A stretch of 64,000 nucleotides of DNA, taken from contig NC_134834.1 in the NCBI RefSeq assembly GCF_004210375.1, forward strand, positions 10,029,857 to 10,093,856, in the 5' to 3' direction. The stretch is from Tachypleus tridentatus. Lineage: Eukaryota; Arthropoda; Merostomata; Xiphosura; Limulidae. Below the pieces are notes generated by a model that saw only the letters and a list, made by a program, of their open reading frames with translations, ran no database searches and was not told where the DNA came from. The translations under genes were made by a program, and so were the position numbers. Of this stretch, positions 1 through 64,000 are shown one piece after another (position 1 is the stretch's first letter; every line of letters begins with the position of its first letter).

Positions 1-3000
1 TCAACCTACCATTTTGTATTCTTTTTTCTTACCCTTTCCTAGTTTATAATTCAACCTACCATTTTGTATTCTTTTTTCTAACCCTTTCCTAGTTTATAAT
101 TCAACCTACCATTTTGTATTCTTTTTTCTAACCCTTTCCTAGTTTATAATTCAACCTTCCATTTTGTATTCTTTTTTCTAACCCTTTCCTAGTTTATAAT
201 TCAACCTACCATTTTGTATTCTTTTTTCTAACCCTTTCCTAGTTTATAATTCAACCTACCATTTTGTATTCTTTTTTCTAACCCTTTCCTAGTTTATAAT
301 TCAACCTTCCATTTTGTATTCTTTTTTCTTACCCTTTCCTAGTTTATAATTCAACCTACCATTTTGTATTCTTTTTTTCTAACCCTTTCCTAGTTTATAA
401 TTCAACCTACCATTTTGTATTCTTTTTTTTTAACCCTTTCCTAGTATTCTTTTTTTCTTTTTCTTTCCTAGTTTATAATTCAACCTACCATTTTGTATTC
501 TTTTTTTCTAACCCTTTCCTAGTTTATAATTCAACCTACCATTTTGTATTCTTTTTTTCTAACCCTTTCCTAGTTTATAATTCAACCTACCATTTTGTAT
601 TCTTTTTTTCTATTTTGTTTATTCAACCTTCCATTTTTCTTTTTTTTCTTACCCTTTCCCAGTTTATAATTCAACCTACCATTTTGTATTCTTTTTTCTA
701 ACCCTTTCCTAGTTTATAATTCAACCTACCATTTTGTATTCTTTTTTCTAACCCTTTCCTAGTTTATAATTCAACCTACCATTTTGTATTCTTTTTTCTA
801 ACCCTTTCCTAGTTTATAATTCAACCTACCATTTTGTATTCTTTTTTTTTCTAACCCTTTCCTAGTTTATAATTCAACCTACCATTTTGTATTCTTTTTT
901 CTAACCCTTTCCTAGTTTATAATTCAACCTACCATTTTGTATTCTTTTTTTCTAACCCTTTCCTAGTTTATAATTCAACCTACCATTTTGTATTCTTTTT
1001 TTAACCCTTTCCTAGTTTATAATTCAACCTACCATTTTGTATTCTTTTTTTCTAACTTTCCTAACCCTTTCCTAGTTTATAATTCAACCTACCATTTTGT
1101 ATTCTTTTTTCTAACCCTTTCCTAGTTTATAATTCAACCTTCCATTTTGTATTCTTTTTTCTTACCCTTTCCTAGTTTATAATTCAACCTACCATTTTGT
1201 ATTCTTTTTTCTTACCCTTTCCTAGTTTATAATTCAACCTACCATTTTGTATTCTTTTTTTTCTAACCCTTTCCTAGTTTATAATTCAACCTACCATTTT
1301 GTATTATTTTTTTCTAACCCTTTCCTAGTTTATAATTCAACCTACCATTTTGTATTCTTTTTTCTAACCCTTTCCTAGTTTATAATTCAACCTACCATTT
1401 TGTATTCTTTTTTCTAACCCTTTCCTAGTTTATAATTCAACCTACCATTTTGTATTCTTTTTTCTAACCCTTTCCTAGTTTATAATTCAACCTTCCATTT
1501 TGTATTCTTTTTTCTAACCCTTTCCTAGTTTATAATTCAACCTTCCATTTTGTATTCTTTTTTTTTACCCTTTCCTAGTTTATAATTCAACCTTCCATTT
1601 TGTATTCTTTTTTCTTACCCTTTCCTAGTTTATAATTCAACCTACCATTTTGTATTCTTTTTTCTTACCCTTTCCTAGTTTATAATTCAACCTTCCATTT
1701 TGTATTCTTTTTCTAACCCTTTCCTAGTTTATAATTCAACCTACCATTTTGTATTCTTTTTTCTAACCCTTTCCTAGTTTATAATTCAACCTACCATTTT
1801 GTATTCTTTTTTTCTAACCCTTTCCTAGTTTATAATTCAACCTTCCATTTTGTATTCTTTTTTCTAACCCTTTCTAGTTTATAATTCAACCTTCCATTTT
1901 GTATTCTTTTTTTCTAACCCTTTATAATTCAACCTTCCATTTTGTATTCTTTTTTCTAGTTTATAATTCAACCTACCATTTTGTATTCTTTTTTTTCTTA
2001 CCCTTTCCTAGTTTATAATTCAACCTACCATTTTGTATTCTTTTTTCTAACCCTTTCCTAGTTTATAATTCAACCTACCATTTTGTATTCTTTTTTCTAA
2101 CCCTTTCCTTTTATAATTCAACCTACCATTTTGTATTCTTTTTTTCTAACCCTTTCCTAGTTTATAATTCAACCTTCCATTTTGTATTCTTTTTTTTCTA
2201 ACCCTTTCCTAGTTTATAATTCAACCTACCATTTTGTATTCTTTTTTTCTTAACCCTTTCCTAGTTTATAATTCAACCTACCATTTTGTATTCTTTTTTA
2301 ACTAACCCTTTCCTAGTTTATAATTCAACCTACCATTTTGTATTCTTTTTTCTAACCCTTTCCTAGTTTATAATTCAACCTACCATTTTGTATTCTTTTT
2401 TCTAACCCTTTCCTAGTTTATAATTCAACCTACCATTTTGTATTCTTTTTTCTAACCCTTTCCTAGTTTATAATTCAACCTACCATTTTGTATTCTTTTT
2501 TTAACCCCTTTCCTAGTTTATAATTCAACCTACCATTTTGTATTCTTTTTTTAACCCTTTCCCAGTTTATAATTCAACCTACCATTTTGTATTCTTTTTT
2601 CTAACCCTTTCCTAGTTTATAATTCAACCTACCATTTTGTATTCTTTTTTCTAACCCTTTCCTAGTTTATAATTCAACCTTCCATTTTGTATTCTTTTTT
2701 CTTTATAATTCAACCTACCCTTTCCTAGTTTATAATTCAACCTACCATTTTGTATTCTTTTTTTTCTAACCCTTTCCTAGTTTATAATTCAACCTTCCAT
2801 TTTGTATTCTTTTTTCTTACCCTTTCCTAGTTTATAATTCAACCTACCATTTTGTATTCTTTTTTCTAACCCTTTCCTAGTTTATAATTCAACCTACCAT
2901 TTTGTATTCTTTTTTCTTACCCTTTCCTAGTTTATAATTCAACCTACCATTTTGTATTCTTTTTTCTAACCCTTTCCTAGTTTATAATTCAACCTACCAT

Positions 3001-6000
3001 TTTGTATTCTTTTTTCTTACCCTTTCCTAGTTTATAATTCAACCTACCATTTTGTATTCTTTTTTTCTTAACCCTTTCCTAGTTTATAATTCAACCTACC
3101 ATTTTGTATTCTTTTTTTTAACCCTTTCCTAGTTTATAATTCAACCTACCATTTTGTATTCTTTTTCTAACCCTTTCCTAGTGTTTATAATTCAACCTTC
3201 CATTTTGTATTCTTTTTTCTAACCCTTTCCTAGTTTATAATTCAACCTTCCATTTTGTATTCTTTTTTCTTACCCTTTCCTAGTTTATAATTCAACCTTC
3301 CATTTTGTATTCTTTTTTCTTACCCTTTCCTAGTTTATAATTCAACCTACCATTTTGTATTCTTTTTTCTAACCCTTTCCTAGTTTATAATTCAACCTAC
3401 CATTTTGTATTCTTTTTTCTAACCCTTTCCTAGTTTATAATTCAACCTACCATTTTGTATTCTTTTTTTCTAACCCTTTCCTAGTTTATAATTCAACCTA
3501 CCATTTTGTATTCTTTTTTTTCTAACCCTTTCCTAGTTTATAATTCAACCTACCATTTTGTATTTTTTTTCTAACCCTTTCCTAGTTTATAATTCAACCT
3601 ACCATTTTGTATTCTTTTTTTCTTACCCTTTCCTAGTTTATAATTCAACCTTCCATTTTGTATTCTTTTTTTCTAACCCTTTCCTAGTTTATAATTCAAC
3701 CTTTTGTATTTTGTATTCTTTTTTTCTAACCCTTTCCTAGTTTATAATTCAACCTACCATTTTGTATTCTTTTTTTCTAACCCTTTCCTAGTTTATAATT
3801 CAACCTACCATTTTGTATTCTTTTTTTCTAACCCTTTCCTAGTTTATAATTCAACCTTCCATTTTGTATTCTTTTTTTCTAACCCTTTCCTAGTTTATAA
3901 TTCAACCTACCATTTTGTATTTTTTTTCTAACCCTTTCCTAGTTTATAATTCAACCTACCATTTTGTATTCTTTTTTTCTAACCCTTTCCTAGTTTATAA
4001 TTCAACCTACCATTTTGTATTCTTTTTTTCTAACCCTTTCCTAGTTTATAATTCAACCTACCATTTTGTATTCTTTTTTTTCTAACCCTTTCCTAGTTTA
4101 TAATTCAACCTACCATTTTGTATTCTTTTTTTCTAACCCTTTCCTAGTTTATAATTCAACCTACCATTTTGTATTCTTTTTCTAACCCTTTCCTAGTTTA
4201 TAATTCAACCTTCCATTTTGTATTCTTTTTTTTTCTAACCCTTTCCTAGTTTATAATTCAACCTTCCATTTTGTATTCTTTTTTTCTAACCCTTTCCTAG
4301 TTTATAATTCAACCTACCATTTTGTATTCTTTTTTTCTAACCCTTTCCTAGTTTATAATTCAACCTACCATTTTGTATTCTTTTTTTCTAACCCTTTCCT
4401 AGTTTATAATTCAACCTACCATTTTGTATTCTTTTTTTTACCCTTTTCCTAGTTTATAATTCAACCTACCATTTTGTATTCTTTTTTTCTTACCCTTTCC
4501 TAGTTTATAATTCAACCTACCATTTTGTATTCCATTTTCCTAGTTTATAATTCAACCTTTTTGTATTCTTTTTTTAACCCTTTCCTAGTTTATAATTCAA
4601 CCTACCATTTTGTATTCTTTTTTTAACCCCTACTTTCCTAGTTTATAATTCAACCTACCATTTTGTATTCTTTTTTTTCTAACCCTTTCCTAGTTTATAA
4701 TTCAACCTACCATTTTGTATTCTTTTTTCTTACCCTTTCCTAGTTTATAATTCAACCTACCATTTTGTATTCTTTTTTTCTTACCCTTTCCTAGTTTATA
4801 ATTCAACCTACCATTTTGTATTCTTTTTTTAACCCTTTCCTAGTTTATAATTCAACCTACCATTTTGTATTCTTTTTTTTCTAACCCTTTCCTAGTTTAT
4901 AATTCAACCTACCATTTTGTATTCTTTTTTTCTAACCCTTTCCTAGTTTATAATTCAACCTACCATTTTGTATTCTTTTTTTCTAACCCTTTCCTAGTTT
5001 ATAATTCAACCTTCCATTTTGTATTCTTTTTTTTTTTCCTAGTTTATAATTCTAACCCTTTCCTAGTTTATAATTCAACCTTCCATTTTGTATTCTTTTT
5101 TCTAACCCTTTCCTAGTTTATAATTCAACCTACCATTTTGTATTCTTTTTTTCTAACCCTTTCCTAGTTTATAATTCAACCTACCATTTTGTATTCTTTT
5201 TTTCTAACCCTTTCCTAGTTTATAATTCAACCTACCATTTTGTATTCTTTTTTTCTTACCCTTTCCTAGTTTATAATTCAACCTACCATTTTGTATTCTT
5301 TTTTTCTAACCCTTTCCTAGTTTATAATTCAACCTACCATTTTGTATTCTTTTTTTACCCTTTCCTAGTTTATAATTCAACCTACCATTTTGTATTCTTT
5401 TTTTCTAACCCTTTCCTAGTTTATAATTCAACCTACCATTTTGTATTCTTTTTTTTCTTACCCTTTCCTAGTTTATAATTCAACCTACCATTTTGTATTC
5501 TTTTTTCTAACCCTTTCCTAGTTTATAATTCAACCTACCATTTTGTATTCTTTTTTCTAACCCTTTCCTAGTTTATAATTCAACCTACCATTTTGTATTC
5601 TTTTTTCTAACCCTTTCCTAGTTTATAATTCAACCTTCCATTTTGTATTCTTTTTTTTTCTAACCCTTTCCTAGTTTATAATTCAACCTTCCATTTTGTA
5701 TTCTTTTTTTCTTACCCTTTCCTAGTTTATAATTCAACCTTTTGTATTTTGTATTCTTTTTTATAATTCACCCTTTCCTAGTTTATAATTCAACCTTCCA
5801 TTTTGTATTCTTTTTTTATTCTTTTTTTCTAACCCTTTCCTAGTTTATAATTCAACCTACCATTTTGTATTCTTTTTTTCTAACCCTTTCCTAGTTTATA
5901 ATTCAACCTACCATTTTGTATTCTTTTTTTTCTAACCCTTTCCTAGTTTATAATTCAACCTACCATTTTGTATTCTTTTTTCTAACCCTTTCCTAGTTTA

Positions 6001-9000
6001 TAATTCAACCTACCATTTTGTATTCTTTTTTCTAACCCTTTCCTAGTTTATAATTCAACCTACCATTTTGTATTCTTTTTTCTTACCCTTTCAACCTACC
6101 ATTTTGTATTCTTTTTTCAACCTTTCCATTTTATAATTCAACCTTCCATTTTGTATTCTTTTTTCTTACCCTTTTCTAGTTTATAATTCAACCTTCCATT
6201 TTGTATTCTTTTTTCTTACCCTTTCCTAGTTTATAATTCAACCTTCCATTTTGTATTCTTTTTTCTTACCCTTTCCTAGTTTATAATTCAACCTACCATT
6301 TTGTATTCTTTTTTCTAACCCTTTCCTAGTTTATAATTCAACCTACCATTTTGTATTCTTTTTTTATTCTAACCCTTTCCTAGTTTATAATTCAACCTAC
6401 CATTTTGTATTCTTTTTTCTTACCCTTTCCTAGTTTATAATTCAACCTACCATTTTGTATTCTTTTTTCTAACCCTTTCCTAGTTTATAATTCAACCTAC
6501 CATTTTGTATTCTTTTTTCTAACCCTTTCCCAGTTTATAATTCAACCTACCATTTTGTATTCTTTTTTCTAACCCTTTCCTAGTTTATAATTCAACCTAC
6601 CATTTTGTATTCTTTTTTCTAACCCTTTCCTAGTTTATAATTCAACCTACCATTTTATAATTCAACCTTTTTGTTTCTTTTCTTACCCTTTCCCAGTTTA
6701 TAATTCAACCTACCATTTTGTATTCTTTTTTCTAACCCTTTCCTAGTTTATAATTCAACCTACCATTTTGTATTCTTTTTTCTTACCCTTTCCTAGTTTA
6801 TAATTCAACCTACCATTTTGTATTCTTTTTTTTTTCCCAGTTTATAATTCAACCTACCATTTTGTATTCTTTTTTCTAACCCTTTCCTAGTTTATAATTC
6901 AACCTACCATTTTGTATTCTTTTTTTCTAACCCTTTCCTAGTTTATAATTCAACCTACCATTTTGTATTCTTTTTTTCTAACCCTTTCCTAGTTTATAAT
7001 TCAACCTACCATTTTGTATTCTTTTTTTTCCTAGTTTATAATTCTAACCCTTTCCTAGTTTATAATTCAACCTTCCATTTTGTATTCTTTTTTTCTAAAC
7101 CCTTTCCTAGTTTATAATTCAACCTTCCATTTTGTATTCTTTTTTTCTAACCCTTTCCTAGTTTATAATTCAACCTTCCATTTTGTATTCTTTTTTTAAC
7201 CCTTTCCTAGTTTATAATTCAACCTACCATTTTGTATTCTTTTTTTCTAACCCTTTCCTAGTTTATAATTCAACCTTTTTTGTATTCTTTTTTTCTTACC
7301 CTTTCCTAGTTTATAATTCAACCTACCATTTTGTATTCTTTTTTCTTACCCTTTCCTAGTTTATAATTCAACCTACCATTTTGTATTCTTTTTTCTAACC
7401 CTTTCCTAGTTTATAATTCAACCTACCATTTTGTATTCTTTTTTTCTTACCCTTTCCTAGTTTATAATTCAACCTACCATTTTGTATTCTTTTTCTAACC
7501 CTTTTCCTAGTTTATAATTCAACCTACCATTTTGTATTCTTTTTTTCTAACCCTTTCCTAGTTTATAATTCAACCTACCATTTTGTATTCTTTTTTTTAT
7601 AACCCTTTCCTAGTTTATAATTCAACCTACCATTTTGTATTCTTTTTTTCTTACCCTTTCCTAGTTTATAATTCAACCTACCATTTTGTATTCTTTTTTC
7701 TAACCCTTTCCTAGTTTATAATTCAACCTTCCATTTTGTATTCTTTTTTCTAACCCTTTCCTAGTTTATAATTCAACCTACCATTTTGTATTCTTTTTTC
7801 TAACCCTTTCCTAGTTTATAATTCAACCTACCATTTTGTATTCTTTTTTCTAACCCTTTCCTAGTTTATAATTCAACCTACCATTTTGTATTCTTTTTTT
7901 TATAATAACCCTTTCCTAGTTTATAATTCAACCTTCCATTTTGTATTCTTTTTTCTTACCCTTTCCCAGTTTATAATTCAACCTACCATTTTGTATTCTT
8001 TTTTCTAACCCTTTCCTAGTTTATAATTCAACCTACCATTTTGTATTCTTTTTTCTTACCCTTTCCTAGTTTATAATTCAACCTTCCATTTTGTATTCTT
8101 TTTTCTTACCCTTTCCTAGTTTATAATTCAACCTACCATTTTGTATTCTTTTTTCTTACCCTTTTCTAGTTTATAATTCAACCTACCATTTTGTATTCTT
8201 TTTTCTTACCCTTTCCTAGTTTATAATTCAACCTTCCATTTTGTATTCTTTTTTCTTTCTCTTTTCTAGTTTATAATTCAACCTTTTTGTAGTTTATAAT
8301 TCAACCTTCCATTTTGTATTCTTTTTTTTCTAACCCTTTCCTAGTTTATAATTCAACCTACCATTTTGTATTCTTTTTTTCTTACCCTTTCCCAGTTTAT
8401 AATTCAACCTTCCATTTTGTATTCTTTTTTCTTACCCTTTCCCAGTTTATAATTCAACCTACCATTTTGTATTCTTTTTTCTAACCCTTTCCTAGTTTAT
8501 AATTCAACCTACCATTTTGTATTCTTTTTTTTATTACCCTTTCCTAGTTTATAATTCAACCTACCATTTTGTATTCTTTTTTTCTTACCCTTTCCTAGTT
8601 TATAATTCAACCTACCATTTTGTATTCTTTTTTTCTAACCCTTTCCTAGTTTATAATTCAACCTTCCATTTTGTATTCTTTTTTTTACCCTTTCCTAGTT
8701 TATAATTCAACCTTCCATTTTGTATTCTTTTTTTCTAACCCTTTCCTAGTTTATAATTCAACCTTCCATTTTGTATTCTTTTTTTCTTACCCTTTCCTAG
8801 TTTATAATTCAACCTTCCATTTTGTATTCTTTTTTTTTAACCCTTTCCCTAGTTTATAATTCAACCTACCATTTTGTATTCTTTTTTTCTAACCCTTTCC
8901 TAGTTTATAATTCAACCTACCATTTTGTATTCTTTTTTTCTAACCCTTTCCTAGTTTATAATTCAACCTACCATTTTGTATTCTTTTTTTCTTACCCTTT

Positions 9001-12000
9001 CCTAGTTTATAATTCAACCTACCATTTTGTATTCTTTTTTTCTAACCCTTTCCTAGTTTATAATTCAACCTACCATTTTGTATTCTTTTTTTCTAACCCT
9101 TTCCTAGTTTATAATTCAACCTACCATTTTGTATTTTTTTTCTAACCCTTTCCTAGTTTATAATTCAACCTACCATTTTGTATTCTTTTTTTCTTTTCCT
9201 AGTTTATAATTCAACCTACCATTTTGTATTCTTTTTTTTCTAACCCTTTCCTAGTTTATAATTCAACCTTCCATTTTGTATTCTTTTTTTCTTCCCTTTC
9301 CTAGTTTATAATTCAACCTTCCATTTTGTATTCTTTTTTTCTAACCCTTTCCTAGTTTATAATTCAACCTTCCATTTTGTATTCTTTTTTTTTATAATTC
9401 TTACCCTTTCCTAGTTTATAATTCAACCTTCCATTTTGTATTCTTTTTTTAACTTTCCTAACCCTTTCCTAGTTTATAATTCAACCTACCATTTTGTATT
9501 CTTTTTTTTCTTTTACTAACCCTTTTTTCCTTTCCTAGTTTATAATTCAACCTACCATTTTGTATTCTTTTTTCTTACCCTTTCCTAGTTTATAATTCAA
9601 CCTACCATTTTGTATTCTTTTTTCTTACCCTTTCCTAGTTTATAATTCAACCTACCATTTTGTATTCTTTTTTCTAACCCTTTCCTAGTTTATAATTCAA
9701 CCTACCATTTTGTATTCTTTTTTCTAACCCTTTCCCAGTTTATAATTCAACCTACCATTTTGTATTCTTTTTTTTCTAACCCTTTCCTAGTTTATAATTC
9801 AACCTACCATTTTGTATTCTTTTTTTCTTTCTACCCTTTCCTAGTTTATAATTCAACCTTCCATTTTGTATTCTTTTTTCTTACCCTTTCCTAGTTTATA
9901 ATTCAACCTTTCCATTTTGTATTCTTTTTTTTTACCCTTTCCTAGTTTATAATTCAACCTACCATTTTGTATTCTTTTTTTCTTAACCCTTTTCTAGTTT
10001 ATAATTCAACCTACCATTTTGTATTCTTTTTTATAACCCTTTTCTAGTTTATAATTCAACCTTCCATTTTGTATTCTTTTTTTCTAACCCTTTCCTAGTT
10101 TATAATTCAACCTACCATTTTGTATTCTTTTTTTAACCCTTTCCTAGTTTATAATTCAACCTTCCATTTTGTATTCTTTTTTCTAACCCTTTCCTAGTTT
10201 ATAATTCAACCTACCATTTTGTATTCTTTTTTTCTAACCCTTTCCTAGTTTATAATTCAACCTACCATTTTGTATTCTTTTTTTCTTACCCTTTCCTAGT
10301 TTATAATTCAACCTACCATTTTGTATTCTTTTTTCTTAACCCTTTCCTAGTTTATAATTCAACCTACCATTTTGTATTCTTTTTTTCTAACCCTTTCCTA
10401 GTTTATAATTCAACCTTCCATTTTGTATTCTTTTTTTCTAACCCTTTCCTAGTTTATAATTCAACCTTCCATTTTGTATTCTTTTTTTCTAACCCTTTCC
10501 TAGTTTATAATTCAACCTTCCATTTTGTATTCTTTTTTGTATTCTTTTTCTTACCCTTTCCTAGTTTATAATTCAACCTACCATTTTGTATTCTTTTTTT
10601 TCTTACCCTTTCCTAGTTTATAATTCAACCTACCATTTTGTATTCTTTTTTTCTAACCCTTTCCTAGTTTATAATTCAACCTACCATTTTGTATTCTTTT
10701 TTTTATAATTCTAACCCTTTCCTAGTTTATAATTCAACCTACCATTTTGTATTTTTTTCTTAACCTTTTTCCTAGTTTATAATTCAACCTACCATTTTGT
10801 ATTCTTTTTTTTCTAACCCTTTCCTAGTTTATAATTCAACCTACCATTTTGTATTCTTTTTTTCTAACCCTTTCCTAGTTTATAATTCAACCTACCATTT
10901 TGTATTCTTTTTTTCTAACCCTTTCCTAGTTTATAATTCAACCTACCATTTTGTATTCTTTTTTCTTACCCTTTCCTAGTTTATAATTCAACCTTCCATT
11001 TTGTATTCTATTTTCGTAAACTTTCCTAGTTTATAATTCAACCTTCCATTTTGTATTCTTTTTTCTAACCCTTTCCTAGTTTATAATTCAACCTTCCATT
11101 TTGTATTCTTTTTTCTTACCCTTTCCCAGTTTATAATTCAACCTACCATTTTGTATTCTTTTTTCTAACCCTTTCCTAGTTTATAATTCAACCTACCATT
11201 TTGTATTCTTTTTTTCTTACCCTTTCCTAGTTTATAATTCAACCTACCATTTTGTATTCTTTTTTTCTTACCCTTTCCTAGTTTATAATTCAACCTACCA
11301 TTTTGTATTCTTTTTTTCTTACCCTTTCCTAGTTTATAATTCAACCTACCATTTTGTATTCTTTTTTTTCTAACCCTTTCCTAGTTTATAATTCAACCTA
11401 CCATTTTGTATTCTTTTTTATAACCCTTTCCTAGTTTATAATTCAACCTACCATTTTGTATTCTTTTTTTTCTAACCCTTTCCTAGTTTATAATTCAACC
11501 TACCATTTTGTATTCTTTTTCTAACCCTTTCCTAGTTTATAATTCAACCTTCCATTTTGTATTCTTTTTTTCTTACCCTTTCCTAGTTTATAATTCAACC
11601 TACCATTTTGTATTCTTTTTTTCTTACCCTTTCCTAGTTTATAATTCAACCTACCATTTTGTATTCTTTTTTTCTTACCCTTTTCTAGTTTATAATTCAA
11701 CCTTTTGTACCATTTTGTATTCTTTTTTTGTATTCTAACCCTTTCCTAGTTTATAATTCAACCTTCCATTTTGTATTCTTTTTTTCTTACCTTTCCTAGT
11801 TTATAATTCAACCTTCCATTTCTAGTTTATAATTCAACCTACCATTTTGTATTCTTTTTTTCTAACCCTTTCCTAGTTTATAATTCAACCTACCATTTTG
11901 TATTCTTTTTTTCTAACCCTTTTCCATTTATAATTCAACCTACCATTTTGTATTCTTTTTTCTAACCCTTTCCTTTTATAATTCAACCTACCATTTATTC

Positions 12001-13990
12001 TTTTTTCTTAATTCAATAATTCAACCTACCATTTTGTATTCTTTTTTTTCTAACCCTTTTCTAGTTTATAATTCAACCTACCATTTTGTATTCTTTTTCT
12101 TACCCTTTCTAGTTTATAATTCAACCTTCCATTTTGTATTCTTTTTTTCTAACCCTTTCCTAGTTTATAATTCAACCTACCATTTTGTATTCTTTTTTTT
12201 CTAACCCTTTCCTAGTTTATAATTCAACCTACCATTTTGTATTCTTTTTTCTTTTCTAACCCTTTCCTAGTTTATAATTCAACCTTCCATTTTGTATTCT
12301 TTTTTTTCTTACCCTTTCCTAGTTTATAATTCAACCTACCATTTTGTATTCTTTTTTTCTACCCTTTCCTAGTTTATAATTCAACCTACCATTTTGTATT
12401 CTTTTTCTAACCCTTTCCTAGTTTATAATTCAACCTTCCATTTTGTATTCTTTTTTCTAACCCTTTCCTAGTTTATAATTCAACCTACCATTTTGTATTC
12501 TTTTTTCTAACCCTTTTCTAGTTTATAATTCAACCTACCATTTTGTATTCTTTTTTCTTACCCTTTCCTAGTTTATAATTCAACCTTCCATTTTGTATTC
12601 TTTTTTCTTACCCTTTTCTAGTTTATAATTCAACCTTCCATTTTGTATTCTTTTTTTCTTACCCTTTCCTAGTTTATAATTCAACCTTCCATTTTGTATT
12701 CTTTTTTTCTAACCCTTTCCTAGTTTATAATTCAACCTACCATTTTGTATTCTTTTTTCTTTTTTCCTAGTTTATAATTCAACCTACCATTTTGTATTTC
12801 TTTTTTTCTTACCCTTTCCTAGTTTATAATTCAACCTTCCATTTTGTATTCTTTTTTTCTTACCCTTTTCTAGTTTATAATTCAACCTTCCATTTTGTAT
12901 TCTTTTTTCTAACCCTTTCCTAGTTTATAATTCAACCTACCATTTTGTATTCTTTTTTTAATTACCCTTTCCTAGTTTATAATTCAACCTTCCATTTTGT
13001 ATTCTTTTTTCTTACCCTTTTCCTAGTTTATAATTCAACCTACCATTTTGTATTCTTTTTTTTCTTTTTTAACCCTTTCCTAGTTTATAATTCAACCTAC
13101 CATTTTGTATTCTTTTTTTTACCCTTTTCCTAGTTTATAATTCAACCTTCCATTTTGTATTCTTTTTTTTTTACTCTTTCCTAGTTTATAATTCAACCTT
13201 CCATTTTGTATTCTTTTTTTTAACCCTTTCCTAGTTTATAATTCAACCTTCCATTTTGTATTCTTTTTTTCTTACCCTTTCCTAGTTTATAATTCAACCT
13301 TCCATTTTGTATTCTTTTTTTTTTCTTACCCTTTCCTAGTTTATAATTCAACCTACCATTTTGTATTCTTTTTTTCTAACCCTTTCCTAGTTTATAATTC
13401 AACCTACCATTTTGTATTCTTTTTTTCTTACCCTTTCTAGTTTATAATTCAACCTACCATTTTGTATTCTTTTTTCTTACCCTTTTCTAGTTTATAATTC
13501 AACCTACCATTTTGTATTCTTTTTTCTTACCCTTTTCTAGTTTATAATTCAACCTACCATTTTGTATTCTTTTTTCTTACCCTTTTCTAGTTTATAATTC
13601 AACCTTCCATTTTGTATTCTTTTTTCTTACTCTTTTCTAGTTTATAATTCAACCTTCCATTTTGTATTCTTTTTTCTTACTCTTTTCTAGTTTATAATTC
13701 AACCTACCATTTTGTATTCTTTTTTCTAACGCTTTCCTTGTTTATAATTCAACCTACCATTTTGTATTCTTTTTTTCTTACCCTTTCCTAGTTTATAATT
13801 CAACCTACCATTTTGTATTCTTTTTTCTACTCCCTTTCTAGTTTATAATTCAACCTACCATTTTGTATTCTTTTTTTCACTCTTTCCTAGTTTATATTTC
13901 AACTTTCCATTTTGTATTCTTTTTTTCACTCTTTCCTAGTTTATAATTCAACTTTCCATTTTGTAGTGTTTTCTTACCCTTTCCTGGTTT
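1..13990. repeat. 50-bp minisatellite array (about 277 units)
   Basis: A head-to-tail array fills the first 14 kb. The unit is 50 bp, reaching 51-53 bp when its T-run is longer. It contains CCTAGTTTATAATTCAACC followed by CATTTTGTATTC, a run of 6-9 T, then CTAACCCTTT. Units differ mainly at CTACC/CTTCC, CTAACCC/CTTACCC and T-run length, with occasional partial units (for example near 600-660, 2700 and 11980-12020). The plus strand is strongly pyrimidine-rich. Short open frames occur where 51-bp units run together (17 residues per unit); they are not genes. The last units, 13860-13990, are degenerate, as expected at an array edge. The left edge is outside the window. Confidence 0.97.
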
Positions 13991-14207
13991 ATAATTTAAC
14001 GTGCTCATGACATGAGATACCTCAATACCTTCTTTGTTAGATGCTTTCACCACAGGGTTTTAGAAGATATATCTATTGAAATTTATCTGATTTTGGTACA
14101 ATTAATTTGTGTTTTGTATTTTTCAAAGAATTTGATAATCTCTGTATTTATATGCTCAACAAGTGGGTTTCTCGTAATCACTGAATCTCTGTATTTATAT
14201 AACTGAA
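13991..14207. other. AT-rich flank of the 50-bp array, no recognised gene
   Basis: This is unique-looking DNA between the decayed array edge and a MITE-like element. A 64-codon open frame starting at 14012 has no recognisable motif, no splice or promoter context and AT-driven composition, so I do not call it a gene. Confidence 0.5.
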
Positions 14208-14725
14208 GTGGAGCACCATTAAGCTGCGGACCAGTAAAACGCGAAATCGCTTAAGTCGCTGTTGCAAGTCTTGTGAGCGAGGATTATCGCGGCTCACCGC
14301 TAATTTAAGAACGTGTAAAAACGCGGCTTACGAATTTAATCCTGGCTTTATAACTTCAAGGGAATGTTTAAAAAGTATTTGCTTTAATTTGGAAAATGAA
14401 TAAAATATATTACAATAGAAATCGACCGTTAATCTACCTTATCCGCTCTCTATGTCAGCTTTATGGAGGCCGCCATTGTTACCGAATCACACCTCTCCAT
14501 ACAAAGTTAATCCGCGGTAAATCCGTGAAAAAAGTGATCAATAATTAAAGTATTATTTTTAATTCGATAATCCGATATAATGATCACGCAATGGCCCGGA
14601 TGAGGCTCCTCGGCGGAGGTGTTGGCGACTTCGGCTTTTCAGTCACAAAGATTTAATCCGCGGACCACTTAAGCCGCGGTTTAGTAGGTTGACCCCTCAA
14701 ATACCGCGGCTTAACGGCGCTCCGC
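14208..14725. mobile_element. MITE-like non-autonomous DNA element with CpG-decayed inverted termini
   Basis: The two ends are 22-bp inverted repeats. The left begins GTGGAGCACCATTAAGC and the right, read inward on the minus strand, begins GCGGAGCGCCGTTAAGC. They match at 18 of 22 positions, and all four differences are a CpG in the right arm against TpG or CpA in the left. The 518-bp interior is GC-richer than its flanks, has several CCGCGG sites and has no coding frame. I could not identify a target-site duplication, so the superfamily is unassigned. Confidence 0.6.
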
Positions 14726-15961
14726 TGTACTTTATGTTGTTACTGTTACCATCAACGTATGGTAAACGTAGTTTTCTTACATGTTTCTGTTATATAAACA
14801 CTCACAAACTGTATTGACAAAACCAACTACGTCTCTTCAAATATAAATAAATGTACCTGATAATTCCAAAAAGAAATAGCCCTGGTACAAATTTCATGAA
14901 TAACTTCTGGTTTCTGCCCTACCAACACCATCTGTGAAAATGTAACAGTCTGTTATCATATGCTCACTTTATAACTTTACCATCACATATTCAAAACAAA
15001 TCTGCTAACTTAAATATTTATAACTTCATTTATGAGGTAAAAAACAACTCGGATATTAAGTAGCACATTTTCAGTTGTACGTTTCAGAAGTCTCAGTTTT
15101 CAATCATTTAAACACGTATAAGACATTCGATAGAACTGTTTATCCTTAACGAAACTTACCGACTTGTACTGCTCTGTTGGATTCATGTCGACTCTTATAA
15201 TATCAAACTTCTCTTGTAACACAGAGTCACCTAGTGAGACAAAAATGCCATAAAAGTGGTTGTTCTGTCACAAAATAGCTGCAGAAAATATTAATTTTGA
15301 CTTAATCCTCATTAAGTTGTTAAGAAAATCTGGTTAAACTGGATTGACCGATAGAGTTCACAATACAAATCATTCTAACCATGTTGAATACAAACTTCGT
15401 AACATCACAGTTCTTGCTCACACATACGTATTTCTATACATTTAAAATACAAAATTAACAAATTATACTTACAAGCTGGGCAAACAAATGCCTTTTCAAA
15501 TTCCCTCGTACCATCTTCATTACAAAAGATATGTACAATGCAAATAGTAAGGTAAACACTTTCATAGTTTTAACACTTTTCTTTATGCCCCATTCTAAGT
15601 TTAAAACCTTCAACAAAATAAACATAAGGTGGATCTTTATATAAATGGTTCTAAAACATTATTCTTGGACCACCTGTTTGTGTTTTTAACTTTGACACCC
15701 CAATGGGTTCAATACATTACGCTGCAATTTCGTTTCTATTGTTCCCCTTGTGGCACTGTAACTCAGAGGTAAACCTGAAGACAGCACAGATAGCCTGTTG
15801 TCTCGCAATTTGCCGTTATCAACAAACAAACCCTCAACATAATTATTTAACCTATCTGTTATCGGTAAATGAAATATTGGATCTATTAGTTTTCAAGATA
15901 CGTGCGTGGAAACACACACACAGAGACCCAGTTTTAACACCCTCGCAATTTTAAGTGGAGA
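14726..15961. other. AT-rich stretch without recognised features
   Basis: About 1.2 kb of AT-rich DNA between the MITE and a SINE. I see no conserved protein motif, no credible exon and no RNA gene. An 83-codon frame at 15703-15954 shows no family signature and is left unannotated. Confidence 0.5.
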
Positions 15962-16243
15962 AATAAGTAGTGTTTGGTTTGGTTAGAATTTCGCGCAAAG
16001 ATACACGAGAGCTATCTGCGCTAGCCGACCCTAATTTAGTACAGTAAGACAACTAGTCATCACCACTCACCGCCAACTCTTGGGTTACTCTTTTACCAAC
16101 GAATAGTGCGATTGACCGTCACATTAATACACCCCCACGGCTGAAAGGGCGAGAATGTTTGGTGTGACAGGGACTCGAACCCGCGACCCTCAGATTACGA
16201 GTTGAGTGCCTTAACTGCCTGGCCATGTCAGGCCAATAAGTAG
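15962..16243 (-). mobile_element. tRNA-derived SINE, family A, with 9-bp target-site duplication
   Basis: On the minus strand the element begins with a tRNA-like head (16163-16234) containing a GGTTCGAGTCC B-box and a CTCGTAA anticodon-like loop. The conserved body (CTCGCCCTTTCAGCCGTGG, then the ACTCTTGGG/CCCAAGAGT segment, then GCGCGAAATTC) and a CAAAC-type tail follow. The direct repeat AATAAGTAG flanks it at 15962-15970 and 16235-16243, showing retrotransposition. The open frame across 16119-16349 on the minus strand is SINE sequence, not a gene. Confidence 0.9.
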
Positions 16244-16602
16244 GAATCGTGAGAATCAAAACCAGAGAAAATGATGTCATAAACAATACAAAAACTGGGA
16301 AGCTATGATAAAAAACACTTAAGATCAAAATACACACTCTAAGATGCACATGTCACATTATTATTCTAACTAAATCTACAACACCACCATTTTTCTTATT
16401 TATTTTGTGTTCCTATCAGTTTCTCAACACAGAGAAACGACGTTCAATTCCTATAGGAAATTTCTGAGATCCCTTGACAGAGACAACAACACTTATGAAA
16501 CTTCAGTTTTTCCTATGATTTAGTAAAATTTCAGTTCTAATCAAGGAAAGTAGGGAATTTAACTAGTGTCTGAAGCATATGAATACTGCCCAATTCAATA
16601 CA
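16244..16602. other. Short AT-rich spacer
   Basis: No gene or RNA signal is visible between the SINE and the Tc1 element. Confidence 0.5.
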
Positions 16603-18239
16603 TACACTGCTAGCCAAAACCAATGAACATAAAGAAAAAATATGCATTTTGCGTTGTTAGACTCAACCACTTATTTGAGTAGAGCTTCAAAAGATGAAAA
16701 TAAGAAAAGGAAAAATAAAAATAAAAAAACCTTTTTAGTATTTAATAGTAAAAATGTGAACACTGTGAAATTAGCCTAAATACTAGCTGGTCAAAAGTTT
16801 AATACCACACTGACACGAAGCGTTAATTGGTAAACACGTAACGAATTTTAGTCATTTGTGTTCAAGCATTAGCGTTGTCAACATATCCCACTGACACCTC
16901 CTGTGTTACACTGGGTAAAAACATGGCAAAGGCTAAAAAGTTGACAGAGTTTGAACGTGGCAGAATTGTCGAACTGTAAAAGCAAGGTCTCTCTCAACGT
17001 GCCATCGCTGGTGAGATTGGGTGTAGTAAAACTGTAAAAACAAGGTCTCTCTCAACGTGCCATCACTGGTGAGATTGGGTGTAGTAAAACTGCTGTTGCA
17101 AATTTCTTAAAAGATCCTGAAGGATACTGAAGGAGAATTTCAAGTGGTTGGTCCAAGAAAATTTCGCCGGAGTTGAGCAGGAGGATTCGACGGGTTGTCC
17201 GGCAAGACACCAGGCGATCGTCGAACCAGATTAAGACCCTTACGGACGCAGAATGCAGCTAAAGAACAATAAAACGGCACATGCGAGAAAAAGGCTTTTA
17301 AAACCGTAAACGTATTCAAAGGCCACGTCTCCTTCCGCACCACGAAACAGCTCGGTTACACTTTGTTAAGAAGCACCAAAAGTGGGACGTAGAAAAGTGG
17401 ACAAAGGTTTTGTTCTCTGATGAGAAAAAAATTAACCTGGATGGTCCAGATGGCTTCCAACGTTACTGGCACGATAAGGATATCCTACCCATGACATTTT
17501 CTACACGACACAGTGGAGGAGGTTCCATCGCGATTTGAGGTGCTTTCTTTTTTCCATAGAACAATGGAGCTTCAGGTTATACAGGGGCGTCAAACAGCAG
17601 CTGGTTACATTGGCATGTTGGAGAGAGCATCCTTATTGACTGAAGACCCTCGCTTGTGTGGAAATGACTGGATCTTTCAGCATGATAACGCTGCAATCCA
17701 CAATGCCCGCAGGGCAAAGGAATTTTTCATGGCGAAAAACGTGATTCTTTTGGACCATTCAGCGTATTCGTCCGAACTGAACCCCACTGAAAATGTTTGG
17801 GGGTGGATGGCAAGGGAAGTCTATAGAAATGGACGTCAGTTCCAAACAGTGCATGATTTTCGTGAAGCCATCTTCATCACTTGGAATAACATTCCAGCCA
17901 GCCTTCTGAAAACACTTATATCGACCATACCAAAACGAATGTTTGCGGTTATTCAAAATGACGGCCGTGCAACTCACTACTGAGACCTCTTGTTGGGCAT
18001 TTCCTACCCTGTTTAGGACTTCTTTTTGGTATGGTCTAAACTTTTGACCATCTAATATTTAGGCTAATTTCACAGTGATCGCATTTTCCCTATTAAACGT
18101 TAAAAAGTTTTTTATTTTTATTTCCCTTTTCTTATTTTCATCTTTTGAAGCTCTACTCAAATAAGTGGTTGAGCCTAACAACGCAAAATGCATATTTTTT
18201 CTTTATGTTCATTGGCCTTAAGATTTTGGCAGCAGTGTA
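16603..18239 (+). mobile_element. Tc1-like transposon with about 220-bp inverted repeats and TA target duplication
   Basis: The element spans 16605-18237 between TA dinucleotides (16603-16604 and 18238-18239). The outer ends read CACTGCTAGCCAAAA on the left and CACTGCTGCCAAAA on the right (minus strand), as in Tc1-family termini. The inverted repeats extend about 220 bp, apart from small indels, to an inner block containing GGTCAAAAGTTT near 16790 and 18035-18050. This is the long inverted-repeat layout with outer and inner sites seen in several Tc1 elements. The 1.63-kb length is normal for the family. A (TG)n microsatellite lies immediately outside the right end. Confidence 0.93.
16923..17983 (+). 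pseudogene. Inactivated Tc1-like DDE transposase
   Basis: The reading begins MAKAKKLTEFERGRIVEL and then meets a TAA at 16977-16979. A 58-bp tandem duplication (copies starting near 16973 and 17031) shifts the frame in the DNA-binding region, and TGA replaces an expected Trp codon near 17535. The C-terminal half remains open to 17983. It shows FSDEKK near 17415 (first catalytic Asp region), FQHDNAAIH near 17677 (second Asp) and ELNPTENVWGW near 17775 (the Glu of DD34E). No active enzyme can be made from this copy. It sits centrally between the inverted repeats, as in intact Tc1 elements. Confidence 0.9.
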
Positions 18240-18262
18240 TGTGTGTGTGTGTGTGTGTGTGT
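18234..18262. repeat. (TG)n microsatellite
   Basis: An uninterrupted run of TG dinucleotides overlaps the TA duplication at the right end of the Tc1 element. Confidence 0.9.
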
Positions 18263-18433
18263 CTCCTTACGCACTTAAGAAATATTCCAATTTCATTTAA
18301 TAAACTACGAATAACTTCTATTTTGTGTACTAAAGACTGTTTTAATGACCAAAACTTAATAACTTTAGACAAAAATTATAAATGTAAAAATTAAAAAGGA
18401 TATGAGAACAGGAAGTCACCTGAAAAATTAAAA

Positions 18434-18610
18434 CAATTTGGTTAATTATAATGTAAATTAATTATAATGTTAATTAACTATAATGTATTTAATTACAATG
18501 TAATTAATTATGTTCATTAATTGTAATGCTAATTAACTATAATGTATTTAATTATGATGTTAATTAATTATAATGCTAATTAATTATAATGCTAATTAAT
18601 TATATATAAT
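18434..18610. repeat. AT-only tandem repeat based on TTAATTATAATG
   Basis: Imperfect repeats of about 15 bp related to TTAATTATAATGCTAA run across this block. Composition is almost purely A/T with self-complementary units. Confidence 0.75.
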
Positions 18611-19500
18611 GCTGTTTCAAAGAATTCAACGATTTTAATAATTTCAGTTATAGCTATCGTAATTGTTTTTTGATGGAACATCTTGATTAGTCACAGGTAA
18701 AACTGATTTTAAAATGTTCAAACCATAAATACTTTAGAAATAAGGTTACAATTCTTCTAACTGCAGACCAAATGTAACTATATTATTTGGTTATTGTTGC
18801 AACATACCCACGCAAGCGATGAAAGTTTCTTCCTACATTTCTTGAAATTACATATCAACTCACTGTCCATCTTCTGTCTTACTGAACTTGTTAAAAAAAA
18901 TAACAACATCCAAAAAAAAAATATCACTTTTAGTTTTGCTTTCTAGTTCTACACCTGAAAAGTTATGATAAAAAATTTATTTGAATTATACCAGTTTAAA
19001 CCATATTAGGGAAAAAAAAGAAAACTAACCAGTTTATTTTGCAAGTTGTACAAACCAAGATTTTGTATTATAAATTTTGTATATTAGCATGAAAAAACGA
19101 AATTCTCAAATAATGAGAGAACATTTAACAAACAACATTTAATATAATTGTTACATATATTACTAATATATATTAATAATTATATTATATATTAATATAA
19201 TTGTTATATAATTGTTTAATTATAATATAATTAAAAACAAGCCTATGTAGGTAGCATTACTTTCACAGTGTATAAATATTTGAAAGGTTAATTCTTATAT
19301 TACTTATAATATTTTTTATATAAAACACACCAAATGTCTGACTTTTTTCTCTTTTACATATGTATATAATACCAATAAAGACATATCTTAAAAACTATAA
19401 AATACATAAGAAATAAAATACAGGGATATATTTCTTCCTAGTCATTTTAAATTTTAGTCTTGAAGTTTTACCAGTTACACTAAACATAAATCCTCTGGTG
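18611..19500. other. AT-rich stretch with a palindromic AT block
   Basis: No gene is visible. The segment 19140-19235 is almost entirely A/T and self-complementary (TATTAATAATTATATTATAT and similar), a likely simple-sequence expansion. Confidence 0.5.
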
Positions 19501-19613
19501 GGGCCAGCTGGAAGTATTCTGATTTATAATGATAAATTCCGGGGTTCGATTCCGCTCGTTGGAGATAGCAAATAACCCAATGTGACTTTGCTATAAATAC
19601 ACAAACACACACC
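19501..19613 (+). mobile_element. tRNA-like SINE fragment, family C
   Basis: It contains the B-box-like GGGGTTCGATTCC followed by a body resembling CCCAATGTGACTTTGCTATAA and an ACACAAACACACAC tail. The same layout recurs at 21350-21433, 43992-44079 and 46834-46909 on the minus strand. Confidence 0.7.
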
Positions 19614-19720
19614 TGGTTGGACCACGGTACGTTTACGTACTTACAACACTAAAATCCGATGTTCGATTCCCGGCAGTGGACAGAGCCCAGTTTGGCTTTT
19701 TTTCTAACACAAACTAGACA
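19614..19720 (+). mobile_element. tRNA-like SINE fragment, family C, adjacent copy
   Basis: Directly follows the previous copy. ACTTACAACACTAAAATCCG and GTTCGATTCCC match the tRNA-like head of the family, and the body CAGTTTGGCTTTTTTTCTAA is degenerate. Two copies in tandem suggest insertion into the tail of an older copy. Confidence 0.6.
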
Positions 19721-21349
19721 CATAAAGAATATGAGAAAAAATCCTGTCTTTCAACACAGTGATGATAAAATGTTATTATTGCAAATTAATAACGAACTTA
19801 ATTTTCAGTAAGGAATATTAGAAACTGAAACGTGCATAAGTTATTGTCTAAGTTATTATTCGATAATAAATATTATGGACAATTATAGTTCAAATATGAA
19901 ATTGGCGTTGAAGGTATCTTTTAGGCCTAAATTCAGTAAAGTAATGAAAAGGCTATTGATTAGGCTTAAGTTTCATATAAAACTTAGGTGGCACATGTAT
20001 ACTACAATACAGCGCTGTTTGAAAGACACTTTCAAAGAAATATGTCGTTTTTTTTTTATGTGAAGGTTTAAACGAATTACAAACTCTGAAACACTTTTAG
20101 GTAGTCCTCATCAAATAAATTACAAAACTTACTTACACGTACCATTGTAGGTTTACACTTTAAAAAATGTTTCATATTTTGTAGCTCTATTGTCTCCACA
20201 ATGATTACTTCTACAAGTGGTAGAGGTACGTTGGCCTAATTAACAGTTAGGCTTAATAGCTTATCACATCTATTCTAACAGTACTACTTACGTCATTTCA
20301 AATATATTTAACAACTTTTGTATATAATAAAGAACGTGAATTAAAAAAAGATGTGACTTTAAACAATATTCAGTTCCGATAAAATAATGTTTGTTTACGC
20401 AACATTAATTACCTAAAGAGATTAATTGCTCTTTGTGATAGCCATAGAGTACCTTAAGCTCACACATCAACCCATAGTTGACAATCTTTTTGCCTAGGTA
20501 GTGAACTATTAAGAATAATGATAACAGTCATAAAATACTCACAAAATTTATATTAATATGAACAAATGAATAAGAAAAATAATATTACCAACAAGTCACA
20601 GCCTTTATTTCTACGATAACAGCAACACTTACTCCCAGCCTATGAAAAGTCAATACCAATCAAATACCTACGTTACGAAAAACAAACGAATTTTATTACT
20701 AAGGCGTGTAGGGGAGTAAGATGAGGGGGTAAAGTATGTTTCGCATCCCTTAAATTACACCCACATACACACGTACATACACATATATAAATATGTAATA
20801 AATAAACAACAGACAACGTTAAAACTGATACATAGTTAAACCCGTTTATAAAATACGAACTTTACATGTTTCGAGGTTTACAACGTCATCTTCAGGAACG
20901 AAGTGTGAAGACAAAAATATTAGATTTTTGCAGATTTTCGAAAGACCTTTATTTCTATTTAATAATTCGTGACCATTTTAAACTTTATTATTTCTAAGGA
21001 TCTGCAAATACTATTGACTCTAATACCATTTGTTTGAGCCAATATTACCGTTTTTTATGTATAGTGTTTTATGTACATGTTCTTCCAAGACAGAAGTTAT
21101 ATAAATGGTATCTATACTAATATTTTGGAATTAATTATTTTAACCAACTCTCACAAAACAAAATATGCATCAGAGTTTACAATCACTCCCATTTTTACGC
21201 ACATCTCATCTCATAATGTATTATTGGTCTAATATTCATTATTTGTAGTAAGTGAAATGCGATCTCTGTTATATACCTCGTCAAAATTGAACCATCGGTT
21301 TTCAGGAAACGTCAGAAAGACATTGATGCTGTTTCCTTATAGAAAAGTT
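19721..21349. other. AT-rich stretch without recognised genes
   Basis: About 1.6 kb with no supported exon. It includes a short CA/TA-rich block at 20758-20805. A segment near 20850-20920 reads, on the minus strand, like the 'GAAGATGACGTTGTAAACC' family of dispersed repeats. The open frame at 19875-20063 has no motif. Confidence 0.45.
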
Positions 21350-21433
21350 ACATCGGGCTATCTGAGGAGTTCACCGAGGGGAATCGAGCCCTGATTTTAG
21401 CACTGTAGACCCGAAGACTTACCGGGGAAACAG
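21350..21433 (-). mobile_element. tRNA-like SINE fragment, family C
   Basis: The minus strand reads a tRNA-like head with GCTCGATTCCCCTCGGTG and then CAGATAGCCCGATG. Truncated at its 3' side relative to the 19501 copy. Confidence 0.65.
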
Positions 21434-21703
21434 AAAAACATTCAAATCTATATCGTTTTGTTCTTCTTCTTAAGTAGTGAATTTCCGGTTATGTGTACAA
21501 CGATGCTTTTCAAATACGCAGAAAAAATATGGAACAAGTTATTTGTTATAAAGATATTTACAAAAAATATAACAAAAAAGACTATACTTCATCGTTAAAA
21601 TACGTGAATTTCATAAAAAGTACATCTACAATACAAATTTACAATTTGATTCATAATTCACTATACTTCCCAATGGCTCATAGTTAAATATGAGAAGTTA
21701 TGA

Positions 21704-21786
21704 GGCTATAAGTCAGGTTTTGATACACGTGGTGGGCAAATGACAGATATCCTATTTTTTAGCTTTGTGCTTCTCAACAAACAAAT
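21704..21786 (+). mobile_element. SINE fragment, family B
   Basis: Contains CAGGTTTTGATACACGTGG, a decayed B-box head, then ACAGATATCC and TAGCTTTGTGCTT with a CAACAAACAAA tail. Matches the better-preserved copies at 27703 and 31258. Confidence 0.6.
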
Positions 21787-22034
21787 AATACTATGTGTAA
21801 AAATAAGAAATATTATAATATTCTGGACTATTTTGTTCTCTGCACTACGTGCTTTATTTCGGTAAACTACAGTTACACCAGTAATACATTATGCTCATGA
21901 TAAAATAAATTTACTGGTTGTCTTGAACTTCGAATTTGATGATGAAAAATTTGGGGAATTAAAAGGGAAAACAAGTAGATTTTAAATGTTTGATAAGAGT
22001 AGCGAGACAGAAGTGTACTCTAGTAGTACTTTGT

Positions 22035-22240
22035 AGAACTATAGTCGCACCAAACGTGCTCGCCCTTTCAGCCGTGAGGGCGTTATAACGTGACAGTCAA
22101 TCTCACTATTCGTTAGTAAAAGAGTAGCCCAAGATTTGCCTTCCCTATATTCTTACGCTGCTAAATTAGGGACGGCTAGGGCAGATAGCCCTCGTGTAAC
22201 TTTGCGCGAAATTAAAAAACAAACAAAACAAGAACTATAG
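22035..22240 (+). mobile_element. 5'-truncated family A SINE with 10-bp target-site duplication
   Basis: The copy starts inside the 3' end of the tRNA-like head (TCGCACCAAACG) and lacks the segment containing GGTGGGTGGTGATGACTAG. It ends in AAAAAACAAACAAAACA. The direct repeat AGAACTATAG at 22035-22044 and 22231-22240 flanks it exactly, so the truncation happened at insertion, as in LINE-driven target-primed reverse transcription. Confidence 0.9.
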
Positions 22241-22992
22241 ACTTAACAACGCGCTATTTGTCGAGTAGCACTCGAACTGTGATTTCATGTCATATCTCCT
22301 TGTAACGCGTTCCCTGACAGCAACCAAGTTTCACGATAACTCTTGGCTTTCTGATACAACCTCATTGATCTATGACGCTACTTCCGCCATGCAAGTATAC
22401 TCTTAACCACTTATGTGTATTACATCATTCTGGTTTTTCTCCGACAAAATGGATAATATCACGTCGTTAGAACAAACTTTACCAGTTATAAATGAAGCGT
22501 TAGGCCCAGTTTAACGAGCAGATAATGACATAATTGGTGTAAACACTGTTCGGGCTCTTTGAATTACGTGTTAACAAGAACTCGACAGAATCGAGCAAAT
22601 ACAATTAGCAGCGATGCCACCACTAAACATTTGGAGGGGGGGATGAAGCCAAAAATATTTTGAAAAAATAAGAAACATCTTATACTCACCCTTTTGAAGC
22701 CCCAAAGTACCTCACAGATCTTGGAAAGGATGAGGTTTTTGACCAGTCTAATATATCTGGCAATGTTTTTTGTTGTTGTTTTTTTCGGGAGGGGGGTGTT
22801 AACAAATCTCTTTATAAGTGGAGTGATGAATAATGTTCTTTTCGAGTATCAATTAGTTAAGTTGATAAAAATGTAGTGTAGCTACCTCTAGTGTCAAAAA
22901 TGCATTTTCTTTATCGAAAATTTATTTATTAAAATATTTTATATTTATTATAAAACAGTGCAATAAATGTTTTCAATTGCCAATTGAAGGTG
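22241..22992. other. AT-rich spacer upstream of the mariner relic
   Basis: No gene recognised. A 60-codon frame at 22694-22876 is hydrophobic only because of T-rich DNA and has no supporting context. Confidence 0.45.
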
Positions 22993-23540
22993 TCAGAACT
23001 GAGAGCAAGAGCGGACATTTACACTTCTCTGTACTCTCGTGAACGTAACTCACCTGTTTTGGACAGGTTAGTGACTGGAGATGAAAAATGGATATTTTAT
23101 AAAAACATTTAGCGCACTACAGGTAAACTGGACCTCCCCCCACGGAAAGTCTTGTTAAACACCTGGTGGGATATTGTTAGTGTGATCCACTTTGAGTTGC
23201 TGCCACTCAATGTAACAATTACAGACCTCCGTTGTCAACCGTTAGAGCGCTTGAATGTTGCACTGATAAAACAAGAGTCCTGCTTTGATCAATCGTAAAG
23301 GTGGTGTGTTACACCAGGATGATGCACGGTCCCATACAGCAAGAACCACATCTGTAAAGACTGAAGATCTAGACTGGGAAAACTTCCACATCTTCATTAT
23401 TCTGCAGACTTTGTCCCATCTGATTATCATCTATTCTGATGTTTACAGAACTATCTTGATGGTAAACAACTTGTAACACATGAAGATGTCAAAACTACCC
23501 TCTCTACATTCTTTTCCTCCAAACCATAAGAATGTTACAG
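22993..23540 (+). pseudogene. mariner-family transposase relic
   Basis: Fragments in shifted frames read RADIYTSLYSRERNSPVLDR, then LVTGDEKWIFYKN (first catalytic Asp region, 23062-23107), LLNTWWDIV, VLHQDDARSHTA (second Asp region, about 23305) and PSDYHLF (third Asp region, about 23415). These are the hallmark blocks of mariner DD34D transposases. In-frame stops occur soon after the first block (TAG at about 23110) and later. The helix-turn-helix N-terminus and the terminal inverted repeats were not found, so this is a dead fragment. Confidence 0.87.
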
Positions 23541-23809
23541 AAGTGACAGTTAGAAGTTTGTGAATCGTTGTCAGGAAGTAATTAATAATAATATAACATT
23601 ATTGTTTAAATAACATTAAAAGTGTTTGAAATCTTTTCACTTTTTCTGAACCTAACATCGGGCGTGACTTAATGGATGACCTGATATATCAATATTACTT
23701 AGGATTTGAAACCTGTTTCATGAATGACTTTTATGCAAAAAATGACAACTAATACACAGATTGGCTATGTTAAAAGAGAAGTTCGCTCCCATTGAATACA
23801 CACTGTTTG
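23541..23809. other. Spacer between mariner relic and 48-bp array
   Basis: AT-rich, nothing recognised. It may include the 3' untranslated part and lost terminal repeat of the mariner copy. Confidence 0.4.
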
Positions 23810-24733
23810 TAACAGTTCGTTAAATGTTTAAACAATATCTGTATCTTCAAGACTGTCAAACAGTTCATTAAATGTTTAAACAATATCTGTATCTACAAGA
23901 CTGTCAAACAGTTCATTAAATGTTTAAACAATATCTGTATCTACAAGACTGTCAAACAGTTCATTAAATGTTTAAACAATATCTGTATCTACAAGACTGT
24001 CAAACAGTTCTTTAAATGTTTAAACAATATCTGTATCTACAAGACTGTCAAACAGTTCTTTAAATGTTTAAACAATATCTGTATCTACAAGACTGTCAAA
24101 CAGTTCGTTAAATGTTTAAACAATATCTGTATCTACAAGACTGTCAAACAGTTCATTAAATGTTTAAACAATATCTGTATCTACAAGACTGTCAAACAGT
24201 TCTTTAAATGTTTAAACAATATCTGTATCTACAAGACTGTCAAACAGTTCTTAAATGTTTAAACAATATCTGTATCTACAAGACTGTCAAACAGTTCGTT
24301 AAATGTTTAAACAATATCTGTATCTACAAGACTGTCAAACAGTTCGTTAAATGTTTAAACAATATCTGTATCTACAAGACTGTCAAACAGTTCGTTAAAT
24401 GTTTAAACAATATCTGTATCTACAATATCTGTACTGTCAAACAGTTCGTTAAATGTTTAAACAATATCTGTATCTGTTAAATGTTTAAACAATATCTGTA
24501 TCTACAAGACTGTCAAACAGTTCATTAAATGTTTAAACAATATCTGTATCTACAAGACTGTCAAACAGTTCGTTAAATGTTTAAACAATATCTGTATCTA
24601 CAAGACTGTCAAACAGTTCGTTAAATGTTTAAACAATATCTGTATTTACAAGACTGTCAAACAGTTCATTAAATGTTTAAACAATATCTGTATCTACAAG
24701 ACTGTCAAATAGTTCATTAAATGTTTAAACAAT
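23810..24733. repeat. 48-bp minisatellite (about 19 units)
   Basis: The 48-bp unit contains AAATGTTTAAACAATATCTG followed by TATCTACAAGACTGTCAAAC. Units vary at CATTAAA/CTTTAAA/CGTTAAA. Shortened units occur near 24250 and 24420-24480. Because 48 is divisible by three, a 90-codon open frame (24208-24480) with a 16-residue period appears; it has no other gene evidence. Confidence 0.95.
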
Positions 24734-27702
24734 AAATCCCACAGCACACTCTATTAACCTCAGAAGATGTATGTGTGGTAATAACTTCTCTTCTTGTCTA
24801 AGATCAATCATAGTTTGTTGTGTTCTTGGCTATTTGTTCGATTTCGTGTTCTTTGTTTTCAGAGTATATACGAAGTTCGTGACCTTGGTATTAGCGACTT
24901 TCACACTTGACTTCTTGGATGATCTGTGTCGTTTCTTTGATGACACACGAGATCATCAGAAAATATCGCTATACGTTTCATCTTCACCAGTCTTCAATGA
25001 ACTACGTAATTAATCTTCTTTCGTGCCTTTAATTTGCTCTGAGGCTATCTTCCACGTGCTTCTCGTGCCATTTTGGTATCTGGGTCTAAACAGTTACACT
25101 CACACTAACGTCAAGGATATTTACCACAAATACCACACATACACACTCTGCACTTGCAAGTCATTTTTCTATATTAGCGCGTTACCCTATCAATACCAGA
25201 GCAGCACTAAACGTCAATATCCGTTTTGTGGCCAGTCGTGAATTCGGTTTTCGTAAAGGGTGTGGCAGTCGTCCACTTTTGTGTCCATTCAGGTTTCAGT
25301 AAAAGTGTTTGCCAATAAACAAATGATCCGGAATTATTTGAAAATTAAATTTTGCAAAATGCTGGGTGCCTGGCCTGTGGAAGCACTGTTAACACATTAG
25401 AGCTTAGAGGGGTGACTGCATTTCCACAATTGGCTGCAGACAGTGAAAGGCACTAGGAGTTGAGTCGTTGTGGTATAAGCACTCAACGCCGCACTTTGAT
25501 TTTCCACTACTGATAACTAGTTTTTTACCTCTGAGTTTGATTTTGTCTGATAGATGGGACATCCTTAACGCCTTTAGTTGCTATCATTAAAGACAACTTC
25601 GCAGAGGAATCTTAAAATAAAACTAATTTTAAGAATTAACTTATACTAAATTCATTGTTGTTTTATAGTGCTGATTTTAATGGCCTATTTGCAACCAATG
25701 CAATAAATATAATAGTTTTGAAGCTATTTTATTTAATACACACACACATACATATATACATATTTTATTTTATAACTATTGTCTTGTTTTATATATGTGT
25801 GTGTAGTCCTTCTATTTATATAAATGAGTTTTTTTTGGTATCAAAATAAAAGATAATTTAAATATGAAGGTGAAGCCTAACGCCAGTGTTAAGCCGTTAA
25901 ACAGATAATCACCGAAAACATGGAAAGACACTACCGATGAAATTAAAATATTAAGATAATCGAGAGTTTTGTTTACAAGTGATCAAACTGTTTATTTCTA
26001 AAGTACTTTGTACATATTGATCGAGGTACAATTGGTAGCCTTGTGGGTCATCGGTCTCAGCCTCAATAGGAAACGACAGGCTTAAAATAATCAAAATAAA
26101 AATTAACACAGCTGGATTCATACCCATTTATGTATCTTTACCTAAGTAGTGTGATTAATGGTAAATAAATGTTACTAACAAAAAAATATTACAAATTTTA
26201 GGCTTCAAAAACCGTGAACGTGTCATTTGTTTACCTCTTGTAATACTGAAATTTACCACATCAAAATAGCGGTAAATCGACGTGTTTCACCTAGTGTTTT
26301 ATAAGTACAGCGCCGCCTCTCCTACTTTTTTTGAAGATACGCAGTGGTAGTCGTAAGTGGAAAGTCGTATGTATGTTTCTTACTTTTTTGTATATTTAAG
26401 CCTCGGATAATATTCTTATAATTTCTTATCATTAATATGTAAATTTATAATACTATAGTAAGTTAATAAAAACGTTCGTATATTTTATAATCACTTAGTG
26501 AAGTTATTAACACTAATCTGATGTTGAACTTGAGTAAATACCAAACCAAACAATTTTCAACTGCCACTATTATACGAGGCTTACTTTATTTACTTGTGTC
26601 AGTCTTTCAAGTAACGAATTAAAGAATATATCAGATAGCTACATCAGTTTCTCTTCGTTGAAGTTAAAGTTTTGGTGAAAATATATAAATAAATTCACGA
26701 GTAAATTTTACGCCTAAAATTTCTAATACTTCGCTAGCTTCCGGAGTTCCAATCCGTAATTATACTATATTTAGAGGGTATTTGCGCTGTTTATGTGGTT
26801 TTAACGATCGAGAGATTTAATATGCTTGTGGTCCTTCATAAAAATCCAAACTAGTTATAGTGTAATTCAAATGATATCCGTGCGTGTGTGTTATTATCCA
26901 ATCCACCAGAGCATTTTAACTTCAACATTCAGATTTGGACTCCATTAATGCTGTTCAGATTTAAATTTAGAAGTTATATTTTATTGAATATTAAGTTGTT
27001 TTATTTAATTCTAAATTCAAATTCTGAATAGGCTTGAGAAAGTCACTTTGATACCATTTTGTTATGATTGTGCTACGTTCGCATTTTCCTTTAATTTCAA
27101 GGTTGTACTTATTTCTAGGAAGAATTGACTTCTCCCAATTTAAACATAGATTTCTTTTTATTACTATAACTAATGACATCTATTCTTACTCTTCGAATAG
27201 CTTTTTGCACGAAATTCAAAAAAAACATTTCTCTTTTATCACATAGTCTTATAATCACGCTGGTTCCTTTTGTTTTCATACTGCCTAATAAGAAAAGCTG
27301 TCGCTCTTTGTGATCATTCAGTAATGACTTAATGTGTTGTAATCCCTTATACTGACCAAGAGGCAGCAGTTTTCTCACTCCCAACCGATGTTCATTACGT
27401 CTAGCTTTTACAGTGTTATTGTAACTAACAGGTTTATTGTCAGATTATTTCTAGTTTAAAAAATATTTCTATAATGTTAAGCGTGCATATTCTGTAAGGT
27501 AACTCGGTTATTTTTATGATTGTATTCCGTTTAATGCTGACAAGTGCGCCTCTTATATTTTAGAGAACAATTACACGAGTTATGATGCAAAATTAATATC
27601 GTAGTTAAACTAAATATTTTCAAAATTTTATTAAAACTGTAAATTTGTGTTTGCTTTTAAGCACATAACACATATTGTTTTAGTCTGTTGACCTACACTA
27701 CA
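24734..27702. other. 3-kb stretch without supported genes
   Basis: No exon with clear splice borders and no recognisable domain was found on either strand. Open frames at 24771-25013, 25023-25241, 25655-25849 and 27115-27384 are short and motif-free. A CA/TA-rich block at 25735-25805 contains ACACACACATACATATATAC and, further on, TATATATGTGTGTGT, which could pair. Confidence 0.45.
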
Positions 27703-27824
27703 AATGCCAAACAGCGGTGTGTTTGCGGACTTACAAAGCTAGAAACCGGGTTTCGATCCATACCCGTGGTGGGCAGAGCACAGATAGCTCATTGTGTAGC
27801 TTTGTGCCTGACTTCAAACAAATG
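27703..27824 (+). mobile_element. SINE copy, family B
   Basis: Contains CCGGGTTTCGATCC, a tRNA-like B-box, then GTGGTGGGCAGAGCACAGAT, the body TCATTGTGTAGCTTTGTGCC and an A-rich tail. A short extra CCATA relative to other copies interrupts the T-arm region. Confidence 0.75.
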
Positions 27825-28680
27825 AAACTTATAAATTGACCCCTTATATATTTGCGACTGTAACTGTATCAAGTGTGTGCTAATTTGTTTGTTAACTTCG
27901 TAATCAATGAACGTAAGGAAGACCTCAAAACATAAATAGTGGAACGACATTTCTTGGTGTCATTTATAGGTAACATTCGTGTGAAATAGAAAAGACAGAG
28001 ACACTTAGAAAATATAAGTAAACAATTTTATTGTACTTTGTTAAATAATTTCGCTATCGAAGATCTCCACCCTTCTTTACAAGTGGGGGTTTAAGATATA
28101 AGAACCAACTAACTAGACATTTACAGTAAAAAACAAACAAACGCGGGCTCAAAACACTAACTTCTAAACTTTATAAATGTTACCAGTTCTGCTTGTACAT
28201 ATCACGCATACAGTTTAATCAAACACGAATAATTATAGCAAAGTTTTATCATTCTGGTTTGTTAATATTGTGGTAACTGAGTTACCTTCACATCACAGCA
28301 TCTGGATTTCTTAAAAAGAAATTATCTCGTATTCTATTTTATATATATTTAAATTAAAAGAAGAATTTTGACTAAGACGATTAGAGATATTTTACAACTT
28401 CTAATACATACCTATATCTTAAATTAGCTCCTTTATTAACACCGTGAAGGACAGTTCGGTTTCATAACTACTTTTTTTGTAACACAGCATTAACGACTAT
28501 ATCTAGAACCCTTAAACCCAAGTAAATAATTTTGTTTGTAACCAATACTGACTAACTGTAACGACTGCTACTGAAAAGCTGGTGTCTCATTGAAAATTGA
28601 AAAAAAATAAAAAAAATTGAAAGTGTTTATTGAAAGTGTTTATTGTGCAGCAAATTTATAATAAAAGTTTCATTAAAGTT
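27825..28680. other. AT-rich stretch, no recognised features
   Basis: I see no protein motif, exon or RNA gene in this segment. Confidence 0.45.
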
Positions 28681-29411
28681 TTAATAGGAACATTATATTC
28701 TTAACACCAGTTATGTTATTAATAGAATTAGTAATTACCCTACGAATTAATTAAAAAATATCTTGTTGTTAACATCAGTTGTTATTAATAGAATTAATAG
28801 AAAGATTATATTCTTAACACCAGTTATGTTATTAATAGAATTAGTAATTACCCTACGAATTAATTAAAAAATATCTTGTTCTTAACATCAGTTGTTATTA
28901 ATAGAATTAATAGGAAGATTATATTCTTAACACCAGTTATGTTATTAATAGAATTAGTAATTACCATACGAATTAATTAAAAAATATCTTGTTCTTAACA
29001 TCAGTTGTTATTAATAGAATTAATAGAAAGATTATATTCTTAACACCAGTTATGTTATTAATAGAATTAGTAATTACCCTACGAATTAATTAAAAAATAT
29101 CTTGTTGTTAACATCAGTTGTTATTAATAGAATTAATAGAAAGATTATATTCTTAACACCAGTTATGTTATTAATAGAATTAGTAATTACCCTACGAATT
29201 AATTAAAAAATATCTTGTTGTTAACATCAGTTGTTATTAATAGAATTAATAACATTATATTCTTAACACCAGTTATGTTATTAATAGAATTAGTAATTAC
29301 CCTACGAATTAATTAAAAAATATCTTGTTGTTAACATCAGTTGTTATTAATAGAATTAATAGAAAGATTATATTCTTAACACCAGTTATGTTATTAATAG
29401 AATTAGTAATA
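28681..29411. repeat. 113-bp minisatellite (about 6.5 units)
   Basis: The period is about 113 bp and units are nearly identical. Each unit carries two related halves, one with TTAACACCAGTTATGTTATT and the other with TTAACATCAGTTGTTATTAA, both followed by AATAGAATTA. The present unit therefore probably arose by duplication and divergence of a shorter one. One unit near 29240 has a short deletion. Confidence 0.93.
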
Positions 29412-30220
29412 ATTCTATGAATGAAGTAAAAAATGCCCTGCTCGTTAATTAGATACGGATTTGCTTTGAGATATTAATGAATAGATTTTATCATGAAACA
29501 AGACATCTTTAGTGTTTATATTATCGACGTAAAATAAACAGCAAAAATACTTTAGTCAAACGTTTAATACCCCTAGCAACACAAAATTAATAATATTTTA
29601 CCAAATTCACTGGTAAAGGCCCTCTAGTGAAGGAAAAGGTTTCAACTGTTAACTATATCCGTTTTTACATATGAAAACTATAGTTAAAGAACAGTTGTAT
29701 ACACTGATGGCCGATTTTAATAAAAAATATATTTGGCCAAACGGGACTAACCCCCCGTTCCATAAATAAAACAACAACAACAAAACAATATACAGCTCTT
29801 TTATAAATCTGGTAGGGTACAACTGTTACACATAATAATTAAGCTATATTAAGAATTAGGCATCTGATGTTAAAGTAGATATCAGATTAAGACCAAATAT
29901 AACTTCCGGCGATTCGGATTGAAAAATTTAATATTAAATAGCACGATAAGAAATACAGACGTTATCTTAAAGTGAGACTTTAAATAATTATTACTTCTGT
30001 AGGTGACTAGTATTTAGAGCTTGAAACAAGTATTATAAAAACATTTCTTAGATTAATTATAATAAACATAGTGTTTTATTCAGCAAGGAAACATTACTGT
30101 AAACCACGCCTGTCTTGAAATAAATATTCACCCTTTATTCCAACCACTTGTTTCCTTCACTTACAGAGGCATATAGGACCCCCTCTTAAGGAACATTTTG
30201 GAAACAAAAAGTTAACTTAA
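29412..30220. other. AT-rich stretch, no recognised features
   Basis: No supported gene. A (CAA)n-like tract follows GGACTAACCCCCCGTTCC at about 29745-29785 and may be the tail of an old retroelement. Confidence 0.4.
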
Positions 30221-30457
30221 ACATTTGTTGCTTTATGCGAGAGACGTATTTCTATACTGCTTTATTGGAATCAGAAACATAAACATCTGTTGCTTTATGC
30301 GAGAGACGTATTTCTATACTGCTTTATTGGAATCAGAAACATAAACATCTGTTGCTTTATGCAAGAGACGTTTTCTATACTGCTTTATTGGAATGAAAAC
30401 ATAACACAAACATCTGTTGCTTTATGCGAGAGACGTATTTCTTTCTATACTGCTTTC
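30221..30457. repeat. 62-bp tandem repeat (about 3.8 units)
   Basis: Units contain CATCTGTTGCTTTATGCGAG and ATACTGCTTTATTGGAATC. The third and fourth units carry small deletions or insertions. The 60-codon frame across it is a by-product. Confidence 0.9.
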
Positions 30458-30766
30458 CGAACTGAAGGATAATTCTTCACAACATTAATTACAATTATTA
30501 TAATTGTTATTTTTAATGGATTTTGGTTTTGGCGTAGAGCTCAACTTTGTCCATCTCGAGGCTGGTCGAATTCCGACTTTTAACACAATAAGCCTTCAAA
30601 CTTATTAACAAATAATATGAATACACTTCTAAAAAACTATTTTAACATGCTTGTTTTAGGTTCTTTCTAATAACGTTCCTAATTTCAAATTACTGGTCAG
30701 AGGGAAAAACTGCTAGTCATCCTTCCACACACGATAAGGGATTAATTGTTACATTTATAACGCATT

Positions 30767-31053
30767 CACAGCTTAACATGGACAGGTGGTTAGTGCACGC
30801 GACTCGTAATTCAAGGGTCGCGGGTTCGAATCCCCATTACATAAAATATGCTCGTCCTTTCAGCCGTGGGGTAGTTACAATTTGACGATCAATCCGACTA
30901 TCCGTTGGTAAAAGAGTAGCCAAAGAGTTGGCGGTGGGTGGTGATGACTAGCTGCCTTCCCTTTAGCCTTACGCTGTTAAATTAGGGACAGTTAGTCCAG
31001 ATAGCCCTCGTGTAGCTTTGCGCACAATCCAGAACAAGCAAACACAGCTTAAC
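30767..31053 (+). mobile_element. Full-length family A SINE with 11-bp target-site duplication
   Basis: It has a tRNA-like head with CGCGACTCGTAATTC and GGGTTCGAATCCCC, a body with CCTTTCAGCCGTGGGG and GAGTTGGCGGTGGGTGGTG, and a CAAGCAAAC tail. The direct repeat CACAGCTTAAC lies at 30767-30777 and 31043-31053. The copy is moderately diverged. Confidence 0.9.
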
Positions 31054-31257
31054 GCGCTGGGAATGTTTTACGATATCGCACAGGTTCGAATGATGATCAC
31101 CAGCCCCAAAACCCAGAGGTTCACCACAATACTTATTTTTAACGATTAGACAGAAAAGACTGACGTTAAAAGTAAGTTTAATATATTTTTAATAAAAATG
31201 TGTAGTGGAAAAAGTTTGTTAATTTTATAGCTGTTTACTTATTACTATAATATGCGC

Positions 31258-31377
31258 TCCACCTCTCAGCGGTCCATTGGTACGTTTTTAACAACGTTAA
31301 AAACCGGGTTTCGATACCCGTTGTGAGCACAATACAGATAGCCCATGGTGTTGCTTTGAGCCTAAAAACAAACAAAA
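31258..31377 (+). mobile_element. SINE copy, family B
   Basis: Contains TTAAAAACCGGGTTTCGATA and then AGATAGCCCATGGTGTTGCT, with an AAAAACAAACAAAA tail. One of the better copies of this family in the window. Confidence 0.75.
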
Positions 31378-31725
31378 GTTTATTTCGCATTAAAATTTGT
31401 AAAATTTACAGACATTAAAGTCGAAGAATAAAAGAAATTCCTTGTGGCACAAATGGTTTTATGATCATCACAACACGTATCTGTACTGTTAGCGTTATCG
31501 TAGTCAATTTCAGTTAAATCTCGAATTATATGTTTTCCTCTAATTTTTTTTTTTTTTTTACAAAATGAAACATTATTTTATAAAACAATTCAAAAATTGC
31601 TCGTTGAGAATTTCAATTTTCCAAAAAAACCCCAACAAACTCGATTGCCTAATTATATCTTATTCAAGCGACTTAAATGTTTCGATGAACACCTAAATAC
31701 ACCGTGGATCTAAAATTGGTTTCCC

Positions 31726-31848
31726 TAGACAGTAGCACAGCGATATGGCTACGGCCTTGTAACGCTCTAATTCAGGTTTTGATACCTGTTGGAAGACAGA
31801 GCACGGATAGCACATTGTGTAGCCCTGTGCTTAATTACAAACAGCAAA
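31726..31848 (+). mobile_element. SINE copy, family B, diverged
   Basis: Contains TTGTAACGCTCTAATTCAGG, GATACCTGTTGGAAGACAGA and GCACATTGTGTAGCCCTGTG with an ATTACAAACAGCAAAA tail. The open frame 31704-31886 is this SINE read through. Confidence 0.7.
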
Positions 31849-32202
31849 ATCATTCCTACATATTTCTAATACTTGTATCGAGCTAATGTAATAAATGATA
31901 AATGATCTCTAGAACACGAAATAAATGCTTATTGAGTGATTAATTGGATTGAAGATTTGATATTTTGAGTATTCACAGACTGTTTTTCAAATAATTGTAC
32001 TTGTCATACGTCGTTTGTGTTAGGCCTACAAAAGACCATGTTCTTTATTTAGTCTCTTAAGTATTTTCAAGAATTGGAAGTGTATAATATTAGTATTCCA
32101 TCCACATTATTATGTCATATTCATCACCGACGACGCGATTCGCTAAATACAGAGCTCATCATGTTCAAACACTATTTATATGAACTAGTCTCCCACTGTT
32201 CT

Positions 32203-32274
32203 GAAAGCTTATAACGCTAAGAGTTGGGTTTTGACACCAGTAATAGGCACAGATAGTCCATTGTGTAGCTTTGG
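32203..32274 (+). mobile_element. SINE family B copy interrupted by a family A SINE
   Basis: The B body (GGCACAGATAGTCCATTGTG then TAGCTTTG) runs up to 32274. It is then split by the minus-strand A element and resumes at 32535 with GTAGCTTTGTGG. Family A therefore inserted after family B at this site. Confidence 0.8.
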
Positions 32275-32543
32275 TTTTGAATTTCGCGCAAAGTTTAACG
32301 AGGGCTCTCTGCACAAGCCGTCTAGCAGTGTTAGACTAGAGGGAAAGCAGCAAGTCATCACCACCCACCGCCAACTCTTGGGCTACTCTTTACCAGCGAA
32401 TAGTGGGATTGACCGCCACATTATAACTCCCTCACGGCTGAGGAGGTGAGCATTTTTGGTGTGACAGGGATTCAAACCACCGTTTCTTGGATTGACGAGT
32501 CGAGTGCCTTAACCACCTGACCATGCCGGGCCGCGTAGCTTTG
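32266..32543 (-). mobile_element. Family A SINE nested in family B, with 9-bp target-site duplication
   Basis: The minus strand reads a tRNA-like head (about 32460-32533) and a body with ACTCTTGGG/CCCAAGAGT, ending near 32275. The repeat GTAGCTTTG at 32266-32274 and 32535-32543 is part of the family B body, duplicated on insertion. The frame 32231-32449 is SINE-derived. Confidence 0.9.
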
Positions 32544-33048
32544 TGGTTAACAACATGGATATGTACTTTTGAAACTTAAAATATTTTGATTTCATCAATT
32601 ATAAGTAAATAAACAAAAAACACGAGAGGTGGAAATTATAGAACAAACGTTTAGTAACTTTTCCATTTCAGGTATTTTCCAAATGAAATTTACATTAAAG
32701 TGAAAAAACATCATAACGTAAAACACAGACACCAAATAACATAAAAAGGTTCTAGACTCATTAAATAATTCTATATATTTTGTTCGCTTTCTACCCTATA
32801 TCCCTTGACAAAGTACTTTACGTGTAGAGTACTTATAACATTTTAGTTCCTTTTAAATAAATTATTTTTAATTATTTAAATTAACATAAATTATCAAGAA
32901 GCGCCATCTGTTATGATAATTAAATATTAATAATTTATTTATTTTATTTACTGTTTTTTGGAACAGTAGTTATATTTGGATATTCTACCGATTTATCTTT
33001 AAAACTAGAACTAGTTAATGGAGTAATGCTACTTTTCATACGAGAACA
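32544..33048. other. AT-rich stretch, no recognised features
   Basis: Strongly A/T-rich (notably 32840-32960). I see no gene. Confidence 0.45.
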
Positions 33049-33332
33049 GGCCTGGCATGGCCTGGTGAGTTAAGGCGTTCGACTCGTAATCCGAGGGTCG
33101 CGCCCTCGAATCCCCGTCGCACCAAACATGCTCGACCTTTCAGCTGTGAGAGCGTTATAATGTGTCGATTAATCCCACTATTCGTTGGTAAAAGAGTAGC
33201 CCAAGAGTTGGCGGTGGGTGATGATGTCTAGCTGCCTTCCCTCTGGTCTTACACTGCTAAATTAGGGACGGCTAGCGAAGATAGCCCTCGTGTAGCTTTG
33301 CGCGAAATTCAAAACAAACAAACAAAACAAAC
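33049..33332 (+). mobile_element. Full-length family A SINE
   Basis: It has a tRNA-like head with GGCCTGGCATGGCCTGG, CGACTCGTAATCCGAGG and a B-box region altered to CGCCCTCGAATCC. The body is conserved and the tail is (CAAA)n-like. I could not identify a target-site duplication. Confidence 0.9.
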
Positions 33333-33416
33333 ATGAGGTGAAATTTTGAAATATCTCCTGAAATGACTGCGATAACCTCAACAGAGATAACTCCATTATG
33401 TTTGTTATTTTATACT

Positions 33417-33516
33417 GGCATCCCAGAGTCTGAAGGCTTACCATCGCTAAAAATCGGGGTTCGATACTCGTGGCGAGCACAGCACAGATATCCTTTCATT
33501 TCGCGACGAACAAACA
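33417..33516 (+). mobile_element. SINE fragment, family B
   Basis: Contains GGGGTTCGATACTCGTGG then CACAGATATCC and a CGAACAAACA tail. Diverged. Confidence 0.6.
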
Positions 33517-33867
33517 TTTATAATAACTAGTTAGAACTGATCGTTGGAGTAAAATCTAGACAATAAAAGAAAAACGCAGAAAGCAGTTAGGCTTAAAATT
33601 ATATATAAAAAGAGTGTGTTTAATTGGAACTGATTAGGGTTAATCTTTAAAACCCCGGGGAACAAAACAAGTTTATTGAATTTCTTATTTGATTGTTCTC
33701 GTAATGCGACACCTATCGCTAGCTGTTTTAATTAAAAGAACGTCTAAATAGACTATTATTAATGCCTGATATTTAAGGTGTAGACTGTAGAATAAAACGA
33801 CGCGTTACGGGTAGATTTATATCTCTTACTAGTTTATTTTTTAGTTTTCTTTGTGTAATTTAGAATT

Positions 33868-34080
33868 TTCGCGCGAAGCTGTATAACACTTATATCTGTA
33901 TAGGTACCTATCTTGTAGAAACTGATAGATTAAAGGGAAGATATTCAACAGCACATACCGCCAATGTTGGGCTTACCCTTGTCTGACTGTATAGTAGGAG
34001 TTTATCATCTTAGGTCCAAATACGGAGCGAATTTTGCGGCAACGGGACGCGAACCGTGTTTAGTCTTACTTATGTACTAC
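33868..34080 (-). mobile_element. Diverged relative of SINE family A
   Basis: The minus strand reads GGTTCGCGTCCCGTTGCCGC, a tRNA B-box-like block. A body recalling family A follows, with AAGCCCAACATTGGCGG in place of CCCAAGAGTTGGCGG and an end GCTTCGCGCGAAAATTC. Internal similarity is patchy, so this is an old copy or a related family. It lies downstream of the CaV2 stop codon. Confidence 0.5.
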
Positions 34081-34602
34081 GTCAAGTACGACCCGTGAAG
34101 TTTAAGAAACTTTTCTTGGCTGGTTTGATTATTTATCTTCACGGACATAACAAAATCATTTTGATAAGCTGATATTTAAATCTGATGATGATGTAAACCA
34201 TAGCTGTTTAGAAATACGTGCAAAGAAGCGAAACGTCCGCAGAAAGCTTTATGTAATATAGTAGGAAATTCGTACATTTTGGTTTGGCATGCAGATTGTT
34301 TACATTATGGAAAATAAATGTTTAATAATAGCATATGGACCTAGTCCTGATGGTATGAAAGTTGTTACTATGTTGTTAGTCCATCACAGAAGGACCAACA
34401 AACGGTTGTAATTGCTAAAAGTTAGATAGTTAATTGAAAATTCAAATTCAAGTACTGATGACAATGACAAGAAATCGAATAATTATATATGCATCGTATT
34501 TGTTCAGGGACATGAAGTTAATGTATAACTTTGAAAGAATAAGTCCAGAATTTTAAACCTCTAAGCTTTTATCAGATTTATCTTGTGCAAACGATTGGCT
34601 CG
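34081..34602 (-). other. Probable 3' UTR and flank of the CaV2 gene
   Basis: This is AT-rich DNA immediately 3' of the CaV2 stop codon on the minus strand. A minus-strand ATTAAA (plus 34321-34326), about 280 nt after the stop, is a plausible variant poly(A) signal. A canonical AATAAA on the minus strand is seen only further away (plus 33833-33838). The transcript end cannot be fixed from sequence alone. Confidence 0.45.
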
Positions 34603-35432
34603 TTAGCACCAATCATCATCAGAGTCAGTATGTGGACCAACACGACGTAAAGCTGGCATAATTACTTCCCGTTCTTTTTGACCTGGCTTGTAACCATTAG
34701 GCAGTGGCGATGGAAGCTGTCGACAGCTTCTTCCTACAGCTGCTGATGCTTGGAAAGTGACCAGTTTGTCATTATGCCCAACAGGGTCAAAACTTCTGTC
34801 CAGGGTAGGGTAAAAGTCTACACTACGAGTATGTTCCTGACCACGTGGCAAATTAACGTTGCTGCTAGCCACCCTTCCGCCTGGTCTTAGAGATGGGCTC
34901 TGAGGTCCAGTACTCACAGTAGTTCTTTGTTGTCGGAATGTCATCTGGGATTTTGGCAGATGTGTAGGCGAAGCATTTACTCTTGGAAAGTTAATACTAA
35001 ATATTGATTTGTTACTGGGCTCGAGCACTGTTGGCGAACAGGACACAACAGGAAAGTTGATCCTTTCCATGGATCGAACACCAACATACAGAGTGGATGG
35101 TTTGATGGGAGTTGGGGGTAATTTCCTTCCCCGCGAAATTCTCTGCAATGGTAAGCTATGTGCGGAGGCTGGGCTCACACTACGGGTATACTCTTCTAAT
35201 GGTGATTTACTATAATATTCACTGTGAGTTGGAGTGAGGTTTGGACTAAGTCTGTGGGATCGTCTGTAGGAATACGTTGTCTGGTGTTCTGGACTGATAC
35301 TGTGACTTTGCTCGTGTGATGGAGAGGAAACTCGCCAAGGTGATGGCTTGCCGAACGTCGATCGAACCGGTGTCCTTCCTCCATACCTCGTACCTTCTTC
35401 AGATATGACAAATTCATCAACTCGAGGTTTGG
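34603..35432 (-). CDS. cac: Terminal coding exon of a CaV2-type voltage-gated calcium channel alpha1 subunit
   Basis: This is the cytoplasmic C-terminal tail of the presynaptic calcium channel pore subunit (cacophony/UNC-2/CaV2 group). The exon begins after a minus-strand acceptor TTTTCTGAAATTGTAG with two bases (CC) completing a split codon, then 275 codons and TAA at 34603-34605. RKLPPTP (residues 102-108, positions 35107-35127) matches the R-x-L-P-x-T-P type site that binds RIM-binding-protein SH3 domains. CRQLPSPLPNGY (236-247) resembles the RRLPNGY block near the end of vertebrate CaV2.1. The final residues SDDDWC match the D-x-W-C PDZ ligand of CaV2 channels. The remainder is Ser/Pro-rich and disordered, as is usual for this tail. 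Pore and EF-hand/IQ exons are not in the window. The frame is intact. Confidence 0.9.
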
Positions 35433-36401
35433 CTACAATTTCAGAAAACAAAAGGAAACAGTTATAACGTGATTTTGCTACTCTCTACGTAATAATTGAT
35501 AAACGTTTTGATACAAATGTGTCAGAAAAAAATTCGTTATGGCATCGATGGTGCTTGCAATTGAGTTTTAAAAGGATACAAAAATAGAGCATCTGAGTTC
35601 CAATTACACACACTACTGTCATCTACTTACTATAGTAGTATTCGATAGTATATTTTGAAACAGTAATCCATCTGTTGGTTTACTGTTTCATGAAGTACTG
35701 AACTGCAAACGTCTTTAGAAATGCAGTAAAACGTTTTTCTGTTCAAATCAGGCCTAACGGGAGTTAAGCCTATTGCTTGCTTGTTAATGCGGCCACAGAC
35801 ACTGTCAAATAAATAATAACAAGAAGAAATAACAAAATTATTTTGGTTCCGCAATTAATTGTCAAATACTACTGTAATAAAAATTAACATGTATTTATAA
35901 TATTTTTTAATATTTACTTGAATGTACTTTTGGCTTTATTAGAAAGCAAGAATTTAACTCCCACTAGGCCTAATTCGTACTCATTAACATTGTATGTTTG
36001 AGTATTGCTTTTATACGTTACGTCGTTAATTGAATATATTATCAGTGAAATAATTAAGAATGTATGAGGACATTATTAAAGTCAAATAAACCAATTAAGT
36101 GTAATTTCATTATAATTTATATCCAACAACTGTTTCTTCATAATGAACTTAAAACACTAAGAAGTAAGGTTCTGTTCAGCATACGGTTTGGTCGTTAAAC
36201 GTTACAAGCACACACATGAAACACATTCATGTCCTATGTTTTAGCCACACACTATGATATTAACCACATTTAGATTTGTAAACCGTGAAGAAAAGGTGCT
36301 TTCCTTCAAACTTTCCAGGATTTACCAGCTTGAAATTTCGGATATACGATAGACTAAGACACTTGTCTTTTTGTTTTCGCTGCGTTTATGGACAAACAAC
36401 T
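35433..36401 (-). other. 3' part of the last CaV2 intron
   Basis: AT-rich non-coding DNA between the acceptor at 35433-35434 and the 63-bp array. I found no additional exon. A 74-codon minus frame at 35630-35854 has no motif. Confidence 0.6.
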
Positions 36402-39287
36402 CTTCCAAAGGTGTTTTTGGTACTGAATATTGTGTGTAAGCCTTGTCTAATATATATAGAAACTGTTTCCAAAGGTGTCTTTTGTACTGAATATTGTGTG
36501 TAGAGATCTCTATCTATTATACAGGAAACTGTTTCAAAGGTGTCTTTTGTACTGAATATTGTCTGTAAGCCTTGTCTATTATATAGGAAACTGTTTCCAA
36601 AGGTGTCTTTTGTACTGAATATTGTGTGTGTAAGCCTTTGTCTATTATATAGGAAACTGTTTCAGCTGGTGTCTTTTGTAACTGAATATTGTGTGTAACT
36701 CTTGTCTATTATATAGGAAACTGTTTCCAAAGGTGTCTTTTGTACTGAATATTGTGTACAAGTCTTGTCTATTATATAGAAACTGTTTCCAAAGGTGTCT
36801 TTGTACTGAATATTGTGTGTAAGTCTTGTCTATTATATAGGAAACTGTTTCCAAAGGTGTCTTTTGTACTGAATATTGTGTGTAAGTCTTGTCTGGTGTA
36901 TTATAAAGGAAACTGTGTCTGTGGTGTGTGTTTATAGTGTAAGTCTTGTGTCTTTTTTGTACTGAATATTGTGTGTAAGTCTTGTCTATTATATAGGAAA
37001 CTGTTTCCAAAGGTGTCTGTTGTAAATTGTACTGAATATTGTGTGTAAGTCTTGTCTATTATATAGGAAACTGTTTCCAAAGGTGTTTTGTAAAGGTGTC
37101 TTGTCTGTACTGAATATTGTGTGTAAGCCTTGTCTATTATATAGGAAACTGCTTCCAAAGGTCTTTGGTACTGAATATTGTGTGTCTTGTCTGTTGCTAT
37201 AGGAAAACTGTCATAAAGGTGTCTGAATATTGTGTGTAAGCCTTGTCTATTATATAGGAAACTGTTTCCAAAGGTGTCTTTTGTACTGAATATTGTGTAA
37301 GTCTTGTCTATTATATAGGTGAAACTGTTTCCAAAGGTGTCTTTTTATGAACTGAATATTGTGTGTAACTCTTGTCTATTATATAGGAAACTGTTTCCAA
37401 AGGTGTCTTTGTACTGAATATTGTGTGTAAGCTCTTGTCTATTATATAGGAAACTGTTTCCAAAGGTGTCTTTTGTACTGAATATTGTGTGTGTTCCTGT
37501 CTATTATATAGGAAACTGTTTCCAAAGGTGTCTTTTTTTGTACTGAATATTGTTTGTAAGCCTTGACTATTATATAGGAAACTGTTTCCAAAGGTGTCTT
37601 TTGTAATGAATATTGTGTGTAAGCCTTGTCTATTATATAGTGTTCTGTTTCCAAAGGTGTCTTTTGTACTGAATATTGTGTGTAACTCCTTGTCTATTAT
37701 ATAGGAAACTGTTTCCAGTCTGCTGTTTTTTTTTTACTGGACATTGTGTGTAACTCTTGTCTATTATATAGGAAACTGTTTCCAAAAGTGTCTTTTGTAC
37801 TGAATATTGTGTGTAATCCTCTTGTCTATTATATAGAAATAAGTTTCCAAAGGTGTCTTTTGTACTGAATATTGTGTGGTGGGGTGTCCTTGTCTATTAT
37901 ATAGGAAAACTGTTTCCAAAGGTGTCTTTGTAACCTGAATATTGTGTGTAAGTCTTGTCTATTTATATAGGAAACTGTTCTGGTGCTTGTGTCTTTGTAC
38001 TGAATTACTGTGTGTAACTCTTGTCTAATATTATATAGGAAAACCTGTTTCTGTGAAGTGTGTCTGTTATTGTGTAGGTGCAATGAACATGGCTGTTTAA
38101 GCCTTGTTCATTTATGTATAGGAAACTGTTTCCAGTTGTGTCCTTTTGTACTGAATATTGTGTGTGTAAGTCTTGTCTGTTTGAGTAGGAAACTACTTCC
38201 AGTTGTGTCTTTTGTAACTGAATACTGTAAAACAAAAGCCCGTGTGTCATATATATAGGAAACTGTTTCCAAAGGTGTCTTCTTTTGTACTGAATATTGT
38301 GTGTGTAACCTGTCTGTCTATATATATAGGAAACTGTCTGGGGTGTTGCTGTCTTTGTAACTGAATATCATAAAAATAAGCCCCTTGTCTATTAATATAG
38401 GAAACTGTTTCTCTTGATAGTGTGTCTTTTGAACCGAAATATTGTGTGTGTTTCCTATGTCTATTATATAGGAAAACTGTTTCCAGTCTATGTGTCTTTT
38501 GTACCGATATATCAGTGCAGTAAGCTCTTGGTTCATATATATAGGAAACTGTTTCCAGTTGCAGTCTTTTGTACCTGAATATTGTGTGTAACCTCTTGTC
38601 TATTATATAGGAAACTGTTTCCGGTGGTGTCTTTTGTAATTGAATATTGTGTGTAACTCTTGTCTATTATATAGGAAACTGTTTCCAAAGGTGTCTTTTG
38701 TACTGAATATTGTGTGTAAGCCTTTGTCTATTATATAGGAAACTGCTTCCAAAGGTGTCTTTGTACTGAATATTGTGTGTGTGTGTTCTTGTCTGTTATA
38801 TAGGAAACTGTTTCCAAAGGTGTCTTGTACTGAATATTGTGTGTGTAAGTTTCTGTCTCATTATATAGGAAACCTGCCTGTCCAAAGGTGTCTTTTGTAC
38901 TGAATATTGTGTGTAAGTCTTCCTGTCTATTATATAGGAAACCTGCTCCAGTTGTGCTCTTTTGTACTTGAATATTGTGTGTAAGTCTTGTCTATTATAT
39001 AGGAAACTGTTTCCAAAGTGTGGTTTTTGTACTGAATATTGTGTGTAAGCCTTGTCTATTATAGGTAGGAAACTGTTTCCAAAGGTGTCTTTTGGCACTG
39101 AATATTTGTGTAAGCCCTCTATTATGGTAGGAAACTGTTTCACAAAGGTGTCTTTTGTACTGAATATTGTGTGTAAGTCCTTGTCTATTTATATAGGAAA
39201 CTGTTTCCAAAGTCTTTGTACTAATATTGTGTGTGTTCTTGTCTAATATATATAGGAAACTTCCAAAGGTGTCTTTTGTACTGAATA
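36402..39287 (-). repeat. 63-bp minisatellite, minus orientation, truncated by an assembly gap (about 46 units)
   Basis: Units on the plus strand carry AAACTGTTTCCAAAGGTGTC and TACTGAATATTGTGTGTAAG. This is the exact reverse complement of the unit at 47626-64000. The array starts about 970 bp from the acceptor of the terminal CaV2 exon, inside the intron. Units are regular at first but from about 37700 to the gap they carry many small insertions and deletions, which looks like unpolished long-read consensus at a contig end or a decayed edge. Open frames here are repeat artefacts. Confidence 0.95.
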
Positions 39288-39787
39288 NNNNNNNNNNNNN
39301 NNNNNNNNNNNNNNNNNNNNNNNNNNNNNNNNNNNNNNNNNNNNNNNNNNNNNNNNNNNNNNNNNNNNNNNNNNNNNNNNNNNNNNNNNNNNNNNNNNNN
39401 NNNNNNNNNNNNNNNNNNNNNNNNNNNNNNNNNNNNNNNNNNNNNNNNNNNNNNNNNNNNNNNNNNNNNNNNNNNNNNNNNNNNNNNNNNNNNNNNNNNN
39501 NNNNNNNNNNNNNNNNNNNNNNNNNNNNNNNNNNNNNNNNNNNNNNNNNNNNNNNNNNNNNNNNNNNNNNNNNNNNNNNNNNNNNNNNNNNNNNNNNNNN
39601 NNNNNNNNNNNNNNNNNNNNNNNNNNNNNNNNNNNNNNNNNNNNNNNNNNNNNNNNNNNNNNNNNNNNNNNNNNNNNNNNNNNNNNNNNNNNNNNNNNNN
39701 NNNNNNNNNNNNNNNNNNNNNNNNNNNNNNNNNNNNNNNNNNNNNNNNNNNNNNNNNNNNNNNNNNNNNNNNNNNNNNNNNNNNNNN
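39288..39787. other. Assembly gap of exactly 500 N
   Basis: A run of 500 unknown bases. The round number suggests a scaffolding placeholder of unknown true size, so order and orientation across it rest on scaffolding evidence rather than contiguous sequence. Confidence 1.
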
Positions 39788-42700
39788 AAACATTCATTCC
39801 TTAAGTAGTTGTACAGAAGTTGTGTTTCACCCCTCAATACAGTTTAAACATTCATTCCTTAAGTAGTTGTACATAAGTTGTGTTTCAACATTCATTTCTT
39901 AAGTAGTTGTACATAAGTTGTGTTTCACTCTCAATACAGTTTAAACATTCATTTCTTAAGTAGTTGTACAAAGTTGTGTTTCACTCCTCAATACAGTTTA
40001 AACATTCATTTCTTAAGTAGTTGTACAGAAGTTGTGTTTCACCCCTCAATACAGTTTAAACATTCATTCCTTAAGTAGTTGTACATAAGTTGTGTTTCAC
40101 TCCTCAATACAGTTTAAACATTCATTTCTTAAGTAGTTGTACATAAGTTGTGTTTCACTCCTCAATACAGTTTAAACATTCATTCTTAAGTAGTTATACA
40201 TAAGTTGTGTTTCACTCCTCAATACAGTTTAAACATTCATTCCTCAAGTAGTTGTACATAAGTTGTGTTTCACCCTCAATACAGTTTAAACATTCATTTC
40301 TTAAGTAGTTGTACATAAGTTGTGTTTCACCCCTCAATACAGTTTAAACATTCATTCCTTAAGTAGTTGTACATAAGTTGTGTTTCACCCTCAATACAGT
40401 TTAAACATTCATTTCTTAAGTAGATGTACATAAGTTGTGTTTCACCCCTCAATACAGTTTAAACATTCATTTCTTAAGTAGTTGTACATAAGTTGTGTTT
40501 CATTCCTCAATACAGTTTAAACATTCATTTCTTAAGTAGTTGTACATAAGTTGTGTTTCACTCCTCAATACAGTTTAAACATTCATTTCTTAAGTAGTTG
40601 TACATAAGTTGTGTTTCATTCCTCAATACAGTTTAAACATTCATTTCTTAAGTAGTTGTACATAAGTTGTGTTTCATTCCTCAATACAGTTTAAACATTC
40701 ATTTCTTAAGTAGTTGTACATAAGTTGTGTTTCACATCCTCAATACAGTTTAAACATTCATTTCTTAAGTAGTTGTACATAAGTTGTGTTTCACTCCTCA
40801 ATACAGTTTAAACATTCATTTCTTAAGTAGTTGTACATAAGTTGTGTTTCAAATACAGTTTAAACATTCATTTCTTAAGTAGTTGTACATAAGTTGTGTT
40901 TCACTCCTCAATACAGTTTAAACATTCATTTCTTAAGTAGTTGTACATAAGTTGTGTTTCACTCCTCAATACAGTTTAAACATTCATTTCTTAAGTAGTT
41001 ATACATAAGTTGTGTTTCACCCTCAATACAGTTTAAACATTCATTTCTTAAGTAGTTGTACATAAGTTGTGTTTCACTCCTCAATACAGTTTAAACATTC
41101 ATTCCTTAAGTAGTTGTACATAAGTTGTGTTTCACCCTCAATACAGTTTAAACATTCATTTCTTAAGTAGTTGTACATAAGTTGTGTTTCACCCCTCAAT
41201 ACAGTTTAAACATTCATTTCTTAAGTAGTTGTACATAAGTTGTGTTTCACCCCTCAATACAGTTTAAACATTCATTTCTTAAGTAGTTGTACATAAGTTG
41301 TGTTTCACCCCTCAATACAGTTTAAACATTCATTTCTTAAGTAGTTGTACATAAGTTGTGTTTCACCCTCAATACAGTTTAAACATTCATTCCTTAAGTA
41401 GTTGTACATAAGTTGTGTTTCACCCTCAATACAGTTTAAACATTCATTCCTTAAGTAGTTGTACATAAGTTGTGTTTCACCCCTCAATACAGTTTAAACA
41501 TTCATTCCTTAAGTAGTTGTACATAAGTTGTGTTTCACTCCTCAATACAGTTTAAACATTCATTTCTTAAGTAGTTGTACATAAGTTGTGTTTCACTCCT
41601 CAATACAGTTTAAACATTCATTTCTTAAGTAGTTGTACATAAGTTGTGTTTCACTCCTCAATACAGTTTAAACATTCATTCCTTAAGTAGTTGTACATAA
41701 GTTGTGTTTCACTCCTCAATACAGTTTAAACATTCATTCCTTAAGTAGTTGTACATAAGTTGTGTTTCACTCCTCAATACAGTTTAAACATTCATTCCTT
41801 AAGTAGTTGTACATAAGTTGTGTTTCACTCCTCAATACAGTTTAAACATTCATTTCTTAAGTAGTTGTACATAAGTTGTGTTTCATTCCTCAATACAGTT
41901 TAAACATTCATTCCTTAAGTAGTTGTACATAAGTTGTGTTTCACTCCTCAATACAGTTTAAACATTCATTTCTTAAGTAGTTGTACATAAGTTGTGTTTC
42001 ACTCCTCAATACAGTTTAAACATTCATTTCTTAAGTAGTTGTACATAAGTTGTGTTTCAACATTCATTTCTTAAGTAGTTGTACATAAGTTGTGTTTCAC
42101 TCCTCAATACAGTTTAAACATTCATTCCTTAAGTAGTTGTACATAAGTTGTGTTTCACTCCTCAATACAGTTTAAACATTCATTTCTTAAGTAGTTGTAC
42201 ATAAGTTGTGTTTCACTCCTCAATACAGTTTAAACATTCATTCCTTAAGTAGTTGTACATAAGTTGTGTTTCACCCCTCAATACAGTTTAAACATTCATT
42301 TCTTAAGTAGTTGTACATAAGTTGTGTTTCACTCCTCAATACAGTTTAAACATTCATTTCTTAAGTAGTTGTACATAAGTTGTGTTTCACTCCTCAATAC
42401 AGTTTAAACATTCATTTCTTAAGTAGTTGTACATAAGTTGTGTTTCACTCCTCAATACAGTTTAAACATTCATTCCTTAAGTAGTTGTACATAAGTTGTG
42501 TTTCACTCCTCAATACAGTTTAAACATTCATTCCTTAAGTAGTTGTACATAAGTTGTGTTTCACTCCTCAATACAGTTTAAACATTCATTCCTTAAGTAG
42601 TTGTACATAAGTTGTGTTTCACTCCTCAATACAGTTTAAACATTCATTCCTTAAGTAGTTGTACATAAGTTGTGTTTCACTCCTCAATACAGTTTAAACA

Positions 42701-43522
42701 TTCATTTCTTAAGTAGTTGTACATAAGTTGTGTTTCATTCCTCAATACAGTTTAAACATTCATTCCTCAAGTAGTTGTACATAAGTTGTGTTTCACCCCT
42801 CAATACAGTTTAAACATTCATTCCTTAAGTAGTTGTACATAAGTTGTGTTTCACTCCTCAATACAGTTTAAACATTCATTCCTTAAGTAGTTGTACATAA
42901 GTTGTGTTTCACTCCTCAATACAGTTTAAACATTCATTCCTTAAGTAGTTGTACATAAGTTGTGTTTCACCCCTCAATACAGTTTAAACATTCATTTCTT
43001 AAGTAGTTGTACATAAGTTGTGTTTCACTCCTCAATACAGTTTAAACATTCATTTCTTAAGTAGTTGTACATAAGTTGTGTTTCACTCCTCAATACAGTT
43101 TAAACATTCATTTCTTAAGTAGTTGTACATAAGTTGTGTTTCACTCCTCAATACAGTTTAAACATTCATTCCTTAAGTAGTTGTACATAAGTTGTGTTTC
43201 ACTCCTCAATACAGTTTAAACATTCATTCCTTAAGTAGTTGTACAGAAGTTGTGTTTCACTCCTCAATACAGTTTAAACATTCATTTCTTAAGTAGTTGT
43301 ACATAAGTTGTGTTTCATTCCTCAATACAGTTTAAACATTCATTCCTTAAGTAGTTGTACATAAGTTGTGTTTCATTCCTCAATACAGTTTAAACATTCA
43401 TTTCTTAAGTAGTTGTACATAAGTTGTGTTTCATTCCTCAATACAGTTTAAACATTCATTCCTTAAGTAGTTATACATAAGTTGTGTTTCACTCCTCAAT
43501 ACAGTTTAAACATTCATTTCTT
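39788..43522. repeat. 58-bp minisatellite (about 65 units)
   Basis: Units contain TTAAGTAGTTGTACATAAGT and CAATACAGTTTAAACATTCA. They vary at CATTTCTT/CATTCCTT and CACTCC/CACCCC/CATTCC. Units with one base missing (CACCCTC) are 57 bp, giving a 60-codon minus frame at 41305-41487 that is not a gene. The left edge abuts the N gap, so the array is truncated there. The right edge ends abruptly at 43522. Confidence 0.96.
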
Positions 43523-43598
43523 ATATTTGACGTAAGTCTCGTTAGTTCTAGTTGTATCTAGACATAAAGTAAAATCTAACTTCACTTTATTCATTCAG

Positions 43599-43716
43599 TA
43601 TCGACAAAGTTAACGACAACTCAGATAGAACCTGGCAGAACACTTTCAGTTTTCTTCGTCGTGGAAGTAGTCGAAGAAAGCGCCACCCTGCGGAGAACGA
43701 AGAACCTGAATTTCAG
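43599..43716 (+). CDS. Probable internal exon, likely CaV2 C-terminal tail
   Basis: The acceptor is CTTCACTTTATTCATTCAG with a good branch-site match TCTAAC about 20 nt upstream, and the donor is TTTCAG/GTTGGT. One base completes a split codon, then 39 open codons include TWQNTFSFLRRGSSRRKRHP and end EEPEFQ in phase 0. That phase fits the next exon at 47290/47293. The basic, Ser/Arg-rich composition suits a channel cytoplasmic tail. I cannot confirm the family by homology from memory; the CaV2 assignment rests on phase, composition and the inversion argument. It could belong to an unrelated plus-strand gene. Confidence 0.55.
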
Positions 43717-43991
43717 GTTGGTTTCCGTTTTCTGTCAATCAGTTTCGAGTGAGTGGGTTCGTAGTTTTATCACTTTCCTCGGAGAGGCGCTTCGTTACAT
43801 AACATTTTCATATTACTCCGAACACGTTAGCCCTCTGTTGATTTGTTTTTAAGATACAAATTAACTTTGAGTCAAATATATATGAAATTATTTATTTAAA
43901 GTGAAATTGATTTTGCTACCAACTACCACATTTTAAGTGTTATCATAAATTTGTTGTGTGTGCGTGTGTTTATTTTAGTAGCAACGACACA
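43717..43991 (+). other. Putative intron, 5' part
   Basis: AT-rich, with a short TG-rich tract at about 43955-43975. Nothing else is recognised. Confidence 0.4.
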
Positions 43992-44079
43992 TCAGGCTAT
44001 CTGCTGTGTCCGCCGAGGAGAATCGAACCCATGATTTCAGCGTTGTAAATCTGTAGACTTTCCGCTGTACCAGCGAGAG
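43992..44079 (-). mobile_element. SINE fragment, family C
   Basis: The minus strand reads GGGTTCGATTCTCCTCGGCG then CAGATAGCCTGATG, a tRNA-like head and the start of the body. Confidence 0.65.
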
Positions 44080-44390
44080 ACTTTTGTTGTTGGAACGAAA
44101 GATATTCCAAATTTTTACTAATTGCATGCTTCATGTAGAAAACAAATAGTTGTTGTACGAGTTAGTTTTGTTCCTAGTCATTGTTATAATGTCAAATGGA
44201 GTATTATTTATTAGTCTACAGAATATCGCTTTTTAATACGACTAATTAAACTGCTCGTAGTGTTAACTTCTGCTCTCCTATACTAAACTAAAATACACTA
44301 TCCAACTTGCCAGTGTTGTCTGATAGAACTTTCCAATTCGTGATGAAGAGAAACCAACTTGAAATAAAAATGTATCTCATGTTTTTTTAA

Positions 44391-44509
44391 GTATTAAAAC
44401 TTTTACTAATGAAGCAGAGAACAATGTTTTGACCTTATCAGGCTATCTTCATGTGAACCTTCTTAGGTCAAAACGTTGTTCTCTGCTTCATTAGTAAAAT
44501 TTTTAATAC
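44391..44509. repeat. Long hairpin: 45-bp inverted repeat with 29-nt loop
   Basis: The left arm 44391-44435 and right arm 44465-44509 are complementary at 43 of 45 positions; both contain ACTAATGAAGCAGAGAACAA or its complement. The 29-nt spacer contains GGCTATCTTCATGTGAACC. It could be a small foldback transposon or MITE. It lies between the two plus-strand exon-like blocks, so it would be transcribed as a strong RNA hairpin if they are one gene. Confidence 0.85.
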
Positions 44510-44816
44510 CCATACCAGCCGTCATGAGATACGAATATCTCAATGTTCAATTAATTGTTTAAAAAAAAAAACATTAATGGAAGTTATCTTTCAAGCGACG
44601 TAGATGAGTTTATTACATCTGTTTCGTACTAAGTAACGTCTGATAAGAGTTTTTAATGTTCAGTAATTTAGAGAAAGTTTTATAGTAAAAGGTATCTATC
44701 TGACGACTCCCAAAAGATGTTTAGTTTGTTTGTAATTTTTACGTGAAACCAGTTTTTGCCTGATTGTTGAATTTAAGTAAATTATTTTTGTTTTAATAAA
44801 ATGATCCAGAAATACG
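44510..44816. other. AT-rich intronic-looking spacer
   Basis: No recognised feature between the hairpin and the 45-bp array. Confidence 0.4.
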
Positions 44817-45256
44817 CAAAAACAGTTAACCCTAAATTCTGTAGGCACAACAGTCCAGTTGCAAAAGCAGTTAACCCTAAATTCTGTAAACACAACAGTC
44901 CAGTGGCAAAACAGTTAACCCTAAATTCTGTAGACACAACAGTCCAGTTGCAAAACAGTTAACCCTAAATTCTGTAAACACAACAGTCCAATTGCAAAAA
45001 CAGTTAACCCTAAATTCTGTAGACACAACAGTCCAGTTGCAAAAACAGTTAACCCTAAATTCTGTAAACACAACAGTCCAATTGCAAAAACAGTTAACCC
45101 TAAATTCTGTAGACACAACAGTCCAGTTAAAACAGTTAACCTAAATTCTGTAGACACAAGAGTCAGTTGCAAAAACAGTTAACCCTAAATTCTGTATACA
45201 CAACAGTCCAATTGCAAAAACAGTTAACCCTAAATTCTGTAGACACAACAGTCCAG
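44817..45256. repeat. 45-bp minisatellite (about 10 units)
   Basis: Units contain AACAGTTAACCCTAAATTC and TGTAGACACAACAGTCCAGT, varying at GTAGACA/GTAAACA and CCAGTTGC/CCAATTGC. The period is divisible by three, so three overlapping minus-strand open frames appear; they are not genes. Confidence 0.95.
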
Positions 45257-45500
45257 CTTCATTTTTGTAGGTTAAAGTGTATGCGCGGTTATTCCTACCG
45301 TAATTTAGAAAGATAGGGTTAGAGCTAAGTGTTGTCTGAACACTAAACTGTTGAGTAACCATAGAAATATGGAGTTTGTTTGTTGACAAACCTTAGTGAT
45401 ATAAAGTAGTGGATAAATAACATAATATTTTCGTTGAAGTTGTTATTTTTCCCTATATATATGTGTGTTAATCTCGTTATTACAAGAATCTCTGTGTTTA
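45257..45500. other. Spacer, no recognised features
   Basis: Non-repetitive by eye; no exon or RNA signal. Confidence 0.4.
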
Positions 45501-45910
45501 TATACAGAGAAAGATAGACAGATAGATGTATATACTAGCAAAGCTTCGCGGTAAAGCCGACTTTAAAAAGCAATGCTACAAATAAGGCGAGGTCCGTCCC
45601 TTCCAATATTTTGAGCTACAACACACAAAACGTTCGTCTGATGCAAAAGTGCCCATTCTACGCGCGCCAATTAACGTCATTTTCGTTTGACGTCAGCTTC
45701 GTGTATTTTAATACCGACATTTCCCGCTCAGTTTGAGCCCTCGTTTGCGGTATTAAATTGAAATGGCGTCGCATGCATCCGATTGCTAATTGACTTAAAA
45801 TCCAACTTATAAGATCTAAGTTCCTCTACAAATATCCCAACTAGTTCAACCACCTTTTTGCAACACCTTGTGATACGAGACACATGGATAACAATTTCTT
45901 AAGCTATATC
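45501..45910 (-). mobile_element. Possible 3' fragment of a retroelement
   Basis: The segment is GC-richer than its flanks. On the minus strand it ends GGCTTTACCGCGAAGC then TTGCTAGTATATACATC and a GATA/GACA-type simple repeat (AGATAGACAGATAGATG on the plus strand). A simple-repeat end beside a GC-rich body is typical of some LINE 3' ends. No reverse-transcriptase reading frame was found, so the call is tentative. Confidence 0.3.
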
Positions 45911-46107
45911 CGAAAATCCAAATTTTTATATACAAAGCAAAGTTAATTGAAGTAAAATATTTTGATAAGTATTACAAGTCCAGAATTGTTATATTTATAA
46001 CTAAAATTTTACTTATAGTCCAATATGGTCCATTACGTCTTCTGTGTACTTATCCAAGATATATTGTACCTACTTCGAGGCTTAGCATACATCATTCAAA
46101 TAGGGTT

Positions 46108-46380
46108 ACCCGGCATGGCCAGGTGGGTTAAAGCGTTCGACTCGTAATCTGAGAGTTGCGGATTCGAATCCCCATCACACCAAACGTGCTCGCCCTTTCA
46201 GCCGTGGGGGCGTTATAATGTGACGGTCAATCCCACTATTCGTTGGTAAAAGAGTAGTCCAAGAGTTGGCGGTGGGTGGTGATGACTAGCTGCCTTCCCT
46301 CTAGTCTTACACTTGCTAAATTAGGGACGACTAGCACAGATAGCTCTCGAGTAGCTTTGTGCGAAATTAAAAATAAAAGA
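46108..46380 (+). mobile_element. Full-length family A SINE
   Basis: It has a tRNA-like head with CCCGGCATGGCCAGGTGGG and CGACTCGTAATCTGAG, a body with CGCCCTTTCAGCCGTGGGGG and GAGTTGGCGGTGGGTGGTG, and an A-rich tail. This is the best preserved body in the window. No clear target duplication. The 69-codon frame at 46276-46485 starts inside it. Confidence 0.92.
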
Positions 46381-46833
46381 ATGGTTAAAAGCAGACAGGT
46401 GTCCAGAACGGTATTCAGACAGGTGTTCAGACAAGAGAGAAATAATAAAAAAAAAAAAATTATTCTGTCGGTCTGTTGTTGTTGATTTTCGAACTCAATA
46501 AATAATAAATAGCTGTAGAAAGATCTGGAAAATACATCCTGAAGACACCGAACAGAACGCCCAAACTACAAAGCTGTACCACAGGTATCGAAATCCCAGT
46601 TTTTAGACTTTTTGGATTGTGGGATATCAATCGTTGTTGTAGTTTAAATGTTAATTGGTTACTCCAACAAGTTCAATGGCGAACCGAACCTAGAAAAATC
46701 ACAGTGGTACCATAATGTTATTTTTATATATATGTTAAGTACGGCCGTTTTATTTAGCCCTATTACACTCTGGTGTACAGCGAACTTCGTGCTGACTTCT
46801 AAAGAAAATATTTTCCCTACAAACATGATTACG
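46381..46833. other. Spacer within the putative intron
   Basis: A short A-run follows the SINE at about 46450. The 63-codon plus and 80-codon minus frames around 46650-46900 have no motif and no splice context. Confidence 0.4.
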
Positions 46834-46909
46834 TGCTGACAATCTGCTGAGTCCACCGAGGGGAATCGAACCCTGATTTTTATAGTTGTACATCCGGACA
46901 TGGTCGCAC
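46834..46909 (-). mobile_element. SINE fragment, family C
   Basis: The minus strand reads CAGGGTTCGATTCCCCTCGG then GTGGACTCAGCAGATTGTC. The head and start of the body are preserved. Confidence 0.65.
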
Positions 46910-47289
46910 TTTTTAATTAATAAACTTAATATCACTTTTTAACAATTAGAGTAAAGTTAATATTAGTTTTTAACAATTTAAAAAAGTGAACTGCAGGCCT
47001 ACTCACAAGGTACGTTACGTATGTAGTTATTTAAGCCATTAAACTGGCCAACTCTTGTGTTTAATATATGAAAAACTATATTCACTCACTGACACTGATA
47101 ACAACTACCAAAAACGACGTATCAGTAATTAAATGTTTTCGTGTATATTTTGTAAAATTCTTGTTCGGTGTTTTATAATTGTAGTTGTATAACCAAACGA
47201 TTTCAGTCAATGACTTTCAACATAACGGAAAATACCTAATAAAGTATTGACTTATAATAAATTATATCCACGCTTCTCTGTCTGACGAG

Positions 47290-47506
47290 AAGGAAAGAGG
47301 AACTTATCTTCGTCCGTATCGTCACGCTCGGTCACCATCTCCGTCTAGATCCAGGAGGGGGTCACCAGCACCTCAACGACGACGGTCACCAACCCCCATT
47401 AGAAGATCCACTTCTCCACGGCGAGGTGACCACGACATTGGATTTTCTGATGCTGTTACTGACCTGGTCAACAAGATAAAATATGAGGACAGTAGTAAAG
47501 TGAAAG
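47290..47506 (+). CDS. Probable penultimate coding exon of the CaV2 tail
   Basis: A TTCTCTGTCTGACGAGAAG acceptor region allows a start at 47290 or 47293 (GAG/AAG tandem acceptor; both keep phase 0). The donor is AAAG/GTGAAC at 47506/47507. The 72-codon frame is Arg/Ser/Pro-rich (RSPSPSRSRRGSP, RRRSPTPIRRSTSPRR) and then reads DIGFSDAVTDLVNKIKYED. The final single base G joins the CC that opens the minus-strand terminal CaV2 exon to make a GCC Ala codon, and composition is similar. The 63-bp array starts about 120 bp downstream, as expected if this intron is the one seen at 35433-39287. Homology is not verified; an unrelated SR-rich gene is the alternative. Confidence 0.65.
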
Positions 47507-47625
47507 GTGAACTATATTTTATAACTGACCTCCTGATGTCCAATGATGGACACGTTACATGTTGCTAATCACGAAACATTTCTCAAGATAGTTGTTATTG
47601 TTTGTTTTGTAAAGTAGTTTAACTA
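47507..47625 (+). other. Start of the putative last intron
   Basis: About 120 bp of non-repetitive DNA between the donor and the 63-bp array. Confidence 0.6.
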
Positions 47626-50600
47626 AAACACACACCTTTGGAAACAGTTTCCTATATAATAGACAAGGCTTACACATAATATTCAGTACAAAACACCTTT
47701 GGAAACAGTTTCCTATATAATAGACAAGACTTACACACAATATTCAGTACAAAAGACACCTTTGGAAACAGTTTCCTATATAACAGACAAGACTTACACA
47801 CAATATTCAGTACAAAAGACACCTTTGGAAACAGTTTCCTATATAATAGACAAGGCTTACACACAATATTCAGTACAAAAGACACCTTTGAAACAGTTTC
47901 CTATATAATAGACAAGACTTACACACAATATTCAGTACAAAAGACACCTTTGAAACAGTTTCCTATATAATAGACAAGACTTACACACAATATTCAGTAC
48001 AAAGGACACCTTTGAAACAGTTTCCTATATAATAGACAAGACGTACACACAATATTCAGTACAAAAGACACCTTTGGAAACAGTTTCCTATATAATAGAC
48101 AAGGCTTACACACAATATTCAGTACAAAAAACACCTTTGGAAACAGTTTCCTATATAATAGACAAGACTTACACACAATATTCAGTACAAAAAACACCTT
48201 TGGAAACAGTTTCCTATATAATAGACAAGACTTACACACAATATTCAGTACAAAAGACACCTTTGGAAACAGTTTCCTATATAATAGACAAGACTTACAC
48301 ACAATATTCAGTACAAAAGACACCTTTGGAACAGTTTCCTATATAATAGACAAGGCTTACACACAATATTCAGTACAAAAGACACCTTTGAAACAGTTTC
48401 CTATATAATAGACAAGACTTACACACAATATTCAGTACAAAACACCTTTGAAACAGTTTCCTATATAATAGACAAGACTTACACACAATATTCAGTACAA
48501 AGACACCTTTGGAAACAGTTTCCTATATAATAGACAAGACTTACACACAATATTCAGTACAAAAGACACCTTTGGAAACAGTTTCCTATATAATAGACAA
48601 GACTTACACACAATATTCAGTACAAAAACACCTTTGGAAACAGTTTCCTATATAATAGACAAGACTTACACACAATATTCAGTACAAAAGACACCTTTGG
48701 AAACAGTTTCCTATATAATAGACAAGGCTTACACACAATATTCAGTACAAAAGACACCTTTGGAAACAGTTTCCTATATAATAGACAAGACTTACACACA
48801 ATATTCAGTACAAAAGACACCTTTGGAAACAGTTTCCTATATAATAGACAAGACTTACACACAATATTCAGTACAAAAGACACCTTTGAAACAGTTTCCT
48901 ATATAACAGACAAGGCTTACACACAATATTCAGTACAAAAGACACCTTTGAAACAGTTTCCTATATAATAGACAAGACTTACACACAATATTCAGTACAA
49001 AAGACACCTTTGAAACAGTTTCCTATATAATAGACAAGACGTACACACAATATTCAGTACAAAAGACACCTTCGGAAACAGTTTCCTATATAATAGACAA
49101 GACTTACACACAATATTCAGTACAAAACACCTTTGGAAACAGTTTCCTATATAATAGACAAGACTTACACACATATTCAGTACAAAAGACACCTTTGGAA
49201 ACAGTTTCCTATATAATGACAAGACTTACACACAATATTCAGTACAAAAGACACCTTTGGAAACAGTTTCCTATATAACAGACAAGACTTACACACAATA
49301 TTCAGTACAAAAGACACCTTTGGAAACAGTTTCCTATATAATAGACAAGGCTTACACACAATATTCAGTACAAAAGACACCTTTGAAAACAGTTTCCTAT
49401 ATAATAGACAAGACTTACACACAATATTCAGTACAAAAGACACCTTTGGAAACAGTTTCCTATATAATAGACAAGACTTACACACAATATTCAGTACAAA
49501 AGACACCTTTGGAAACAGTTTCCTATATAATAGACAAGACTTACACACAATATTCAGTACAAAAACACCTTTGGAAACAGTTTCCTATATAATAGACAAG
49601 ACTTACACACAATATTCAGTACAAAGACACCTTTGGAAACAGTTTCCTATATAATAGACAAGACTTACACACAATATTCAGTACAAAAGACACCTTTGGA
49701 AACAGTTTCCTATATAATAGACAAGACTTACACACAATATTCAGTACAAAAGACACCTTTGGAAACAGTTTCCTATATAATAGACAAGACTTACACACAA
49801 TATTCAGTACAAAAGACACCTTTGGAAACAGTTTCCTATATAACAGACAAGACTTACACACAATATTCAGTACAAAAACACCTTTGGAAACAGTTTCCTA
49901 TATAATAGACAAGACTTACACAATATTTCAGTACAAAACCACCTTTGGAAACAGTTTCCTATATAATAGACAAGGCTTACACACAATATTCAGTAAAAAA
50001 GACACCTTTGGAAACACTTTCCTATATAATAGACAAGACTTACACACAATATTCAGTACCAAAAGACACCTTTGGAAACAGTTTCCTATATAATAGACAA
50101 GACTTACACACAATATTCAGTACAAAAACACCTTTGGAAACAGTTTCCTATATAATAGACAAGGCTTACACACAATATTCAGTACAAAAACACCTTTCGA
50201 AACTGTTTCCTATATAATAGACAAGACTTACACACAATATTCAGTACCAAAAGACACCTTTGGAAACAGTTTCCTATATAAGAGACAAGACTTACACACA
50301 ATATTCAGTACAAAAGACACCTTTGGAAACAGTTTCCTATATAACAGACAAGACTTACACACAATATTCAGTACAAAAGACACCTTTGGAAACAGTTTCC
50401 TATATAACAGACAAGGCTTACACACAATATTCAGTACAAAAAAGACACCTTTGGAAACAGTTTCCTATATAATAGACAAGACTTACACACAATATTCAGT
50501 ACAAAAGACACCTTTGGAAACAGTTTCCTATATAACAGACAAGACTTACACACAATATTCAGTACAAAAGACACCTTTGGAAACAGTTTCCTATATAATA

Positions 50601-53600
50601 GACAAGACTTACACACAATATTCAGTACAAAAGACACCTTTGGAAACAGTTTCCTATATAACAGACAAGGCTTACACACAATATTCAGTACAAAAGACAC
50701 CTTTGGAAACAGTTTCCTATATGATAGACAAGACTTACACACAATATTCAGTACAAAAGACACCTTTGGAAACAGTTTCCTATATAATAGACAAGACTTA
50801 CACACAATATTCAGTACAAAAGACACCTTTGGAAACAGTTTCCTATATAATAGACAAGACTTACACACATATTCAGTACCAAAACACCTTTGGAAACAGT
50901 TTCCTATATAATAGACAAGGCTTACACACAATATTCAGTACAAAAGACACCTTTGGAAACAGTTTCCTATATAATAGACAAGACTTACACACAATATTCA
51001 GTACAAAAGACACCTTTGGAAACAGTTTCCTATATAATAGACAAGACTTACACAATATTAAGTACCAAAACCACCTTTGGAAACAGTTTCCTATATAATA
51101 GACAAGACGTACACACAATATTCAGTACAAAAGACACCTTTGGAAACAGTTTCCTATATAATAGACAAGACTTTACACAATATTCAGTACAAAACCACCT
51201 TTGGAAACAGTTTCCTATATAATAGACAAGGCTTACACACAATATTCAGTACAAAAGACACCTTTGGAAACAGTTTTCTATATGATAGACAAGACTTACA
51301 CAATATTAAGTACCAAAACCACCTTTGGAAACAGTTTCCTATATAATAGACAAGGCTTACACACAATATTCAGTACAAAAGACACCTTTGGAAACAGTTT
51401 CCTATATAATAGACAAGACTTACACACAATATTCAGTACAAAAGACACCTTTGGAAACAGTTTCCTATATAATAGACAAGACTTACACAATATTCAGTAC
51501 AAAACCACCTTTGGAAACAGTTTCCTATATAATAGACAAGACTTACACACAATATTCAGTACAAAAGACACCTTTGGAAACAGTTTCCTATATAATAGAC
51601 AAGACTTACACAATATTCAGTACAAAAACACCTTTGGAAACAGTTTCCTATATAATAGACAAGGCTTACACACAATATTCAGTACAAAAGACACCTTTGG
51701 AAACAGTTTCCTATATAATAGACAAGACTTACACACAATATTCAGTACAAAAACACCTTTGGAAACAGTTTCCTATATAATAGACAAGACTTACACACAA
51801 TATTCAGTACAAAAGACACCTTTGAAACAGTTTCCTATATAATAGACAAGGCTTACACACAATATTCAGTACAAAAACACCTTTGGAAACAGTTTCCTAT
51901 ATAATAGACAAGACTTACACACAATATTCAGTACAAAAGACACCTTTGGAAACAGTTTCCTATATAATAGACAAGACTTACACACAATATTCAGTACAAA
52001 AAACACCTTTGGAAACAGTTTCCTATATAATAGACAAGACTTACACACAATATTCAGTACAAAAACACCTTTGGAAACAGTTTCCTATATAATAGACAAG
52101 ACTTACACACAATATTCAGTACAAAAGACACCTTTGGAAACAGTTTCCTATATAATAGACAAGACTTACACACAATATTCAGTACAAAAGACACCTTTGG
52201 AAACAGTTTCCTATATAATAGACAAGACTTACACACAATATTCAGTACAAAACACCTTTGGAAGCAGTTTCTATATGACAGACACCTTTGGAAACAGTTT
52301 CCTATATAATAGACAAGACTTACACACAATATTCAGTACAAAAGACACCTTTGGAAACAGTTTCCTATATAATAGACAAGACTTACACACAATATTCAGT
52401 ACAAAAGACACCTTTGAAACAGTTTCCTATATAATAGACAAGACTTACACACAATATTCAGTACAAAAGACACCTTTGGAAACAGTTTCCTATATAATAG
52501 ACAAGACTTACACACAATATTCAGTACAAAAGACACCTTTGGAAACAGTTTCCTATATAATAGACAAGACTTACACACAATATTCAGTACAAAAGACACC
52601 TTTGGAAACAGTTTCCTATATAATAGACAAGACTTACACACAATATTCAGTACAAAAAACACCTTTGGAAACAGTTTCCTATATAATAGACAAGACTTAC
52701 ACACAATATTCAGTACAAAAGACACCTTTGGAAACAGTTTCCTATATAATAGACAAGGCTTACACACAATATTCAGTACAAAAGACACCTTTGGAAACAG
52801 TTTCCTATATAATAGACAAGGCTTACACACAATATTCAGTACAAAAGACACCTTTGGAAACAGTTTCCTATATAATAGACAAGACTTACACACAATATTC
52901 AGTACAAAAGACACCTTTGGAAACAGTTTCCTATATAATAGACAAGACTTACACACAATATTCAGTACAAAAGACACCTTTGGAAACAGTTTCCTATATA
53001 ATAGACAAGACTTACACACAATATTCAGTACAAAACACCTTTGAAAACAGTTTCCTATATAATAGACAAGGCTTACACACAATATTCAGTACAAAAGACA
53101 CCTTTGGAAACAGTTTCCTATATAATAGACAAGACTTACACACAATATTCAGTACAAAACACCTTTGGAAACAGTTTCCTATATAATAGACAAGACTTAC
53201 ACACAATATTCAGTACAAAACACCTTTGGAAACAGTTTCCTATATAATAGACAAGACTTACACACAATATTCAGTACAAAAGACACCTTTGGAAACAGTT
53301 TCCTATATAATAGACAAGACTTACACACAATATTCAGTACAAAAGACACCTTTGGAAACAGTTTCCTATATAATAGACAAGACTTACACAATATTCAGTA
53401 CAAAAACCACCTTTGGAAACAGTTTCCTATATAATAGACAAGGCTTACACACAATATTCAGTACAAAAACACCTTTGGAAACAGTTTCCTATATAATAGA
53501 CAAGACTTACACACAATATTCAGTACAAAAGACACCTTTGGAAACAGTTTCCTATATAATAGACAAGACTTACACACAATATTCAGTACAAAAGACACCT

Positions 53601-56600
53601 TTGGAAACAGTTTCCTATATAATAGACAAGACTTACACACAATATTCAGTACAAAAGACACCTTTGGAAACAGTTTCCTATATAATAGACAAGACTTACA
53701 CACAATATTCAGTACAAAAGACACCTTTGGAAACAGTTTCCTATATAACAGACAAGGCTTACACACAATATTCAGTACAAAAGACACCTTTGGAAACAGT
53801 TTCCTATATAATAGACAAGACTTACACACAATATTCAGTACAAAAGACACCTTTGGAAACAGTTTCCTATATAATAGACAAGACTTACACACAATATTCA
53901 GTACAAAAGACACCTTTGGAAACAGTTTCCTATATAATAGACAAGACTTACACACAATATTCAGTACAAAAGACACCTTTGGAAACAGTTTCCTATATAA
54001 CAGACAAGGCTTACACACAATATTCAGTACAAAAGACACCTTTGGAAACAGTTTCCTATATAATAGACAAGACTTACACACAATATTCAGTACAAAAGAC
54101 ACCTTTGGAAACAGTTTCCTATATAATAGACAAGACTTACACACAATATTCAGTACAAAAGACACCTTTGGAAACAGTTTCCTATATAATAGACAAGACT
54201 TACACAATATTCAGTACAAAACCACCTTTGGAAACAGTTTCCTATATAATAGACAAGGCTTACACACAATATTCAGTACAAAAGACACCTTTGGAAACAG
54301 TTTCCTATATAATAGACAAGACTTACACACAATATTCAGTACAAAAGACACCTTTGGAAACAGTTTCCTATATAATAGACAAGACTTACACACAATATTC
54401 AGTACAAAAACACCTTTGGAAACAGTTTCCTATATAATAGACAAGACTTACACACAATATTCAGTACAAAAGACACCTTTGGAAACAGTTTCCTATATAA
54501 TAGACAAGACTTACACAATATTCAGTACAAAAACACCTTTGGAAACAGTTTCCTATATAATAGACAAGGCTTACACACAATATTCAGTACAAAAGACACC
54601 TTTGGAAACAGTTTCCTATATAATAGACAAGACTTACACACAATATTCAGTACAAAACACCTTTGGAAACAGTTTCCTATATAATAGACAAGGCTTACAC
54701 ACAATATTCAGTACAAAAGACACCTTTGGAAACAGTTTCCTATATAATAGACAAGACTTACACACAATATTCAGTACAAAAGACACCTTTGGAAACAGTT
54801 TCCTATATAATAGACAAGACTTACACACAATATTCAGTACAAAAACACCTTTGGAAACAGTTTCCTATATAATAGACAAGACTTACACACAATATTCAGT
54901 ACAAAAGACACCTTTGGAAACAGTTTCCTATATAATAGACAAGACTTACACAATATTAAGTACCAAAACCACCTTTGGAAACAGTTTCCTATATAATAGA
55001 CAAGGCTTACACACAATATTCAGTACAAAAGACACCTTTGGAAACAGTTTCCTATATAATAGACAAGACTTACACACAATATTCAGTACAAAAGACACCT
55101 TTGGAAACAGTTTCCTATATAATAGACAAGACTTACACACAATATTCAGTACAAAAGACACCTTTGGAAACAGTTTCCTATATAATAGACAAGACTTACA
55201 CACAATATTCAGTACAAAAGACACCTTTGGAAACAGTTTCCTATATAACAGACAAGGCTTACACACAATATTCAGTACAAAAGACACCTTTGGAAACAGT
55301 TTCCTATATGATAGACAAGACTTACACACAATATTCAGTACAAAAGACACCTTTGGAAACAGTTTCCTATATAACAGACAAGGCTTACACACAATATTCA
55401 GTACAAAAGACACCTTTGGAAACAGTTTCCTATATGATAGACAAGACTTACACACAATATTCAGTACAAAAGACACCTTTGGAAACAGTTTCCTATATAA
55501 CAGACAAGGCTTACACACAATATTCAGTACAAAAGACACCTTTGGAAACAGTTTCCTATATAATAGACAAGACTTACACACAATATTCAGTACAAAAGAC
55601 ACCTTTGGAAACAGTTTCCTATATAATAGACAAGACTTACACACAATATTCAGTACAAAAGACACCTTTGGAAACAGTTTCCTATATAACAGACAAGACA
55701 TACACACAATATTCAGTACAAAAGACACCTTTGGAAACAGTTTCCTATATAATAGACAAGGCTTACACACAATATTCAGTACAAAAGACACCTTTGGAAA
55801 CAGTTTCCTATATAATAGACAAGGCTTACACACAATATTCAGTACAAAAAACACCTTTGGAAACAGTTTCCTATATAATAGACAAGACGTACACACAATA
55901 TTAAGTACCAAAACCACCTTTGGAAACAGTTTCCTATATAATAGACAAGACTTACACACAATATTCAGTACAAAAGACACCTTTGGAAACAGTTTCCTAT
56001 ATAATAGACAAGACTTACACAATATTCAGTACAAAAACACCTTTGGAAACAGTTTCCTATATAATAGACAAGGCTTACACACAATATTCAGTACAAAAGA
56101 CACCTTTGGAAACAGTTTCCTATATAATAGACAAGACTTACACACAATATTCAGTACAAAAACCACCTTTGGAAACAGTTTCCTATATAATAGACAAGAC
56201 TTACACACAATATTCAGTACAAAAGACACCTTTGAAACAGTTTCCTATATAATAGACAAGGCTTACACACAATATTCAGTACAAAACACCTTTGAAACAG
56301 TTTCCTATATAATAGACAAGACGTACACACAATATTCAGTACAAAAGACACCTTTGGAAACAGTTTCCTATATAATAGACAAGGCTTACACACAATATTC
56401 AGTACAAAAAACACCTTTGGAAACAGTTTCCTATATAATAGACAAGACTTACACACAATATTCAGTACAAAAAACACCTTTGGAAACAGTTTCCTATATA
56501 ATAGACAAGACTTACACACAATATTCAGTACAAAAGACACCTTTGGAAACAGTTTCCTATATAATAGACAAGACTTACACACAATATTCAGTACAAAAGA

Positions 56601-59600
56601 CACCTTTGGAAACAGTTTCCTATATAATAGACAAGACTTACACAATATTCAGTACAAAACCACCTTTGGAAACAGTTTCCTATATAATAGACAAGGCTTA
56701 CACACAATATTCAGTACAAAAGACACCTTTGGAAACAGTTTCCTATATAATAGACAAGACTTACACACAATATTCAGTACAAAACACCTTTGGAAACAGT
56801 TTCCTATATAATAGACAAGACTTACACACAATATTCAGTACAAAAGACACCTTTGAAACAGTTTCCTATATAATAGACAAGGCTTACACACAATATTCAG
56901 TACAAAGGACACCTTTGAAACAGTTTCCTATATAATAGACAAGACGTACACACAATATTCAGTACAAAAGACACCTTTGGAAACAGTTTCCTATATAATA
57001 GACAAGGCTTACACACAATATTCAGTACAAAAACACCTTTGGAAACAGTTTCCTATATAATAGACAAGACTTACACACAATATTCAGTACAAAGGACACC
57101 TTTGAAACAGTTTCCTATATAATAGACAAGACGTACACACAATATTCAGTACAAAAGACACCTTTGGAAACAGTTTCCTATATAATAGACAAGGCTTACA
57201 CACAATATTCAGTACAAAAAACACCTTTGGAAACAGTTTCCTATATAATAGACAAGACTTACACACAATATTCAGTACAAAAACACCTTTGGAAACAGTT
57301 TCCTATATAATAGACAAGACTTACACACAATATTCAGTACAAAAGACACCTTTGGAAACAGTTTCCTATATAATAGACAAGACTTACACACAATATTCAG
57401 TACAAAAGACACCTTTGGAAACAGTTTTCTATATAATAGACAAGACTTACACAATATTAAGTACCAAAACCACCTTTGGAAACAGTTTCCTATATAATAG
57501 ACAAGGCTTACACACAATATTCAGTACAAAAGACACCTTTGGAAACAGTTTTCTATATGATAGACAAGACTTACACACAATATTCAGTACAAAACACCTT
57601 TGGAAACAGTTTCCTATATAATAGACAAGACTTACACACAATATTCAGTACAAAAGACACCTTTGAAACAGTTTCCTATATAATAGACAAGACTTACACA
57701 CAATATTCAGTACAAAAGACACCTTTGAAACAGTTTCCTATATAATAGACAAGACGTACACACAATATTCAGTACAAAAGACACCTTTGGAAACAGTTTC
57801 CTATATAATAGACAAGGCTTACACACAATATTCAGTACAAAAAACACCTTTGGAAACAGTTTCCTATATAATAGACAAGACTTACACACAATATTCAGTA
57901 CAAAAGACACCTTTGGAAACAGTTTCCTATATAATAGACAAGACTTACACACAATATTCAATACAACAGACACCTTTGGAAACAGTTTCCTATATAATAG
58001 ACAAGACTTACACACAATATTCAGTACAAAAGACACCTTTGGAAACAGTTTCCTATATAATAGACAAGACTTACACACAATATTCAGTACAAAAGACACC
58101 TTTGGAAACAGTTTCCTATATAATAGACAAGGCTTACACACAATATTCAGTACAAAAGACACCTTTGGAAACAGTTTCCTATATAATAGACAAGACTTAC
58201 ACACAATATTCAGTACAAAAGACACCTTTGGAAACAGTTTCCTATATAATAGACAAGGCTTACACACAATATTCAGTACAAAAGACACCTTTGGAAACAG
58301 TTTCCTATATAATAGACAAGACTTACACACAATATTCAGTACAAAAGACACCTTTGGAAACAGTTTCCTATATAATAGACAAGACTTACACACAATATTC
58401 AGTACAAAAGACACCTTTGGAAACAGTTTCCTATATAAGAGACAAGACTTACACACAATATTCAGTACAAAAAACACCTTTGAAAACAGTTTCCTATATA
58501 ACAGACAAGACTTACACATAATATTCAGAACAAAAGACACCTTTGGAAACAGTTTCCTATATGATAGACAAGACTTACACACAATATTCAGTACAAAAAC
58601 ACCTTTGGAAACAGTTTCCTATATAATAGACAAGGCTTACACACAATATTCAGTACAAAAGACACCTTTGGAAACAGTTTCCTATATAATAGACAAGACT
58701 TACACACAATATTCAGTACAAAAGACACCTTTGGAAACAGTTTCCTATATAACAGACAAGGCTTACACACAATATTCAGTACAAAAGACACCTTTGGAAA
58801 CAGTTTCCTATATGATAGACAAGACTTACACACAATATTCAGTACAAAAGACACCTTTGGAAACAGTTTCCTATATAACAGACAAGGCTTACACACAATA
58901 TTCAGTACAAAAGACACCTTTGGAAACAGTTTCCTATATAATAGACAAGACTTACACACAATATTCAATACAACAGACACCTTTGGAAACAGTTTCCTAT
59001 ATAATAGACAAGGCTTACACACAATATTCAGTACAAAAGACACCTTTGGAAACAGTTTCCTATATAATAGACAAGACTTACACACAATATTCAGTACAAA
59101 AGACACCTTTGGAAACAGTTTCCTATATAATAGACAAGACTTACACACAATATTCAGTACAAAAGACACCTTTGGAAACAGTTTCCTATATAATAGACAA
59201 GACTTACACAATATTCAGTACAAAACCACCTTTGGAAACAGTTTCCTATATAATAGACAAGGCTTACACACAATATTCAGTACAAAAGACACCTTTGAAA
59301 CAGTTTCCTATATAATAGACAAGACGTACACACAATATTCAGTACAAAAGACACCTTTGGAAACAGTTTCCTATATAATAGACAAGACTTACACACAATA
59401 TTCAGTACAAAACCACCTTTGGAAACAGTTTCCTATATAATAGACAAGACTTACACACAATATTCAGTACAAAAGACACCTTTGGAAACAGTTTCCTATA
59501 TAATAGACAAGACTTACACACAATATTCAGTACAAAACACCTTTGGAAACAGTTTCCTATATAATAGACAAGGCTTACACACAATATTCAGTACAAAAGA

Positions 59601-62600
59601 CACCTTTGGAAACAGTTTCCTATATAATAGACAAGACTTACACACAATATTCAGTAACAAAAGACACCTTTGGAAACAGTTTCCTATATAATAGACAAGA
59701 CTTACACAATATTCAGTACAAAACACCTTTGGAAACAGTTTCCTATATAATAGACAAGACTTACACACAATATTCAGTACAAAAGACACCTTTGGAAACA
59801 GTTTCCTATATAATAGACAAGACTTACACAATATTCAGTACAAAACCACCTTTGGAAACAGTTTCCTATATAATAGACAAGGCTTACACACAATATTCAG
59901 TACAAAAGACACCTTTGGAAACAGTTTCCTATATAATAGACAAGACTTACACACAATATTCAGTACAAAAGACACCTTTGGAAACAGTTTCCTATATAAC
60001 AGACAAGACTTACACACAATATTCAGTACAAAAGACACCTTTGGAAACAGTTTCCTATATAATAGACAAGACTTACACACAATATTCAGTACAAAAGACA
60101 CCTTTGGAAACAGTTTCCTATATAATAGACAAGGCTTACACACAATATTCAGTACAAAAGACACCTTTGGAAACAGTTTCCTATATAATAGACAAGACTT
60201 ACACACAATATTCAGTACAAAAGACACCTTTGGAAACAGTTTCCTATATAATAGACAAGGCTTACACACAATATTCAGTACAAAAGACACCTTTGGAAAC
60301 AGTTTCCTATATAATAGACAAGACTTACACACAATATTCAGTACAAAAGACACCTTTGGAAACAGTTTCCTATATAACAGACAAGGCTTACACACAATAT
60401 TCAGTACAAAAGACACCTTTGGAAACAGTTTCCTATATAATAGACAAGACTTACACACAATATTCAGTACAAAAGACACCTTTGGAAACAGTTTCCTATA
60501 TAATAGACAAGACTTACACACAATATTCAGTACAAAAGACACCTTTGGAAACAGTTTCCTATATAATAGACAAGACTTACACACAATATTCAGTACAAAA
60601 GACACCTTTGGAAACAGTTTCCTATATAACAGACAAGGCTTACACACAATATTCAGTACAAAAGACACCTTTGGAAACAGTTTCCTATATAATAGACAAG
60701 GCTTACACACAATATTCAGTACAAAAAACACCTTTGGAAACAGTTTCCTATATAATAGACAAGACTTACACACAATATTCAGTACAAAACACCTTTGGAA
60801 ACAGTTTCCTATATAATAGACAAGACTTACACACAATATTCAGTACAAAAGACACCTTTGGAAACAGTTTTCTATATGATAGACAAGACTTACACAATAT
60901 TAAGTACCAAAACCACCTTTGGAAACAGTTTCCTATATAATAGACAAGGCTTACACACAATATTCAGTACAAAAGACACCTTTGAAACAGTTTCCTATAT
61001 AACAGACAAGGCTTACACACAATATTCAGTACAAAGGACACCTTTGAAACAGTTTCCTATATAATAGACAAGACTTACACACAATATTCAGTACAAAAGA
61101 CACCTTTGGAAACAGTTTCCTATATAATAGACAAGGCTTACACACAATATTCAGTACAAAAAACACCTTTGGAAACAGTTTCCTATATAATAGACAAGAC
61201 TTACACACAATATTCAGTACAAAAAACACCTTTGGAAACAGTTTCCTATATAATAGACAAGACTTACACACAATATTCAGTACAAAAGACACCTTTGGAA
61301 ACAGTTTCCTATATAATAGACAAGACTTACACACAATATTCAGTACAAAAGACACCTTTGGAAACAGTTTTCTATATGATAGACAAGACTTACACAATAT
61401 TAAGTACCAAAACCACCTTTGGAAACAGTTTCCTATATAATAGACAAGACTTACACACAATATTCAGTACAAAAGACACCTTTGAAACAGTTTCCTATAT
61501 AACAGACAAGGCTTACACACAATATTCAGTACAAAAGACACCTTTGAAACAGTTTCCTATATAATAGACAAGACGTACACACAATATTCAGTACAAAAGA
61601 CACCTTTGGAAACAGTTTCCTATATAATAGACAAGGCTTACACACAATATTCAGTACAAAAAACACCTTTGGAAACAGTTTCCTATATAATAGACAAGAC
61701 TTACACACAATATTCAGTACAAAAAACACCTTTGGAAACAGTTTCCTATATAATAGACAAGACTTACACACAATATTCAGTACAAAAGACACCTTTGGAA
61801 ACAGTTTCCTATATAATAGACAAGAGTTACACACAATATTCAGTACAAAAGACACCTTTGGAAACAGTTTCCTATATAATAGACAAGACTTACACACAAT
61901 ATTCAGTACAAAAGACACCTTTGGAAACAGTTTCCTATATAATAGACAAGACTTACACACAATATTCAGTACAAAAGACACCTTTGGAAACAGTTTCCTA
62001 TATAATAGACAAGGCTTACACACAATATTCAGTACAAAAGACACCTTTGGAAACAGTTTCCTATATAATAGACAAGGCTTACACACAATATTCAGTACAA
62101 AAGACACCTTTGGAAACAGTTTCCTATATAATAGACAAGGCTTACACACAATATTCAGTACAAAAGACACCTTTGGAAACAGTTTCCTATATAATAGACA
62201 AGACTTACACACAATATTCAGTACAAAAGACACCTTTGGAAACAGTTTCCTATATAATAGACAAGGCTTACACACAATATTCAGTACAAAAGACACCTTT
62301 GGAAACAGTTTCCTATATAATAGACAAGACTTACACACAATATTCAGTACAAAAGACACCTTTGAAAACAGTTTCCTATATAATAGACAAGACTTACACA
62401 CAATATTCAGTACAAAAGACACCTTTGGAAACAGTTTCCTATATAATAGACAAGACTTACACAATATTCAGTACAAAACCACCTTTGGAAACAGTTTCCT
62501 ATATAATAGACAAGGCTTACACACAATATTCAGTACAAAAGACACCTTTGGAAACAGTTTCCTATATAATAGACAAGACTTACACACAATATTCAATACA

Positions 62601-64000
62601 ACAGACACCTTTGGAAACAGTTTCCTATATAATAGACAAGACTTACACACAATATTCAGTACAAAAGACACCTTTGGAAACAGTTTCCTATATAATAGAC
62701 AAGGCTTACACACAATATTCAGTACAAAAGACACCTTTGGAAACAGTTTCCTATATAATAGACAAGACTTACACACAATATTCAGTACAAAAGACACCTT
62801 TGGAAACAGTTTCCTATATAACAGACAAGGCTTACACACAATATTCAGTACAAAAGACACCTTTGGAAACAGTTTCCTATATAATAGACAAGACTTACAC
62901 ACAATATTCAGTACAAAAGACACCTTTGGAAACAGTTTCCTATATAATAGACAAGGCTTACACACAATATTCAGTACAAAAGACACCTTTGGAAACAGTT
63001 TCCTATATAATAGACAAGACTTACACAATATTCAGTACAAAACCACCTTTGGAAACAGTTTCCTATATAATAGACAAGGCTTACACACAATATTCAGTAC
63101 AAAAGACACCTTTGGAAACAGTTTCCTATATAATAGACAAGACTTACACACAATATTCAGTACAAAAGACACCTTTGGAAACAGTTTCCTATATAATAGA
63201 CAAGACTTACACACAATATTCAGTACAAAAGACACCTTTGGAAACAGTTTCCTATATAATAGACAAGACTTACACACAATATTCAGTACAAAAGACACCT
63301 TTGGAAACAGTTTCCTATATAACAGACAAGACTTACACACAATATTCAGTACAAAAGACACCTTTGGAAACAGTTTCCTATATAATAGACAAGACTTACA
63401 CACAATATTCAGTACAAAAGACACCTTTGGAAACAGTTTCCTATATAATAGACAAGGCTTACACACAATATTCAGTACAAAAGACACCTTTGGAAACAGT
63501 TTCCTATATAATAGACAAGACTTACACACAATATTCAGTACAAAAGACACCTTTGGAAACAGTTTCCTATATAACAGACAAGGCTTACACACAATATTCA
63601 GTACAAAAGACACCTTTGGAAACAGTTTCCTATATAATAGACAAGACTTACACACAATATTCAGTACAAAAGACACCTTTGGAAACAGTTTCCTATATAA
63701 TAGACAAGGCTTACACACAATATTCAGTACAAAAACACCTTTCGAAACTGTTTCCTATATAATAGACAAGACTTACACACAATATTCAGTACCAAAAGAC
63801 ACCTTTGGAAACAGTTTCCTATATAACAGACAAGGCTTACACACAATATTCAGTACAAAAGACACCTTTGGAAACAGTTTCCTATATAATAGACAAGACT
63901 TACACACAATATTCAGTACAAAAGACACCTTTGGAAACAGTTTCCTATATAATAGACAAGACTTACACAATATTCAGTACAAAACACCTTTGGAAACAGT
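47626..64000 (+). repeat. 63-bp minisatellite, plus orientation, running off the window (about 260 units)
   Basis: Units contain CCTATATAATAGACAAG, TTACACACAATATTCAGTAC and CACCTTTGGAAACAG. Recurrent variants are AAGACTT/AAGGCTT/AAGACGT, ATAATAG/ATAACAG/ATGATAG, AAAAGACACC/AAAAAACACC/AAAACACC, a GG deletion giving CCTTTGAAACAG, and an AATATTAAGTACC form. Because 63 is 21 codons and most units lack stops in two plus frames and one minus frame, long open frames arise on both strands (up to 839 codons at 54416-56935). They switch register at unit-length changes and carry no other gene signal. The right edge is outside the window. Confidence 0.97.

Follow-up and report, generated by a model that had tools for sequence, protein, structure and literature searches.

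Is the CaV2 gene of Tachypleus tridentatus really divided between two strands, or has the assembly turned a part of it round? The window, the whole stretch of 64,000 nucleotides that was analysed, corresponds to C10:10029857-10093856 (C10 being NC_134834.1), and the genome searched comprised 2,167,478,450 bases in 205 contigs. A Pfam search for coagulin, a family known as specific to horseshoe crabs, gave 19 matches, in keeping with the species. An earlier note had assigned the last CaV2 exon to the minus strand left of an assembly gap and two exon-like blocks to the plus strand right of it. It proposed one gene split at the gap, with inversion of the right contig joining position 47506 to 35432. 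The strand-split appearance is most likely an assembly error, not biology, and we are highly confident that it stems from a haplotypic false duplication with a misoriented haplotig. The left contig starts 9.2 kb before the window, and the features are as follows.

1..39287, minus strand: left contig, placed by reverse-strand self-alignment; whole contig C10:10020700-10069143, 48.4 kb, with a 500-N gap on each side
1..13996, minus strand: 50-bp minisatellite of mostly GGTAGG-type units, from the contig start (TRF)
34603..35432, minus strand: terminal CaV2 exon, open to the stop, DDDWC end
36403..39287, minus strand: 63-bp minisatellite at the end of the left contig, noisy
39288..39787, no strand: assembly gap of 500 N
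39788..64000, plus strand: right contig, free of N onward to at least C10:10173856
39788..43523, plus strand: 58-bp minisatellite, inside which the right contig begins
43599..43716, plus strand: CaV2 exon block 1; second copy with flank at C10:9752705-9753265 (+)
47290..47506, plus strand: CaV2 exon block 2; second copy within C10:9756422-9756792 (+)
47632..64000, plus strand: 63-bp minisatellite in the intron preceding the terminal exon, continuing to C10:10102267, 24.8 kb in total

The observations on which the earlier note was built have been reproduced. The minus-strand exon opens after the acceptor TTGTAG with CC and runs through 276 open codons to a TDSDDDWC-stop end. Block 1 lies between an ATTCAG acceptor and a CAG/GTTGGT donor and ends in phase 0. 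Block 2 has the acceptor GACGAG and the donor AAAG/GTGAAC, starts in phase 0 and ends with a single G, which chains with the CC of the terminal exon to GCC (Ala). The 63-bp array flanks both, in one orientation at 36403-39287 and in the other from 47632 to the window end, and the gap between the contigs is exactly 500 N long, the default of 3D-DNA. A tRNA-like SINE was recognized by eye at window 46105-46370, in the intron between the two blocks; no tRNA genes were found by ARAGORN.

The gene is named CaV2 because of the C-terminal motif, the other loci and a GPHH exon. The C-terminus reads TDSDDDWC in the window copy and DSEDDWC in all four copies on C3 and C2; a C-terminal DDWC is described as the conserved CaV2 ligand of the Mint and RIM PDZ domains (PMC11405698). 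Against solved chains, the GPHH exon at C10:9736891 (+) matched R-type alpha-1E (CaV2.3) at 6.6e-09, P/Q-type alpha-1A (CaV2.1) at 7e-07 and N-type alpha-1B (CaV2.2) at 1.1e-06, and the best L-type chain at 0.0045. Two features place the gene in CaV2, the DDWC-type PDZ ligand and a GPHH region nearer to CaV2 than to CaV1. The terminal exon had no match among solved structures, and Pfam gave no family for the terminal exon or for block 2. That blocks and terminal exon are parts of one gene type, as the earlier note had assumed, follows from two CaV2 loci on C2, where block 2 homologues (58% and 65% identical protein) lie directly upstream of a terminal exon on the same strand. This adjacency is more than chance. 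At C2:121.92 Mb, the splice sites give the same phase-1 intron. At the two C3 copies, the 1.5 kb preceding the terminal exon showed no block 2.

A genome search with the minus-strand exon returned seven places: the window copy, C10:10103238-10104066 (+), C19:67733346 (-), two on C3 and two on C2. The second of these belongs to the right contig.

C10:10103238-10104066, window-equivalent 73382-74210, plus strand: terminal exon of the right contig, same acceptor, after the 63-bp array

Block 2, the 63-bp array (C10:10077488-10102267) and this exon follow one another in a single stretch free of N. The exon carries a T run one T shorter than the window copy, so that the frame is shifted and a stop occurs at codon 232. 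The C19 copy has the shorter run too; either a read error that recurs or a genuine variant may lie behind it. The proposed join of 47506 to 35432 fails, since a plus-strand terminal exon is already present in the right contig. Transcripts splicing 47506 to a plus-strand exon past 64000 had been named by the earlier note as evidence against its proposal; at the level of sequence, such an exon exists, without an intervening N. The right contig was also suspected of reaching its end inside the 63-bp array; the array stops at C10:10102267, which is not a contig end. Exon phases and the array match agree with a single gene split at the gap, but the right contig would have to be chimaeric inside the array, and the probability of this reading is close to nil. 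The opposite orientation of the two contigs relative to one CaV2 transcript stands, with the assembly as its likely cause; the partner chosen for the join was wrong.

The left contig is instead a reversed second copy. Its 22.4-kb part between the end arrays aligns reversed to C10:10102268-10124313. Best alignments of left and right, taken over 22 bins of 1 kb, were 95.0-100% identical, three bins being aligned over less than 95% of their length; small internal arrays blur part of these bins. When a 2-kb piece from the left contig was searched, 40 candidates were scored, of which two were near-identical, one on each strand. Divergence is uneven, from 0 to ~34 substitutions per kb. The first 9 kb show 0-3 substitutions per kb, which is low for alleles reaching ~34 further on and counts against an allelic relation. 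In another species, the mangrove horseshoe crab, a heterozygosity of 0.8% has been reported (PMC7210998).

The same 9 kb, in which the differences are mostly short indels, would fit one haplotype assembled twice through read errors, the left and right contigs then being the same molecule. The noisy array end of the left contig also speaks for this. Per 100 bases, its 63-bp array has 5.1 substitutions, 6.1 inserted and 2.3 deleted bases, vs 1.5, 0.05 and 0.8, respectively, in the right contig; such noise is what poorly corrected sequence near the end of a contig would be expected to show. At the far end, however, where the counts per 1-kb bin (0-31 overall) reach 31, the next bin, at 19 kb, has 22 substitutions in 641 aligned bases. 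Moreover, the 50-bp arrays consist of different unit types, with TAGG/AAGG/AAAG counts of 345/93/1 in the left and 14/63/196 in the right contig. Therefore, left and right are unlikely to be one molecule assembled twice, and we consider this origin highly improbable.

The array variants point to other contigs as neighbours of the left one. The variants of its 50-bp units are unlike those of the array at C10:10124314-10138937, and agree with those of the array between C10:10271330 and 10287.7k. Genome-wide, a 41-base word taken from the left contig's 50-bp array has 252 occurrences, 213 in reverse and 39 forward. The reverse count equals that of the left contig itself, in which all 61 of the 213 listed by place are situated; 38 of the 39 forward occurrences fall in a contig here called Y and one in the right contig. 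Contig Y begins after N at C10:10271330, inside this rare variant of the 50-bp array, 202 kb right of the left contig (30 N in the fetched stretch). It also holds, at C10:10287762 (+), a 99% copy of the sequence right after the right contig's 50-bp array.

On the other side, a contig here called X ends inside the 63-bp array at C10:9768819, followed by 500 N, 252 kb left of the left contig, of which it is the likely partner. Contig X carries the second copy of blocks 1 and 2 (C10:9752705-9756792, +) on the same strand as in the window, and the unique flanks of the two block copies differ by 4.4 and 15.7 substitutions per kb. In block 2 itself, the copies show an Arg/Leu difference. The GPHH exon lies 16 kb upstream of these blocks, assumed to be within the same contig. 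It was found once in this part of C10, so that doubling is confined, among the parts tested, to those at the 3' end. Genome-wide, 20 GPHH matches were obtained, 11 of them in five groups of equal bit score. The genome search with the terminal exon found none near X. The 63-bp array of X was read at both ends, and exact unit matches are dense in between. From X to the left contig, the sequence read comprises C10:9769320-9769950 and 9989857-10020199. The contig ending at C10:10020199 has a 97% copy at C10:9493148, ~524 kb upstream; of the 1.8 kb used as query, 1.2 kb aligned. The end of X overlaps the reversed left contig by 7 bases, which was discounted, as chance is too likely in a 63-bp array.

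Because array variants and contig ends inside arrays match, a single haplotype can be put together from X, the reversed left contig and Y, and we infer that they are joined in this order in the genome. The sequenced animal would have two alleles of the CaV2 locus that differ strongly in their minisatellites. Haplotype A would have been assembled in pieces broken inside arrays, namely X with blocks 1 and 2, the left contig with the terminal exon, and Y. The right contig would represent haplotype B, reading 58-bp array, blocks 1 and 2, 63-bp array, terminal exon and 50-bp array. Scaffolding would then have produced the order X, left contig (reversed), B and Y. The allelic nature of the copies is deduced from what the assembly displays directly, namely doubled sequence with its orientation, gaps, contigs that stop within arrays, and array variants. 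Near-identical copies are bounded by gaps, the left contig is gapped at both ends, and X and Y end in the same arrays. An estimated ~250 kb of upstream haplotype B is without counterpart, which counts against two haplotypes. The pattern suggests that minisatellites decided where the contigs broke.

If the 3' end of CaV2 were truly duplicated in inverted orientation, a minus-strand terminal exon and ~22 kb of downstream sequence would lie inside the gene region of the genome itself. Both copies indeed lie on one scaffold in opposite orientation, and their arrays are unlike in composition. The CaV2 locus on C3 is likewise found twice in opposite orientation, 220 kb apart, at 110678789-110679559 (-) and 110899411-110900181 (+). 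Aligned without gaps over 3771 bp, these C3 terminal-exon regions share 99.07% identity, and the doubled locus is probably another kept allele. Against a real duplication on C10, the copy stops on either side at a contig end that lies inside an array and beside a 500-N gap, and each of these ends has its match in the end of another contig. The exons upstream and the sequence downstream are doubled too, but in direct orientation, and redundancy of the assembly has already been published (PMC7210998). A real inverted duplication is thus very unlikely.

The copy on C19 also favours a real duplication.

C19:67731131-67768744 (exon 67733346), minus strand: third copy of the terminal exon and its flank (4 kb together); the contig holding it has 37.6 kb and is gapped at both ends

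Apart from these 4 kb, the contig is mostly 63-bp array (33.6 kb). With it, the terminal exon exists in three copies, vs two near-identical ones for the 2-kb piece. Two haplotypes alone do not explain this copy, which counts against the allelic interpretation. Along these 4 kb, 15 substitutions separate it from both C10 copies, and the first 0.94 kb holds 14 of them. It has 16 deletions of its own of one or two bases each, and the exon reaches a stop at codon 62. The C19 copy is likely a badly corrected contig, and a real extra copy is possible. An inverted extra CaV2 3' end, perhaps a structural polymorphism seeded by minisatellites that also spread a copy to C19, has only a slight chance of being correct. 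The contig left of the C19 copy was searched for an allelic partner. It holds a 3.3-kb high-copy repeat, for which the best match of each of 40 scored candidates was 95-100% identical (C19, C14, C11, C12, C59), a result uninformative on alleles.

Haplotypic duplication with one copy reversed agrees with what has been described for this species. In a T. tridentatus assembly, 4855 of 34,966 proteins had duplicates when identity was set at >=98% and coverage at >=70%, and redundancy and mis-assembly were stated for the chromosome-scale assembly (PMC7210998). The case is alike in its near-identical duplicates and apparently concerns the same assembly; unlike the present analysis, the passages on redundancy count duplicated proteins, and the CaV2 locus is unmentioned in them. 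Other T. tridentatus assemblies have 1.72 and 1.94 Gb, and a further one 2.06 Gb, for which the k-mer estimate is 2.22 Gb (PMC7011531); therefore, the larger size of the 2.167-Gb assembly alone proves nothing. Heterotype false duplications, as treated by the Vertebrate Genomes Project (PMC8081667), and haplotypic duplications (PMC10548655) are described as contigs of diverged haplotypes within one primary assembly that can be misread as exon or gene duplications. The CaV2 locus differs from these published cases in that one haplotig is also reversed and the gene seems split between strands.

Biologically, the locus is very likely unremarkable: the CaV2 gene has large minisatellites in its introns, and redundancy of the assembly had been reported before. 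An annotation made from the C10 scaffold could give CaV2 a wrong-strand exon and would leave one allele without its C-terminus. Gene counts of horseshoe crabs serve as an argument for three rounds of genome duplication. Unpurged alleles inflate these counts and break gene models. Near-identical copies aside, four loci carry a CaV2 terminal exon (one each on C10 and C3, two on C2), which is what repeated genome duplication would lead one to expect. The C10 coordinates of the copies can be checked by re-assembly. Within the left contig, an ORF of 162 aa at window 17495-17983 matches the DDE_3 endonuclease family (Pfam, 3.7e-08) and is presumably a fragment of a Tc1-like transposase.
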